Part shown: positions 1 through 64,000 of the stretch, piece by piece | Numbering within the stretch: position 1 is the first letter of the stretch | How the letters are laid out: each line of letters starts with the position of its first letter | Source: Malassezia japonica | Taxonomy: Eukaryota; Basidiomycota; Malasseziomycetes; Malasseziales; Malasseziaceae | Assembly: GCF_029542785.1 (NCBI RefSeq) | Contig: NC_083370.1 | Coordinates: 248,001 to 312,000, forward strand | Direction of reading: 5' to 3' | Length of the DNA stretch: 64,000 nucleotides | The notes under the pieces: model-generated | Database searches by the model: none | What the model was told of the DNA's origin: nothing | The model's input: only the letters and a program-made list of their open reading frames with translations | Position numbers and translations under genes: made by a program

Positions 1-1038
1 ACAGAGTACCACATTGGTCTTCTGCGTGCCAAGCTCGCCAAGTTGCGTATGCAACTCCTGGAACCGGAGAAGAAGAGCTCCAAGCCTGGCGAAGGCTTCG
101 ATGTGATGAAGTCGGGGAATGCACGTGTCGTCCTGATCGGTTTCCCGTCGGTGGGCAAGTCGACGCTGCTCAATACCATTACCGACACGGAAAGCGCAAC
201 GGCTGCTTATGAATATACGACGCTCACTGCGATTCCGGGCGTGCTCGAGTACGAGGGCGCGCGCATCCAGCTCCTCGATTTGCCGGGTATTATCGAAGGC
301 GCTGCGCAGGGCCGCGGCCGTGGTCGCCAGGTCGTGAGTGTCGCCAAGACGGCGGACCTTGTGCTGATGATGCTCGACGCGACCAAGTCGGCGCAGCAGC
401 GCCCGCTCCTCGAGAAGGAACTCGAGGACGTCGGCATCCGCCTCAACCAGAACAAGCCCGACGTGGTACTCAAAAAGAAGTCGGGCGGTGGCATTGTCGT
501 GACCAAGGCCATGGGCCTCACGCTGACCAAGATTGACGAAAAGATGATCCGCTCGATCCTCCAGGGCTACAAGATTCATAACTGCGACGTGATGATCCGC
601 GAGGACATCACCGTGGACCAGTTCATCGACGTGCTGCTCGGCAACCGCAAGTACGTGCCGTGCCTCTACGTGTACAACAAGATCGACCGCATTAGTATGG
701 AAGAGATGGAGCGCCTTGCATTGCACTCGCGCAATGTCGTGATCAGCTGCGAGCTGAACCTCAATTTGGACTACCTCATCGACCGGATTTGGGAAGAGCT
801 GAACCTGAACCGGATCTATACCAAGAAGCGCGGCCAGCACCCCGATCTCTCGGACCCGATTGTCGTGCGCCGCGGTGCGACGATTGAGCATGTGTGTCAC
901 GGTGTACACCGTGCACTGGTCGATAAATTCGCCTATGCATCCGTGTACGGCAAGTCGAGCAAGTTTCCCCAGTCCCAAAAGGTGGGTCTTAACCACGTGG
1001 TCGCCAACGACGACGTCGTGACCATCTTTACTCGGTAA
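1..1038 (+). CDS. RBG2: DRG2/Rbg2-type developmentally regulated GTPase (5' partial)
   Basis: OBG/DRG-family GTPase of the ribosome-associated Rbg2 (DRG2) branch, which in yeast works with Gir2 on stalled translation. The frame is open from base 1, so the start lies upstream; 345 residues are visible. G1 is GFPSVGKST (about residue 47), followed by DLPGIIEGA and NKID (about residue 226). The C-terminal TGS region carries GLNHVV and a terminal DDVVTIF. The stretches RVVLIGFPSVGKS, LVLMMLDATKS and CLYVYNKID resemble DRG2 more than DRG1/Rbg1. No intron is needed in the visible part. The next gene starts 20 bp after the stop on the same strand. Confidence 0.93.
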   Translation, partial: TEYHIGLLRAKLAKLRMQLLEPEKKSSKPGEGFDVMKSGNARVVLIGFPSVGKSTLLNTITDTESATAAYEYTTLTAIPGVLEYEGARIQLLDLPGIIEGAAQGRGRGRQVVSVAKTADLVLMMLDATKSAQQRPLLEKELEDVGIRLNQNKPDVVLKKKSGGGIVVTKAMGLTLTKIDEKMIRSILQGYKIHNCDVMIREDITVDQFIDVLLGNRKYVPCLYVYNKIDRISMEEMERLALHSRNVVISCELNLNLDYLIDRIWEELNLNRIYTKKRGQHPDLSDPIVVRRGATIEHVCHGVHRALVDKFAYASVYGKSSKFPQSQKVGLNHVVANDDVVTIFTR

Positions 1039-1058
1039 CCTCCACATAGTTTTTTTGC

Positions 1059-2978
1059 ATGGCGGCTCAGCAAAAGGCAGACAAGCAAGGCGCGGCGCAG
1101 GTCGCGCCGAAGCGGGCCACGCCGTGGAAAACGATCGTCATTCTTTTGTCCATCTTTGTACCGGTCATTGCTTTTTTAATGTCGCGCAATGCGACGCTGT
1201 CCTGGCGCACGACGCGCCTGCTGCAGGCCTTTGACTATCAGCTCGCCGATTGGAACATTGACCAGCTGAAGTACGACTCGATCCTGCCGGCGGAGGTGTC
1301 GCAGCATCTCGACAACCTCATGGACAACTCGCGTCGTTGGTTCGAGACGCTCGACTTCCAGGTCGGCCGCACGCTCGCCAAGGACGGTGCCAAGCCGAAG
1401 CACCCGGTCGTGCTGATCCCAGGCATTATTTCGACCGGCCTCGAGTCGTGGACGACGTCGGAGGACGAATCGTCGTACTTCCGCAAGCGTCTTTGGGGAT
1501 CGAGCTCAATGATCCGCAATGTTCTGTTCGAGAAGGACAAGTGGGTCAAGCATCTCTCGCTCGATACCGTGACCGGTCTCGACCCCGAAGGCGTACGTGT
1601 GCGCGCCGCCAAGGGCCTCGATGCGGCGAACTACTTTGCGGCGGGCTACTGGATCTGGAGCAAGATCATCGAGAACTTGGCGGCCGTCGGCTACGATATC
1701 AACATGATCTACCTCGCTAGCTACGACTGGCGCATGAGCATGTCGAACCTGGAGGAGCGCGACTTTTTCTACTCCCAGGTCCAGTCGCACATTGAGCTGC
1801 AAAAGCGCGTGTATGGCGAAAAGTGCATGCTTGTGTCGCACAGTATGGGCTCGACCGTCGCGCTGTACTTCTTGAAGTGGATTGAGAACAAAGAAGGCAC
1901 GAAGTGGATCGAGGACCACATTGAGGGCTGGACCAATATTGCAGGCACCATGCTGGGCGTCCCCAAGGCCATGGGCGCGCTGCTTACAGGCGAGATGCGC
2001 GACACGGTCGAGGTACCTCCTTTGCTGGCCTACCTGCTCGAACGCTTCTTTAGTTCACATGAGCGTGCGGCGCTCTTCCGCTCGTGGGCCGGCAGCTCGA
2101 GCATGCTCATCAAGGGCGGCAACGTCATCTGGGGCAACGGGACTCACGCGCCAGACGACCATGCGGACGCCAAGGTTACGCAAGGCAATGTGTACGAGTA
2201 CGCGGCGCGCGGCAACGTCACGGAGAAGTTTAATGCGACCGAGGAGTCGCAGTCGGTCAAGAGCCGCAAGTTCACCGCGGACGAGGCTATGCCGTGGCTG
2301 CTCAAGCACACTCCGACCGACTACCAGAAGATGATCGCCTCTAATTACTCGCTCGGCTTCGAGCGCGACATCAAACAGGTGCGCCGCAACAACAAGGACC
2401 AGACCAAGTGGACGAACCCGCTGGAGGTGGCGCTGCCCAACGTGCCGTCGCTCAAGATTTACTGTGTCTATGGCGTGGGCAAGCCGACCGAGCGCTCCTA
2501 CTGGATGCGCCAGGACGGCGTGGAGTACTCTGAAAATGCCGTGGCCATTGGCGGCAACCACTCGAGCAACGCTGGCGCGCACCAGAGCAACACGACGCCG
2601 GCCATGCCCTTGACCGAGGGCAGCCGCATCGACTCGCGCATCAACTTTGTGGGCGACTCGCCGGACGTGCGCGCAGGATGCCGCATGGGCGAGGGCGACG
2701 GTACTGTGTCGCTCCTGTCGCTCGGTGCGATGTGCGTCGAGGGCTGGAAGCAGAAGCGCTACAACCCCGCCGGCATCAAGGTCGTCACGCGCGAGATTCT
2801 CCACCAGCCGGATGAGCTCGACCTGCGTGGCGGGCCCAAGACCGGCGACCACGTCGACATTCTCGGCGCGCACGACCTCAACGACGCCGTGCTCCTCGCT
2901 GCCGTCGGCCGCGGCGACCAGATCGAGGAGCGCATCTATTCCCCGATTAAGCAGTACGCTGCGAACATCGATTGGTAG
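1059..2978 (+). CDS. LRO1: Phospholipid:diacylglycerol acyltransferase (PDAT)
   Basis: 639 aa, intronless. PDAT transfers an acyl chain from a phospholipid to diacylglycerol, giving triacylglycerol at the ER. One N-terminal membrane segment (about residues 24-41) is followed by a lumenal LCAT-like alpha/beta hydrolase domain. PVVLIPGIISTGLESW is the family oxyanion/lid region. The nucleophile is in SHSMGS (about Ser262), the acid probably in GEGDGTVS (about Asp547), and the base in GDHVDILGAHDL near residue 600. Length matches the fungal family. An acyl-CoA-independent route to storage lipid would fit a lipid-dependent yeast, but that is inference. The start is the first ATG after the RBG2 stop, just upstream of the membrane segment. 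Confidence 0.93.
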   Translation: MAAQQKADKQGAAQVAPKRATPWKTIVILLSIFVPVIAFLMSRNATLSWRTTRLLQAFDYQLADWNIDQLKYDSILPAEVSQHLDNLMDNSRRWFETLDFQVGRTLAKDGAKPKHPVVLIPGIISTGLESWTTSEDESSYFRKRLWGSSSMIRNVLFEKDKWVKHLSLDTVTGLDPEGVRVRAAKGLDAANYFAAGYWIWSKIIENLAAVGYDINMIYLASYDWRMSMSNLEERDFFYSQVQSHIELQKRVYGEKCMLVSHSMGSTVALYFLKWIENKEGTKWIEDHIEGWTNIAGTMLGVPKAMGALLTGEMRDTVEVPPLLAYLLERFFSSHERAALFRSWAGSSSMLIKGGNVIWGNGTHAPDDHADAKVTQGNVYEYAARGNVTEKFNATEESQSVKSRKFTADEAMPWLLKHTPTDYQKMIASNYSLGFERDIKQVRRNNKDQTKWTNPLEVALPNVPSLKIYCVYGVGKPTERSYWMRQDGVEYSENAVAIGGNHSSNAGAHQSNTTPAMPLTEGSRIDSRINFVGDSPDVRAGCRMGEGDGTVSLLSLGAMCVEGWKQKRYNPAGIKVVTREILHQPDELDLRGGPKTGDHVDILGAHDLNDAVLLAAVGRGDQIEERIYSPIKQYAANIDW

Positions 2979-3023
2979 ATTTAATTCCACAGTCATTTTT
3001 GCCTCCTCCACAGCGCCGCGTCG

Positions 3024-3477
3024 ATGGACGCGGCGGTGGACGTGTATGCCGTGCTGGGCGTAGCAAGCGATGCAGACGCCTCGACTGTGCGCACGGCCTA
3101 CCTGAACCTTGTGCGCACCGTACGTTTTCTTTCTGACGCAGAACCACCCCGACAAGGCGCACGGCGACGAAATTCCGGAGCGCATCCGGCTGATTAACGC
3201 CGCGTACGAAACGCTGCGTGATCCCTCGGCGCGCGACGAATACCTCAAGCGGCGTGCAATCTACCTCGCACAGAACCAGGCTGCGCGCCCTCCGCGAGTC
3301 GCAGACACAGTCGACATTGATGCATTCGACGTCGTGGGCGATGGCGACGCCATGCGGTTGGTCTATCCCTGCCGGTGTGGGCAGCAGTACGTGCTCTGTG
3401 CCACCGACTTGGTCGAGTACCTGGAATGCTCAGGGTGTTCGGAAGTGATACGGGTGTTGTACGATAGTGAGGACTAG
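3024..3477 (+). CDS. DPH4: Diphthamide biosynthesis J-protein Dph4/Jjj3
   Basis: 143 aa from two exons, 3024-3119 and 3142-3477. The 22-nt intron (3120-3141, GTACGT...CTGACGCAG) lies just before the HPD motif, so splicing rebuilds the J-domain: exon 1 ends in the helix-II sequence AYLNLVRT and exon 2 opens NHPDKAH. The C-terminus is a DPH/CSL zinc finger, YPCRCGQQY followed by LECSGC. J domain plus CSL zinc finger is diagnostic of Dph4, which supplies electrons or iron to the Dph1-Dph2 step of diphthamide synthesis on eEF2. The convergent SUMO protease ends 5 bp downstream. Confidence 0.9.
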
Positions 3478-3482
3478 GGTAT

Positions 3483-6056
3483 CTACTCAAGCAATCGCTT
3501 CGATGCAATCTCACAGGCCATGCGGCGGCGGAGATACGGCATGTGTTCCTGCGCAAAATTCCACGCATAGTCGTCCGCGTGCGCCTCGCGCTCTGCGCGC
3601 AGAGCCTTGGCGTCTGCGGGGCGGTCAAAGAGCGCTGCACTCAGGGGCGCAGGCATCGCTTCAAGAGGATCGCGCCGGCTGAGTTGCTCGAGGGTCTGGA
3701 TGGCAAAGACGCCGCAGTCGTAGCCGTTGGCTTGCTGCGGCGACGTGTCGCCTGCAAAAAAGTCCTCCCAGTCGCTCAGGTCGAGCGTGAGCTGATGCTT
3801 GGCCTTGAGCTCATCGGCCAGGTAGCTCCGGAGCGTCGCAAAGACGTTGGGGCGCGCAATTGCCATACTGTCATAGTACTCAAAGCGGCGCAAGCGCAGG
3901 TTGATCGCAGCACAGACCCAGTGGGCTTGCCCGAGGTTAATTGGGAGTAGAATCAAATCTTTTGTAAAGAGATCGACACGCCGTGACCACCGCTGCACGC
4001 CTTTGTAGCCTTGTGACTGCAGCTTTTGCCAGAAGAAGGAGGAGAAAAAGTGAACCGACCAGTAACCACAGCAGTCGGCTGGCGGCGCCTCGTTCTTTTC
4101 GCGGGCTGTGCTGCGCTTGGCTTCGGCGTCATTGGCGCGCTGCATAATCAGATTGCCATAAAAGTTGATCACTTCGTCGTTAAGCCATTGGCCGGGGCGC
4201 AGCTTAGCCAGGTCGTGCGATTCAACTTGCGCACCGGTCATGCTAGCAATCACGCCACGTTGCTGGAACGTCGAACGCACCTGCGCTTCGAGCGCATCAG
4301 GGAGGCCTTGCGGCAGCGACTTGCGGCCGAGAATGCCGTGCTCTGCACGCCGCTTGGCACGCTCCGCACGGAGCGACGCAAGGCGCTCTGCCTCGGGGAC
4401 TGCGCGAGGAGGGAGACGTGCGCGCGCATGCGCTTCACGCGCGCGTAGCGCATCGAGCGTACGCTGGGTATAAGCCTGCTCGTCGAGTTGAGGGGCATGC
4501 TTCGGATGGACGCGCAGAGTTTCCAGGTCCAAGAGGTGCTGGACATGCATGCGCTTCTTCACCAGGCCATGGAAGTCGTCAAAGGCAGCAGGCGACTTGT
4601 GGCCGTGCACAATTGCACGGTACGTATCGTAGATCATCGAAGCGATACGTGCTTGTTGCCGGCTTTGTATTCCAGCCTTGAACTCCTCATGGGCAAGAGG
4701 TGCTTTGCGGCGCGTGCTTAGCGATGAGGCAGGGCGGGATGGGTGGCGCATATCGCGGGCCTGGAAGCCCATGCGCTTTGTCGACGGCGCAATACGAAAG
4801 AGACGCTTGGGGATGGGGGACGACACAGAGAGCGAGGCATAATTTGGACTGAATTGAGACTTGCGCTGAGGTTGCAGAGAGAGGGATGTAAGTTCTTGGG
4901 TAGGAGGAGGGGGTGAAGGTTTGCGAGGGGGAGGGGGTGGCTCGTCGTCGGAGTCGTCAATGACGACGACCTCGGGTGAAGAGCGGGGCTGGGAAGCAGG
5001 TGGGTGGGAAAGGGTGTTGGTGTCTTTTTCTTCATCCAATTCGTCATCGTAGTTGTTGACTTTTTCTTCTTCCTCTTCCTCTTCCTCTTCCTCTTCCTCT
5101 TCCTCTTCCTCTTCCTCTTCCTCTTCCTCTTCCTCTTCCTCTTCCTCTTCCTCTTCCTCTTCCTCCTCTTCCTCCTCTTCCTCCTCTTCCTCCTCTTCTT
5201 CCTCCTCATCCTCGTCCTCCTCCTCTTCTTCCTCATCCTCCTCTTCATCCTCATCTTCCTCCTCCTCTTCCTCCTCCTCTTCTTCCTTCACGTCATCCTC
5301 TTCTTCATCTTCTTCCTCCTCTTTCTCATCTTTCTCCTCTTCCTCCTCTTCCTCCTCCTCTTTCCTCTCATTTTCCGAGTCTTGCTTTTCATAGTCTTTT
5401 ACATTGTTTGCATTTTCATTGTTCGCCGTTTTTCCTTTGTTCTCGGCGGCGGTCGTGCTCATAATGGTATGGTCGTCATCAGCAAGTCCGGCACGAATCA
5501 CTTGTGTTTCTTGAGCGTGTGGTGCACCATAGTGCATCCGCTCATCCACATCCGTACGTAAAGTTGTAGGCGCAGGATCGGCCGTAGGCTTATCCTCCGT
5601 GGCAGGAATAGAGTTGACCGCATCCTTTTGCAGATTATCCGCAGCCGACTCAGAAGAAGCATAAAGTGGCGCATCGTTCATCTCGGTTGCTTCCTCTTTG
5701 TCGATCTCTTCGGCGACTTGTGCCATAGAACCAGAGGTGATAGCTTCGACCGCATCCGCGAGCGCCGCGCTTAAATTAAACTCATGATTTTGTGTATCAT
5801 CCCGTTCGGACGCTTGTGACAACGACGGCTTCACATCATCCACATTGTTTTGGGCCTTTTCAACCTCTGTTGCACTAGAGGGTGGCATTTCTGCCTGCGG
5901 CGCCGACTGGCGTTGTCGCTTCCGGCCGGGGCGCACGACTGCGTCGGCAAGTGCCCGGAAATGGCCCCACCACCGGTCAACTAACCTTGGACCGGGTTCG
6001 CTCGAGGCCTCTGGGTATGTGCTCGACTCTGTCGAGGCACGCATCCGCTTCGTCAT
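3483..6056 (-). CDS. ULP1: Ulp1-type SUMO protease with a very long acidic tract
   Basis: 857 aa from the first in-frame ATG (6056). The open frame extends upstream to 6110 only by a GTG. The C-terminal C48 peptidase domain begins LRPGQWLNDEVINFY; the triad is His in QAHWVC (about 712), Asp in YYDSM (about 729) and Cys in YDCGVF (about 781). It would cleave SUMO from substrates and mature the SUMO precursor. The N-terminal half is low complexity. Residues about 225-330 are nearly pure Glu/Asp, encoded by a polypurine tract on this strand, and Pro-rich and Ser-rich stretches follow. No intron seen. It is divergent from ECD, with 83 bp between start codons. Confidence 0.88.
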   Translation of the reverse strand: MTKRMRASTESSTYPEASSEPGPRLVDRWWGHFRALADAVVRPGRKRQRQSAPQAEMPPSSATEVEKAQNNVDDVKPSLSQASERDDTQNHEFNLSAALADAVEAITSGSMAQVAEEIDKEEATEMNDAPLYASSESAADNLQKDAVNSIPATEDKPTADPAPTTLRTDVDERMHYGAPHAQETQVIRAGLADDDHTIMSTTAAENKGKTANNENANNVKDYEKQDSENERKEEEEEEEEEKDEKEEEEDEEEDDVKEEEEEEEEEEDEDEEEDEEEEEEDEDEEEEEEEEEEEEEEEEEEEEEEEEEEEEEEEEEEEEEEEEEEEEEEEEKVNNYDDELDEEKDTNTLSHPPASQPRSSPEVVVIDDSDDEPPPPPRKPSPPPPTQELTSLSLQPQRKSQFSPNYASLSVSSPIPKRLFRIAPSTKRMGFQARDMRHPSRPASSLSTRRKAPLAHEEFKAGIQSRQQARIASMIYDTYRAIVHGHKSPAAFDDFHGLVKKRMHVQHLLDLETLRVHPKHAPQLDEQAYTQRTLDALRAREAHARARLPPRAVPEAERLASLRAERAKRRAEHGILGRKSLPQGLPDALEAQVRSTFQQRGVIASMTGAQVESHDLAKLRPGQWLNDEVINFYGNLIMQRANDAEAKRSTAREKNEAPPADCCGYWSVHFFSSFFWQKLQSQGYKGVQRWSRRVDLFTKDLILLPINLGQAHWVCAAINLRLRRFEYYDSMAIARPNVFATLRSYLADELKAKHQLTLDLSDWEDFFAGDTSPQQANGYDCGVFAIQTLEQLSRRDPLEAMPAPLSAALFDRPADAKALRAEREAHADDYAWNFAQEHMPYLRRRMACEIASKRLLE
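5061..5370. repeat. TTCCTC hexamer microsatellite within a 300-bp polypyrimidine tract
   Basis: On the + strand this stretch is almost entirely C and T. About 16 perfect tandem copies of a TTCCTC hexamer run from about 5067 to 5165, then about four CCTCCTCTT nonamers, then degenerate CTT/CCT triplets. It lies in the coding region of the SUMO protease and encodes the Glu tract on the minus strand. Unit lengths of 6 and 9 keep the frame through copy-number change. Long homopurine-homopyrimidine stretches with mirror symmetry can form triplex DNA, a general property that is not shown here. Confidence 0.95.
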
Positions 6057-6139
6057 GCCAGGCACGCCTGCCCCCACACTACACGCCGCGGTGGTGGAAA
6101 GACGCGACACGAAGCATACACGCCTCCATCGCCTCCACC

Positions 6140-8561
6140 ATGGAGGAGCGGCCAGACGAAGCGGGGGAGCGCGCGGCGGTCTTTACCGCGACGCTCGTGC
6201 CGCCTACGGCGAATGTGGCGGGCCTCGAAGCGCAAGTGGTTCAGGCCATTCATAATTCATGCGCTGCATCGCTGCCGGAGGGTGCGGGTGGGTACTTGTG
6301 GCACCGCGAACCGCCCGTCGTTTCGCAGGGTGGCGACGAACACCCTGCAGGCACGCTGCAAGTGTCGATGCGTGTCCAGGATTGTGTCGAGGACGAATGG
6401 TTCATGACATATATTTTGCGTGCACTCACCGAGCGCATTCCTGGCCTGTGTGTGCGCGTCGAAGACGAGGACGGCGAGTTTCTTCTGATCGAAGCGGCGA
6501 ACGAGCTTCCCAAGTGGGTGCGTCCAGAGAACGCAGAGCGTCGCGTATGGATTTGTGATGGTATGCTGCATCTTGTCCCGCTCGAATATACCACGGATGA
6601 ACCGCACGACGAGGACTTGGAGGCGTACCTTTCTGAAAAGGATGCCGTCGCTCTGGTGCGCAGCAAGGAGGTGACGACGCAGGCGCCGCGCGCGGTCCAG
6701 GACGCTGCGTTTGCCCGTCTTGCAAACTACCCAGCTGCGGCTGCTGCGCATCAGCACCGTACCATTGCTGTGCTGCCATGGTCGGTCGCAAAGCTCATTG
6801 TCTCGCATCCCCAGCTCATTGCCGAAGCCGTGCATGCGCTCGCGACGCGCGACGTGGTGAGCGCGCGGGCGGCACAGAACCCGTCGCTCTTCCCGATTAC
6901 GCCTAGTGACGCGGGCGAGGCGCCGGCGCAGGACGTCGTGCTTCTTCCGGTCAAGATGACCCGGCACCTCTATGCCCAGCTGTCCCACGACCGTTTCTTT
7001 CCCCCGAAAGCGTACGGGAAGCGCTGGCAGGCGGCTGTGGAGCGCTATCGACTGTACATCAGTGGCGACGACCAGAAACAGTCCAGCGTTAGCGACGAGG
7101 AGGCGCGGTTGGGCCGGTGGTGCGACACCGGCGCCAAGCTCACCGCCGGCCTGGAGCTCGCGTGGGCCGCCAAGAGTGCACGCGGCGCGAATGCAAGCCA
7201 AAGCCACACCCGGAAGGACGACGATGCGTTCATCCACGCGCTGTCCAATCTGGGCTACTTTGAGGGCGAGACGCCGCACTCCAAGCGCTGGAATGAGCTC
7301 GCTCAAGAAGCACGCAGCATGGCACCGTCTGCGGTGGATCATGACGATACATTGAGCGAGCTGCGTAGTCTGCGGCAGACTCTGCATGCGCCGCCGAGCG
7401 AGCAGGCCCAAGCCGCCGCGCTTCCGTGGTCGGACGTTGAGCAGCACCGTACGGCAGAAGACGACGAGGCGTGGCTTTCGATGGCGCCCGAGGAGCTCGA
7501 TGCTATCGCGCAGCCTGGCGGAGGAGCCGAAGACAATACGGTGGACCGGCTCGGCACCTTTATGACCAAGATGAACGAGTTCCTACAAGGCGAGGGCGAC
7601 GTGGAAGGCGCCATGTTCCAGGACGATACGTTTGACGATGGCGAGGAGCCTGAGGACGATTCCGAGGACGACATGAGCGAAAGCGAAAAAGCCCGGCGCA
7701 TGGACGCCTTGGTCGAGCCAGTGCCGCTGTCGGAGTGGGGCGCAGCGAATGCAGAAAAAGTGGCGGCGCAGCAGGATGGGAAGATACAGTCCGCGCCGGT
7801 ACCGGCACCGACCGAGCTGCAGCCGCAACAATCAGGGACCCGCCTGCAGGGCTTGTCTGGACACGAGCACTACGAAGGCGACAGCGATAGCGAGGGGTCT
7901 TTACAGGGTGACGAGCACGATCCCGAGGACGAGCGCAGTGACCGCCGTCGCTGGCTCGAGCTCAAGGAAGAGGACGACGATGTGAATATGGAGAACGAAA
8001 TGCCGGCGTTTTTGGAGTTTACCCGGAAAGCACTAGGGCTCAGTGACGAGCAGTACGCGCAGATTCTGGACGAGCGCCGCGGGCGTGGAGGTATGTTGTT
8101 CTACTTATCCAGCCTATGTCCCCGAGATGCGCTCTGTCGAGAAAGAGCGCACGGACGATGTGCCAAGCGTTGCCGAGGCGCGCGCTTCTCCCGTGCAGCG
8201 TCAGCCGAACGAGAATATCGACTCTTTTGACGCCGTACTGGAGGCTATGGAGAAGGAGCTCGAAAAGGAACGTGCAAAGCAATCTCCTGTCCCAGAGCCC
8301 GCTGACATGGACGTCGACGAGGACGAACTCGACGAAGAAGATGCCGAGTTGCTGCAGCACTTGCTGGCTTCTGGCAACTCGATCCCCGAAAGTCTGCAGC
8401 ACTTTGCGCGGACACACGAAGCAAGCAGCACCGATATCAATGCGCTCGGCAGCTTCCTGGAAAGCTTCAAAGCGCAAGCAGGCCTGCCAGGGCCGGTGAG
8501 CAACCTCGCCGGCCGCTTGGGCGTCGGAGCTCTGCCACGCGACACCGATTCGCTCGAATAG
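6140..8561 (+). CDS. Ecdysoneless (ECD/SGT1) family protein
   Basis: 799 aa, exons 6140-8090 and 8113-8561; the intron (8091-8112) is 22 nt with a GTATGT donor. Start is the first ATG of the frame (MEERPDEAGE), after the divergent protease start. The family signature is in the N-terminal third: EFLLIEAANELPKWVRPEN, then RVWICDGMLHLVPLEY. The C-terminal third is acidic, as in family members. ECD proteins are tied to pre-mRNA splicing (Prp8/U5) and p53 stability in animals, and to transcription in fission yeast (sgt1); the fungal function is not settled. This intron's branch region (CTACTTATCCAG) departs most from the local consensus. A CACGTG at 8563-8568 sits right after the stop. Confidence 0.85.
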
Positions 8562-8915
8562 CCACGTGGTGTAGACGCAGCGTCTTTTTGACGAGCATGA
8601 GGCGACGGGGCGGCGTGTGTGGCCCCTGTCCCTCGCGGGCCATTGGCACCGTATGCTCGTAGAAGAATCGCTGTCTGTTGAATGTGCATTGCTACGCTTT
8701 GGCGGATGAGCAAATGCGTAATTTTTGACAGCAACAGATCTAGGCGAGGCGCTCGTTAGGACAGAGCATGATGCGCACGGCGCGTACGCACACTGCAAGC
8801 ACACGACGCATGGTGCAGGCAATAGTGCACTTGTGTGCATGCCTGTATGAGCATAGCACGCTGCTGGTGCGCTTCCCTCGTACTATATGTAGTGATCAAT
8901 AGTGAGTCTAACACC
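8562..8915. other. Convergent intergenic spacer
   Basis: 354 bp between the stops of ECD (+) and NDUFS3 (-). I see no credible ORF, tRNA or repeat. It holds the CACGTG at 8563-8568 and presumably both 3' UTRs and poly(A) sites. Confidence 0.6.
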
Positions 8916-9819
8916 CTACTTCTTGTCCTTGTTGTCCTCCTTGGGCTTCGGGGGCACGAGCTTGTAGTCATTGGGGGTGTAGGACTGGCCCTCACCGATC
9001 TGCTCCCACGGCGAGTTCGCCTCAAAGTTGCGGTGAGCCTGCATGAGCTGCACCGGCTCCTGGACAACGCGCTTCTTCTCCTCGTCCCAGCGGACCTCCG
9101 AGTAACCGGTCAGCGGGAAGTCCTTGCGGAGCGGGTGGCCCTCGAAACCGTAGTCGGTCAGGATGCGACGCAGGTCGGGGTGGCCAATGAAGAAAATGCC
9201 GTACATGTCCCACGCCTCACGCTCGAACCAGTCGGCGCTGCGGAAGAGGCCAGTGACACTCGGAACGGGCGTAAGCTCGTCCGCATACGTCTTGACGCGA
9301 ATCCGCGCGTTGTTGCGGGTGCTGAGGAGGTGGTACACCACCTCGAAGCGCTGCGAGCGCGTCGGGTAGTCGGCGCCCGAGACGTCCATCAGCGACTTGA
9401 ACTGAGTAAAGGTATGGTCACGCAGGAACGTCATCGTGGGAATGACACTCGACGGGGCGACGTAGAGGGTCAGCTCGTCCTTATACACGCTGTACTGCTG
9501 GACAAACTTGGGCAGGGCTGGGTCAGAAAAAAAAAAAGGCAACGTACCCGACAGAAGCCAGCTGCCGTACTCGTGCAGGGGCTGCTCCATAGGACCGTAC
9601 ACATCCATCGGGTTCTTGTTCGCGCGCTCTTTGAAAGGCGACTCGTTCATGACTGTGTGAGCGTAAAACCGACGTACCCTTGTCGCCCTGCTCAGCGGCA
9701 CGGCGCGTGGTGCTAAAGGCACGAACCGCCGGCACAGCAACCGCGCTACGCGCAGACCACATGGCCGGGGAAAGGGTGCTCGGCTTCGCGAGCCTCATGA
9801 CATTGCGTGCAGCAGCCAT
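8916..9819 (-). CDS. NADH:ubiquinone oxidoreductase 30-kDa subunit (NDUFS3/NuoC)
   Basis: 282 aa, three exons (9678-9819, 9548-9652, 8916-9517), introns of 25 nt (9653-9677) and 30 nt (9518-9547). Residues 1-45 are rich in Arg, Ala and Ser and include RAFSTTRR, a typical mitochondrial presequence, so the start at 9819 is preferred. The core has [19 protein letters not shown], then [20 protein letters not shown] and a [15 protein letters not shown] block, the complex I 30-kDa signature. It is a core subunit of the peripheral arm and implies a full complex I. The 30-nt intron contains 11 consecutive T, is a multiple of three and has no stop. Confidence 0.93.
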
Positions 9820-9949
9820 GGCGTACACACGAAGGATCAAGTCGGGCGGGACTTTGCAATCGCGCCGTTCGCCGGCCGCCGCTGACCAATTGGAAATTAG
9901 GTAAGCATTTGCCTCGTGGCAGCGGTGCGTTCTCCACCGCGCGGCGACG

Positions 9950-10678
9950 ATGAGTGCAGCGCTGGAGGCGAGCGGCGGCGCGGCGCCCGGTGCCGCGCAG
10001 CTGCCGTATACTGATGCACTGCCCTATTATGACCAAGAAATGGAGACGATTCCCGGGCTGCGTGCGGCGGTCGAGGCGGAGATTGAAGGAGAAAAGAGCA
10101 AGCTGAACTACGATCCCATCTCTCTGCTCCCCCCCGCCCATCCGCTGTTTGCCGAGAAGGAGACTTTTGCTGCAGAGCTTGCTCGTGCCGAGCGTGGGGA
10201 AAAACTCGACGTGCTTGACACGTCTCGATACCAGCTCCCCCCCCCGCCGGCGGTCTCGATGCCTCGGAAGAGGCGTGGGCGTCGAGCGTGCAAAACGCCG
10301 AGGTGCAGCTCGCGCACATGGACGGCCGCCTGAAGAACATTGAGCTGCTGCGGCGCTATGGACGTACGTCACTCGACTCACACAGCGAATGTCTGGCGCT
10401 TGCACAACTATAACCAGGACAGCATGCTCCAGCTGCAGACCGGCGCGCACGAGACGACGCGGGCGGCTTCGGACGACGTGAACCGCACACGCAAAGAGGC
10501 GCAGCTCGCGATCGGCGACAAGCTCTCGACGCTCGAGTCGCGCTGGGCCGCGCTCGTCTCCAAGAACCTCTCGATCCGCGCCGCGAACCTCACCGCGGCC
10601 GCCGAGACCGCCGAGTACCAACGCAAGTCCGAACAACTCCGCCGCGAGTTGGCCGAGATGGATGCCGCGGCTGCATAG
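9950..10678 (+). CDS. Pre-mRNA-splicing factor SPF27/BCAS2/Cwf7 (apparent frameshift)
   Basis: Component of the Prp19 (NineTeen) complex. The N-terminus (TDALPYYDQEMETIPG...DTSRYQLPPPP) and the middle (AWASSVQNAEVQLAHMDGRL, then NIELLRRYG) are both BCAS2-like but lie in different frames. They meet at a run of nine C (10237-10245); one extra C would give QLPPPAGGLDAS and a continuous frame. A 22-nt intron (10364-10385) then joins RRYG to PNVWRLHNYNQ. Exons 9950-10363 and 10386-10678 plus one base give 235 aa. The C-terminal coiled coil (VNRTRKEAQLAIGDKL, WAALVSKNLSIRAAN) is typical. Convergent RRP15 ends 26 bp away. Confidence 0.82.
10237..10245. other. Nine-C run at the SPF27 frame break
   Basis: The two SPF27 frames meet exactly at this homopolymer. 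Adding one C restores the frame. No consensus splice sites flank it. Confidence 0.8.
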
Positions 10679-10704
10679 TACATGTACATCATCCCTACAG
10701 TACA

Positions 10705-11497
10705 CTACGTAGACGTGCCCTTGGGCGCACTGCGTAGCAGATCCAAAAAGTTGCTTTTGCTCAGCTCGTTGACCGCGGCTTCGGTGTTGCCCAGCGCATT
10801 GGTCTTGCTGCTCTTGCGCTTGAGTGCGCGCGCCTTGTCCACGTCGTCGACCGACGTCTCCTGCGCCGCGCGGATCGCGTTGAAGAGCTTGACGACACCG
10901 CGCTGCGCAACCTTGCGCAGGCGGCGCTCGTACCCCTTGGCGCCACCCTGCTCCATCCACTCCACGTTCTGGGGCGTGTCGAGAGCCAGGTTGTGGCCCG
11001 GGAGGACGCCCGGCGGCCCCCACTCGCCGATCACGTCGCGGACGTGCGCCTTTTCCTCGCGCTCGCGGCGCTTTTCGAGTGCCATGCGCGCTGCCTTGGC
11101 GCGCAGCGTGGTCGTGTTGGCCGTGCGGCGCACGCTCGGCGCCAGCGACAGAATCGAGCTCGGCGCCGGGGCCTCTTCCTTGGTCTGCCCCAGGAGCCCC
11201 TCGAGCGTCTCACCAAAGGCGGTCGGAGATACGGCCCTACGCTTGCGTTCTGTGTTAGCCAAGAGACTTACTCGATGTCTTCTTGCTCGGCCCACTGCCC
11301 TGTGTCTCGATTTCCTCGTCCGTGTCGCGTTCGTCGTCGGAGCCGCTTGCCTCCTCCTCGTCGCTTACTTCGTCTTCAAACTCATCCGTAGGCTCTTCGA
11401 TGATCCTAGTACGCTTCTCATTCTTTCCGTCCGCCGCTCCCTCGCCCTTGAGCGACAGACGCAGCTTGGACGCACCCGGCGCCTGCTTCTGCACCAT
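10705..11497 (-). CDS. RRP15: Rrp15-like ribosomal RNA processing protein
   Basis: 256 aa, exons 11272-11497 and 10705-11249, with a 22-nt intron (11250-11271) using the only GTAAGT donor I found in the window. The acidic N-terminal region (EEPTDEFEDEVSDEEE) leads into a basic helical part with the Rrp15 signature RRLRKVAQRGVVKLFNAIRA. Rrp15 acts in the nucleolus in 60S pre-rRNA (27S) processing. The first ATG (11497) gives MVQKQAPGASKLRLS. It is divergent from LSC2 with 130 bp between starts, including a CACGTG at 11546. Confidence 0.85.
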
Positions 11498-11545
11498 GCT
11501 GCTGCTCGACAAACCGCCGACCAAAATTTCCGCACAGTCAGCATT

Positions 11546-11551
11546 CACGTG
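11546..11551. promoter_or_regulatory. CACGTG palindrome, RRP15/LSC2 divergent promoter
   Basis: Perfect CACGTG in the context TTCACGTGAT, midway between the two start codons. Candidate bHLH (E-box/CDE-I) site; binding is inferred. Confidence 0.45.
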
Positions 11552-11627
11552 ATTTTGCGTCCCGGCGCCGCGAACCAGCAGAGTGTGCGGGCCAGCGAGT
11601 AACGACGACTGCCAGCGAATCGACACG

Positions 11628-12931
11628 ATGATCCGCGCATTTAACCTGTTCCGTTCGCGTGCCACGATGGCGCAGAGCATGCTGCGTGCCGGCCCCGCGG
11701 CTGCAACGCAGAAGCGCTTCCTGTCGATCCACGAGCACCTCTCGATGGGTCTGCTGAACAAGTATGGCATCAACACCCCCAAGTCGATTGCGGCCAAGTC
11801 GCCCGAGGAGGCTTTCGAAGTCGCGAAGAGCTTCGGTGGCAAGCCCATCGTGATCAAGGCCCAGGTTCTGGCTGGTGGCCGTGGTAAGGGCCACTTTGAC
11901 ACGGGCCTGCAGGGCGGTGTGCACCTGATCAAGACGTACGTATTCCTTTACGCTCACCTAGTCCCGAAGAGGCGCGCGACCTTGCCAAGCAGATGATCGG
12001 CTCGAAGCTGATCACCAAGCAGACTGGTGCTGCTGGCCGCATCTGTAACGAAGTGATGATCGCCGAGGCACGTACCCCCAAGCACGAGTACTACGTGGCG
12101 CTGCTCAACGACCGTGTGTCGCAGTTGCCCGTGCTCATCGCCTCGAACCAGGGTGGTATGTCGATTGAGGAGGTCGCCAAGGAGAACCCCGACGCGATCG
12201 TCAACACCCCCATCGACTTCACCAAGGGTCTTGACCTGAAGACCGCCCAGGAGGTCGCGCACAAGCTCGGCTTCTCGGGTGCTAAGCAGGAGAAGGAGGC
12301 TGCTGAGACCTTTGTCAAGCTCTACAAGCTCTTTGAGGACAAGGACGCGACCCAGGTCGAGATCAACCCCCTGGCCGAGTCCAAGGACGGCGAGGTGCTC
12401 TGCATGGACGCCAAGCTCGGCTTTGACGACAACGCCGACTTCCGTCAGGAGGACGTGTTTAAGCTCCGCGACATCTCGCAGGAGGACCCCGCCGAGGTCG
12501 ACGCTGGCAAGTACGGCCTGAACTTTATCAAGCTCGACGGTAACATTGGCTGCCTCGTCAACGGTGCCGGTCTCGCCATGGCCACGCTCGACGTCCTGTC
12601 GCTCAACGGCGGTAAGCCCGCCAACTTCCTTGACGTCGGTGGTGGTGCCAACGCCGCTGCGGTCAAGAAGGCCTTTGAGCTGCTCCTCGAGAGCAAGGAC
12701 GTGCGCGCCATCTTTGTCAACATCTTTGGTGGTATCATGCGCTGCGACGTGATTGCCGAGGGTATCATCCAGGCCACCAAGGAGCTCCAGCTGAGCATTC
12801 CCCTCGTCGTCCGTCTCCAGGGCACGAAGGAGGCCGAGGCCAAGAAGCTCATCAAGGAGTCGGGTCTCAAGATCTTTGCCTTTGACGACTTGGACAAGGC
12901 TGCCCAGGCGGCCGTCGACGCTGCCAACTAA
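11628..12931 (+). CDS. LSC2: Succinyl-CoA ligase beta subunit, mitochondrial
   Basis: 425 aa, exons 11628-11935 and 11962-12931, 26-nt intron. The TCA-cycle enzyme converts succinyl-CoA to succinate with nucleotide phosphorylation. The N-terminus (MIRAFNLFRSRATMAQS...) is a basic amphipathic presequence, then RFLSIHEHLSMGLLNKYGI begins the ATP-grasp fold. KAQVLAGGRGKGHFD is the nucleotide-binding glycine loop. EINPLAESKDG and the C-terminal CoA-ligase domain with NIFGGIMRCDVIA complete the family pattern. Splicing joins HLIKT to PEEARDLAKQM, as in orthologs. Codon use is strongly biased to C-ending codons, consistent with high expression. Confidence 0.95.
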
Positions 12932-13046
12932 GTGCGACAAGATTCATAGACTGTTGTGGTAGCTCTGTTGGCACAGCAACACGTTTCATCTCTACATGCG
13001 CTCTACAAGGGGCGGCGCTTTTGGTACAGCGTAGAAAAGGGAGGTA

Positions 13047-13508
13047 TCAGGATACGCGGCACACAACCTCGCCCTGCAGCTTGCGACGCATGGCCTCTTT
13101 CGCCTCGAACCATCCGTTCTTGCCACAGTCAACAATGCCGATCTCGCCGGCACGTAGGGGCGTCACAAACTTGGCACGACGGCCCGTCACCCAACGCAGC
13201 AATTCGTCGCTGGTCATCGAGAGGCGCCGCGAGGGCTTGCTCACTAGGTTCATGCTCTCCAGAACCGGGCGGTCGTCCGAGCGGTATTTCAGGTCGACCC
13301 ACAGCCGCCGCCGCACATCCGAGGCGGTATTCCAGTCGGTCGCACTCGGGCCGGCGACGGTGCCGCGCGTCACGTTGTAGATGAAGCCATGCTGCAGGAG
13401 AATCGAAGTAATCCACAGGTTGGCCTTGCTGTTCGCGATGGGAACAGACTTGAGCTTCGCGCGCGACGCATTCTGCAGCCGCACGCACAGGTCCGCATGG
13501 AAGGGCAT
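13047..13508 (-). CDS. MRPS8: Mitochondrial ribosomal protein uS8m
   Basis: 153 aa, single exon. MPFHADLCVRLQNASRAK and NLWITSILLQHGFIYNVTRG match the N-terminal half of mitochondrial S8; the C-terminal LRAGEIGIVDCGKNGWFEAKEA matches the end of the family. The start is the ATG at 13508; the frame continues upstream only without ATG. It lies 46 bp downstream of EFM4 on the same strand, with a CACGTG (13547) in that gap as its likely promoter element. Confidence 0.82.
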   Translation of the reverse strand: MPFHADLCVRLQNASRAKLKSVPIANSKANLWITSILLQHGFIYNVTRGTVAGPSATDWNTASDVRRRLWVDLKYRSDDRPVLESMNLVSKPSRRLSMTSDELLRWVTGRRAKFVTPLRAGEIGIVDCGKNGWFEAKEAMRRKLQGEVVCRVS

Positions 13509-13546
13509 TGCGGTCGCAGCAAAAGGACGACAAGCTTCGCATTTAT

Positions 13547-13552
13547 CACGTG
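13547..13552. promoter_or_regulatory. CACGTG palindrome upstream of MRPS8
   Basis: TATCACGTGATC, about 40 bp upstream of the MRPS8 ATG, inside the 46-bp gap after the EFM4 stop. Confidence 0.45.
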
Positions 13553-13554
13553 AT

Positions 13555-14450
13555 CTATGGTGCCCTTCGGAAGGCCACGGTCGTGACGGTGGAGCCTTGC
13601 TGGCCACCCTGCGTGAGCGGCGCGACGTACAAACATAAAGGTCGGCGCGGGGACGACGTGCTCCACCGCAAAACCTGGCATGAGAAGAATAAACGTACCG
13701 GCGGGCAAAAATTTACGCTCCAACTCCTCTTGAGTAAAGTTGCAGCTGGTAATGAAAAAGATACCCGAGAGGGCATGCTCGCTTTGGGGGCGGGTCAGCG
13801 CCGCCACCGCTTCCACATAGAGATCCACAGGCAGCTTGCCATTCACAGGCTGCGACGAGAGCGCAATCTAGGTCAGTGTTGAGACATACAGCGTCAAACT
13901 GCGTTAGACCGTATACGTACCGTGCCTTTGTCGCACACAATGTCCCAGCCGAGGCCATCGTTCCCACTCTGCTTCAGCGTCAAGACCGTCGCGGGGTCGC
14001 GCAGGTCTGCCTCTTCAAAAATCACCGCGTCGCATCCTTCGCCGCGCGTCGCGCCGATGGCTTGCGAAAGCTTGACTGAGGCAGGCGAGTAGTCGACGCC
14101 GCACAGACGCGCCGGCTCGAGCGCTTCGTCGCCCAGCTCATCGCGCGCGTCCAGCAGCGAGAAAAGGAGGTGGCCGTTGCCAGTACCGAGATCCAGCACA
14201 AAGGGAGGCTGCTTAAACGGATCCTCCTCGAGAAACTCGACCAGGTACGCAATCATGCGCTCCACACTGTCCTCGCCAAACCTGCGTCAGGACGGGCACG
14301 TACCACACTTCGCCTTCGTCGCCGATTGCTTTGTACGTGTCGACCTCGCGCCTATATTAGCGCAATAACATACTCATAGACACTGTCCCAGTGCTCCTTG
14401 GTGCCGAGCCGAGACTCGGGCAGTTCCTCTACCACTCGTGCCTCCGCCAT
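13555..14450 (-). CDS. EFM4: eEF1A lysine methyltransferase (Efm4/METTL10 family), six exons
   Basis: 261 aa from six exons: 14374-14450, 14304-14351, 13921-14281, 13890-13898, 13631-13867, 13555-13608. All five introns are exactly 22 nt. The spliced product opens LPESRLGTKEHWDSVYE, then GDEGEVWFGEDSVERM. The SAM site is VLDLGTGNGHLLFSLL, followed by LCGVDYSPASVKLSQ. The catalytic-side motif is DKGTFDAIALS, in which FDA comes from a 9-nt exon. FFITSCNFTQEEL and PTFMFGGQQGSTVTTVAFRR complete the METTL10 pattern. The enzyme methylates a lysine of elongation factor 1A. The exact closure of six exons (786 nt) supports the model. Divergent from the BNA7-like gene, 37 bp between starts. Confidence 0.93.
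13890..13898 (-). other. Nine-nucleotide microexon of EFM4
   Basis: Encodes FDA of the conserved DKGTFDA motif. It is flanked by two 22-nt introns (13899-13920 upstream, 13868-13889 downstream), each with a GTAYGT donor and a CTAAC/CTGAC-NNAG end. Skipping would remove three residues without changing frame. Confidence 0.85.
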
Positions 14451-14487
14451 GGTTGTCTGGGTTGCTTGCCACCTCCACATCCTCGCG

Positions 14488-15559
14488 ATGGCCCATTCGC
14501 AGGTGCACAGGGACGTCGCATACGGCTCGGCGCCGCGCCAGACGCTCGATTTGTACCTTCCGAATACGGCCAAGGCAGAGGAGAGGGCTCCGCTTTTGGT
14601 ATTTGTGCATGGGTACGTAGCGGCGCTCATCTAGCGGCGCATGGCGCACCGGAAACAAGGGCGAATTCGACGACCTGGCCAGTGCGCTGAGCGGCAGCGG
14701 GATCGCGGTGACCCTCATCGAGTACCGTCTGTCGGAAAAGAGTGCGCCAGACGTAAAGCATCCGGACCACGTTTTGGACGTGTTTGCAGGGCTCGCCTAC
14801 CTTGTGGAGAACGTCGGCAAGCTGCCGTACGATGCAGACAACGTGACGCTCGTCGGGCACTCGGTTGGCGCATGGATGGCGCTGGCATGTGTCATGGAGC
14901 CTAGCTCGACCGGACATGCACTACCCATGCCGACCTTGGCCCCTGTCGCTCAGCAAGCGATTAAGCGCGTGGTGTTGGTCGTAGGTGCCGCATACTGACA
15001 CAGGACGGAATCTTTGACCTAAACAAACTATTGGAAGAATATCCCGACTATGCGGGTTTTGTGGCCGGTGCCATGCAACCCCACTCTGACGCAGACGACG
15101 TGTATACCGGCGTCTCGAGCGGGGCGTGGTCGTGGCCGAAAGGTACCAAAGCACGGCCGGACCTGTTCCTACTGCATTCGCCCCAGGACGAGCTGCTGAG
15201 CTTTGTGCAGCCCTGCGTCCTGCTGGAACGCCTGGTGGCGCTGCGTGAGCCACAGGAGCCCGTGCACGCCATCTCCATCCCCCAGCCTGGCCTATCGGAC
15301 GAAGCGCCGGGGTACTGGTACGGCGGCCGTGCCGGTGATCCTGCGGCGGTGTCTGTCGCGCACATCTATCAAGGGTCACTGCACAACATTCCCCAGCACG
15401 TCCAGGTGTATATGGACCGACTCGAGGTATGCGCCACAGTCCGAATACGCGATACTGACACTGCATTTACAGGGATCGCATGATGACCTGCTGCACACAC
15501 AAACATTTTGGAACATGCTGCAAGCCATTGCTCGCAGCGAGTCCATACAAGATAGATAG
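14488..15559 (+). CDS. Alpha/beta hydrolase, probable kynurenine formamidase (BNA7-like)
   Basis: 326 aa, exons 14488-14612, 14635-14980, 15004-15426, 15473-15559; introns 22, 23 and 46 nt. Splicing creates the oxyanion motif VFVHGGAWRTGNKGEFDDLA across the first junction. The nucleophile elbow is LVGHSVGAWMA, and the His is in GSHDDLLHTQTF at the last junction. The order HGGAW, GHSxGA, SHDxL fits arylformamidase of the kynurenine route from tryptophan to NAD, but other esterases share it. The third intron (46 nt) has TACTGAC separated from its ACAG, unlike the short class. An in-frame ATG also exists at 14449, overlapping the EFM4 start. Confidence 0.72.
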
Positions 15560-15745
15560 GAGCAAAATGGACAATCCACTCGTGGAATCATGTAGGCCAT
15601 TCCGAGACCTACAAGGAGTAGGCTATTTTGAGTGCTCGCCCAGGGCAGCGTATACAGTAAGGTGGGTAACCGTGCAAATGGCAAACAGTATTTTGACGTG
15701 CATAAAACGAACGGCTGCAAGAGCTTCGTGTAGCAAGCCAAACGT

Positions 15746-16081
15746 TTACGCCTTGGGGCGGAACGAGCAGCCTAGGGTTAGTGGCGAATCTTAGGGCAAT
15801 ACATACCAACAGCGAGGCGGGCCTTACCACCGGTGGGCTGGCTGAGGACCTGAGTGCAGCTGCCGCAGAGGACAACCGACTGGGCGTGCGAGAAAACAGT
15901 GGTGATGGCGAAGCAGCCAGGGCACTTGACGTCCATGAAGAACGAGTTAGGGTTCTGGACCAGACGCTTCAGCTTGTGGCACTGCTTCTGCTGCTCGGGC
16001 GAGGGGTTAATGAGATCAACGGTAAGAGGCTGTCGAGTGTTAGTATGCTATTCCGAACAACGCCACAACAGTACGTACCAT
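15746..16081 (-). CDS. RPS27: 40S ribosomal protein eS27
   Basis: 83 aa, three exons: 16079-16081 (ATG only), 15807-16029, 15746-15771. The first intron (49 nt, TACTAAC branch) directly follows the start codon; the second is 35 nt. The spliced sequence starts [12 protein letters not shown], carries the zinc finger CPGC...CGSC within [20 protein letters not shown], and ends [16 protein letters not shown]. Reading through the last intron gives an equally long but wrong tail, so the terminal GCSF motif was the deciding evidence. Divergent from RPL19. Confidence 0.95.
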
Positions 16082-16426
16082 ATTGAGTGCGTATCGACGT
16101 AGCGTTGGGTAAAGTGTCAGGCCGCGCGAAAAGGCTCTGGTCGTTTCTTTGCCCACGCATGCACGCAGCCAATGACGAATCGCGTGCTGGCTCTCTCCAA
16201 ACTATACAATCTATCACGTGCAGAAAAATTATTGTCGCCAGTTCGACGCGTGACATGTTGCGAAGAGCCAATAAGGCAATTGTTTGCCGTCTGCGGCGCC
16301 CGAGAGTTTTTGCGCAAGCCTTCTGTGCCGGCAGCTGTCTTTTGACCTTACTCCAAACCAGCAAGACACCAAGTCAAGGTGTGTGTTTAGGTTGTTTCCC
16401 TTGGACATTGCTAACACATAACAGCC
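16082..16426. promoter_or_regulatory. Shared divergent promoter of RPS27 and RPL19
   Basis: 345 bp between two ribosomal protein start codons. It contains a CACGTG (16215-16220, in TATCACGTGCAG) followed by an A/T-rich patch, and a TTGACCTTA near 16341. Just before the RPL19 ATG, GCTAACACATAACAG looks like a branch site plus acceptor, so a 5' UTR intron is possible; the donor (perhaps GTGTGT near 16380) is weak. Confidence 0.6.
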
Positions 16427-17050
16427 ATGGTCAATCTTAGTGTTCAAAGGCGTCTGGCTGCGTCCGTCCTTGGTGTCGGCAAGCGCAAGATCTGGCTCGA
16501 CCCTGCCGAGCAGACCGACATTGCGAACGCCAACTCGCGTGCCAATGTCCGCAAGCTCATCAAGGATGGCCAGATCATCAAGAAGCCGCTTGTGTCGCAC
16601 TCGCGCGAGCGCACCCGTAACCTGCACGCCGCCAAGCGTGTCGGCCGTCACACCGGTCACGGTAAGCGTAAGGGTACCGCCGAGGCTCGTTTCCCGACCA
16701 AGGTCCAGTGGATGCGCCGCCAGCGTGTTCTGCGTCGCCTGCTCCGGAAGTACCGTGAGGCTGGCAAGATCGACAAGCATCTGTACGTATCTCTTCCATG
16801 ATTTTTTTCTAACACCAGGTACCACGAGCTCTACCTGAAGTCGAAGGGTAACGTGTTCAAGAACAAGCGTGTCCTCATGGAGCACATCCACAAGGCCAAG
16901 GCCGAGAAGCTCCGGTCCAAGCACCTTGCCGACCAGATGGAGGCCCGCCGTCTCCGCAACAAGACCATGCGCGAGCGCCGTGCCCAGCGGGTTGCCGAGA
17001 AGCGGGCTGCCATCCTCGCCGTCGAGAACGAGGCGGAGGAGAAGCAGTAA
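16427..17050 (+). CDS. RPL19: 60S ribosomal protein eL19
   Basis: 195 aa, exons 16427-16782 and 16819-17050, intron 36 nt. The protein begins [20 protein letters not shown] and continues [17 protein letters not shown]. Splicing joins AGKIDKHL to [15 protein letters not shown], then a long basic helix with [20 protein letters not shown]. Length and order match eukaryotic L19, whose C-terminal helix reaches the 40S side. Codon use is highly biased. Confidence 0.96.
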
Positions 17051-17490
17051 ACTTCCCGTCAATACACCCAAAAGACACCGCACATGGCGATGTGACGATT
17101 TGTTCCAACACTCCAAATATCTTGCTACCTGCTTGCACACTTTGTCGATCAGCGGCAAAAAGAGTCCTAGGATGGGCTTCGCCAGTGTCTATTTGGCGCT
17201 GGTGTATGTTGTTCTGCTTGTCGTGCTCGAACATGAGCATCGCTAGCTGGGACATGGGCCGGATGCGGTCCAGGTGGCCGTGTGCTTATACCATCAAGGT
17301 GTATTCACCCGTCCTTGCATTCCCTGCCTCCTGGTTGCTAAATATCTAGTATACTCTCTATACTGTCTGGTTATAAAAGTGCATAGTATTGAAAGCAAGC
17401 GTTTGGACTCTCCTATTCGTTTCTTGGCCCACCACGAACCCTGGGCAATTTTCACCTGCCGCTGGCGGCACGGGGATGTAATTTGCAAAA
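17051..17490. other. Intergenic region downstream of RPL19
   Basis: 440 bp with no convincing ORF, tRNA or repeat. A TATAAAAG lies at 17372-17379, about 120 bp upstream of the small gene at 17491, and could be its TATA box. The stretch around 17330-17400 is clearly more AT-rich than the flanks. RPL19 3' UTR presumably occupies the first part. Confidence 0.5.
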
Positions 17491-17772
17491 ATGCCCTGCT
17501 GCGAACTTGGCCCGAACACACCCCGCATCGCGTGGGTCTCTCTTACCTACCACGCCATGTTTTACCAGGAGGGTGATATCGTGCAGTGTATGTTGTCCAT
17601 GTCTAACAGCAGACCGTCCTTTCGGCGGCGACCTCAAGGAGGGCAAGATTGAAAAGATTGAGAGCAAGACGGGCGGCCACGTACGTGCAAACACTAACAG
17701 CAGGTCGAGGTCTTCTACACCATCAACGGCGAGAAGTTCACCTCGTGCCAGCTCTACGACAAGGTGAAGTAA
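17491..17772 (+). CDS. Small three-exon protein of unknown function
   Basis: 78 aa, exons 17491-17587, 17610-17680, 17704-17772. The first intron is 22 nt; the second is 23 nt, or 20 nt if the first AG of AACAGCAG is used (tandem NAGNAG acceptor, adding one Gln). The spliced protein reads FYQEGDIVQSDRPFGGDLK, then EGKIEKIESKTGGHVEVFY and ends CQLYDKVK. The pattern xGDxVx...GKIxxI...YTINGEKF suggests a small SH3/Tudor-like beta-barrel; that is inference. A second in-frame ATG at 17557 would give a 56-aa form. Two well-formed short introns joining one frame make a chance ORF unlikely. Confidence 0.62.
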
Positions 17773-17851
17773 ATCACCTTGTCCTGCGCGAGATACCTCG
17801 TCTTCTACGATGTACGTAGTCCATGCGTCATCTAGCGAAATGGTACTCAAT

Positions 17852-19311
17852 CTAACTCTGCTTCGCTGCCGTAATGGCCTGTGTAAAGGCCGTGAGGCGG
17901 CTCTGCACATAATCCTGCGTCAGATGGGAGACGTACCTGGGCCACCACAGCGAGTGCGCCTTCAATCACGTCGCACATTGCCTGTTCCACCCACGCGTTG
18001 TTCTCGAGCGGGACCGAGACTGTTGTCAGCAAGTAGTACGTACGCCACCAGGCAGGGATTGCCTGCGAGCACGTCGCGTGGCTCAGGCGGTACGTCGGGT
18101 CGACCCACCACACCAAAAAGGACACGCTGCGCTTGTCTTTTTGGAAGGAAGCCGGCGGCTCGGACGCACCAAAGAGGTCCGCATCGCTACCCGGAATAAT
18201 CGCTTCGTAGAAGGGCTGCAGACGCAGCACGATGGGGCACGTCGAGTCGGGCACCATCATCTCATTCTCCTGCTTCTCTTTGGGGGCGGGCACGGCCTGC
18301 GCAAGCGGCACAATTGCCGCCTTGGCCTCGGCAATGCCTGCCTCGCGGCTCGCCGCAATGTGCAAAGCATGGGCGGGCAGCTCGTTCGACGCATCGCCAC
18401 TTGCCGCCGCCATGTGCACGTCGACTTTGGTAATATCAGCCTGCTGCAACATGCGGGAGAGCACCTTAAACGCAAGCGTCTCGATGCCATCGTAGCCAGT
18501 CATGTCTGTGTAAGTTGGGCGACGTACCGTGGCTGAGCGTCACATCCACCGACTCGTGCGCTTCCATGGGAGGCGCAACCGCGCTCACAATATCGTTCCA
18601 TCCCCGGCGGCCGGCCGCCGTCAGGTTCTGGCCCAGCGACTCGAGGCCCGCGTCGCGCACGAGACCCCGGAAGCCTTGCGCAAAGCGGTTGCTAATATCG
18701 TGGATGGGCTGCTCGAGCGCAGCGGCGGGCGCAGTGACCTCATTCGGTGCTTTTTGCACAACCGCCGCTGCGCGTCGCTCCAGCTCGTGGCGCGCCTGGT
18801 CGGCAAAGCGTGTCGCATTCGAAAAGAGGCTGCCGCCCCACTGGCCCCACGAGCTCGCGTTTTCGGCAGCAGGTTCGGCAGGCTTCAGTTCAGGCGCACT
18901 CGCCTCTTTTGGCTTGGGCGCCTCTTGTGCTGGTGCAGGCGGCGGTGGCCGCGTTTCGGCTTGCGCCGGCGCCTCGGCCTTGAGGCTCGGGCCAGGACTC
19001 GGCGTGGAGAGCGGCTTGGGGCTCAGTACCTGCGAGTTCTGTGTACTTGGGCTCAGCGCGCTCCGTCCAGATACGCGACGCTCCGGCGTGCCACGTACCG
19101 ACAGGCCCTGCGGCTCACGCGGCTCGCCGTGCGACCGGCGACGCTGCACGAGTCCCTCAAGATCATCGAGCAAACTCTGCACATCTTCGCCGCCTTTTGT
19201 CGCTGGGCGGTGGCTAGGACGAGGCGCACCTTGTCCCGTGGTTCCCGGATTAGATTCGAACGACAAATCAGCCAGTAGTGCGTCGACGTCTTGCTTCCGT
19301 TGCGCACTCAT
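17852..19311 (-). CDS. Mtc1-like protein (maintenance of telomere capping 1 family)
   Basis: 463 aa if three introns are removed: 18506-18527 (22 nt), 18020-18043 (24 nt, stop-free and a multiple of three) and 17915-17936 (22 nt). The start MSAQRKQDVDALLADLSFES at 19311 is preferred; an in-frame ATG at 19359 also exists. A repeated DVxxLLxDL motif is followed by a Pro/Ala-rich linker, SSWGQWGGSLFSNATRFADQ, then a conserved C-terminal domain with RLQPFYEAIIPG and FLVWWVDPTYRLSHATCS. The layout resembles fungal Mtc1 proteins, whose molecular role is unclear (genetic link to telomere capping and COPI/ER). The family call rests on memory of the pattern. Confidence 0.62.
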
Positions 19312-19347
19312 CGTGGAGAAGCGTCGGTTTGGTGGCCTGACCGCGTC

Positions 19348-19353
19348 CACGTG
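19348..19353. promoter_or_regulatory. CACGTG palindrome, MTC1-like/19393 divergent promoter
   Basis: TCCACGTGATTC between the start codons at 19311 (-) and 19393 (+). Confidence 0.45.
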
Positions 19354-19392
19354 ATTCATTTTGGGTTGGTCGTGCACGGTGAGGTGGTGGGC

Positions 19393-20010
19393 ATGTCGGC
19401 GCCCGGCGCCTCACGAAAGCGGTCGCGTTCTGGCTCCTGCTCGCCCGGGATGCCGCGCAATGCACATTGGTGGGGCCCTGAGCTGGATAGTCGAAGTGAT
19501 GACGAGGATTGGGACGAGGACGAGGTGTCCCGGAGGAGTCCCCGCCGACCCGCTCTGACGGCAGGACGTGCCCAGAGTCCCGAGATGCATGAACCCTCTC
19601 ACAAACGGAGACATATAGATCAAGAAATGGGTGGGCACATGAATACCATGAGTCTGAACGAGCCCTCCTCGGACAGAGTGCAAGACATCGATATGACCTC
19701 TGGGAATTCGTACGACATTTCTCCTCACCGAATCTATGTACACTCGCTTGACGACTCGGATTCTGAAACCGAGGATACCACAGCCAACTACCACGTTAAC
19801 CCCTATGTGGCGGAGCATCTCGGCCATGCCGCGCGGCCCAAGCCCGAGTCGGTCCCCCGCTGGCTTGCCACAGTGCAAGACAAGCCGCTGATGGAACACC
19901 CCGAAAAAATACAAAGCCTTGTGCTCTGGCAGCCACCGGCGTGGCAGGCAGAGAGCGCTGCAGGTGATCGGCCCTCGCCCGACCAGGACGAGGCTATGGC
20001 GGAGTCGTAG
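19393..20010 (+). CDS. Uncharacterised acidic, Ser-rich protein
   Basis: 205 aa, single exon from [14 protein letters not shown]. The N-terminus is basic and Ser-rich (a possible nuclear signal), then an acidic patch [15 protein letters not shown], a long polar middle, and a more ordered C-terminal part [20 protein letters not shown] followed by [12 protein letters not shown] do not recognise the family. The codon pattern and fit between two divergent/tandem genes support it as real. Calcineurin A starts 79 bp after the stop. Confidence 0.55.
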
Positions 20011-20089
20011 TGTACACACCTCCATATTACGTAAAACCGCGCGGTCCACGGGCTGCTTCTTGTGTCGATCGCGCGTGTCGACAGAAGGG

Positions 20090-22027
20090 ATGAGCGACGC
20101 GCACTCGGACACAATGCAAAGACGCCAGCGTCTACAGAATGCGTATGGCCAAATAGCACACAAAGGACCCGTTCCGGAGATTGACTTCACTGTGCACACC
20201 ACAGAAGAGGGCGAACAAGTCTCGACACAAGAACGAGTCATCCGAGATGTGCAAGCGCCGGCCTTCCACAAGCCGACGCCTGAGCAGTTCTGGAGCAAAA
20301 AGGATCCCAGCAAGCCGGATGTCCAGTTCCTCAAGAACCACTTTTACCGTGAAGGCCGCCTGACCGATGAGCAGGCGAAGTATATCCTGACCAGTGCCAC
20401 TGAGCTGCTGCGCGCTGAGCCCAACCTGCTCGAGCTCGATGCACCGATTACGGTGTGTGGTGACATCCACGGACAGTACTACGACCTGATGAAGCTGTTC
20501 GAGGTGGGTGGTAACCCCGCCGAGACGCGCTACTTGTTCCTTGGTGACTATGTCGACCGTGGCTACTTTTCGATCGAGGTACGTGGCCCTCCTAACCCAG
20601 TGCGTGCTTTACCTTTGGACGCTGAAGTTGTGGTACCCCAACTCGCTGTTCTTGCTGCGCGGCAACCACGAGTGCAGGCACTTGACCGATTACTTCACCT
20701 TCAAGCTCGAGTGTACGTTGCTTTTCTCACCCAGGCAAACACAAATACTCGGAAGAGATTTACGACCTGTGCATGGAGTCTTTCTGTGCACTGCCACTGG
20801 GTGCCGTAATGAACAAGCAGTTCCTCTGCATCCACGGAGGTCTTTCGCCGGAACTGCAAACGCTCGACGATTTGCGTCAAGTACGTGGCCTGACTTACCC
20901 AGATCAACCGCTTCCGCGAACCCCCTACGCACGGCCTGATCTGTGATATCCTCTGGGCAGATCCTTTGGAAGAGTTTGGGCAGGAAAAGATGAACGAAAG
21001 CTTCGTGCATAACCACGTCCGTGGCTGCTCCTACTTCTTCACTTACAATGCCGCGTGCCAGTTCCTGGAGCGCAACAACCTCTTGTCGATCATCCGCGCA
21101 CATGAGGCTCAGGACGCTGGGTACCGCATGTACCGCAAGACCAAGGTAACGGGATTTCCCTCTGTTATGACCATCTTCTCAGCGCCAAACTACCTCGATG
21201 TGTACAACAACAAGGCGGCTGTGCTGAAATACGAAAACAATGTGATGAACATCCGCCAATTCAACTGCACGCCGCATCCCTACTGGCTGCCGAACTTTAT
21301 GGACGTCTTCACGTGGAGCCTGCCGTTTGTCGGCGAAAAGGTGACTGACATGCTGATTGCCATTCTCAATATCTGCAGCAAGGAGGAGCTAGAGGAGGAC
21401 GAGGAGGAGGATTCGTCGCTCCTTATTGAGCAGGACTCGCCTGCGCCTGCTCTCCCGAGCCCATCGACGCCTACGACCGCCAGGCCATCGGTCCAGGGCG
21501 ACGAGTACCCGGAACGCCGCATGGTGATCAAAAACAAGATTCTCGCTGTCGGACGCATGGCGCGTGTCTTCTCGGTGCTGCGTGAAGAGGCCGAGCGAGT
21601 TTCGGAGCTGAAGGTGGCTTCGGGCACGGGCAAGCTACCCTACGGTACGCTGGCTCTCGGCTCGGAGGGCATCAAGAACGCCATCCACAACTTCGACGAG
21701 GCTCGCAAAGTCGACATTGAAAACGAGCGCCTGCCTCCGGCGCTCATCGACGCTAACCGGCGCGGGTCCGGTGCGCCGTCGACCGCTGCTCCGGCACTAG
21801 TCGACGCTTTGCCCACGGGACATGGCGGTGTCGCAAGTACCATGCCTACCATGGATCTGCATCAGCCGCCCTCGCATCATCGTGGCCATTCGCGTACGAG
21901 CTCGCTTGGCACGACCATGTCCTCGCCGTCGAACCGTCGTCGTTCGTTGGAGTCGACTGTGAGCATGATTAAAGAGGCGCTGGAGCACAGCGAATCGCCC
22001 TCCAAGTCCCGTATGCCGGAGCAGTGA
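20090..22027 (+). CDS. CNA1: Calcineurin catalytic subunit A (PP2B)
   Basis: 623 aa, exons 20090-20578, 20601-20712, 20735-20880, 20903-22027; three introns of exactly 22 nt. Metallophosphatase motifs in order: GDIHGQYYD (about residue 124), GDYVDRG (about 151), [20 protein letters not shown] and [31 protein letters not shown] is PP2B-specific. The calcineurin-B helix is [16 protein letters not shown]. The calmodulin-binding helix is [19 protein letters not shown], and an autoinhibitory-like segment follows. It is the Ca2+/calmodulin-dependent Ser/Thr phosphatase that acts on Crz1-type factors in fungi. A Ser/Pro-rich tail extends past the autoinhibitory region. Confidence 0.96.
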
Positions 22028-22343
22028 GCAGCTCTTGTACAGTTTGTGCTGCTCGCTCACGTCACAGCCTCGTGCCGAAAGAAAGACTTTTAATAGTGCT
22101 CATACTACAGACACGCCGAGTGCTGGCTTTGCCTGGCCCAAGGTCACGAGGCCGAGCGTGCCTACGGGGCTGTGACGAGCCACGTGGCTGTCGCGAGGCG
22201 CTTGCTTCCACGTGGCATTACATAATGAGATCTAGGGGTTGTGTGACCAACATCTGACCCGTGCACGAACGGTCGATGGGGGTCGTGTGACACGCGTCAA
22301 TTAGGGTCCAATATTAATGTACAATTAACTATGTATTGCGTGT
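22028..22343. other. Convergent intergenic spacer
   Basis: 316 bp between the stops of CNA1 (+) and the giant DUF3712-like gene (-). Contains two CACGTG copies (22181-22186 and 22209-22214). No ORF or RNA gene recognised. Confidence 0.5.
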
Positions 22344-25300
22344 TTAGGCTGAAGACTGCGTTTTTAAAACAGAATGGGGATCCTGGGATATAGGTTGTTG
22401 TTTTGCGTTTGAAGAAGGTTTCACTGCTGATTGTGGTGTTTGAGACCGCGAAGATCCAAATTGTTGGGCTTGCGAAGACGGTTTCGCAGATACCTTGATG
22501 CTCGACGCCGATCCGGAATTCGACGCACCACCCGTGCTCGACGCACCCGAGCTAGAGGCGGACGACGAAGCAGTCGTGTTACAGCCAGCCGAGTGCAGTA
22601 GATCCAGGGATAGCTCATCAAAGAAGCAGACGAACTTCTGCAAACCATTGTCTGCCAGATTGGAAACACCTTGCGTGCCAATCGACTTCATGCCCGTCGT
22701 GATCTTGCTGCGGTCATCGGGGTTCAGCTTTCCAAGGTTACCAAGAATGCCTTCAATCAAGTTCTCGGCAGTGGTTATGTTAAAAAGGATTGTATCACCG
22801 ATGGCTAGAGCATAGGTTGCCGGAACATCGTACTCGTTGAGAAGAAGGCCTGGAATAACGTAGCCATTCGGTCCGCCTAGACGAACCTTGGCTTGGTTGT
22901 ATACATCCAAATTCTTGCCGATAACGGGGAGTGAGCCGATAATGCCTTGGTTACCCAAGACATTCTTGATCTTGGAACAACGGAACCGCGGACCATCGAC
23001 CAAGGTACGACCTGCTGGTGGAACAGCACAGCCTTTAATTGGTGGCGAGTCAAAAGACGCATAGATCTTTAGGCTAGGATCACCAGCCATTCTGGATTCA
23101 TTTTGAATTTCCAAAAAGTCGAGTTCTGTCATCATATCGTTCTGGAACGTAAGGAAAATGTAAATGTAAGGACGGAAATCAGGTGATGCAAACAGCGTCA
23201 GGATATCAAAAACAGCGTCAATGCGATACAGCGGGCGCGAGGCAATACCCTTTCCGTGGGCGGTGATATTCAGCGCCATGATACCCGGAATAAGCGACTC
23301 GAACGGAGAAATAGGCACAGGGAGATTGGGCGAACCGTAGATGTCTGCGGTGATTTTCTGAGGAATTTGCTGGCGACCCATATTCCGCTCAGGCTCGATA
23401 TACCTGCGTAAAATATCCTGCACGGCTGTGTTGTTGTACGAGGTGGGTTGGTAGTGGAAATTCTTTACCAGTTCGTTCTTCCCAGGGATCAACAAGAAAT
23501 CATCGAGAATGGCGTAACCAACAAACTCTCCTTGAGTCCAAGCGGGCACACGAAGACCTGTCGTCATCGCAGTAATTTGACTGGGGTTGTACACCACTGC
23601 ATGTGCCCGGGCTGTAAGGTACTCGGGGCTACCGTTAATGACATCAATCTGGAGGACAGTCGCTTTGTGCTGTAGGGAATCGAGCGTCTTGAGGCTTGTT
23701 GTGACGTTGAACGGCACACCAGAAATCGGAATGTCACCAATCACTAGGCGGGCCACGAGCGAGGCCGTACCCTTGAGATACAGCGAGACACGCGGCTCGA
23801 TCGCAGCGCCACGCAGTGCATTCTGGAAGTTGGCATGATCTAAAGCAACCAGCGGCACATCCTTGAACGAAACTTCCAGGGGCTGGCGATCGTTTGGACT
23901 GTGCGATGTACCAGCCTTGCACTTTACCATTGGCACGTTGAGCTGCGCAGAAACACGGTTCTGATACGAGACTGTCGCATTCAATGCAGCCTTCAGCGGC
24001 GTCAGACTAAAGTGCAGTGGGTTTGCATACGTCGCAATTGACTGATTCGACGATGTAGGAATCGCCCAAGTATCCGATTGCTGCATGATGTGTGCAGTCA
24101 CGTCCGAGATCGTCAGAGCGTACAAGACCTGGTAGATATGACCAGGAAGGACCACATTCAACGTCAGCGTCTTGAACGCAGCTGTCAGCCATCCCACAGG
24201 CTTGTTGCCATTCGCCTTGGTTACCACGCTGTCACCCTTGATCTCCAGTGAGCTGTTCTTTCCTTGCAGGTACTGCGAGAACAGCTGACCCGTTACGTCC
24301 GCTGCCTTTTGGCTATCACGATGAGTGATAAAGCCGTTCAGAGTTACTGCTGTAGTCGTCTTCGCCGCCAAGAACAGGTTCGTCGAGTGGACAGGGCCCT
24401 GGTAGACACCGTTGAAGAAAATCTTGAAATTCGTCGTATCCAGTTCAATACCAAGCGAAGCAGGCGAGGGAATTGTTGAACCCGTCACAATTTTGAGCGC
24501 GTTCGAAGTTTCACCAGGAATGTCGAACGACGTAATTGACACACCATGTAAGTTGTTGAACGCTTGGAAGTTCAGTTTCTTGCTGATCTTCACATCATTA
24601 AAGATAATGTTCAGCGCACGCACACGAAGCTTGTCCGAATGGATCGTCCACACAAAGCTGGGGTTGTGCAGAATATACGTAGCAAACTTCGTGAAGCCCT
24701 TTTGATTCGTGATCTTCAATTTTCCGTGCGACTGCAGGTTCGGTACACCCTCATTCGCCTTTGCACAGATTGGCGGAAGCGAAATCTGTGCAATATTCTG
24801 ACCCTCCCACGTAACCGCGACACCTTCAGGGAACTCGATCTGCGCATCAAACGGACCCGTGTTCAGCAGCTGACCCTGCAGACTCAGATCGAAACCATCA
24901 TCTCGCACGTTCGTGATGTTCGTAACCGAGAACGACAACGTGGCCTGATCCACAATGTTCTGCACAATCGGCGCACCCACCGGTCCAATCAGATATAGCG
25001 CAGTACGGTCCGTGTCCGTCGGCACTGGTTGTTGGACAATGTTCAGCGGCGTCTGGTAGTCGTCCAGCTTCGTCAGCGACTCAATCTCGAGCGAGACCTC
25101 AAGACCCTTCAGCAGGCTCATCACGGCACCGAACACGTCAAACTGCTGGCCCGAGTGGCAGTTCGGCGGGTTGTCGTCAGGGTATGGCTTCACAGTCGTC
25201 TTGGTACTCGACATCGCCATCACCTTGTCAAACTGTGCTGTGAGCGGACCAAGGTCCGTATGCGTGTTCGCCGCCGCCTTCTCGATAAAGCGAATCAGGT

Positions 25301-28300
25301 TCTTCGGGTCCAGGTCCATCTTCAGCGGAAGCGTACGCGACGTAATTGTCGTGTGGCCAGGCGCGCTAACCGGAGGATTCAGTGTCTGGTCGATAGAACC
25401 GAGGTAGATACCTTGATACATCGCCTTTGCATTAACCTTGAGCAGGTTGATCGATGCAGTGAAAGGGTTGCGCAGTTGGAAGGTAGCCTGTGCAATGCAC
25501 GTCTGTGCAATGTTCTTGGGAATCACCAGACGCGTTTCGATAAGCAGCAGCTGATGCAATGGCGGAATTTGCGTCGAAAGGGTGATACCCGACAGGGCCT
25601 GCTTCAGCGATGCAATCGGGGTCGTGTCCCTCGAGCCCTGAATGACAGCCGTCGACTGGATGCCTTGCACGTAGTTCTCAAGCATCTTTTGACCAGCCGC
25701 CTTGTTCGCAGAGCCCTGGGGCGAGTAGTGCACGTCTGTCGCCACCTCGTTCATACCGGGATGCAGAATGAGGTTCTTGACCTGTGCCGTACCGATGTTG
25801 TGGCCTTGGAAGAGCAAAGTAAACGAAACATCGCCCGTACCAATAGTAATGTGCGACGGGTTGTACATGGAGGCCTTGAGCGTAATTAGCAGGTAGCTCT
25901 TGTAGCCGTGTGCCACATCCAGATCGGACGTCACCACTGGCTTCGCATTCAGGTTCTGCAGACCATCAAGCGTCGTCGGCACGCTAAACGGAATGTCGCT
26001 GATTGTGACTAGGCCCGCAGCCGTCTTCGCCTTGGCATCAGCCGTGCCGTGCAGCTGGAACGTAACGCTCTTCTGCGCGGTCGTGTCTGCCAGGAAGCCC
26101 GAGAACTGGCTGTGCTTGTCCGAATAGGCCTGCATGGGGACGTCGTTGAACCTGAGCGTCATGATGCGAGCCTGGACTTGGGTCACAGCTGGCGACATGG
26201 GTACCTTGAGAATAGCAATGTCGCTGCCCTTGTAACCCTCGATGAAGTCACCGCCCGCGCTCTGGATATCCAAGGGGAAACCGAACGGCAGATAGAACGG
26301 CGCCTGGGTGTTGGACGAACTCGTTGCAGGGTTCCAAGCTGTCTTCTCCGTAAACATCAGCGTCATTTGGTTGAGCGAAATCGCCCTGATAACGCTGAAG
26401 TGTACAGCAGGAAGCTTGGTTTGGACGACGAGGAGCTTGATACCCTCGTTTAGCCAAGTCACACTCGACGGGCCGGCATAGTCACCGCGAATTTCAACAG
26501 GGATCTCTTTGCCGTGGACCACATCCGTGAAGGTCTGCGAGAGCGTCGCAAGACCCTGGGTGCTGTCTTGGTGCTGCAGGCGACCAGCAAGCGGCAGATT
26601 CGTCTTGGAAAGGGGGAGCAGCGTGAATGGGCCAGCTGCGGCCGTCGGACCAAGGTTCGTGCCATTGCGGTAGACCATCGTACCGAAACGCGACAGCTGA
26701 ACACCGATCTGCGACGGGTTCGTGATCACCGACTGCGCTGTAAGGTGGATACCGCCAGCAGGGTCGTTGCTTGGCAGGTCATACTTCTGCACAGTCACAG
26801 CATTCTTCAGATTATTCATACCCGTCAAAATGACACCTTTGTTGATAGTCATACCGCCCACCGAGATACCCAGTGCATCAACCTGTAGGCCTTGGCCGGC
26901 AATCTGCCACACGAAACTCGGTTGCGTCACAAGGAACTTGGTAAACTCGGTCAGCGCATCGACGTCGGCGACGGCAAAGTCGGCCTCGAGGTTCAGCTGA
27001 GCACCCTCGTCCGCCGCAAGGCTGATCTGCGGCATGGCAATCTGACCCAGAACTTTGTTGTTCCACGACACTTGCAGACCTTGAGGGAACGAAATCTTGG
27101 CATCGAAAGGACCTGAGTTCGTAATCGAACCGACCAGCTGCGTCTTGAACGACTTCAGCTGCGGATCAATAATCGTGATCTTGTCAATGCCAAGCGTCGC
27201 GCCATCAATAATCTTTTGCACAATCGGCTTAGACAGGACAGGGAGAAGCAGGTTCAGCGAGTCGTCCGTCTTCAGCGGCACGTTCTGCTGCGAGAAAGTG
27301 AGCGCCGACTCGTAGTCGCCGATCTGCGTCATGGACACAATCTCCAGGTTCGCCGACGCCACCGAGAAAGCCTTTTGCACAAAGTTCACCAGGTTAAAGC
27401 CGGTGTACATGTTTGTCTTGCGCTTCGAGAGAAGATGTGTCTGCATCATCTCAGCATCAAGCTCAGTCTCAAGCTCCTCCTCGCGGAGCGAACGCTTCGA
27501 CGGCTTGATGTTGTTGTTTGCATCCGTCGTCTTCGAGTAGGTATAACCTGCAAGCTCGACAACACCGTCGAACTGCTTCACATCTTGGCCTGACTGCACT
27601 GCCAAAGCACGCACTAGTGCAAAAATGTCCGGTGGGTACAGGTTAAGGTGCAGCGGGATATCAGGCGAGTTCGTCGTTGCCTTTCCGCCCGCCGAAAAGT
27701 CGAGATCGGTGTCAATGCTCGCGACAAAAAGACCATGCGATGTGACATTGGTCTTGATGTTGGTAATCTTGAGACCTGACGAGAAAGGGTTGTTGAGACT
27801 CACAATCGAGTGTGCCACATCATCCTGGATACCGGTCGTGTTGAGTACCTTCAGCTGGGCCTGGCCAACGAGCTGGGTTTTGAGGCCGCCCAGCGTGGTG
27901 TTCACACGAACAGCAGAGAACGCAGGTACCAGAGACTGAACTGCCGTAGAGCCCTCGTAACCCGAAATATTCACCGGCGAGTCAAGGCCACTGATGTAAC
28001 GGTTCAACAGCTCGTATCCATTAGGGCTCACCTTTGGATTAAAGTTTGAGATCGTCGACAGGTTGTTTTCGCCAATCACCAAGTTCAGGTTGTCCAGCTC
28101 CACATCACCCACCACATCCGTGTAGATGAACAAGAGTTTGGTCGTGCCCACGGCCAAGTTCACGTTCGACGGGTTGATGATCGTGGTATTCACAGCCAGC
28201 TTAAGGCCGTCACGCGTGCCACCAATCACGTCCACACCATTAATAGTCGTTGGATAATGGTTCAGACCTTGAAGACCCATCAGACCACTGCCCACCTTGA

Positions 28301-29858
28301 ACTGAATACCGTCCAGCAGAATACGTCCAATCGGCGTATCCGTCAGCGCTGACGAAGAGCCCGCCAAAACCAGCGGATCCTCTGCCGAAAATGTAAACGT
28401 CTTTTGGAACAACTCAAACTCGCGCTTCGCCGCATCCGTCTGATTCGGCATGTACGTCGGCGACGGCTTCAGTGTAATGTACAGCGTGCCCGCCATCTGG
28501 CCCGATGCCACAATATCCAACTGCGTTGCCGAGTTCGAGTACGCGCCCGACACATGCGCAATCTTATGTGAACCCGTCGGGTCCATGATATCAATGTCAT
28601 TCCGAGTCGACAGAATGTTGAGCGGAAATCCGAACGGCAGTGCAAGCACTGCGCTCAGACTATCCGACGAAGACGTCGGCGAGTACGGCTCCGTATCCTC
28701 ATCATACGTCAGATTAAACTGCTTGATAGTAATGCTCTTGATCGGGTTGATCGGATACGGCGCCTGGAATGGCACATACATGTTCAACGATTGGATACCC
28801 ATCGTAAGCCACGAAGGGCTTTGGCCCTCCATGGCAACGACACTCACACCCTGAGCAATCGTCGGCGTAATTTCACCATTAATGAACTGGGTAAAAATTT
28901 TTCCGATAATGTTGAGCTCTGTCGTGTTTTCGCTGTGCGGGATGAGGCGGCCTTGTAAGTCGATAATGTTGATACCCGGTGTGACATTAACATTAAGCGA
29001 ATAACCAGGTCCGAGCATAATACCGTTGCTGATTAGATTGACATTAAGTTTGCCCAGCTGGAAGCCGAACGGCGATGGGTTTGTGAGTGAGGTCTTGGCA
29101 TAGAATGACAGTCCACCTTCAGGATCCGCACTAGGCAGCTGAAAGTCTAGGATCTTGACATCCTTAAAGTTGTTGATACCCTTAAACACCACGTCCTTTG
29201 TCAGCCGCACATTCTCGTATGTCGGCAAAAACGAAAATGCTTCCACATGTACATTATCACAAACGAGACGCCAGGTGAATTCCTCGTTGTTGATCATGTA
29301 CTGAGTGAAAATGCCAAACATGTGTGGATCGTTGATGTGGAACGTCGTTGCCTGCTTGATACGGCCGTGTCCGGCGGCGATACCAATCTGGGCCAAACCA
29401 AAGTGACCGAGGATCACTTCGCGCATCTCCTCGGTCTCGGATGGAGGCGTCATCCACTTTACCTGAACGTCCTCGCGGAAGAACAGTGTCGCAGGGAACA
29501 CGCCTGCCTTATTGACTTGACCCTCGAGTGTAAGCGGAAATTGGGTCTCTTGTGGCTGCGTGATGTTCGATGCGTAGATATGCATCACCGACACGCTAAG
29601 CGTGTGATTCGCCACAGCCAGGAGGACTGGGAGCAAGATGATCACTAGGTTGAGAACGATCAGCACCGGAAGAATCAAGAAACAGAATACGGCAAGCTTG
29701 CCAGAGAGAAGTTTTTTCTGATAGATTGTGTTGCGCGCGGCAAAGTAGCCGATCGGCTTACCTGCGCGATGGTACTGACTCGTAGGCATGCCTGGCAATG
29801 GGGCATTGTCCTCCAACACGACGCGGCGACGGACGCGCCCACTCGTTGGACCCTCCAT
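22344..29858 (-). CDS. Giant membrane-anchored protein with three tandem DUF3712/LEA2-like modules
   Basis: 2504 aa in one uninterrupted exon. A cytosolic N-terminus (residues 1-53) precedes one hydrophobic anchor (about 55-83, LAVFCFLILPVLIVLNLVII). The rest would be extracytosolic and carries many Asn-X-Ser/Thr sites. Three long modules repeat, marked by related openings near residues 115 (NKAGVFPATLFF), 915 (NSGPFDAKISFPQG) and 1668 (NTGPFDAQIEFPEG). Within each, paired segments such as TSLTNPSPFGFQLG and SVITNPSQIGVQLS look like the NPS-containing beta-sandwich of fungal DUF3712/LEA2. About 75 C-terminal residues are Ser/Gln-rich. Smaller vacuolar LEA2-fold proteins exist in yeast; a link is inference. 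The region looks less GC-rich than its neighbours. Confidence 0.72.
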   Translation of the reverse strand: MEGPTSGRVRRRVVLEDNAPLPGMPTSQYHRAGKPIGYFAARNTIYQKKLLSGKLAVFCFLILPVLIVLNLVIILLPVLLAVANHTLSVSVMHIYASNITQPQETQFPLTLEGQVNKAGVFPATLFFREDVQVKWMTPPSETEEMREVILGHFGLAQIGIAAGHGRIKQATTFHINDPHMFGIFTQYMINNEEFTWRLVCDNVHVEAFSFLPTYENVRLTKDVVFKGINNFKDVKILDFQLPSADPEGGLSFYAKTSLTNPSPFGFQLGKLNVNLISNGIMLGPGYSLNVNVTPGINIIDLQGRLIPHSENTTELNIIGKIFTQFINGEITPTIAQGVSVVAMEGQSPSWLTMGIQSLNMYVPFQAPYPINPIKSITIKQFNLTYDEDTEPYSPTSSSDSLSAVLALPFGFPLNILSTRNDIDIMDPTGSHKIAHVSGAYSNSATQLDIVASGQMAGTLYITLKPSPTYMPNQTDAAKREFELFQKTFTFSAEDPLVLAGSSSALTDTPIGRILLDGIQFKVGSGLMGLQGLNHYPTTINGVDVIGGTRDGLKLAVNTTIINPSNVNLAVGTTKLLFIYTDVVGDVELDNLNLVIGENNLSTISNFNPKVSPNGYELLNRYISGLDSPVNISGYEGSTAVQSLVPAFSAVRVNTTLGGLKTQLVGQAQLKVLNTTGIQDDVAHSIVSLNNPFSSGLKITNIKTNVTSHGLFVASIDTDLDFSAGGKATTNSPDIPLHLNLYPPDIFALVRALAVQSGQDVKQFDGVVELAGYTYSKTTDANNNIKPSKRSLREEELETELDAEMMQTHLLSKRKTNMYTGFNLVNFVQKAFSVASANLEIVSMTQIGDYESALTFSQQNVPLKTDDSLNLLLPVLSKPIVQKIIDGATLGIDKITIIDPQLKSFKTQLVGSITNSGPFDAKISFPQGLQVSWNNKVLGQIAMPQISLAADEGAQLNLEADFAVADVDALTEFTKFLVTQPSFVWQIAGQGLQVDALGISVGGMTINKGVILTGMNNLKNAVTVQKYDLPSNDPAGGIHLTAQSVITNPSQIGVQLSRFGTMVYRNGTNLGPTAAAGPFTLLPLSKTNLPLAGRLQHQDSTQGLATLSQTFTDVVHGKEIPVEIRGDYAGPSSVTWLNEGIKLLVVQTKLPAVHFSVIRAISLNQMTLMFTEKTAWNPATSSSNTQAPFYLPFGFPLDIQSAGGDFIEGYKGSDIAILKVPMSPAVTQVQARIMTLRFNDVPMQAYSDKHSQFSGFLADTTAQKSVTFQLHGTADAKAKTAAGLVTISDIPFSVPTTLDGLQNLNAKPVVTSDLDVAHGYKSYLLITLKASMYNPSHITIGTGDVSFTLLFQGHNIGTAQVKNLILHPGMNEVATDVHYSPQGSANKAAGQKMLENYVQGIQSTAVIQGSRDTTPIASLKQALSGITLSTQIPPLHQLLLIETRLVIPKNIAQTCIAQATFQLRNPFTASINLLKVNAKAMYQGIYLGSIDQTLNPPVSAPGHTTITSRTLPLKMDLDPKNLIRFIEKAAANTHTDLGPLTAQFDKVMAMSSTKTTVKPYPDDNPPNCHSGQQFDVFGAVMSLLKGLEVSLEIESLTKLDDYQTPLNIVQQPVPTDTDRTALYLIGPVGAPIVQNIVDQATLSFSVTNITNVRDDGFDLSLQGQLLNTGPFDAQIEFPEGVAVTWEGQNIAQISLPPICAKANEGVPNLQSHGKLKITNQKGFTKFATYILHNPSFVWTIHSDKLRVRALNIIFNDVKISKKLNFQAFNNLHGVSITSFDIPGETSNALKIVTGSTIPSPASLGIELDTTNFKIFFNGVYQGPVHSTNLFLAAKTTTAVTLNGFITHRDSQKAADVTGQLFSQYLQGKNSSLEIKGDSVVTKANGNKPVGWLTAAFKTLTLNVVLPGHIYQVLYALTISDVTAHIMQQSDTWAIPTSSNQSIATYANPLHFSLTPLKAALNATVSYQNRVSAQLNVPMVKCKAGTSHSPNDRQPLEVSFKDVPLVALDHANFQNALRGAAIEPRVSLYLKGTASLVARLVIGDIPISGVPFNVTTSLKTLDSLQHKATVLQIDVINGSPEYLTARAHAVVYNPSQITAMTTGLRVPAWTQGEFVGYAILDDFLLIPGKNELVKNFHYQPTSYNNTAVQDILRRYIEPERNMGRQQIPQKITADIYGSPNLPVPISPFESLIPGIMALNITAHGKGIASRPLYRIDAVFDILTLFASPDFRPYIYIFLTFQNDMMTELDFLEIQNESRMAGDPSLKIYASFDSPPIKGCAVPPAGRTLVDGPRFRCSKIKNVLGNQGIIGSLPVIGKNLDVYNQAKVRLGGPNGYVIPGLLLNEYDVPATYALAIGDTILFNITTAENLIEGILGNLGKLNPDDRSKITTGMKSIGTQGVSNLADNGLQKFVCFFDELSLDLLHSAGCNTTASSSASSSGASSTGGASNSGSASSIKVSAKPSSQAQQFGSSRSQTPQSAVKPSSNAKQQPISQDPHSVLKTQSSA

Positions 29859-30164
29859 CGTACCGGCTCGCGCACGTAGTAGGTGCTAAGGAGGCTAATG
29901 ACACGCGTTTAGCCCTATAGCGGCGCGTGGATTTCTCGCGCGGATTTTCCCATTGCCGGAATCCGTAGTCCATTCCGGCAACAGGCCAAACGCACGAGCA
30001 CGCGCCTGTCAAAATTATCCAAATCTGCATACCCTGGGCCACTAAACGAGGCGCTCGCTTCCGACTGCTCGCTTCTATCACGTAAACGTCACGTGAGCGT
30101 GATCGCCGCGCAGCGGCCGCGCGTCGTCGGCGCCGTCTCCGTCTGTGCTCAGAAAGCTGCCGCG
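29859..30164. promoter_or_regulatory. Divergent promoter of the giant gene and PRE7
   Basis: 306 bp between start codons, with TATCACGTAA near 30077 and a full CACGTG at 30090-30095 followed by GAGCGTGATCG, about 70 bp upstream of the PRE7 ATG. Nothing else recognised. Confidence 0.5.
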
Positions 30165-30966
30165 ATGCCGGTGGGCCATCAATTTAACCCGTACACCTCG
30201 AACGGTGGTTCGATCTTGGCGATTCATGGAGAGGACTACTGCGTGATTGCTGGCGATACGCGCCAGTCGGAAGGATACAACATCCAGACGCGGCACAAGC
30301 CCAAAGTTTTTCGTCTGTGCGTAGCTTCACTAACGCAGTACGGACAAGGCGACGCTTGCCACGACCGGATTTGCTGCGGATGCTGAGGCACTGGTCGCCC
30401 GTGTGCGCCAGCGTCTGGAGCTCTACCAGTACGCGCACAACGCCTCGATGCCGCTGCACTCGATCGCACGTATGCTCTCGACCATTCTGTACAGCAAGCG
30501 GTTCTTCCCTTACTACGTCTACAATATCCTCGGTGGCATCGATGAGCAAGGCAAGGGTGCCGTATTCAGCTACGACCCCGTCGGCAGCTACGAGCGCCAG
30601 GTCTGCAACGCCAGCGGCGCCGCGCAGGGCCTGATCCAGCCGTTCCTCGACAACCAGGTCATGTTCAAGAATCAAAACTCCACGCCCGAGCGCAAGGTGC
30701 CCGAGCCGGGCCATCTGAGCCTGCAGGAGACGCTGCGGATCACCACCGACTCGTTCACCTCGGCCACCGAGCGCGAAATCGAGGTTGGCGACGGACTTGA
30801 AATGTATGTCGTGCGCGCGATGGGCAAGAAACCGGAGGGCGAGCAGCGCGCGCGCGCCGCGGATATTAACCTCGAGGAGCTCGGCGCGGTGGAAGCGGTC
30901 GGCGGCGAGGACGCATACACGCCGGGCGCCTGCATGGTCATCCGCCGCGAGCTCAAGAAGGATTAA
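30165..30966 (+). CDS. PRE7: 20S proteasome subunit beta6
   Basis: 259 aa, exons 30165-30316 and 30339-30966; the 22-nt intron has a rare GTGCGT donor. Starts MPVGHQFNPYTSNGGSILAI, then GEDYCVIAGDTRQSEGYNI. Splicing gives PKVFRLTDKATLATTGFAAD. FPYYVYNILGGIDEQGKGAV is the conserved beta6 core. Beta6 (PSMB1/Pre7) is a non-catalytic beta-ring subunit, and no Thr1 active site follows the short N-terminus. DSK2, a proteasome shuttle, follows on the same strand. Confidence 0.94.
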
Positions 30967-31142
30967 CGTAGAATAGATTAGGATCACAGATATGTCAAAA
31001 GGGTGCGGATGCGAACAGTCATAGACACGCGCGGTGCGTCGCCGGCCCCGCTCGTGCTCTTGCACGGGCTTCGATGGTGCCTGTTTCTCGGCCGAACTGA
31101 GAGCCGCCACTGCACAGGCCGTTCTCCGCATCGCTCACCACG

Positions 31143-32383
31143 ATGGCAACCACCGACGTGAACGAGGACAATGTGGCGCTGACCGTCAAGGGTCCTAGCG
31201 CTCTGAAGCTCACAGTCCATGTTACGCTGGACATGACCGTTCTGCAGCTCAAGCAGAAGATTGAGGAGGCGGACAACGCATTTCCGAAGGAGAGGTACGT
31301 TCTTCCTAGCTTACCTCGCAGCCAGCGTCTTATCTACAGTGGCAAGGTCCTGAAGGATGAAGAGACGCTCGAGTCCTACAAGGTCCAGAATGGCCGTACG
31401 TACCTCGGCTGACCCAGACACCGTCCATATGGTGCGCTCCGCAGCGCGCCCCAGTGCGCCAAGCAGCGGTGCGCCGAGCACCCCGGCCGCGGACCCTGCC
31501 GCGGCGTCGCGCGCGGCCGAGTCGCAAGGCATCCCCTCGAGCTTCGCGGCGGGCCAGCAGTTTACCAACAACCCCCTCTCGGCGCTGAACCGGGCCGACT
31601 ATGCCGGGCCGCAGATGGCGAGCCTGATGAACGACGCCGGGGGCATGTTTGGCAACTTTGGCGGAATGAACCCTCGCGACCCGAATGTCATGATGGGCAT
31701 GATGCAGAACCCCGAGTTTCTGCGGCATATGCGCGACATGCTCGGCCAACCGGAAGTGGTCGACCAGATCATTGCAAGCAACCCCCAGATGCAGGCGATG
31801 GGGCCGCAGATGCGTGAAATGCGTACGTCGTTTCGCTAACCCAGTGCGCTCGGAGCAGTTCCGCGAGATGATTACCAACCCCGAGCACATTCAACGCATG
31901 GCGCAGCTGTCGCAGCAGATGGGCGGCCTCGGCGCGCCTGGCGCTGCGTGGCCCCCACCTGGTGCGTTTGGGCAAGGCGAGAGCACGGGCGAAAATGGCA
32001 GCCGCGGTACAGAGTCGGGCAACGCGCCACCGAACCCCCTGGCAGGCCTCGGCGGCCTCGGCGGTCTCGGTGGCCTCGGTGGGCTCGGCGGTGCCGGTGG
32101 TGCCGGCGGTGCCGGTGGTGCCGGCGGCGACCCGATGGCAAGCCTTGCGCAGCTGCAGCAGCTCCTCGGCCAGCCTGGTGCCGGCGCAGGTGCGAATCCC
32201 TTTGCGGGCCTCGGTGGAGCCAACGCCGCGCCCGCCGACAGCCGCCCGCCGGAGGAGCGCTTCGCGACGCAGCTCGAGCAGTTGCAAGGGATGGGTTTCT
32301 ACGATGCGAGTGCCAACATCCGTGCGCTGCTGCTCAGCGGCGGCAGTGTCGAAGGCGCGGTTGGTGTGCTGCTCGGCAACTAG
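31143..32383 (+). CDS. DSK2: Ubiquilin/Dsk2 proteasome shuttle
   Basis: 389 aa, exons 31143-31294, 31322-31395, 31418-31822, 31845-32383; introns 27, 22 and 22 nt. The N-terminal ubiquitin-like domain is completed across two introns (FPKERQRLIYSGKVLKDEET, then VQNGHTVHMVRS). STI1-type segments follow (MMQNPEFLRHMRDMLGQPEV; REMITNPEHIQRM), then a Gly-rich linker, and a C-terminal UBA domain (FATQLEQLQGMGFYDASANI...EGAVGVLLGN). The UBL docks on the proteasome and the UBA binds ubiquitin chains. The 27-nt first intron is stop-free and a multiple of three. Confidence 0.95.
32047..32130 (+). repeat. GGL/GGA triplet-codon minisatellite in DSK2
   Basis: Nine-base units alternating between a Gly-Gly-Leu type (GGCCTCGGC) and a Gly-Ala-Gly type (GGTGCCGGC), about nine units, encoding the flexible Gly-rich linker between the STI1 region and the UBA domain. 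Confidence 0.8.
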
Positions 32384-32477
32384 CGCAGGTAGTTTGTGAA
32401 ACATGACTGTCGCACGTACATACTATCATTGGCTCAGAGCATGAACAGTGCCGAGGATACAAATATTACGGGCTAGC

Positions 32478-33319
32478 TTACAGGTCGGCGGGCTTCTCCT
32501 CCGAGTTGATGGTAAGGAAGAGCTTGCCGTCCTTCCAGTGGGCCTGGACCTGGCGGAGGTCCTTGACGACCCAGTCGGCACCGTTGGCCCACATGCGCTT
32601 GCCATCGTGAGTCGTCTCGAGACCGAGGACACGCGCGCCAGCGCGCTTGCCGCTCAGCACGCCCGCAGGGGCGTCTTCGACAACGATCACGTCCTTGATG
32701 TCAAAGCCGCTGGCCTTGGCACCGGTGAGGTAGGGCTGGGGGTCGGGCTTGCCCTTGGACACGTCGTCCGACGAGATGAAGACCTTGGGAGCATCCGCAA
32801 CCTTGGTCGAGAGGAAGGCGCGGCGGGCGTAGTCACCCGTAGCGCTGGTCACGATCGACCAGCCGGCCTTGCCGGGCTCCTGCGAGGCACCCGCGTTGAT
32901 CTGGGCCAGGAGGTCCTTCACGCCCGGGAGACCGACAATGCTGCCCTGGGGGTCCTCAGCGGTGGGGGTCGAGGTCGACTTGGAGCGGTTCTCGTCCGAG
33001 ATCTCAATGATGCGCTCCTCGAAGCGGATCGCCTCGGCCAGAGCCTGCTCCTTGGAAAGCTGGGGGAGACGCTCCTCGAGGTTCTCGACGGTGCGCTTGC
33101 CGTGCGAGTTATGGAGCTGGCGTTAGCAAGCCAAGACGTAAAGTACGTACCAGGTCATCGAGGTCCATGTTGTACTGCTTGGCGAACTCGACCCACACGG
33201 CGCTGAGGGCAGCGGTGGAGCTGATGAGCGTCTGCGAGATTAGCATGGTCCATGCACAGTGTACGTACGCCGTCCATGTCGAACAGGAGGCCTTGAACTT
33301 GAACTTCTTGAGCGGGCAT
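32478..33319 (-). CDS. GPP1: Glycerol-3-phosphate phosphatase (HAD family), copy 1
   Basis: 256 aa, exons 33269-33319, 33151-33231, 32478-33116; introns 37 and 34 nt, both of the longer class. The HAD nucleophile motif LLFDMDGTLISST is rebuilt across the first intron. WSIVTSATGDYARRAF carries motif II. DVSKGKPDPQPYLTGAKASG is motif III with its Lys, and VVEDAPAGVLSGKRAGARVL is motif IV. This is the Gpp/Rhr2 pattern: dephosphorylation of glycerol-3-phosphate for osmotic and redox balance (2-deoxyglucose-6-phosphatase is the near alternative). It has a tandem paralog upstream (33975-34829). Confidence 0.9.
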
Positions 33320-33974
33320 TTCGATGTTTCTTACGGGGTGGGTGGTCAAAAGATCGACGAGAATCTGGTTCTTTTATGGACGCACGGCGATGCAGGAGCG
33401 TCCTCGTACTGGAGTTTGTCGGTCGTGGCCGGCTGCACCTGCGGCTCGTCCACGCGAGTTGACAGGTACACCTCATGCAGAACTTTGTTCGGGCCTCCGC
33501 ACGCCGCTCAATGACGATTATTCCCCTGACAAATCATGCACCTGGGCTACACGTGGAAAATCGCCTGCTCCACTGTCGTTTGATTGGATAATATCGTGCT
33601 CATCCATGCGCAAACCACGTGGATATGCAAAAGAGTGGCTCTCCTTGGCTCTGATGCAACTGCGGCGAGCGAGACTCGAAGCCCAACTGAGCGAATGACA
33701 TCGCCGATTGCGGATCTGTGCGTGAATAAAGTTGACCTAAGTGGAGGGATTCGCGTTCTATTAACCTGCTCGCTCCCCCGCCCAAGCCCGGGCCAAGCTC
33801 GGCGTGCGCCTAGGGGACCAATCGCCACAAAGCGCATCCCGATTCAGCCTACCGCAGCAGCACGGACAGCAGCACGGACTGCACCCACTGCGAGGACGTC
33901 GTTGGTGCATATCCCTCGCGACGCGCCGTGCAACGCCGACGCACTACAGCTACCGCAGTCAATTTCGTTGGCTG
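33320..33974. promoter_or_regulatory. Long upstream region of GPP1
   Basis: 655 bp between the GPP1 start and the end of its tandem paralog, the longest gene-free stretch in the window. It has a CACGTG (33550-33555), an ATTGG (inverted CCAAT) near 33579, and a short direct repeat GCAGCACGGACA/GCAGCACGGACT near 33856-33880. No credible ORF or tRNA. Such length is unusual here and suggests a regulated promoter (inference). Confidence 0.5.
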
Positions 33975-34829
33975 CTACGGCTTGGACTCAGAGTCAATGG
34001 TCAGCACAAGCTGATCGCCGTCCCAGCGTGCGTGCACCTTGCTGAGATCGTCGACGACCCAATCCGCGCCATTGTCCCACATGCGCTGGCCGTCGTGCGT
34101 GGTCTTGAGACCGAGGACACGCGCGCCAGCACGCTTGCCGCTCAGAACGCCGGGGGGGGCGTCCTCGACGACAATGCACTTCGCCATGTCCAACACCTTG
34201 CTCAGCTCCGCACCGCGGCGGTAGGGCTCGGGGTCAGGCTTGCCTTTGCTCACCGCGTCCGAGGTGACAAACACTTCCGGCGCGTCAGACACGCCCGACA
34301 TAGCAAAGGCACGCTGCGCATAGGCACTCGTAGCTGCATTAGTCAGATCGCACGTACCACTCGTCACGATTGCCCAACCGGCACGGTGCTGGGGGTTGGC
34401 ATCGCGGCCCGTGTTGATCTGTTGTGAGCCCAGGGCACGTACTTCGCTCAGGAGCTGCTGGGCGCCGGGCATCGCGACGATCGTGCCTTCGACATCGCCC
34501 GTCTCCTGCTTGTGCTTGAGCTTCTCCTCGGCAATGTCGAGGATGCTGCTCTCGAAGCGGATGACTTCCTTGTTGAGCTCCTCGGGGCTCAGGCTGGGGA
34601 TGTAGCGCGCAATGTTTTCCACGGTGCGATGGCCGTGGGCGTTGTGAAGCTGGGTCAGCACATCACACCTACCACGTCCTCCAGGTCCAGGTTGTACTGC
34701 TTCGCAAATGCGGCCCACACCGAATTCACAGCAGGCGTAGAATCAATGAGGGTCTTTGGTCAGGCGACGCAGACCTACCCCGTCCATATCGAACAGGACC
34801 GTGTCCACGGCTACGTCCACGCTCGGCAT
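33975..34829 (-). CDS. Glycerol-3-phosphate phosphatase-like HAD protein, copy 2
   Basis: 260 aa, exons 34779-34829, 34673-34753, 34358-34649, 33975-34333; introns 25, 23 and 24 nt. Exons 1 and 2 are 51 and 81 nt, exactly as in copy 1, and the intron positions match. HAD motifs: VLFDMDGTLIDST, WAIVTSGATSAYAQ (spliced), SKGKPDPEPYRRGAEL, VVEDAPPGVLSGKRAGARVL. The third intron has no counterpart in copy 1 and is stop-free and a multiple of three. The first two donors are GTAGGT, and intron 1 ends AAAG. Substrate may have drifted from glycerol-3-phosphate. Confidence 0.85.
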
Positions 34830-34906
34830 GATGATCGAGTCCAACACTATTCTTGCCCTCGTGCAATTCTGCCCAATTACGCGATTTGGTGCGCCAACGC
34901 TCGGAC

Positions 34907-34912
34907 CACGTG
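34907..34912. promoter_or_regulatory. CACGTG palindrome between GPP copy 2 and the methyltransferase
   Basis: ACCACGTGCGCA, in the 143-bp divergent spacer between start codons at 34829 (-) and 34973 (+). Confidence 0.4.
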
Positions 34913-34972
34913 CGCACCTTGTCTATTGCACGCATGTGGCCCCGTACTGTGCCCGCTGCGACCTGGAGGACG

Positions 34973-35928
34973 ATGCATTCGGTCGCACGGCGTGGATTCG
35001 ACTCGTCGGGAGCGAACGGTCTGTACGACCGCGCGCGCCCTTCTTGTATGTATTCGTAGCTAATGGAGATCCCGAGGAGGTCGTCGACCAGATGCTATCT
35101 GCCCCGCGGGCGAGGGGCCCGCTGCGTATCGCCGAGGTCGGCGCGGGCACCGGCATCGCGACGCGTCTGCTGCTAGAAGGTGCGCATTCACACGGCGGCC
35201 TGGCGCGTATGCACGCGTTCGACCCGTCGACCGGCATGCTGCATCACCTGCAGCAGTCGCTCTTTGGCACGCCCGACGGGCCTGGACTTGTCGAGAAGCT
35301 AAAGCTCGAAGGGAAGCTCGCGTCCGACGCGCAGGTGCTCATCGGCGAAGGCGCCTTTGACTCGTTCCAGGCCGGCGCCGATAACGACCTTGTGGTCATT
35401 GCGCAGGCCTGGCACTGGTGCCCCGACTTTGACCAGGCACTGGCGCACATTGCGACGCAACTGCGACCTGGTGGCGTGCTTGCGCTGGTTTGGAACCTGG
35501 AGGACCGCGACGCGGCGCCGTGGATCGCAAAGCTGCGCGACCTCTACGAAAAGTTTGAGGACGGCGCGCCGCAGTGTATGTCTCGACGCTCACGCAGACC
35601 GCCACATGGCCTGGAAGAAGATGTATAAGACGCCCAGCTTTGAGAAGTACTTTACCGAGCTGGAGCCGACGCACCAGCTGCGCAAGCTCCCCACGACCTT
35701 TGACGGGGTGGTAGACCGCATGCTGTCCAAGTCATACGTCTCTGTCCTGCCCGATGAGCAAAAGGAGCGCCTGGCGCAGGATGCATTCCGCATCTTGTCC
35801 GCCCCCGACAGCGAGACGGGCCGCGAGTGGATCGACCAAGAGGCCGGCGTCTTTGTCTATCCGTACGGTACAGGTAGGTTGCGTCTACTTACACGACAGA
35901 CCTGCACCTCTACCAGCGCAAAGCCTAG
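34973..35928 (+). CDS. SAM-dependent methyltransferase (methyltransf_11 type)
   Basis: 294 aa, exons 34973-35045, 35069-35575, 35598-35873, 35900-35928; introns 23, 22 and 26 nt. The first splice rebuilds NGLYDRARPSYPEEVVDQML, the usual opening of this family; the SAM loop is RIAEVGAGTGIATRLLL, then NDLVVIAQAWHWC and LRPGGVLALVWNLEDRD. The pattern resembles trans-aconitate/Crg1-like fungal methyltransferases; the substrate is unknown. The first intron ends GGAG after CTAAT, atypical here, but it alone joins the frames. The stop codon shares a CTAG with that of GAL83. Confidence 0.75.
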
Positions 35929-37974
35929 ACTGGCCGATAGAGCAGCGTCGTTACGTACTTGCGTTTGTAGCGTGTCACGGTGCCAATGGCCAGCACCCCG
36001 TTCTTGATCGCGCTCGCGGCCAGGTGATGGAGCACGGCGTGGTTCGGCGCGGGAAGCACGCTGTTGTCGTCGACAAGCGCCGCCGCCGTATTAATGCCGC
36101 CCATCGCATTCGCAGGCGACGAGTTGAGGATCACTTTTTCCAGCTGGCGGGGCAGGATGGGGGGCGTGGGAAGGAGCGCCGGTGCGTCGGCCGCCATCTC
36201 ATTATCGTGCAAAGCTTCCTCGGTCTCCTGGGCGACTTCCACGGCAGGCGGCACCTCCGACGTCCAGTGCGCGACTTCTGCGCCAGGTATATCGTCGCCC
36301 AGAACGTCCCATTCGCCGCCTCGCTGGTGCTCGGCATACGCACGCTGCTGCTTGCGCAGATCGTCCATAGCGCTCGCCCACGCAGGGTCGGCAAAGCGTG
36401 GGTCGTCGGCGGGCTTCAAGTCCGTATTGTCCGTCTTGGCATGCGGCGCGAGCGCCGTGTCCTGGTACCCCTCGCGCGAGTTGGGAATCTCGACATAGTT
36501 GACCAAGGTACCGTCGCCATCGGACGCCGTATTCAGTTCGTTCGAGATCCGCCAGCGGTCGTCAACCACAAACTTGAGACGGTGCGTGCCTGGGGGAAGG
36601 TAGAGCGTGCAGAGGAACGGCGTATTCGGCCGCAGCTGCCGCAGAGGAATCTTGCTGCGCCACTCGTCGGCAAAGGTGCCGGTCACGTACACCTTCTTGC
36701 CCTTGCCCCGCCACATGATGTTCACCGGCGTAAGGAGCGGCGCGTCGTCTGTCGACTCCTTTGCCGCCTCGGTCTCGACCGGCGCCATTTCGCGCTGGAG
36801 CACCTTCTCGGGCGCAGCGGGCGCCTCGGTGTCGGAGCCGGCCTTGGCCTCTGCCTCGAGCGGGACGCGCGTGACGAGCTGCGGCGCGGTATGCGTGCGC
36901 GTCAGGCGGATCGGAATGACTGGCGCATCGGCGGTAGGCTGCTCGACGTGCACGTCGCTACTCCCGGTCGTCGTGCCGCTGTACATGGGCATATTCAGGA
37001 TATCGAGCGAGTTGGGCGTCCCGACCGGCTGCTGCTCGGTCGCCGCCGGGATATTCGTCGAGGAGGTGTACGAGCGCGGGATCGCCGTCGGGATCTTGAG
37101 GTACGACGGGAAGGCGCGCAAGCGCCGCTTGCCGTACTGGCTGTTCTCTGACTCGGTCTGCGTAAAGTCGGACGACGCCGAGATCTCGTCCGTGGATGGC
37201 GCAGGCTCCGGCATCGCCGTCAGCGTGTCGTCGCCAATGATCAGCGAGGCGCGGTGGGGGATATTAATACGCGATCCGAACCCTTCGTTGCGCTGCTGCG
37301 GCGTGCGCTGCGAGTCCAATTCCTCTTGCAGCTCCGAGCCGCTCATGCGCGGCGTCAGCGGCATATCCGGCGCGGACGCACGCGGCGTCTTCATCGCCGG
37401 CTCTACATCGATCCCCTCCGTGTCGGTCTGGATGCGGGGGAAGCGGAATTGGGCCCGCTGGGTGTAGTTGGGGACGTGGCTCTGGTCATTGTCGCTGGGT
37501 GAGTAGGACGACGTACGAAACATGCTCTGCCTCGCTATCCGACGTGATGCTGCCGTGAACACTGTCACTGTACTGCGCGCTGGAGTCGTCGCGGTCCGAC
37601 GCGGGATCCACCAGGCTCATATCGCTCCCGGCTGCCCGCGTGTACGACGCGCCGGCCAGCACGACGCCGGGACGCTCCGCATAGTCCCATGTGTTGTGGT
37701 GGTGGTGCCGGGAGTGCGTAGGGCTCACATTTTCGGTCGATTCTTGTGCTCCCGCCGAGCCCGACGGCAGATTGATGCTGTGCGAGTACAAATGGCCGGG
37801 CCGATGCACGGTCACGACGGCCTCGGGCGACGAGTCGCGCGTATCGCTCGAGTTTTCCTTGGGGTTCGAGAGACCAGAGGAACTACGCTTTTCCCTCCTG
37901 CCGGACGATGTGCGGCGCCGGGTCGGCTTGGCACGCGCAGCGCGGTCCTCCAGGGCCGACGGCGTGTTGCCCAT
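35925..37974 (-). CDS. GAL83: SNF1/AMPK beta subunit
   Basis: 675 aa, exons 37517-37974 and 35925-37494; 22-nt intron. The MGNTPS start is a good N-myristoylation site. A long Ser-rich region is followed by a glycogen-binding/CBM48 domain (PVNIMWRGKGKKVYVTGTF, then DEWRSKIPLRQL and HRLKFVVDDRWRISN). The C-terminal ASC domain is ILPRQLEKVILNSSPANAMG with HHLAASAIKNGVLAIGTVTR. It scaffolds SNF1 kinase, localises it and selects substrates. A Mig1-type repressor, a classic SNF1 target, lies 20 kb away in this window. Length exceeds yeast Gal83 because of the disordered N-terminal half. Confidence 0.93.
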
Positions 37975-38034
37975 CGCTGCGCAGAGCCGGGGCGAGGGCC
38001 GGGAATGGAGGTGCGCTTCTCAGCCCACGCCGAG

Positions 38035-38442
38035 ATGAAGGTCCATGTGCGAAAATGGCACCCGGTGGCCTACTGGCGTACGTCGTGCCGCTGACGCAGA
38101 CTGGGACGTGCGCGATCCAGACGATGTGTGTGGTATCTGCCAGAACTACTTTGACGGCGTGTGCGGCGCATGCCGCGATCCGGGCGATGCGTGCCCGCTC
38201 GGTACGTCGCCCCGCTGACGCAGCTTTTGGCGAATGCAGCCACGAGTTTCATCTACACTGCATCATGAAGTGGCTCTCTGAGAAGCGCGAGCCGCTGTGC
38301 CCAATGTGCAAGCGCCCGTGGGGTACGTTGCGCGGCTCACCCAGTGGAGGCCACGCCGGAACACTTTCAGGACGCGCCGCGCGCGCCGCGTGCATCGGGC
38401 GCGCCAGGCACGCCTGCGGCGCCCAACGGATACCATACGTGA
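38035..38442 (+). CDS. APC11: Anaphase-promoting complex RING-H2 subunit APC11
   Basis: 113 aa, exons 38035-38077, 38100-38201, 38224-38322, 38345-38442; three introns of exactly 22 nt. Spliced sequence: MKVHVRKWHPVAYWHWDV, then DDVCGICQNYFDGVCGAC, then CPLAFGECSHEFHLHCIMKW and PLCPMCKRPW. The extra Cys residues of the APC11 RING-H2 are present. It is the catalytic RING partner of the APC2 cullin. The start at 38035 matches the usual MKV beginning; an in-frame ATG at 38005 would add ten residues. A Pro/Ala-rich tail of about 30 residues after the RING is unusual. Confidence 0.92.
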
Positions 38443-38525
38443 TACAGACATAGATACCCTGCGCGCCGCCGTGTCCCACGGCCGTGCTCCCCACCCGCCC
38501 GCCGGACGACCTCCCACGACACGAT

Positions 38526-38531
38526 CACGTG
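38526..38531. promoter_or_regulatory. CACGTG palindrome upstream of the kinesin-14 gene
   Basis: GATCACGTGCCG about 25 bp before the kinesin ATG at 38553. Confidence 0.4.
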
Positions 38532-38552
38532 CCGAGTGTTGTTCTCGACACC

Positions 38553-40331
38553 ATGCAGCCCAGCCAGCGAGGGCTGCCGGGGACGCACGCGCGCGTGCCC
38601 GCGAAGCGCGTCAAGGTCCAGAATGCACCTGCGCGGCGTGTGCTAGGCAACGAAACGAACCGCGTCGGGCGGTCGTCGCCTGCCGATGCGACGCAGCGCA
38701 ATGTCATGCACGAGCTCGTCTCGCTCGACGCGCGGCGGCGCCAGGAGGTGGAGAGCGAGGGGCGCAAGGCGCAGGCAGAGCAGGCGCTGCGTGCGCAGGA
38801 GTGGGAGGATGCGCTGCGTGCAGAGCGCAAGCTCGCGGCCGCGAATCGCGCGCCAGAGCCGGTCTGGCGAGGCTACAACGACTACGAGGTCGAGCTGCTG
38901 CGCGCCGAGCACGAGCAGACGCAGCACGCGCTCCAGGCGGAGATCGACCGCCAGCGCGAGGAAATTAAGGAGCTGAAACGCGCCAGGGACGAGCACGAAA
39001 CGGCGTACGATGCGATGGCATCGGCCAACACCGCGCTGACCGAGCAGGTCGCCTCGCTCGAGATGCAGCTTGCAACGTACGACGACCGCGCCCACGCACT
39101 GCACGCCGACGTCGAGGCGACGAAAGCGCGCAATAGCCAGCTGGAGCGCGATCTGCAAGCCGCCGAGACGCTGCGGCGCAAGCTGCACAACCAGATTCAA
39201 GAGCTGCGGGGCAATGTGCGTGTCTATGCGCGTGTGCGGCCCCCGCGTGCCGACGGCGCCCAGGCATTGATCAAGTTCCCGGACGCGATGCTCAAGACCC
39301 AAATCGAGGTCGTGTCCCACGCCGAGAGCGCGACTGGCGCGCCGACCACGCGGCAGCACGCCTTTGCCTTTGACCATGTCTTTTCTCCTGCCGCGACACA
39401 GGAAGACGTCTTTGCGCAGGTGTCTGACCTGATGCAGAGCGTTTTGGACGGGTACAATACCACGATCTTTGCGTACGGCCAGACGGGCTCGGGCAAGACG
39501 CATACCCTCGAAGGCGGCGCCGATGCGCCGTTGGGCGCCCACTCGCTCTGTGCGTCGGCGGGCCTGATCCCCCGTGCGATGCACATGCTCTGGGACGTCT
39601 CTGCGCGGCTCCAAGCCCAGGGATGGACTTACGAGTTTGAGGCACAGATGCTGCAGATCTACCTCGACCATATCTACGACCTGCTCGGCACGCCCGCGTC
39701 GGACAAGGAGAAGCACGAGGTGCGGCACACCGACGCGCACACGACCGTGACCAACACCGTGACCGTCCCCCTGTCTGGCCCCCACGAGGTCTTTTCACTG
39801 CTGGAGCGTGCCAAGAAGCGGCGGCAGGTCGCGTCGACGCTCATGAACGAGCGCTCGAGCCGGTCGCACAGCGTCTTTATGCTGCGCGTGCGCGGCCGCA
39901 ACGCGACGACGAACGAGACGAGCGATGCGACGCTCAACCTGGTCGACCTAGCGTACGTTGTCTCACTAACCCAGTGGCTCGGAGCGCCTTGCGACGAGCG
40001 GCTCGGCCAGCGACCCGACGCGCCTGAAAGAGGCGCAGAGCATCAACAAGTCGCTGAGCAGCCTCGGCGACGTGATCAGTGCGCTCGGCGCCGGCCAGGC
40101 GAAACACGTGCCCTACCGCAACTCGGCGCTGACGTGGCTGCTGAAGAACAGCCTTGGGGGTAACGCCAAGACGTACGTTGGCGCTCGCACTGACCCAGCC
40201 TCATGCTCCTTGCGCTGTCGCCGCTTGCGACGCACCTCAACGAGACGCTCTGTTCGCTGCGTTTTGCTCAAAAGGTGCATGCCACCCACATTGGCACGGC
40301 GCGTGCCATCAAAGGCACGAGCGACGCGTAG
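38553..40331 (+). CDS. KAR3: Kinesin-14 (Kar3-type C-terminal motor)
   Basis: 576 aa, exons 38553-39952, 39975-40172, 40199-40331; introns 22 and 26 nt. Residues about 50-215 form a coiled coil rich in Glu, Arg and Ala. The neck/motor boundary is [20 protein letters not shown], diagnostic of minus-end kinesin-14. The P-loop is GQTGSGKT (about 310), switch I is NERSSRSH, and switch II is LVDLAGSERL, formed across the first intron. The second splice joins GGNAKT to LMLLALSP. The gene is shorter than yeast Kar3, mainly in the tail and coil. The convergent BFR1 stop lies 15 bp downstream. Confidence 0.94.
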
Positions 40332-40346
40332 TTGTACAGTACCTAT

Positions 40347-41744
40347 CTATGCCTGCACCTCGCGCTTGGTCACGCGCTCGGCAATCAGCTTTTCGGCCTT
40401 GTCGATGTTTTCCTTCGTCTGGCGAGCCTGGTTCGAGACGAAGTACTCGCGCTTGAGCTTCACATTGTCGACCACGCGCGCGAGGTCGCCCTGGTTCATG
40501 GGCGGCGGAATGCTCAGCGCCAGCAGCGCGGAGAGCATGCCGAACGGCACGTGGAGCGCGCCCGAAGCGCTCGCCTCGTCGGCCTGGTCGAGCGTGAGCT
40601 TTTGGCCCTTGGCCTTTTTGCCCTTGCTCTTCTTGCCCGAGGCGGCGACAAAGTAGTTCTCCTCCTCCTCGCCCTTTTTGCGTGCGACGACCGCGCCCTC
40701 GGGCACGCTCGTGTCGGCCTTGCGGGGCTCGGGCAGCGACGGGACGGCGGCGTCCTTGGCGGGCGCGTCGGCCTGCGCGGGCGCGTCGTTTGCGTTGCCG
40801 CTAAAGTAGCGGATGAGCACGTCACAGTCCTCAATCTCCTTGGCGAACGCAGGAAGCGCGGCATTCTCGCGGATCTCCTCGTCCTCGTGCGCCTGGCGGA
40901 TAGCGTCGGCCTCCTCGCGCTCCTTCTTCTGCGCCTCTTGGCGGCGCTCGCGCTCGGCCGTCATCCTGGCGTAGTACTTGTCGTTCTCGCCGTGGTAGGC
41001 CGTGAGGCGGTCGCGCTTCAGCTGGTACAGGTCGTCGAGCTGCTTCGAGAGGGCGGTGCGCTGCGAGAGAAGCTTGCTGCGGCCGCCGACCGTCTTCTCC
41101 TGCTCCTTGTTCATTGCGTCCAACTCCTGCTTGATCTCGTCGTAGCGGCGCGAGACGGCCTGGCTCTCGGGGTCGTCGAGCGAGCCACGGAGCTTCTCGA
41201 CCTCGGCGCGCAGCTGGTCGATCTGCGTCTGCTGCGCGGTAAGTCCGTCGAGCGACTTGCGCGAGCGCTTCAGCACCGAGATCTCGTTGAGCGCCTTGCG
41301 CTCCTCGACAATCTTCATCGCGCCCGACTCGATCTGCGCCTCGATCTGTGCGATCTGCGCGTCCACCTCCGACTGCGACTTGAACGGCGCCTTGGACTTG
41401 GCGGCCTGCAGCGCCTTGACCTTGGACGCAATGTCGTCCTGGAGCGCCTTGATCTCGTCAAAGACCTTGCCGCGCGTGCCCTTGCGACCCGCCTGCTGCG
41501 AACGCAGCGAGTCCAGCTCCGCACGCAGCGCCGCACGGCGCTTGCCCGCCGGCGTGTCCTGGCCCTCGCCCGAGAGCGCAGCGCGCACGCCGGTCACCTT
41601 CTTCTGCACCTTGTCGATCTCGGCCTTGATGCGCTCCATCTCCTCGTTGTGCGCCTTCGAGTCCGGCTTGCCACCGGGCAGCTTGGCAATCTGCACGCCC
41701 GGCGCAGCGGCCGGCACCTCCTGGGGTTGAGTCTCTTCCACCAT
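40347..41744 (-). CDS. BFR1: Bfr1-like nuclear segregation/mRNP protein
   Basis: 465 aa, single exon. Nearly continuous coiled coil from residue 30 to about 300 ([19 protein letters not shown] ... [18 protein letters not shown]), then [20 protein letters not shown], a Bfr1 hallmark, and a Lys-rich stretch [14 protein letters not shown]. Bfr1 associates with polysomes and mRNPs at the ER and affects ploidy and secretion in yeast. The start is the ATG at 41744 ([10 protein letters not shown]); a CACGTG sits 54 bp upstream (41798). Confidence 0.82.
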
Positions 41745-41797
41745 CGTCGGAAAGGTAACACTCCACGCTGGCTGCGCGCCGGCCACGTTCTTCGGAG

Positions 41798-41803
41798 CAC
41801 GTG
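41798..41803. promoter_or_regulatory. CACGTG palindrome upstream of BFR1
   Basis: AGCACGTGACGA in the 72-bp gap between the CTK1-like stop and the BFR1 ATG (both minus strand). Confidence 0.45.
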
Positions 41804-41816
41804 ACGATCCTACAGG

Positions 41817-43540
41817 CTACTGCGCGCGCGCCTTTTTCCGGGCGCGCTTGGACTGCATCTCGTGCCACTCGCCGCGGAGCGCGGCGAGGACCGACGCCGG
41901 GGCTTCCGGCGCGGGATCTTCGTTCGTAAAGTAGTCGCTTTGGAGTGCATCCGCAGCAGACAGGCGTTTTGTAGGGTCGTAGGTCAGCAGGCCCCGCGCG
42001 AGCCGTTGGGCGGCGGGCGAGAGACTCGCTTCGAGGGCCGCCCATGCAGGGGTATCGGGCGCGCTGCGTTCCGCGTCGTCGCGCGTGCGCATCAGCTCAA
42101 ACCAGGGCAGTGCCTCGACCCCGGGCCAGGACTCGAGCGGGCCGAGGCGCTCGGTGATGACGTGCAGCTGGTGGATCTCGTCGTGGCCCTGGAAAAAGGC
42201 GTGGCGCGTAAAGAGCTCGAGAAAGAGGCAGCCGGCGCCCCACATGTCGACCTCGGGGCCGTACTGCGTCGCGCCGAGCAGCAGCTCGGGGGGGCGGTAC
42301 CAGAGGGTGACCACACGGTTGGTATAGTCGCCTTGGTGGCGCTTGTAGTACGTGCGTGCCAGCCCAAAATCGGCAATCTTGAGGATGCCTGCGTTGTTCA
42401 GCAAGAGGTTCGAGCCTTTCAGGTCGCGGTGCAGCACGGCGCGCTTGTGCAGGTAGGCAAGACCTTGCAGCAGCTGCGCGGCGAGCGACTTTTTGTGTGC
42501 GGGCGTAAAGGCAACGTCGGGGTGCACGAGAATGCCGTTCAGGTCGTGCTCCATGTACTCAAAGACCATGTACACGGATCCCGTGCGACTCGTCATGATC
42601 TCGTGCAGACGAATGACATTTTCGTGGCGGAGAGACTGCAGCAGCTTGATCTCCCGCATCGAGGTGACGGGGAAACCTTCTTTGGCTGCCTCCATGCGGA
42701 TCTTTTTGAGGGCAACAAGCGCACCAGTGCGCTCTGCACTCGCTTTGTAGACTTGCCCATAGGTCCCTTCGCCGACTTGGTCCACAATCTCGTACGCCTC
42801 GTCGCTGTCGGCAAACGGTGGGGGGGGGCAGGCGTCCGCGCTCGGCACCTCGTCCGCGCCGCGCGCCACGCGCACCACCGGGGCAGGGGGAGGGCCCGGG
42901 GGAGGGCCCGGGGGGGGCCCGGCGGCGGAGGGCCGTCGGGCTGTGCGCGCCGCGCATCATCGGCGGGGGTATTCCGCGCATCCTCTTCCAACGGATGCGG
43001 CTTGCTGGGAGCGCGCTCGCGGGGCGCGCTGCGTGCGGTAGGCGCGCGCTGCGTCCGTTCGCGCTCCATCGGCTTGTCACCGAGACGCTCACTCAGCGAC
43101 CGCGACGGCGGCGGCTCCTTGCGCGCCTCTTGTGCGTCAGACGCATGCTGCTTGCGTGGGAGGACACGCCCTTGGTCATGCTCGCGCCGCGGCGCGTCGT
43201 AGCGAGAACGATCCTCGCGGCGGTCCGGCCGCCGCTCGTCGCGGCGGCTCTCGCGGCGGTCGGGTGAAGTGCTCCCGTACCGCCGCTTGCGGTCGTCACG
43301 CCACCCCCCGCGTGCATCGTACTCTCTATCTCTGTATCCCCGCGAGTCGCGCCCCCAGCGCGACCGTGCGCCGTAGGCACTCCGAGGCGGCGAGCGGTAT
43401 CTGTCGTCCTCGCGCGACCTACGCGGAAAATCGCGGCCGCGGTCGTCGCGCGCATGCGGACCCCTCCCGTCGGATCCTCGTCGATCAGCGCCCCATGCGC
43501 CGGGCCGCGGCGGCGGCGGCTCGCGGCTCCATTCCCGCAT
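41817..43540 (-). CDS. CTK1: CTK1/CDK12-type cyclin-dependent kinase with RS-like N-terminus (apparent frameshift)
   Basis: The N-terminal frame starts at ATG 43540 (MREWSREPPPPRPGAW) and is rich in Arg, Ser and Asp, as in CDK12/Ctk1. The kinase lies in another frame: GEGTYGQVYKAS (P-loop), PVTSMRE (cyclin-facing helix), HRDLKGSNLLL, DFGLART and TLWYRPPELLLG. The kinase frame has no ATG before the P-loop, so the halves must join between about 42917 and 42820, where there are runs of eight (42910-42917) and nine G (42820-42828). One extra base gives 574 aa in frame. The kinase phosphorylates Ser2 of the Pol II CTD. No splice sites explain the shift. Confidence 0.82.
42820..42917. other. G-run region at the CTK1 frame break
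   Basis: Contains a nine-G run (42820-42828), a GGGCCCGGGGGAGGGCCCGG-type repeat and an eight-G run (42910-42917). The RS-like N-terminal frame and the kinase frame differ by one missing base across this stretch. Confidence 0.75.
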
Positions 43541-43569
43541 GGTAAGCAAACGATCGTCCGCGTGCAGAT

Positions 43570-43575
43570 CACGTG
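43570..43575. promoter_or_regulatory. CACGTG palindrome, CTK1/Zn2Cys6 divergent promoter
   Basis: GATCACGTGCTG in the 77-bp spacer between start codons at 43540 (-) and 43618 (+). Confidence 0.45.
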
Positions 43576-43617
43576 CTGCGGGTGGCAAATGGCCGCGCGG
43601 CGGCGTGGAGAAGTGTC

Positions 43618-46206
43618 ATGGCGGCCGCCTCGGGCAGTCGGACCACACCAAGCCAGCTGTTTTCGACGCAGACGCTACCCTCGTCGTCCCAGTCTGCGCT
43701 GGGCCGTGACGGAATGGATTCGTACTTGAGTGTGGATGCCATGGTGCATCCCCACGGCGACGCTGCGATGCGCGCACCGCCCAAAAAACGGACCAAAAAG
43801 GCGCAGAGCTGCGATCCGTGCCGGCGACGCAAGCTCAAGTGTGACCGCGGGTGGCCGTGCGGTGCGTGCCGCGACCGCAGCGAACAGAACATGTGCACAT
43901 GGGAGGACGGCGTGGTGCCGGAGAATGCGGGTCGGGATGCGCAGGACTCGCAGCTCGTTTTGCAGAAAATGTCCGCGATCGAGTCGGGGCTCGAGCGGCT
44001 GCTGAACCGCATGGATCATATGGAGTCGCGCATAGCAGATCCCCCGCCGCGCACATCCAGCTCGCCGCCCAAGCGCCCCGAGCTAAAGCGCTCGCCGTCT
44101 GACGACGCCTTTGACCCGCTGGACACGGGCGGGCTCTTTGGTCTCACATGGCAGCCTGCTGGCGTTGCTAGCCAGCGGCGGGCACTGCTGCATATGCACT
44201 CGTACATCCCGAGCCAGCACATTATTCCACTCTTGCTCGAGGTGTACGAAAAAGAGCTGGACTGGATGCTCCAGATTTTACGGCCCAAAGACGTTCACCA
44301 CCGGGTCGAAATGGTGCGCGCCTTGAGCGAGAACCTCGCCAAGAACCCCGAATATCTGCAGACGCTCTCGCGCTCCGAGGTCATGCGCCTGATCTATGCG
44401 GAGGCACTGCTTTTCTCCGTGTTTGGCCTGTCGCTCGTCTTTGCGCGCGACCTCAACTTTAACAAGCTGTACCTCGAGCACGGCTCGACGCCGGTGCACG
44501 GCCGCTTCTTCCACGAGGCGCAGGTCGGTCTGTCTGTGCTCAATGTGTTTGAGGAGCCGCAAATCGACTTTGTCATTTGCAACATGCTCTTGCTCACCGG
44601 CATCTGCTCGATCCGCCCTCCGTCAGTCGGCGCAGGACTGCTGAACCATGCGATCCAGGTCGCAGTCCTCCTCGACCTCGACCTCGAGCCCCCGGAGTCG
44701 ATGCCGGACGAGGAGGCGGCGCGCCGTGTCCAGCTCTTTGCGCTCCTGGCGACCCACGATTGGTTCTGCACGACGACGACGAAGCGCTACGCCATGATCC
44801 GCCACGATCCGCAGCGCTTCCCGTCGGTCTTTGGCACGCCAGAGCAGCAGAGCAAGTACCTCTCCGGCTACCACCAGTACAAGTTGAGCATTGCCCACCT
44901 CTACTCGCTGTCGTCGGTGACGTTTATGCCGCAAGTGGAGGACTACACGTATACGTGCAAGCTGCACAACGAGACGCTCGAGCTGCAGAAGCGCATGCCG
45001 AAGGAGTGGGTGCAAACTACGAACCCCGACCCGAACGTCTCGGAGTCTACGCACCGGATCCATGCGACGCTCGGCAGCTCGGCGCTCAACTTTTTGCTAA
45101 TCCGCATCCACCTGCACTATTATGTACGGGGCTGGGACGATCCGCGCTACCAGCTCTCGCGCGATACGTGCTACGAGTCGGCGCGCAGTCTCCTTCGGAC
45201 ATTCCGCGCAGCCTTTTCGTGGAAGATCCCGGCAAAGGCGGGGGACACGCAGGGGCGGCAGTGCGACTGGCAGATCCCTGATGAGGTCTCGATTGCAGCG
45301 CGCATGTGGTGGTTCTGCAACTGGAGCGTCGCGGCTGCGATTTTGCTGGTCAAGCACCTTACCATTCTCAACGAACGCAACGAGTCCCCGAGCTGGGACT
45401 CGGAACGCGAGAGCATTTTGCAGGACCTTTGTATCATGTCGCGTCTCCTGCACTACCTCTCGCCTGTCACCAGCGTCGCGCGCGATGGCTACGAGGCCAT
45501 GCAGCGCGTCGCTGCGCATGCCTTGTCTTGCACATCGGACGCGCCGAGCGCCGCCAACCAAAACTCGTTCACGCACTGGGCGGCGTGCATCGTGCAGGCA
45601 CGGGGGCGGTGTGCCGGCAAGGACTGGGGCCACAGCACCTCGTCCGCCGAGCCCATGTCGCTCCTGAGCAACATGATGAAGTCGAGCGAGATCATCTCGG
45701 ACCGCCGCTCGTCGGAAAACGGCTCGTCGCACTCGGACGAGAGCCCGCAGTCTCAGGGGCGCATGGAGTCGCTCAGCTCCACGCCCTCGTTCAGCGCGCA
45801 CTCTTCGAGCACCGATACACACGCAACCGAGATGCCAGTGTACGGCGCAAACATACCCCAGCCGGTGCCGTCGGCCTCGAACGCCGACCTGGACACGTTC
45901 TGGGCCAAGTTTGCGCTGCCGACGCTCGATGTGCCCCCCGTCGAGAGCCTGGGCACGGGCCTAGACATTCCGTCGCCTGCGACGGCGCTCCTCGGGATGC
46001 CCGCGCCGTCCGTGCCGAACGCGTACGAATGGCCGGCGGACCTTTCCGGCGCCGACTCTACCGTGGCGCTGCAGCAAAAGGACCGGCTCGCGCCCAGCCA
46101 GTTTAATTTCCCTATGGGTTCGCTAGGGCCCCTGACCGACGACTTTATCAAGTCGTTCGAGTCCTATTCCAAGCGGTTTGCTACCGATGGGACCCTCAGC
46201 ATATAG
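43618..46206 (+). CDS. Zn2Cys6 fungal transcription factor
   Basis: 862 aa, single exon, starting MAAASGSRTTPSQLFS. The binuclear cluster is at about residues 65-93: CDPCRRRKLKC, DRGWPC, GACRDRSEQNMC, preceded by a basic KKRTKKAQ. A short coiled coil (MSAIESGLERLLNRMDHMES) should give dimerisation. The middle homology (fungal_trans) domain spans about 170-480, with LFSVFGLSLVFARDLN and RPPSVGAGLLNHAIQVAVLL. The C-terminal third is Ser-rich and disordered. Target genes cannot be inferred. RAD4 begins 49 bp downstream on the same strand. Confidence 0.88.
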   Translation: MAAASGSRTTPSQLFSTQTLPSSSQSALGRDGMDSYLSVDAMVHPHGDAAMRAPPKKRTKKAQSCDPCRRRKLKCDRGWPCGACRDRSEQNMCTWEDGVVPENAGRDAQDSQLVLQKMSAIESGLERLLNRMDHMESRIADPPPRTSSSPPKRPELKRSPSDDAFDPLDTGGLFGLTWQPAGVASQRRALLHMHSYIPSQHIIPLLLEVYEKELDWMLQILRPKDVHHRVEMVRALSENLAKNPEYLQTLSRSEVMRLIYAEALLFSVFGLSLVFARDLNFNKLYLEHGSTPVHGRFFHEAQVGLSVLNVFEEPQIDFVICNMLLLTGICSIRPPSVGAGLLNHAIQVAVLLDLDLEPPESMPDEEAARRVQLFALLATHDWFCTTTTKRYAMIRHDPQRFPSVFGTPEQQSKYLSGYHQYKLSIAHLYSLSSVTFMPQVEDYTYTCKLHNETLELQKRMPKEWVQTTNPDPNVSESTHRIHATLGSSALNFLLIRIHLHYYVRGWDDPRYQLSRDTCYESARSLLRTFRAAFSWKIPAKAGDTQGRQCDWQIPDEVSIAARMWWFCNWSVAAAILLVKHLTILNERNESPSWDSERESILQDLCIMSRLLHYLSPVTSVARDGYEAMQRVAAHALSCTSDAPSAANQNSFTHWAACIVQARGRCAGKDWGHSTSSAEPMSLLSNMMKSSEIISDRRSSENGSSHSDESPQSQGRMESLSSTPSFSAHSSSTDTHATEMPVYGANIPQPVPSASNADLDTFWAKFALPTLDVPPVESLGTGLDIPSPATALLGMPAPSVPNAYEWPADLSGADSTVALQQKDRLAPSQFNFPMGSLGPLTDDFIKSFESYSKRFATDGTLSI

Positions 46207-46255
46207 ACGTGTACGATTAGCTCTTCCCGATAGTCTGCCCGATCCTCCACTCACC

Positions 46256-49006
46256 ATGCCGCGGCGTGCGTCGAGCGATGCTATGCGGGCCGCGGACGCG
46301 TCGACGGAGGAGGTGCTGGACGTGTACTCGGTGTCGGAGGACGAGAAGAGCCCGGTGCACATCGACCTGACCGGCGCGAGCGACGAGGAGCGCGCCGACG
46401 CGGATGGCGCGGCCAAAAGCGGGGTGGCAAAAAAGGGGCCCAAGCGTGCCGATGACGCTCGCGGGGCGCCCAGCGCGGCTGCGTCGCCGGCGCATAGCAC
46501 GCCCGCACCCACTTCTGACGCAATTTCGCTCGCTTCAGATCTCGACTCGGACGACATGGACGACGTCGCGGTCGACGACGAACTCGACATGGACGACGTC
46601 GATATCGATACCCCCCAAAATGCATACGCATCCCTGTACGACGTGCCTGCCGAGCCTGCACCGCAAGGTGCTCCACTGCAGGTGGTTGTGGCGCGCGACG
46701 AGCCAAAATCCACGCCAAAGAAGCGCACGACGCAGTGGACGCCGCGCGACCGAAAGAACCGCATCCTCGTCCACCAGCTCCAGGTACTTGCTGTACTGGC
46801 CGCGGCGCGCATCCGCAACCGCTGGTGCAATGACGCGGAACTGCGAGAGACGCTCCTCGATGCTGTCCCCGACAATCTCTTGCACAAGCTCTACGCCATC
46901 CATCCCAAGCGCGAGCCGGAGCGCCGGGAGCGCGTGCGCCTATTCGAGGCGTTCATGCACGACCTCGTGCGCTGGTGGGCATCGCGGTTCCGCCTGCATG
47001 CGGCGCAGTCGGCCGCATGTGCGTGGCGGCAGCCGTGCCAGGACCTGCTGCTCGGCACGCCCCTTCCCCCGCATACCTGGGTCGACGGCTGGCTGACCGA
47101 GTCGCCCGCCGAGCGCGCACGCCGCCAAAAGATGCCGCGAAAAAAGCGCACGATGGAAGTCGCCCTCTTTCCGCCCGGCGGTGAGACGGCGACGCCGACG
47201 TATCTGCGCCTCTTGCCGTGCGACGCGCCAAAATGTGCCAGCGACCTCGTCGAGGCTGCGAATACCCGCCTCGGCACGCACGAGACCAGCGCACTGCTGT
47301 TTTGTGCGCTGTGCCGCGCGCTCGGCGTGCCTGCGCGCCTCGTTGTCAGCGTGCAGGCCGCGCCGTGCACGGCCGCAGCGGCCAAGACGCCCGGCGCACG
47401 CTCGCGCGAGCCGCGGCCCACCGAGACGGTCGTCTCGAGCGACGAGGAGCCTGCGCCGCGCACAAAGCGCCGCGCTGAAAAGTCGGGGTACTACATCGAG
47501 CCTGTCGACGCACGCGGCCCGCCGACGGTCTGGGTCGAGGTCTTTAGCAAGCCCTACCAGCACTGGATCACCGTCGATCCCATCCGCGCCTTGGTCCGTG
47601 TCACGGGAAGCAAGCACATGGAGCCGGTCACGACGAACAAGCAGAACCGGCTTGTGTACGTGGTCGGGTTCGAAGAGGACGGGTATGCGCGCGACGTCAC
47701 CGCACGCTATACTCGCGTGCTGCATACCAAGGTTGCGCGGCAGCGGCCTGCAGCCGTCGCACGCAACAAAGCGCTCCCCTCTACGCCCGAGGACTGGTGG
47801 GGAACCGTGGTGCGTGCGCTGCACCGGCCGCAGCGCCTGGACCGCGACGCGGCGGAGGACGTAGAGCTTGCGGACCAGGCGGCGCGCGAGCCGATGCCGA
47901 CGAGTCTCGGCGCGTTCAAGGACCACCCAGTGTACGTCCTCGAGCAGTTTCTGCGGCGCGACCAGGTCATCCACCCGCTGCACCGCGTCGGCACCTTTCA
48001 AGGCAAGCCAGTGTACCTCCGAGCCAACGTGCTTACACTGCAGTCTGCGCGGCAGTGGTACAACCAAGGCCGCGAGATTGTCGAGGGCGAGCAGGCGCTC
48101 AAGGTCGTCAAGGCCCGGGGCTATACGCTGATGAGCAAGCGCATGGAAGAGCAGGCACGCGCCGACGGCCAAGAAGAGGCTACAGAAGGGCTCTATGCGT
48201 ACCACCAGACGCGCGTCTATACGCCGCCGCCGGTCGTCGACGGGCGTGTGCCGACGAACGGCTTTGGCAACATTGACCTGTTCGTGCCGAGCATGCTGCC
48301 CGCCGGCGGTCTCCATGTTCCCCACGCCGGCGCGGCCAAGGCGGCCAAGAGCCTCGGCATCAGCTATGCAGAGGCGGTGGTCGGCTTCGAGTTCCGCAAG
48401 TTTCGCAGCCTGCCCCGCCTCGCCGGCGCTGTGATTCCCAAAGAGCATGCAGACCAAGTCTGGGAGGCGATCCGGCATGCAGAAAAGCAGGCGGCAGAGA
48501 CCGAGCAGGCCAAGCGCCAGGCGCGTGCCATCAAGGGATGGCGCAAGCTGCTTACCGCGCTCACCGTCGCAAAGCACGTCCAGCAGCAGTACGGCACGGC
48601 GAAAGCCACGACGCCGCACGATGCCAAGCCGCAGCTCAAGGAGCGGTTGCGCGAGACCGAGGCGCGCCACGAACAAAAGCAGCTGCAGCCCCTCCCAGTC
48701 GCGCCTCGCGAGGCGTCGGACGAGAGCGAGGACGAGGCGCCGCAGCGCCCTGCACGCCCGATCGTCTCGCTCGACGAGCTGATTGCGGCGGATGCCCGTG
48801 CGAGCGAGGCGGGCACGCCGCAGAGCGACATGTCCACGGCGTCTCCCGCGTCGCCGGCCCCATTGCCGGCGCCAAAGCGGCGCCGGATCGTGCTGAAGCG
48901 GTCGGCACCGGCTGAGCCGGCGCCGCGGCGCAGCACACGCCGTGCGGCGACGGCTGCAGCGATGGCCATGCACGAGCTCAGCGAGAGCGACGACGATATA
49001 CCCTAA
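46256..49006 (+). CDS. RAD4: DNA damage recognition protein Rad4/XPC
   Basis: 916 aa, single exon, start MPRRASSDAMRAADAS. Acidic N-terminus, then a transglutaminase-like fold (HETSALLFCALCRALGVPAR; PPTVWVEVFSKPYQHWITVD). The beta-hairpin domains follow: PMPTSLGAFKDHPVYVLEQF, YLRANVLTLQSARQWYNQGR and TNGFGNIDLFVPSMLPAGG, then SYAEAVVGFEFRKFRSLPRL. This order matches BHD1-3 of Rad4/XPC, which with Rad23 flips damaged bases for nucleotide excision repair. The C-terminus has basic and acidic tails. Its TAA directly abuts the stop of the convergent methyltransferase. Confidence 0.93.
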   Translation: MPRRASSDAMRAADASTEEVLDVYSVSEDEKSPVHIDLTGASDEERADADGAAKSGVAKKGPKRADDARGAPSAAASPAHSTPAPTSDAISLASDLDSDDMDDVAVDDELDMDDVDIDTPQNAYASLYDVPAEPAPQGAPLQVVVARDEPKSTPKKRTTQWTPRDRKNRILVHQLQVLAVLAAARIRNRWCNDAELRETLLDAVPDNLLHKLYAIHPKREPERRERVRLFEAFMHDLVRWWASRFRLHAAQSAACAWRQPCQDLLLGTPLPPHTWVDGWLTESPAERARRQKMPRKKRTMEVALFPPGGETATPTYLRLLPCDAPKCASDLVEAANTRLGTHETSALLFCALCRALGVPARLVVSVQAAPCTAAAAKTPGARSREPRPTETVVSSDEEPAPRTKRRAEKSGYYIEPVDARGPPTVWVEVFSKPYQHWITVDPIRALVRVTGSKHMEPVTTNKQNRLVYVVGFEEDGYARDVTARYTRVLHTKVARQRPAAVARNKALPSTPEDWWGTVVRALHRPQRLDRDAAEDVELADQAAREPMPTSLGAFKDHPVYVLEQFLRRDQVIHPLHRVGTFQGKPVYLRANVLTLQSARQWYNQGREIVEGEQALKVVKARGYTLMSKRMEEQARADGQEEATEGLYAYHQTRVYTPPPVVDGRVPTNGFGNIDLFVPSMLPAGGLHVPHAGAAKAAKSLGISYAEAVVGFEFRKFRSLPRLAGAVIPKEHADQVWEAIRHAEKQAAETEQAKRQARAIKGWRKLLTALTVAKHVQQQYGTAKATTPHDAKPQLKERLRETEARHEQKQLQPLPVAPREASDESEDEAPQRPARPIVSLDELIAADARASEAGTPQSDMSTASPASPAPLPAPKRRRIVLKRSAPAEPAPRRSTRRAATAAAMAMHELSESDDDIP

Positions 49007-50177
49007 TTACACTGGCGGCGCCATAGTATGCTCTCGTACCTTGCGGCACACCCAAAATACAGGGCGGTACTGATGCGCGAGCATGCTCGTGGCGCTTCCC
49101 GTATACGCCTGCGCCGGCAGCATCGCGAGCTCCTCGACCTGGAATCCGAGCTGGGGCAGGAGCGCGAGGATTTCGTCGAGCGTAAGCTCGATGCTTGGCT
49201 CGGCGTCGTGCTCAAAGTGCCACAGGAGCGGCCCGAGGTTTGCCCAGATGCCGCCAATCGGCAGGAGTGCGTTGATGACCTCCATGTACCGCAGCGCATT
49301 CTTGGCCGTGTCCAAAAAGTAGCACGTCGACACGACGTCCCACGCCCCGTGCTCCTCCTCTTTTGCGTACACCTCGACAAACTCGCCTGCAACCATGCTA
49401 AACTCGGTGCCGGGCGCGATGCTCGACGGAAGTACGTCTGGAACCGGGACGCCTTCGAGCAGGTCGGCGGCCGTGCGCCAGTTGCTGTGCGAGTGAATGT
49501 ACGGGTAGATCACATGCTGCGCCACCTTTTGCGTATTGTTCAGGAGGAAGTGCGAGGGGATCAGCATAAAGTAGCTAAACTCGTTGCCTTGCGTGCTGTA
49601 TCCTCGCAGCGCGTACTCAAACGCCAGCCGCCCGAGGCCCGCGCCGGGTACGAGAATATGCACGCTCGAGGGATCCTTCTTGACGTAGCGCTCGACTGCA
49701 TCGAGCAGCGGCCCGTACGCTGCCTCGCGCTCTGCGCGGCCCGCCTCGCTCCAGTCGCGCGCAATCTGGCGCAGCGCGGTACGCACACGGTCCTGGTCGC
49801 TCTCGGACACGGCATGCTTGTCGGCCACCTCGCCGTTGGCCTCTGAACCGAGGCCGAGAAAGTTGCGGCAAAAGTCGGCGACCTGACTGAGCACATCGGC
49901 GTTCCGCCGAATACGGTCGTCCACCTCGCCGAGCCGCGCACGCACGCCGCCACGCTGCGCGGGCACCTCCTCCTCGAGCACCGGCGCTGGGAGCGGCGTC
50001 TCCAAGTTCCGCAGCAGTGCCTGGTGCGCCAGAGGCAGGTTGCAGATTGCCGCGCGCCGAGCATTGTTCACATGGAGCTGCGTCAGTTGCACGACCTACC
50101 GCATACTGCAAGTACTCGTCCCACGCGCGCAGGACCTTGTCAAAGTGCGCCTGCTCTTCCGCGTCGCCCTCGCTCAT
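49007..50177 (-). CDS. Carnosine N-methyltransferase-type protein (N2227 family)
   Basis: 382 aa, exons 50100-50177 and 49007-50077; 22-nt intron with GTAGGT donor. Exon 1 starts MSEGDAEEQAHFDKVLRAWD and splices YLQYA to LHVNNARR. Family motifs: LRQIARDWSEAGRAEREAAY, the SAM site VHILVPGAGLGRLAFEYALR, GNEFSYFMLIPSHFLLN, and WDVVSTCYFLDTAKNALRYM. CARNMT1-type enzymes methylate histidine-containing dipeptides and some proteins; the fungal substrate is not established. Divergent from TAPT1, with only 30 bp between start codons. Confidence 0.9.
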
Positions 50178-50207
50178 GTCCGTGCGATGTGGAGGTTGCT
50201 TCTGACG

Positions 50208-52325
50208 ATGGCGCACGACGGCGTCCCCCCCAAAGAGGACGAGTGGGAAGACGAGGAGTCTGGTGACGAGTCGCTCGATGGATACGGCAGCACAACCAGT
50301 GTGCAGTCGACGCAGTCCCATGCAAGCCGACGAGAGGCGCGGCCGCGGAAGAAGGACAAGGCCGAAAAAAGGCGCTCGGCGCCCTCCGAGTCGCCCGAGG
50401 CGCGGCGGAGCGAGATGCGCATTGACACGGCCGTGGAGGCGCTGATGCACGAGCGCGAAGATATGTCGACGCCGCTCGCGTCTCAGCGGCCGTTGATGGA
50501 TGTGAGCGCGACGCCGCCCTCAAAGCGCCACGAGCCCGAGCGCCTCCCCTCGCCGAGCCCGGTCGAGCGTCTGGGCAAGGCGATGTACGCGGTGATGGTC
50601 GTCCTTGGCGTCAAGCCTCCGCCTGACTTTGACGAGGCGCAGCTGCATCCTCCGCCGAAGCAGCGTCCCCCGAGGCACCGTACGGCCGTTGTGGCGAGTC
50701 TCTGGGACCACCTCTGCGACGAGGTGCTGGTGAGCAGCAGCGACTCGGTGCAGGAGATGAAGTGGGAGCGCGTCGCTAATTTTATGGCGATCCCTGTCTG
50801 GATCGAAAAAACGATCATGTTTGGCTTCCTGGTCTGCCTCAACTCGTTGCTGTACACCTTTACCATCCTCCCGATGCGCTTTGCGACGGCGTGGTGCACG
50901 TGGGCGTACAACTCGTTCCTGTGGCTTGTCAGCGGCGAGAAACGCTATCTGAACGTGTCGCACAAGTGCGATATGCTCAAAGGCCTGCTGGTCATCCATA
51001 CCTGCTACGTCCTGTCGCGCGTCGCCGACGCGTCCAAGATGTACCACAGTGTGCGTGGACAGGACGTGGTGAAGCTCTCGGTGATATTTTCCGTGCTCGA
51101 GATCGCCGACCGGCTCTGCGGGAGCTTTGGGCAGGATATTCTCGACTCGCTCTTTTGCCGGCGCACACTCGCACGGCGCCCGAACGGCACGCAGCCGTAC
51201 CGGCGCATGGTCGGCTACTACGTGCTAGCGCTCGCCTACATTGTGTTTCACACGTTTGTGCTGCTCTATCAGCTTGTGACGCTGAATGTGGCGATCAACA
51301 GCTACGACAATGCGCTGCTTACGCTTCTCCTCTCCAACCAGTTTGTCGAGATCAAGACGACCGTCTTTAAGCGGTTCGAAAAGGAGAATCTGTTTCAGCT
51401 GACGTGCGCCGACATTGTCGAGCGCTTCCAGCTGACGATGGTGCTCACGGCGATCGGCGCCCGCAACCTCATCGAAGTCGCGGGGTCGCAGACCATGTCG
51501 GGCACCGGCTCGCTCGGCCCGCTGCCGACGAGCTTCGAAGTATACCCCTACGTGAACGTCTTTGCACGCACGCTGAATCCCGTCTTGACCGTGCTCCTGA
51601 GCGAGATGCTCGTCGACTGGCTCAAGCACGCGTTCATCACCAAGCTCAACCACATCCGGCCCGCGATTTACGGGCGATACATTGACGTGCTGTGTCGTGA
51701 CCTGCTCCCGAATCGGTCTGCCGCGACGCTCGACGGCGACTACCAGCGGCAGTCGTCGTTCGTCGACCAGAGCCCGGTCGTGACACGCCGCCTGGGCTTT
51801 GCCGTATTGCCTCTGACCTGCGTGCTGATCCGCCTTGCTTTTCAGATCGCCGAGATGATTGCGCAATCGCGTGCGTCGAGCGAGTGCGTCTTTCATTCGC
51901 CGCCGTCGTGGGAGCAGGCGGCGTGGGCCACCGTGCACGGCGATCCCTCGGCCTTGCTCCGGGGCGCCGAGCGGGTCCTTGCGCACTCGGCATGGGTGCT
52001 CGTCGCGGTGATCGTGTGGGTGCTTGTCGTGGTGCTCAAGATCCTCCTTGGGGTGAACCTGGCGCACTTTGCCACGCGCCGGTACGCCTCCCGCGGCGAG
52101 CGCGAGGCCGAAGAGACGCGCAATGCACGCGGCCGCAAGCCGATCGGCGAGGTACCCATCGAAGCCGAGCTCCAGTCGCAGATCAAGACGATGGTCGACA
52201 AGCAGCAAGACAATGCGAGTTCCGTGGGGCTCTACGGACAGCAGCCACCGCCCACCAAGTCCAGCAAGGAGACGTCGCTCCTAGACGTGAACCGGTACAC
52301 GCTCGTGGGATCGCGCCTATGGTAA
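50208..52325 (+). CDS. TAPT1/Emp65 family ER membrane protein
   Basis: 705 aa, single exon. Start at ATG 50208 (MAHDGVPPKEDEWEDEESG) is preferred; an ATG at 50187 would lie 9 bp from the divergent start. Disordered, charged N-terminus (about 200 residues), then LWDHLCDEVLVSSSDSVQEM and multiple membrane spans (ANFMAIPVWIEKTIMFGFLV; KGLLVIHTCYVLSRVADASK; VIFSVLEIADRLCGSFGQDI), the TAPT1/DUF747 signature. Yeast Emp65 works with Slp1 in ER protein quality control. Its last nine bases overlap the end of the convergent TRIC-like gene. Confidence 0.88.
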   Translation: MAHDGVPPKEDEWEDEESGDESLDGYGSTTSVQSTQSHASRREARPRKKDKAEKRRSAPSESPEARRSEMRIDTAVEALMHEREDMSTPLASQRPLMDVSATPPSKRHEPERLPSPSPVERLGKAMYAVMVVLGVKPPPDFDEAQLHPPPKQRPPRHRTAVVASLWDHLCDEVLVSSSDSVQEMKWERVANFMAIPVWIEKTIMFGFLVCLNSLLYTFTILPMRFATAWCTWAYNSFLWLVSGEKRYLNVSHKCDMLKGLLVIHTCYVLSRVADASKMYHSVRGQDVVKLSVIFSVLEIADRLCGSFGQDILDSLFCRRTLARRPNGTQPYRRMVGYYVLALAYIVFHTFVLLYQLVTLNVAINSYDNALLTLLLSNQFVEIKTTVFKRFEKENLFQLTCADIVERFQLTMVLTAIGARNLIEVAGSQTMSGTGSLGPLPTSFEVYPYVNVFARTLNPVLTVLLSEMLVDWLKHAFITKLNHIRPAIYGRYIDVLCRDLLPNRSAATLDGDYQRQSSFVDQSPVVTRRLGFAVLPLTCVLIRLAFQIAEMIAQSRASSECVFHSPPSWEQAAWATVHGDPSALLRGAERVLAHSAWVLVAVIVWVLVVVLKILLGVNLAHFATRRYASRGEREAEETRNARGRKPIGEVPIEAELQSQIKTMVDKQQDNASSVGLYGQQPPPTKSSKETSLLDVNRYTLVGSRLW

Positions 52326-53505
52326 ATTCTTGCGTGGCCGTCCGCGCTTGCGGGGCGCGGGTGATGCGGTCGGCGTCTCGGTCGCGGAGGAAATTGCCTC
52401 GGGCTTGTCGCTTTCTGCCTTGGCCTCGGGCGACTTGGCCTCGGGCGACTTGGCCTCGGGCGACTTGGCCTCGAGCGACTTGGCCTCGGGCTTGGGCTTG
52501 GGCTTGGGGCCGGGCTTGGCTTTCGGCGGCTTGGGCGGCGCGGGCGCCTTGGATGCGAGATGGCGCAGGACGATAGGCAGAGCAAGGATCATGTACAGGA
52601 CCAGCGCACTGACCGCCTTGGCCTCGCGCTGCGACAGGTAGGGCAGGCTGTGGATGTGGCCGAGCGGCTTTTCCTTGTCGACGATCGACGGATGCACCGC
52701 AAAGAAGCGGCTCAGGATGCTTGTCGTCGCCTGTCGCACCGGCGCCGCCTGCAGGAACGCAAACGAGCTCGAGGCCTCTGCGCCGCTGGTCGTCAGGCAG
52801 AGGAACACGAGCGGGACGACCGCGCCGCCGAGCAGGTCGGGGTACAGCAGCAGCGACGGGTTAAACACCCACGGCGGCGTGCCGAACGACCACAGACCCG
52901 TCGGCGAGTTCAGGTGAAAGACGCCGACGAGCAGCGGCACGCCGCCGCTGAGCAGTGCGCCGACAATGAGCTGCGCAAAGAGCGAGTGCGCGACGGCAGG
53001 ATTCGTGTGCTGCTTGACCTGCGTCAAGGCGTAGTTGGCGATGGCTTCTGAGCGGCACACGGCATCGACCGCCGCAAGACCGAGGTCCATTGCAAGTGCC
53101 AGTGGGCTGGCGTGCGCACGCAGCAGTGCGCTGCCGACGCCCGAAAAAAAGAGCACCGCATGGACCAACGAGTAGAAGCCCACCGACAGCGGCGAGATGA
53201 GGATCGGCAGTGGCGCGCCCAGCAGCAGCGCCACAACTGTCGAGCCACCAAATAGCACAATCAGGTTCAAAACGAGGCTCTGAAAGAGGCGCAGACGCGA
53301 TTGCGTGCCTCCGCTCAGGAGACGCGTGCCATGGCTGATGCGCACCGCATGGATCAGCGAGAGGACTGCGATCGGGGCCTGCGTTAGCGCGCCAACATAC
53401 AAATGTCGAGTGGATATGCGTACGGGCAAGCACCTCGGTCAAGTCCGCTGCCGTTGCGAGAATGTACGAGGCAAAGATTGGGTCGCTCGACGCGACCTCA
53501 GCCAT
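52317..53505 (-). CDS. Multi-pass membrane protein, TRIC-channel-like, with repetitive KSPEA tail
   Basis: 388 aa, exons 53401-53505 and 52317-53378; 22-nt intron joining HIHSTF to APIAVLSLIH. About seven hydrophobic segments in the first 310 residues (RLFQSLVLNLIVLFGGSTVV; LPILISPLSVGFYSLVHAVL; QLIVGALLSGGVPLLVGVFH). The segment NSPTGLWSFGTPPWVFNPSL resembles the late loop of TRIC cation channels, and the topology fits, but the match is from memory. The C-terminus is Lys/Pro/Ala-rich with tandem KSPEA units and ends in an AT-hook-like RKRGRPRK, odd for a membrane protein. It ends 9 bp inside the TAPT1 gene. Confidence 0.55.
52421..52491 (-). repeat. 15-bp tandem repeat encoding KSPEA units
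   Basis: About four and a half copies of a 15-bp unit (GGCCTCGGGCGACTT on the + strand), nearly identical, near the 3' end of the TRIC-like gene. One unit has a C-to-A change, giving KSLEA. Confidence 0.85.
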
Positions 53506-53581
53506 GATGGGTGGAGAAACACACCGCTCGCCCGCTGACTAAAGCGACAAAATTTTCGGGGATGCATTGGCGTGGACCATC

Positions 53582-55004
53582 ATGGCGACGAGTCGTACGA
53601 AGCCTGTGCGTGCCGAGAAGACGAAGCCGCGTGCCGAGAAGGTGAAGACGCCACGCGCGGAGAAGAAGCCGGTGGTAGACGAAGAAGATGACGAGGACGA
53701 GGTTCACGCCGACGAGGACGAGGCGGGTATCTCGGAAAAGGGTCTGCAGCGCGTGATGCAGCTCCTGGGCGAGGACGGTCTGAATGAGATGGACCTTGCC
53801 GCGCTTCAAGAGATCCAAGGCGACGAAGAGGAGGATGAGGAGGAGGATGAGGGTGAAGAGGACGACGAGGATGAAGACGAAGAGGACGAGGAAGTCGATC
53901 TCGAGGACGAAGACGACGAGAACGAAGACGAAGACGAAGACGAGGACGAGGACGAGGACGAGGAAGACGCGTCTGACGAAGACGACGAGCGCGACGTCTC
54001 TTCGTCGACCCTCGCTGCCCCCAAAGACTCGCTCGCTGCCAGCATTCTCCGCAGCGGTCTCGTCCCCGACGAGGACGACGATGACGAGGACGAGGACGAG
54101 GAAGACGAGCAAGAGGCCGAGGACGACAATGAAGAAGAGGACGGGGACGAGGAGGACGATGGGGACATTGCTGTCGAGGACCTCCCCGACCACCTCGAAC
54201 TGTCCGAAGAGACGCGTGCGGCCAAGCACAACCGTGTGCGCATTAACCGTGTCGATGCCCTGGAGCGCATCTATGAAGACTTCCGTCTAGACGGCCCCTC
54301 TGGCTCCAAGTCGCTCCCCTGGATCGAGACGATGACGGTGACCTACCCCAAGACACTTTCGGACGAGGTTCCCGATGCGCAGAACGACCTGGAGCGCGAG
54401 CTTGCCTTGTACGTTGCACCCCCCCGCCCCCCACTAACGCAGTTATCGCCAGTCGCTCGATGCCGCTATGCGTGGCCGCCAGCTGGTTCTTGCCGCGAAT
54501 GTGCCCTTTTCGCGCCCCAACGACTACTTTGCCGAGATGGTCAAGACCGACGAGCACATGGAGCGTATCCGCCAGCGCCTGCTCGACGAGTCGGCCGGCA
54601 TCAAGGCGTCCGAGAATGCCAAGCGCCAGCGTGAGCTGAAGAAATACGGCAAGCAGATCCAGACCGAGAAGCTGCAAGAGCGCCAAAAGAGCAAGCGCGA
54701 CATGGAGGACAAGGTGAACTCGCTCAAACGCAAGCGCGGCGGCCTGGAGCTGGACGATGACGAGTTTGACGTGCAGCTCGAAGAGGCCATCAGCGACCAG
54801 AAAGAGGCGCGCCGCAAGCAGACGCAAGGCCGCGCCAAGATGCCGCGCCAGAAGCGCGACGAAAAGTACGGCTTTGGCGGCAAGAAGCGCTACGCCAAGT
54901 CGAACTCTGCCGAGAGCACCAACGACTTTGGGAAGAAGAAAGGCGGGCGGCCCGGAAAAGCGCAGCGTCCCGGCAAGCAGCGCCGCGCGGCTGGGCGGCG
55001 CTAG
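53582..55004 (+). CDS. EBP2: rRNA processing protein Ebp2
   Basis: 462 aa, exons 53582-54408 and 54443-55004; the intron is 34 nt with two C-runs before CTAACGCAG. The N-terminal half is extremely acidic (residues about 40-210). The conserved part follows: KSLPWIETMTVTYPKTLSDE, spliced ELAFYRQSLDAAMRGRQLVL, VPFSRPNDYFAEMVKTDEHM. The basic tail has KYGFGGKKRYAKSNSAESTN, DFGKKKGGRPGKAQRPGK. This is Ebp2, needed for 27S pre-rRNA processing and 60S assembly. The acidic tract is longer than usual. The LEO1 stop is 18 bp away. Confidence 0.92.
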
Positions 55005-55022
55005 ATATAGTGTAACTACGAG

Positions 55023-56183
55023 CTATTCTTCCGATAGAGCGCGCTTGCCGCGGTTCATATCCGCTTCCCGCTCCTCGCGGCGCTGGCGCTCAAATGCCTC
55101 AATGTTGCGGTCGGCCAAGTCGGTCTCGTCGTCGGACGCCGGCGCGTCGGCCTCCTCGTCCGTCTCGTCGTGGACAATGAACCCGTCGTCGTCGTCGTCG
55201 TCGTCATAGTCGATATTGCGCCGCTGCGCACGCGGCGCGTCCACGTCGTCGTCCGAAAAGTCTGCGTACACGCGCGAGCGCTGCGACGCGCCCCGCGCGC
55301 CGTGTCGCCGTGCGTTCAGGCCGAGCTCGTCGTAGTCGTCGTCGTCGCGCATTGCCTTGTTGCGTTCGCGCTGGCGCTTGCGTTCCGACTCTTTGAGCTG
55401 GCGCTCGATGCGCTCCTTTTCGCGCTCCGGGTCCAGGCCAAACATTTCCTGACCCGCGACGACGCGCGCGCTGCGCTGGTGCTTGATGGCGCTCGCGAGC
55501 TTCTGGTGCGTCTCCGAGTTGAGGTTCGGCTTGAAGGTGAGCGCGGTGCGCACCGGCCCCTCGGCCTGCAGCACGCCCTCTTTCGCGTGCGGAACAAAGA
55601 GGTAGGTGAGCGGGACCTTGCCGCCGTCGGCCGTCGGCGCGCTCGACTCGGCGTGCTTGGACACGTCGAAGAACTCGGCGCCGAGCTGGAGCGACTCGGA
55701 GCCGTCGCTCCAGCGCACGATGCGCGCGTTCGACTGGGGCGTGATGCCCTTGTCGCTCTTCTGCCAGCGCCAGCGCATGGTATTCGAGGTGCGCAGGATG
55801 CTGCGCGCGTCCTTGTCGCCGAGCTCCGAGCCGCTCTGGAACATGTCTTCCTCGTGCTGCTCGTTCCAGGTCGCGGCGTCGAACGGCTCGTCGCTGTACC
55901 GCACAAAGTTGGGCAGGCGCGCAATCACCGTCGGCTTCGTGCGGCGCACCGGCGCCTGGGCGAGGTTCAGCCACGCGGTCTGCTCCTCGACGACCGGCGC
56001 CTGCGGCGCCTCGTCCTCTTCGCGGTATTCGAGCGCGCTTTTCTCGGGGTCCTCGAGCGAATCCACATCGCTCGAGTCCTCCTCGACCGGCGCAGGACGC
56101 GCAGGGCGCTCGCTCATCATCTGGTCGTCATCGCCAAAGAGATCTTCCGCCAGCGTATCCGCCTTCGGCTCCGACGCCTCCAT
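55023..56183 (-). CDS. LEO1: PAF1 complex subunit Leo1
   Basis: 386 aa, single exon from MEASEPKADTLAEDLFGDDD. Acidic N-terminus, then the Leo1 core: VIARLPNFVRYSDEPFD, ILRTSNTMRWRWQKSDKG, NARIVRWSDGSESLQLGAEF and LTYLFVPHAKEGVLQAEGPV. The tail alternates basic (KERIERQLKESERKRQRERN) and acidic stretches. Leo1 with Paf1 supports Pol II elongation and histone modification. It shares a 93-bp divergent promoter, with a CACGTG, with the 4E-T-like gene. Confidence 0.93.
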   Translation of the reverse strand: MEASEPKADTLAEDLFGDDDQMMSERPARPAPVEEDSSDVDSLEDPEKSALEYREEDEAPQAPVVEEQTAWLNLAQAPVRRTKPTVIARLPNFVRYSDEPFDAATWNEQHEEDMFQSGSELGDKDARSILRTSNTMRWRWQKSDKGITPQSNARIVRWSDGSESLQLGAEFFDVSKHAESSAPTADGGKVPLTYLFVPHAKEGVLQAEGPVRTALTFKPNLNSETHQKLASAIKHQRSARVVAGQEMFGLDPEREKERIERQLKESERKRQRERNKAMRDDDDYDELGLNARRHGARGASQRSRVYADFSDDDVDAPRAQRRNIDYDDDDDDDGFIVHDETDEEADAPASDDETDLADRNIEAFERQRREEREADMNRGKRALSEE

Positions 56184-56203
56184 CGCGGACCGTGGAGAAG
56201 TGT

Positions 56204-56209
56204 CACGTG
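56204..56209. promoter_or_regulatory. CACGTG palindrome, LEO1/4E-T-like divergent promoter
   Basis: TGTCACGTGGCA, 20 bp upstream of the LEO1 ATG. Confidence 0.45.
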
Positions 56210-56276
56210 GCAAGGCGTGCGGCGCTGCGCAGCGCCGCGAGCAGCAGCGATGCAGGCAGGTGGGTGGGAGTTGCTG

Positions 56277-57713
56277 ATGGCAGACGCTGGTGCAGAGGCA
56301 CCCTCCCGTGTATATTCACGACACACACTACTGCGCCTTTCACAAAGCCCGCTCGTTCATGTCCCCGACGGCACGCCGCCGTTTGACGAGTGGTATGGGT
56401 ACGTCGCTCGCCTAACGCAGTGCCTGGCGGCCGTATACGCCCCGCGGGCTGGGTAGCGGCATGCACGACATGCCCGGCAAAAGAGAGATGCGCCAGCGTC
56501 GCGGCGATGGCCGCGGCGAGCCGCTTTCCGACGGATCGCGCCGCTTCCCGACGCCGAAAGGCACGTTTGTCCCTGCGCCGGCGCCCCGCCGGGGGGGGGC
56601 GAGCAAGGGCGAGGAGCGCGCGCGCCGCGGCGAAGAGGTGCGCGATCTTGCGTGGCGCCGCACCGGCGAGGAGCGTGGAGACATGCCCGCGTGGATGGCC
56701 GAGGACGCGGGCACGCCGCGCACTCCTGGAGGGCGCGTAGACAGCATCCAAGAGTTCAAGGCGCAGCTGCGTGAGCGCGAGCGCCGCGAGAAGGGCGAGC
56801 CGGAGCCGGAGCAGGCGCAGCAGCGGGGCATGTACGAGGACCTCGCGCAGCCGGAAGAGAGCGACGGCCACTCGAGCCGCTTCGCCAAGTTCTTCCACTC
56901 CGACCAGGGCAAGGGCGATGCACAGGCCAGCAACCAGGCCGCAGTCGAGATCGACCTCTTTTCGCTGCTCTCGGGCAAGAAGGAGCAGAAGCCATCGAGC
57001 GCCGCGTCGACGCCGGCCGCGCCCGCGCCTCCGGCACTCGCACCGGCACCGAAGCAGGCCCCGAGCGCGCCGCAGACGCCGCAGGCCGCGCCGGCGGGGG
57101 GCGCGCCGAGCGCCGCGGACATGGCGAGCATGCAGATGCTCATGGCCAAGCTCATGGGTGGCCGGACGCAGTCGCCGGCCGCTACGCCGCCGCGCGCGTC
57201 GTCGGGCACCGCCACGCCAAGTGCGCCGCCGAGCGGCGCTCACGGCTCGCCGGCTCCGGCAGCGCAGGCCGCGCAGAACGCCCCGAGCCAGATGGCGCTC
57301 TTTCAGCAGCTCCTCCACCAATCGAGCCGCCCGCGCGACGGCGACGGCGCCGGCGCCGGCGCGCCGCCCGGCCTCGGGGGCGGCGGCTGGCCGATGGCGA
57401 TGCCGCGTCCAGGTGCGCCGCCCGGCGGCCCTCATGGCGCCCACCCCGGCGGCCCTCCTGGCGGGCCGCCGGGCCTGTACGGTGCGCCGCCCGGCGTTCC
57501 CCCCCAGGGCTGGCCGGGTGCGCCGTACGATCCGCGGCGCCCCCCCCAGGCCTCGGTGCCCCCCCCGGAGTGGCCGCGCGTCCGCCCGGCGCCCCCCCGG
57601 GCCTTGCGGGAATGCCAGGTGCGCCGCCCGGCATGCATCCCCCCCCCGCCATGCCGTATGCGTTCCCCGGCCACGCGGTGCCTCCTGGCTGGATGCCCGA
57701 GCGGCGTGAGTAG
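56277..57713 (+). CDS. eIF4E-binding protein, 4E-T/Eap1-like (apparent frameshift near 3' end)
   Basis: Exons 56277-56398 and 56421-57713; 22-nt intron joining EWYG to AWRPYTPRGLGSG. The N-terminus has RVYSRHTLLRLS, a canonical eIF4E-binding YxxxxLL. A Gly/Arg-rich segment follows, then DLAWRRTGEERGDMPAWM, HSSRFAKFFHSD (resembling the SSRF element of 4E-T) and a long Pro/Gly/Ala-rich tail. Past 57540 the frame loses the PPG pattern; one extra C in the run at 57540-57547 (or 57559-57566) restores GAPPGVAARPPGAPPGLAG through PPGWMPERRE and a stop at 57713, giving 471 aa. Such proteins repress translation in P bodies. An ATG at 56250 would add nine residues. Confidence 0.62.
57540..57566. other. 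C-runs at the 4E-T-like frame break
   Basis: Two runs of eight C (57540-57547 and 57559-57566). One added base at the first gives the most natural Pro/Gly reading. Without it the frame ends in a Cys/Arg-rich tail at 57726. Confidence 0.65.
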
Positions 57714-57745
57714 TCGTAGACTGTGAATGCATCTTCTACCTCCTG

Positions 57746-59476
57746 CTATCCATGTGTACGTAAGTCGTGATCCGGCACCGACGACAGGGCCTGCCCCAGC
57801 GGGGGAAGTGCCACGCTGCTGGCCTCGTCGTGGTGTACCGGTGTCATATTAAATCCACGCGTTTTTGGCTTGGGCGCATGCGCCGGCGCGGGCTCTGCCC
57901 CGCCGGTGCCGCGCACCGGTGGCGGGAGGTGCAGTGCGCTGGGCGGCGGGAGCGCCATGTGCGACGGGCTGCTGTGCGGCGAGTCTGGCGGCGAGTTGGC
58001 AGCGCTCGTCGGTGCGGAGCGCGACGCATTGTAGCGTGCGCGCGCGGCGCTGCTTGCGTCCGCGTAGCGCATCGGCGCACGCATCGCGCGGTGCACGCCC
58101 CAGTACGCCGGGGAGCCGTGCGACGGGGGCGACGGCGGCTTGTACGCGCCGTGTTCGTCGCGGCGGCGCTCGTCGCTCGCCGTGCTGCGCTCGCCCGAGG
58201 TGCTGGGCGGCAGCGACGACATGCCCAGCGACGAGAGCGGAAAGTGCGAGCGCGAGCGCGCCGCCGCGGCGTGGTGCAGGCTGTGCGCCGGCGAGTGGCT
58301 TTCGTAGGGGTGCGAGCGGTAGCGATGGTGAGGATGGTGCCCGACGCCCGGCATGTGCGATGGCCCGTCGGGCAAGAGCGATGCGAGGGAGCCGTGCGAC
58401 GCGGTGCGGGGCCCAAGCACCGGGGAGCTCGGGCGCGAAGAGTAGGGCGAGTTGGGTGCCGTGCCAAAGAGCGACATGTTGCGCAGCGGCCCCAGCACCG
58501 GCGAGCCTGACGGCGTGGCATAGTTGCTGCCCGGCCCGTGCATGCGCGGCGGGTGATCGTCGCGCGCGCCGTGGCGGGGCGGCGCGTGCTCCGGCGCCAT
58601 TTCCGCGTCGCTGCTCAGGTCGTCCTGGGCGCGCTCGCGGGGCCCCGGCGAGACTTCGCGGCTCCCTGGGTAGCTCGCATACGAGTACCGGTATGCGTAC
58701 GGTGCAGGGGCGTGGCCCGCCCCCCAGTGGTATCCTTCGTATCGCATATCACGATAACGGTCCATGTACGGATCGGTGTAGCGATATGCGCGATCGTCGT
58801 ACGCGCCCGACTCGTGGTGCTGCGTGTCGTAGGGGTAGTAGCCCTCGCTCGAGGGGTGTGCATACCGCTCATCGCCGTAGTACTCTGGCTTGCGGAAGGA
58901 GCCGCTGGCCGAGCGGGACTGCTGCATTTTGTGTTCGTGCTCCATCCGGTGGATGTCGTTCAGCTCGCCAGTAGCGAGGTGCGCGAGCGCAGACATGTCG
59001 TGCTCGCCGTGCGTCGGCGGAGACTCGTCGCTGTCTGCATCCTCGTTGCCGATCGCCCACTGCCCTGTCGACTGCCCCGAGGCGGTGCGCGAGCGCGGCG
59101 TGCTCGCACCACTGCGACCACGGCCTCGCCGGCGGCCGCTCGTCGTACTGGGCTTGCGCGGCGCCTCGGCCTCGGCAGGTGCGGTGGGCGTCACGTCGCC
59201 CGACGTCTTTTTCGCATTAGTGTGAATGCGCAGGTGGCGGGTCAGCTCGTCGCTGCGGCTGAACCGCTTTTCGCAGCCAGGGTGCGTACACAGATGCGGC
59301 TTCTCGCCGGTGTGTGTACGAATATGGCGGGTCTGGTGCTCCAGGCGGTAAAATGCACGGGAGCACAGCGGGCACTTGTACGGCCGCGGGATTTGCGATT
59401 TATCGACGGCCAAGTCGCGTGCGCTCGCGTTCGAGGGCGCCTCGGCCGCAGGGGCATCAGAAGGCTTTTCGTCCAT
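57746..59476 (-). CDS. MIG1: C2H2 carbon catabolite repressor Mig1/CreA
   Basis: 576 aa, single exon. Two adjacent C2H2 fingers at about residues 31-88: [37 protein letters not shown], then [17 protein letters not shown]. The linker and finger residues are those of Mig1/CreA, which bind SYGGRG (GC box) sites with an AT-rich flank. The rest is Ser/Pro/His-rich and disordered, with a conserved-looking end, [23 protein letters not shown]1 phosphorylation normally controls its export; RxxS-type sites exist but no single one is assigned. Divergent from ZWF1 across a 363-bp promoter that has two SYGGRG matches. Confidence 0.92.
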
Positions 59477-59839
59477 TGTCGAATGGTTCTTTTAGCGTGG
59501 AATACAGTGCCTGCGCACAACGGGGCGGCAAGTCCCAGTCGCCGTCGCGAGAAAAAACGCGGAGGTTTGCAACGCGACGCTAAATTTGCCGCCCGGCAAT
59601 CCCCGCACCGATTTGCATCGGCCACAACGTGGCGATTTTGCCCCAACTCCCCCACGGGGCAGGGCGCACGTGGCGGAGCGGGCAGGGTGCGTTCGCGTGA
59701 CGCTGCGGCAGGGCAAACCGGCCACCCGGAACCCGCTCGCTCGCGTGGCGCTTAGCTAAGAACGCTTGGGCCAGGGGCGCGGCGTCGGGACGTGCGGAGG
59801 CGCCCCGCGCTCCGATTTTTTGATCCGTCGCCCACCACT
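59477..59839. promoter_or_regulatory. MIG1/ZWF1 divergent promoter
   Basis: 363 bp between starts. It contains CCCCGC at 59601-59606 and CCCCAC at 59650-59655, each the complement of a SYGGRG Mig1/CreA core, and a CACGTG at 59667-59672. No ORF recognised. Confidence 0.5.
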
Positions 59840-61409
59840 ATGCCAGGTTGCACCGACTTGAAAGGCGAAACGACGATCGTCGGTACGTATCGCATACAGC
59901 TTCGATAGGAAATCGGATGCTAATTCCCAGTTCTCGGCGCCTCGGGCGATCTTGCAAAGAAAAAGGTAGGTGGCGGCGAATCGCTTTGCAGCGCTAACAC
60001 AGACGTTCCCCTCTTTGCTGCGCCTGTTCTTGCACGGCAACCTGCCCAAGGACACGTTCATTTTCGGCTATGCCCGCACCAAGATGGATGAAAAGGAGTT
60101 CCACGAGCGCATCGTGCCCAATCTCAAGGCCAGCGATGAAGAGATCAAGCGCTTCCTGGAGATCTGTAAATACATCCCGGGCGCCTACGACGAGGACGAG
60201 GCTTTCGAGAACCTTACCAAGGAGATCGAAAAGTTTGAAAAGCAGCGGGGCGGCAGCAAGCACAACCGCATCTTTTACATGGCGCTCCCGCCGAACGTGT
60301 TTTCGCCGGTGTCGGCGCACCTGAAGCGGAACTGCTACTCCTCGTCGGGCGTGAACCGCGTGGTGGTCGAGAAGCCGTTCGGCAAGGACCTCGAGAGCTG
60401 CCAGAAGCTCATTGCCGAAATGAAGGAAAAGTGGTCCGAGCAGGAGACGTTCCGTATCGATCACTACCTCGGCAAGGAGATGGTCAAGAACATCTTGCCT
60501 TTCCGTTTCTCTAACCCGGTGGTGAATGCGTCGCTGAACAACAAGCTCGTGGACAATGTCCAGATCACGTTCAAGGAGCCGTTTGGTACCGAAGGCCGCG
60601 GCGGCTACTTTGACGAGTTTGGCATCATCCGCGACATCCAGCAGAACCACCTCTGCCAGATGTTTTGTCTCCTGGCGATGGACGAGCCGGAGGACTTTAC
60701 CGCCGAGTCGATTCGCGACAAGAAGGTGAAGCTCCTCAAGGAGACGCGGCCGATCTCGACCGATCAGGTGCTCATCGGCCAGTACTCGGCCGCGAACGGC
60801 AAGCCAGGCTACAAGGATGACGATACCGTGCCAAAGGACAGCAACACGCCCACGTTTGCTGCCGTTGTCCTGTACGTGGACAACGAGCGGTGGAAGGACG
60901 TGCCTTTCATCATCAAGGCCGGCAAGGCGCTGGACGAGGGCAAGGTGGATGTCCGTGTGCAGTACAAAGAGCCCACACAGCAAATGCTCCGCTCCGTCGC
61001 ACGCGACGAACTCGTGATCCGCGTCCAGCCGGACGAGGCCATCTACTTTAAGAGCAACACCAAGCTCCCGGGCCAGGGAGATGCGAGTGTGCCGGTGGAG
61101 CTGGATCTTACTTACTCGAAGCGCTTCAAGGATGCCTACATCCCAGAGGCCTACGAGGCGCTGATCCACGACTGCATCCGCGGCGAGCACTCCAACTTTG
61201 TGCGCGACGACGAGCTGGAGGCTAGCTGGGCCATCTTCACGCCGCTCCTCCACGCAATCGACAACGGCAAGGTGGCTAGCACCACGTACCCGTACGGCTC
61301 GCGTGGGCCCGAGAAGTTGGACGAGTTCTTGACCAAGTTTGGATACAAGTTCGCCGAAAACTACCAGTGGCCCGTCACCAACGTCGCGGACATCGCGGCC
61401 AAGGTGTAG
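59840..61409 (+). CDS. ZWF1: Glucose-6-phosphate 1-dehydrogenase
   Basis: 494 aa, exons 59840-59882, 59931-59965 (35 nt), 60003-61409; introns 48 and 37 nt, both of the longer class. Splicing creates the dinucleotide fold TTIVVLGASGDLAKKKTFPS. The catalytic motif is RIDHYLGKEMVKNILPFRF, preceded by VVVEKPFGKDLESCQKL. Also YFDEFGIIRDIQQNHL and PFIIKAGKALDEGKVDVRVQ. First enzyme of the oxidative pentose phosphate pathway, making NADPH. The ATG at 59840 gives a short N-terminus MPGCTDLKGE. Confidence 0.95.
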
Positions 61410-61504
61410 GGATGCACCTCGCCATTCTTATTTACACGGCCATAGGCACAGCCATTACTACTATTCTGAAATGTAGTTGCGCTACGCACTAACTACGAAA
61501 GAAC

Positions 61505-62153
61505 TTAGAGCTGGGCCTTCTTCAGACCGTCGTTGTAGCGCGACTCGGCCTCGCTCCAGTTGACAACGTTCCACCATTGCTTGAGGTAGGTGGCCTTGTC
61601 GTTCTTGTACTGGAGGTACCAGGCGTGCTCCCAGCCGTCCCAGCCAATGACGGGGTGGTGGGTGGTCAGGGGGTCCTGGTCCTTGGCAGTGACCAGGTCC
61701 AGACGGCCGGTCGGCGACAGACCGAGCCACAGCCAGCCCGAGCCCTGGATGGCAGCAGCCTTGGAGTTGAAGGCAGTCTTGAACTTCTCAACGTCGCCAA
61801 ACTCCTTCTCGATGGCCGACTTGAGGGGGCCCTCGTTGAGCTTGCCACCGCCCTCGCTCTGGGGAGCAAGGTTCTTCCAGAAGAGCGAGTGGTTGATGTG
61901 ACCACCGCCGTTGAACTTGAGGGCGCTCTGGACCTCGATCTGCTTGCGCACATCGCCAGCCTGCGTCGCCTCAGCGAACGCCTTCTCGGCGGCGTTCAGG
62001 TTGTTGACGTAGGTCTGGTGGTGCTTGTCGTGGTGGATCGTCATGATCTCCTTGGAGATGAACGGCTCCAGCGCATCGTAAGCGTAGGGCAGAGGAGGAA
62101 GAGTGTACTCGGCTGCGGTTAGCGGGGAAGGACATTCAGGAGGACGTACTCAT
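61505..62153 (-). CDS. SOD2: Mn/Fe-type superoxide dismutase
   Basis: 203 aa, exons 62150-62153 (four coding bases) and 61505-62112; 37-nt intron. Starts [19 protein letters not shown], then [18 protein letters not shown]. Metal ligands: His in TIHHDKHH, His in [12 protein letters not shown], and the [13 protein letters not shown] block (Asp and His). The protein begins at the mature-domain position, so no mitochondrial presequence is visible: a cytosolic form is likely unless another 5' exon exists. Malassezia Mn-SOD is a known skin allergen family (Mala s 11). A CACGTG lies about 160 bp upstream (62314). Confidence 0.93.
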
Positions 62154-62313
62154 TGTGGTAGTCGAAGTTGGGAGGGAGCCGTTGCCACTCCCCGCACTGT
62201 TAAGTCCATGGCCCCTGCGGCCGGGCCAGAGGCCGTCGGACCCGGCATCCAACCAGAGGCCAGCAAATGCGTTTCTAGAAGCCCGATCACTTCATACGTC
62301 ATGACGAAATCGC

Positions 62314-62319
62314 CACGTG
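62314..62319. promoter_or_regulatory. CACGTG palindrome upstream of SOD2
   Basis: GCCACGTGGGTG in the 236-bp gap between the SOD2 start (62153) and the RING-gene stop (62390). Confidence 0.4.
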
Positions 62320-62389
62320 GGTGCACGGACGCCTAAGGGCGCCGGGCGCAGGGCGTTGTGCGCTGTGCACGGAGCAGCGGCGGAAGGGG

Positions 62390-63473
62390 CTATTCGCTAT
62401 CGTAGTCATCACTTGCCTCCTCGGCCTCGGGGTAGTCGAGCACGCCCTCGTCGTCGCTCTGCTCCAGGTCCGAATTGGCGTCCGAGACGGCGTCCGAGGC
62501 CGTGCCAGAATCGGCCTCGCCGATTTCCTCGCTCTCCTCCGAGCTCGGCTCGCGGATGCGCGCTGCGTTGCCGTGTCGGCGCGCGCGGGCGGCGCGCAGC
62601 TCGTCGAGACGCGACTTGCGGGTATTGGATTCAGACATTGTCCGATGGCTCTCGTCAGGCGGAGGCGAAACACTGACAATGCCCGAGTCGGACGACGCAT
62701 AGTCTCCTTGCGATGCGGCATCGTCATCATCGACGACAAAGTCTTGAAGGGACCCCTCTTCGTCGCTATCATTCGCTTCCTCTTCAGATTCGTGATTCAC
62801 CGCCTCGGAGCGGTGCCACGACGCCTCGTCTTCGGTCAGATCTTCGTAGATCACGCCACTGCGTTAGTAATGCGACGTACCATTCCGGATTGGAACACTC
62901 TCCCTCAAGGATCTCGCTCGAGCATACACCACACCGAAGCACGCCGTCATCCTCGTCGCGAATGACATGGTAAAATGTCGCAGGGTCAAAGAGGCCTGTG
63001 TGAGCCGAGTAACGTACCCTCCCAAAGGTCCTGGCTGATGGGGGGCGCATCACGCTGACTATTTGTGCTTTCGCGCAGCGCCTCCAATACGCCCTTGAGC
63101 GCCCATAGCTCCAGCGGCGGCGTCACGACTTGCACGCGACAGCTCGGGCACACCTTTTTGCGGCGTACCGTTCCCCGCTGCTCGTCTTCTTCGTTTACAT
63201 GCATCTCCACCTTGAACCAGGATACGAGGCAGTTGGCACAAAAGATATGGCCGCACGGCGAGACGCTGCGTGAGCACAATAGACGTACACGCATGGGCGG
63301 TCGAGCAGCTCCATGCAAATGCCACAGAGCAGCCCATTCTCCACCTTGGAAAGCGTCGCATTGGCACGAGCCAGTTCATCTCCTTCGCGTCCTAACTGAA
63401 TGCCCTCGTCCTCTGAAGAGTCGCTAATCACCTCGACGGTGCGCCGCCGCTTTGGCGCGTGTCCCCCCGCCAT
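62390..63473 (-). CDS. RING-finger protein with second Cys cluster and acidic tail
   Basis: 338 aa, exons 63289-63473, 63018-63265, 62881-62995, 62390-62858; introns 23, 22 and 22 nt. The spliced RING reads LLCGICMELLDRPCVVSP, then CGHIFCANCLVSWF and KKVCPSCRVQV. The next segment has FYHVIRDEDDGVLRCGVC and GECSNPECGVIYEDLTEDE, perhaps a second small metal site. The last 120 residues are acidic, with an internal basic RKSRLDELRAARARR. Probably an E3 ubiquitin ligase. The RING context recalls CHFR/RNF8 types, but no FHA domain is present. An in-frame ATG at 63506 would add 11 residues. Confidence 0.75.
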
Positions 63474-63510
63474 GGCGTTCTGCGCGTCGCGTCGATTCCT
63501 CCACATATAT

Positions 63511-63527
63511 CACGTGGCGTACACGTG
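63511..63527. promoter_or_regulatory. Paired CACGTG sites, RING-gene/SUB2 divergent promoter
   Basis: Two perfect CACGTG copies, 63511-63516 and 63522-63527, eleven bp start to start (about one helical turn), in the 110-bp spacer between start codons at 63473 (-) and 63584 (+). Confidence 0.5.
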
Positions 63528-63583
63528 CCGCAGCGTGCCAGTCGTCGCCTTCTTCCCCGCTACCAACGTGCAGCATTGAGAAG

Positions 63584-64000
63584 ATGGACAACGAGGAGTA
63601 GGTGTGAAGCGCGACGTACATGCTGACCGCAGTCTTATTGATTACGAGGAGGAAGTGACTGTGGCTCCCTCCACCGGCACCACCACCGAGACCACGACCA
63701 CGACCACGGCCGCGGCGGGTGAAGAAAAAGACAAGAAGGGCAGCTACGTCGGTATCCACTCGACGGGTTTCCGTGACTTTTTGCTGAAGCCCGAGCTGCT
63801 CCGTGCGATCAGTGACCTTGGTTTCGAGCACCCCTCCGAGGTGCAGCAGGAGTGCATTCCCCAGTCGATTCTCGGCATGGATGTGCTTTGCCAGGCCAAG
63901 TCTGGTATGGGTAAGACGGCCGTGTTTGTGCTTGCCACGCTGCAGCAGATTGAGCCGGTCGACGGCGAGGTGTCGGTCATTGTCATGTGCCACACGCGTG
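63584..64000 (+). CDS. SUB2: DEAD-box ATPase Sub2/UAP56 (3' partial)
   Basis: Exon 1 is 63584-63597 (14 nt), the intron 63598-63632 (35 nt, GTAGGT donor, CTGACCGCAG end), and exon 2 runs off the window. Spliced start [18 protein letters not shown], a Thr-rich linker, then [40 protein letters not shown] (Q motif), and motif [29 protein letters not shown] rather than AQTGSGKT is the Sub2/UAP56 form. It acts in spliceosome assembly and TREX-mediated mRNA export. Only the first 125 or so residues are visible. Confidence 0.93.

What the first reader, a model, noticed from the sequence alone, without database searches (positions are those of the whole stretch)
3120..63632. A dominant class of exactly 22-nt introns with branch site fused to the acceptor
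Of 55 introns I could place by frame closure, 30 are exactly 22 nt and 44 are 30 nt or less. Most 22-mers fit GTACGT-N7-CTNAC-NCAG, putting the presumed branch A at position 17, only 5 nt before the exon. Examples: 3120-3141, 14282-14303, 20881-20902, 38078-38099, 53379-53400. Comparable minimal introns are known in ciliates (Stentor, Paramecium) and chlorarachniophyte nucleomorphs; the usual fungal minimum is longer. A spliceosome that handles a fixed 22-nt unit with a 16-nt donor-to-branch gap must differ sterically. This is the most striking system in the window.
Basis: partly seen in the sequence, partly recalled or inferred. Interest (0 to 1): 0.92.

Follow-up and report, generated by a model that had tools for sequence, protein, structure and literature searches.

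The report
Exactly 22-base introns in a Malassezia
This skin-yeast genome is full of what look like real introns squeezed to exactly 22 bases, apparently the smallest size its otherwise ordinary splicing machinery removes, and such introns seem to break public gene models of its relatives.

Summary
The window lies in an 8.43 Mb, nine-contig genome, inferred to be a Malassezia (closest named proteins 84% identical). GTACGT-N7-CTNAC-NCAG occurs 20 times in the window (0 in 100 shuffles) and 1,784 times genome-wide, against 0 for the reversed pattern. A gene finder with flat length prior and no branch model put 53 of 149 introns at exactly 22 nt and none at 14-21. Homologues support 17 of the window's 29 22-nt sites, five in one EFM4-like gene.

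The length appears set by two floors: donor to presumed branch A never under 16 nt in 137 unambiguous introns, branch to 3' end mostly 5 nt. U2 and U6 are canonical; SF1, a U2AF65-like protein, Slu7 and Prp18 are present. So this looks like the major spliceosome at minimum size; 'must differ sterically' is not supported. Stentor reaches 15 nt with the same 5-nt branch-to-end spacing (PMC9505925).

Gaps in public Malassezia models fall within one residue of these junctions in 18 of 28 events, suggesting ultra-short introns shared in the genus and missed by annotation. No RNA data were available.

The parts
3120..3141 (+). 22-nt intron in a DnaJ/CSL-zinc-finger gene (DPH4-like), phase 0
   Evidence: strict motif; junction at residue 32 inside DnaJ match 6-66
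8091..8112 (+). 22-nt intron
   Evidence: frame closure; no homology test
10364..10385 (+). 22-nt intron in a BCAS2/SPF27-like gene
   Evidence: strict motif; junction inside BCAS2 match 20-208
11250..11271 (-). 22-nt intron
   Evidence: frame closure; no homology test
13609..13630 (-). 22-nt intron 6 of the EFM4-like gene
   Evidence: strict motif; spliced product ends like the homologues
13675..13698 (-). 24-nt in-frame intron 5 of the EFM4-like gene
   Evidence: 7 of 9 Malassezia homologues and one smut lack the 8 residues it would encode, a second smut lacks 5, the other two Malassezia models end earlier; motif and coordinates
13868..13889 (-). 22-nt intron 4 of the EFM4-like gene
   Evidence: relaxed motif; conserved DKGTxDAIALSSQ restored
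13890..13898 (-). 9-nt microexon (codons F-D-A) between two 22-nt introns
   Evidence: motif conserved in Tilletia and Thecaphora
13899..13920 (-). 22-nt intron 3 of the EFM4-like gene
   Evidence: strict motif
14282..14303 (-). 22-nt intron 2 of the EFM4-like gene
   Evidence: strict motif
14352..14373 (-). 22-nt intron 1 of the EFM4-like gene
   Evidence: relaxed motif
14613..14634 (+). 22-nt intron in an alpha/beta-hydrolase gene
   Evidence: frame closure; junction inside the BD-FAE match
17915..17936 (-). 22-nt intron (alternative 34-nt end at 17903 also closes the frame)
   Evidence: strict motif
18506..18527 (-). 22-nt intron
   Evidence: strict motif; frame closure
20579..20600 (+). 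22-nt intron 1 of calcineurin A
   Evidence: gapless alignment to 6tz8_A across residue 163/164
20713..20734 (+). 22-nt intron 2 of calcineurin A
   Evidence: gapless alignment to 6tz8_A across residue 201
20881..20902 (+). 22-nt intron 3 of calcineurin A
   Evidence: gapless alignment to 6tz8_A across residue 249/250
30317..30338 (+). 22-nt intron of proteasome beta-6 (PSMB1/PRE7)
   Evidence: gapless alignment across residue 51
31396..31417 (+). 22-nt intron of a ubiquilin/Dsk2-like gene
   Evidence: junction inside the ubiquitin-family match 14-83
31823..31844 (+). 22-nt intron of the same ubiquilin-like gene
   Evidence: frame closure; outside the Pfam matches
35576..35597 (+). 22-nt intron
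   Evidence: frame closure; no homology test
37495..37516 (-). 22-nt intron
   Evidence: strict motif; frame closure
38078..38099 (+). 22-nt intron 1 of APC11
   Evidence: alignment to solved APC11 across residue 25
38202..38223 (+). 22-nt intron 2 of APC11
   Evidence: alignment to solved APC11 across residue 59
38323..38344 (+). 22-nt intron 3 of APC11
   Evidence: alignment to M. vespertilionis APC11 across residue 92
39953..39974 (+). 22-nt intron of a kinesin gene
   Evidence: junction at residue 467 inside Kinesin match 227-560
50078..50099 (-). 22-nt intron of a carnosine N-methyltransferase-like gene
   Evidence: frame closure; outside the Pfam match
53379..53400 (-). 22-nt intron
   Evidence: frame closure; no Pfam match for the protein
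56399..56420 (+). 22-nt intron
   Evidence: strict motif; frame closure
62859..62880 (-). 22-nt intron of a RING-finger gene
   Evidence: strict motif; frame closure; outside the Pfam matches
62996..63017 (-). 22-nt intron of the same RING-finger gene
   Evidence: strict motif; frame closure; outside the Pfam matches

Best explanation
These are ordinary U2-type GT-AG introns of a Malassezia, shortened to the smallest size its major spliceosome accepts. Shown by sequence: two distances have floors, donor G to presumed branch A (16 nt) and branch A to last intron base (mostly 5 nt, rarely 3-4), and 22 nt is the intron with both at or near the floor. Inferred: U1 then U6 read GTACGT; SF1 and U2 read CTNAC (branch A at 17); U2AF has no room for a tract downstream of the branch in a 22-mer, so recognition probably rests on the strong donor, the branch motif and a weak pyrimidine stretch upstream of the branch; after branching, the first AG downstream, 5 nt away, is taken as the 3' site. 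Deletions drive introns down to the floor and splicing failure (a frameshift, since 22 = 3n+1) removes anything shorter, so lengths pile up at 22.
For: Spike at exactly 22 by motif and by a finder with flat length prior and no branch model. Floors: donor-branch under 16 in 0 of 137 introns with a single branch candidate and 0 of 147 when the candidate nearest to 5 nt from the end is chosen; branch-to-end under 5 in 7 of 147, equal to 5 in 107 of 147; (16,5) in 72 of 147. First AG after the branch used in 141 of 147, and in 73 of 73 of the 22-nt class. Homologues across junctions: calcineurin 3 introns, APC11 3, proteasome beta-6 1, EFM4-like 5, and, more weakly, five junctions inside Pfam matches. 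Canonical U2 and U6, SF1, U2AF65-like, Slu7, Prp18. Positions 9-12 pyrimidine 219 of 304. No U12-type donors, 0 of 169.
Against: No transcript, lariat or protein data were available, so splicing and branch positions are inferred. With a consensus-first rule for choosing the branch, 3 of 147 introns fell below 16, whereas no intron with a single candidate did. The two distances are not independent: distance 5 goes with distance 16 in 72 of 80 but only 35 of 67 otherwise (Fisher p = 2.9e-7; 68 of 76 against 32 of 61, p = 1.7e-6 without ambiguous introns), which a simple two-floor model does not predict and which could mean 22 is a preferred unit rather than only a minimum. U1 snRNA was not found. 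Stentor's lower donor-branch distance (PMC9505925) shows that 16 is not a universal physical limit, so the floor must be specific to this lineage.
Confidence: 0.85

Rival explanations
1. 22 nt is an optimum, not just a floor: this spliceosome recognises donor and branch-acceptor as one spaced unit (16 + 5), and neighbouring lengths are spliced less well.
For: 22 nt outnumbers 23 nt about five to one by relaxed motif (79 to 15). The two distances are coupled. In Paramecium bursaria, introns of 23-26 nt are spliced best and both shorter and longer ones less well (PMC12862383, passages).
Against: Many introns of other lengths up to 60 nt carry the same donor and branch motifs (74 non-22 against 73 of 22 nt with a branch motif), and the letter before the branch A is no weaker in either class. 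A pure floor with deletion pressure also gives a steep pile-up.
Confidence: 0.3
2. Chance or artefact of composition: GT...CT.AC..CAG words in a GC-rich genome with frame closure by luck.
For: None found.
Against: 0 in 100 shuffles; reversed control 0 against 1,784; flat-prior, branch-blind finder recovers the same length and motif; homologues need the splices.
Confidence: 0.01
3. Recently spread copies of one mobile intron (introner elements) of fixed length.
For: Fixed length and fixed ends.
Against: 74 distinct N7 cores among 76; flanks no more alike than shuffled ones (mean 15.7 of 60 against 15.6, max 31 against 29). Public models of several other species break at the same junctions, which suggests shared old positions.
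Confidence: 0.02
4. A different excision route (U12-type spliceosome, tRNA-type or Ire1-type splicing, or translational frameshifting) removes or bypasses the 22-mers.
For: Very small size; 22 = 3n+1.
Against: GT-AG ends, CTNAC branch motif and canonical U2/U6; 0 of 169 U12-like donors; the same signals occur in introns of other lengths up to 60 nt.
Confidence: 0.02

Closest known systems
Introns of other Malassezia species
   Same: Described as very short (PMC7426719, passage); M. restricta mean/median 37.2/30 nt (PMC9241646 Table 1), annotated with minimum intron length set to 15-20 (PMC6473144, passage). Public protein models of several species break at the same junctions as here.
   Different: M. 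globosa annotation averages 76-79 nt (PMC4634964, passages). I saw no statement of a 22-nt class; three Malassezia papers that I asked for by recalled DOI were not held.
Stentor coeruleus tiny introns
   Same: One dominant exact length (15 nt, 92.8%), fixed branch A (position 10) and so the same 5 nt from branch A to the last base (PMC9505925, passages).
   Different: Stentor: AU-rich, no strong branch consensus, donor-branch distance 9, Slu7 and Prp18 not found in its Table 1. Here: 22 nt, 55% GC, strong motifs, distance 16, Slu7 and Prp18 present.
Paramecium introns
   Same: Narrow distribution around 24-25 nt, U2-type GT-AG (PMC12862383, passages).
   Different: A spread of lengths (groups 15-22, 23-26, 27 and over in that paper) rather than one spike at a single length.
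Yarrowia, Giardia and Trichomonas introns with branch site anchored next to the AG
   Same: Branch motif at a constrained distance from the AG, no 3' polypyrimidine tract (PMC2483917, passages).
   Different: Yarrowia introns are long and these genomes intron-poor (same passages). Here shortness and strong consensus are combined, whereas that paper reports that short-intron lineages tend to degenerate signals (abstract).
Bigelowiella natans nucleomorph introns
   Same: About 19 nt, minimal introns (named in PMC2483917, passage).
   Different: A different lineage and genome type; not compared further here.

Membership tests
U2-type (major) spliceosomal introns | GT-AG ends | tested here: met
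   Acceptor CAG 69 and TAG 4 of 73 in the 22-nt class; GT and AG were required by the finder, so the independent test is that such frames match homologues
U2-type (major) spliceosomal introns | Branch motif complementary to U2 GUAGUA | tested here: met
   CTNAY in 147 of 152 introns of 60 nt or less, one position in 71 of 73 of the 22-nt class; U2 carries GTGTAGTA
U2-type (major) spliceosomal introns | Removal from mRNA with a lariat | not testable with these tools
   No RNA data; supported indirectly by homologue alignments
U12-type introns | RTATCC donor | tested here: not met
   0 of 169 called introns begin ATATCC or GTATCC; AT donors were not searched by the finder, so the ATATCC half is uninformative
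Introner elements | Copies share sequence beyond splice signals | tested here: not met
   74 distinct cores of 76, flanks at shuffled level
Ciliate-like ultra-short intron systems (works like) | One dominant length at the minimum with fixed branch position | tested here: met
   (16,5) in 72 of 147
Ciliate-like ultra-short intron systems (works like) | Slu7 and Prp18 undetected, as reported for Stentor | tested here: not met
   Slu7 E 2.3e-91, Prp18 E 1.7e-18

The most novel reading that the evidence does not exclude
In this genus the spliceosome has a built-in ruler: donor and branch-acceptor are read as one unit of fixed spacing (16 + 5 nt), so 22 nt is the preferred substrate and not only the minimum. 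Branch-to-end spacing of 5 nt has converged with Stentor, and second-step factors Slu7 and Prp18 are kept only for the minority of introns with longer spacing.
Probability: 0.25. Interest if true: 0.8.

Novelty: new variant of a known kind. Interest (0 to 1): 0.62.

Why it matters
It gives a fungal genome in which the minimum geometry of splicing can be read from over a thousand natural motif matches (donor-branch 16, branch-end 5), and in a culturable yeast (recalled) rather than a ciliate. The shared 5-nt branch-to-end spacing with Stentor makes the question of what limits the second step testable. Short introns here keep strong motifs, against the reported trend for short-intron lineages. 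In practice, gene predictors appear to skip such introns: several public Malassezia models of calcineurin and EFM4 drop exons, delete a 9-nt microexon or run into the next gene, so protein sets of this genus may need re-annotation; models of M. sympodialis EFM4, both APC11 proteins and two of five calcineurins showed no such damage.

Tried and rejected
Idea that 22-nt introns compensate a weaker branch motif through fixed spacing: rejected, the base before the A is purine in 49 of 73 of the 22-nt class and 53 of 74 of the others.

Idea that U1 carries a compensating base opposite donor +4 C: not settled. Rfam U1 gave nothing, and rang in none of the control genomes either, so it says nothing about absence. 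ATACNTACCTGG gave 7 sites, none with T at the N; none of the 7 shows U1-like downstream features. TACCTN{8,38}ATCAYGAAG gave 3 sites, as many as its reversed control, and none has a U1-like 5' end.

Idea that Slu7 and Prp18 are lost because the branch is so close to the AG: rejected.

PDB comparison of the EFM4-like protein found nothing at E 0.01; homologues were used instead. Frame-closure calls miss introns of length 3n without a stop (the 24-nt one at 13675-13698 shows it), so 24, 27 and 30 nt are undercounted; the motif-only counts do not have this bias. The branch rule favours candidates 5 nt from the end; only 10 of 147 introns had more than one candidate, and results hold without them. 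Literature searches for a 22-nt class; two searches returned no paper, and in the other listings I saw no title or abstract start that describes one, which does not show that it is unpublished, since most subscription papers are not held. An earlier count said 11 of 11 homologues lack the 8 residues of the 24-nt intron; the right count is 8 lacking eight, 1 lacking five, 2 ending earlier.


Full report
What the window is. The window is bases 248001-312000 of contig 1 of a genome of 8,433,779 bases in 9 contigs. Its calcineurin A has its best named relatives in Malassezia (sp. CBS 17886, M. brasiliensis and M. arunalokei, each 84% identity) and its EFM4-like protein in M. sympodialis (65%). I infer a Malassezia species; which one I cannot say.

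The 22-nt class is real and genome-wide by motif. The strict pattern occurs 20 times in the window with 0 in 100 shuffles, and 1,784 times in the genome with 0 for the same pattern read backwards. Letting donor-branch and branch-acceptor gaps vary gives 2,782 matches against 78 for the reversed pattern, so about 64% of them sit at the one length; of the first 100 listed, all on contig 1, 64 are 22 nt, 8 are 23 nt and one is 21 nt. In window plus 200 kb, GTRNGT...CTNAYNYAG pairs number 79 at 22 nt, 15 at 23, 4 at 24, 8 at 25, and 0 at 22 in reversed sequence. Scaling by 53 strict to 79 relaxed suggests roughly 2,700 such sites in the genome (inference).

A length-neutral test. I wrote a Viterbi gene finder with a coding model, weak generic GT-AG weights, a flat prior over 12-300 nt and no branch model. 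It called 149 introns; 53 were 22 nt, 13 were 23 nt, none were 14-21 nt, one each was 12 and 13 nt, and the 22-mers printed nearly all carry a CTNAY-N-YAG ending although this was not asked for (first 40 shown). It also called a thin scatter at 100-300 nt that is probably mostly false. After learning signals it called 169 introns in 163 genes, 76 of 22 nt, two of 21 and one of 20. Of 141 introns of 60 nt or less with good motifs, 72 are 22 nt, the median is 22, the mean 24.8, and 125 are 30 nt or less.

Homologues support the junctions. Calcineurin A aligns without a gap to a solved calcineurin (6tz8 chain A) across all three 22-nt junctions; APC11 aligns across two in the solved protein and across the third in the M. 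vespertilionis protein; proteasome beta-6 across one. In eight further proteins, 5 of 10 22-nt junctions lie inside Pfam matches and 5 outside; this is weaker evidence. The EFM4-like gene has five 22-nt introns and one of 24 nt; the last was found because the homologues that reach that point lack residues it would encode (7 of 9 Malassezia and both smuts aligned; the other two Malassezia models end earlier). Spliced, it is 253 aa, the length of the M. sympodialis protein. Two of its 22-nt introns enclose a 9-nt exon coding FDA, within a motif conserved in the two smuts aligned. In sum 17 of 29 window sites have homology support (12 by alignment, 5 by Pfam only), 5 were tested by Pfam and lie outside matches, and 7 lie in proteins I did not test.

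Relatives' gene models break here. I aligned all 16 Malassezia-named rows that I identified in the three listings (5, 9 and 2 proteins). In calcineurin, 3 of 4 gap events of three or more residues lie within one residue of a 22-nt junction; in EFM4, 15 of 24 (after leaving out the 8-residue gap caused by the 24-nt intron still in my query); binomial p 4e-4 and 1e-9 (the events are not fully independent, since relatives may share them). Of the other 10 events, six come from models that run into the next gene past the last junction. APC11 shows no event in 2. In all, 5 of 16 proteins show none (P0001, P0015, P0121, P0241, P0242). In seven non-Malassezia proteins aligned as controls (2, 2 and 3), 0 of 7 comparable events lie that close. 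M. psittaci, M. globosa and M. nana models jump from residue 26 to 42 of EFM4, dropping the 48-nt exon between two short introns; M. pachydermatis, M. furfur, M. globosa and M. cuniculi models lose three residues at the microexon; M. furfur, M. psittaci and M. sp. CBS 17886 models carry a ribosomal S8 domain. My own finder made a like fusion (compare). This suggests the introns are shared in the genus and too short for the predictors used; DNA of those species was not available to check, and their intron lengths are unknown.

Geometry. With D1 the distance from the first intron base to the presumed branch A and D2 from that A to the last base: D1 is below 16 in 0 of 137 introns with one branch candidate and 0 of 147 when the candidate nearest D2 = 5 is taken; a consensus-first rule put 3 of 147 below 16. 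D2 is below 5 in 7 of 147 and equal to 5 in 107; (16,5) holds for 72. D1 = 16 goes with D2 = 5 in 72 of 80, other D1 in 35 of 67 (Fisher p 2.9e-7; p 1.7e-6 on unambiguous introns). The first AG after the branch is used in 141 of 147. Longer introns are longer mainly between donor and branch. Positions 9-12 are pyrimidine in 219 of 304, a weak tract upstream of the branch.

Machinery. U6 is canonical around ACAGAGA and U2 around GUAGUA. Slu7, Prp18 and SF1 are over family cut-offs. The U2AF65 model matches positions 32-460 and 460-505 in neighbouring pieces, below its curated cut-off in this intron-blind search; it rang weakly at many other places and in 2 of 14 control genomes, as expected of a model holding RRM domains. 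A protein of PF05971, the family that holds METTL16 (recalled), is present (E 6.1e-41), but that family also rang in 5 of 14 controls. U1 was not found. Prp8 and branching factors were not examined. Nothing tested demands an altered spliceosome.

Mechanism and comparison. The best reading is the major spliceosome at its lower size limit, with deletion pressure piling introns onto the floor. Stentor's 15-nt introns have their branch A at position 10, again 5 nt before the last base, while Slu7 and Prp18 were not found there (PMC9505925, passages). Recalled, not from a call: in budding yeast Slu7 is needed mainly when the branch lies far from the 3' site. Here both factors remain, in keeping with the minority of introns with D2 above 5. 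Short-intron lineages are said to tend to degenerate signals (PMC2483917 abstract); this genome combines shortness with strong signals.

Limits. No transcript data; branch positions are motif-based; the catalogue outside the motif counts covers 264 kb; frame closure undercounts lengths divisible by three. The eleven papers fetched were seen only as passages, with the abstract and outline of PMC2483917 besides; four papers asked for were not held, so a published description of this class may exist.

Noticed in passing
EFM4-like gene, minus strand from 14450: Public EFM4 models of M. furfur, M. psittaci and M. sp. CBS 17886 carry a ribosomal S8 domain, and M. brasiliensis, M. nana and M. cuniculi models are short and named as a phospholipase D; many of their gaps fall at the 22-nt junctions.
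   Followed up: yes
13890-13898: A 9-nt exon flanked by two 22-nt introns; a 15-nt exon flanked by two 22-nt introns also lies at contig 1 63965-63979.
   Followed up: partly
donor sites throughout: The commonest donor is GTACGT (54 of 73 of the 22-nt class), with C at +4, opposite the U6 ACAGAGA adenine that METTL16 is known (recalled) to methylate; a PF05971-family gene is present.
   Followed up: partly
13850-13889: The EFM4 intron at 13868-13889 has a second possible CAG acceptor 18 nt downstream (at 13850), an in-frame alternative that would drop six residues.
   Followed up: no
5041-5360: Long Glu-coding (GAG/GAA) repeat tract within the minus-strand ORF 3483-6110, seen in the raw sequence.
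   Followed up: no
9950-10678 (+): A BCAS2/SPF27-like gene, itself of a spliceosome-associated family (recalled), carries a 22-nt intron.
   Followed up: no
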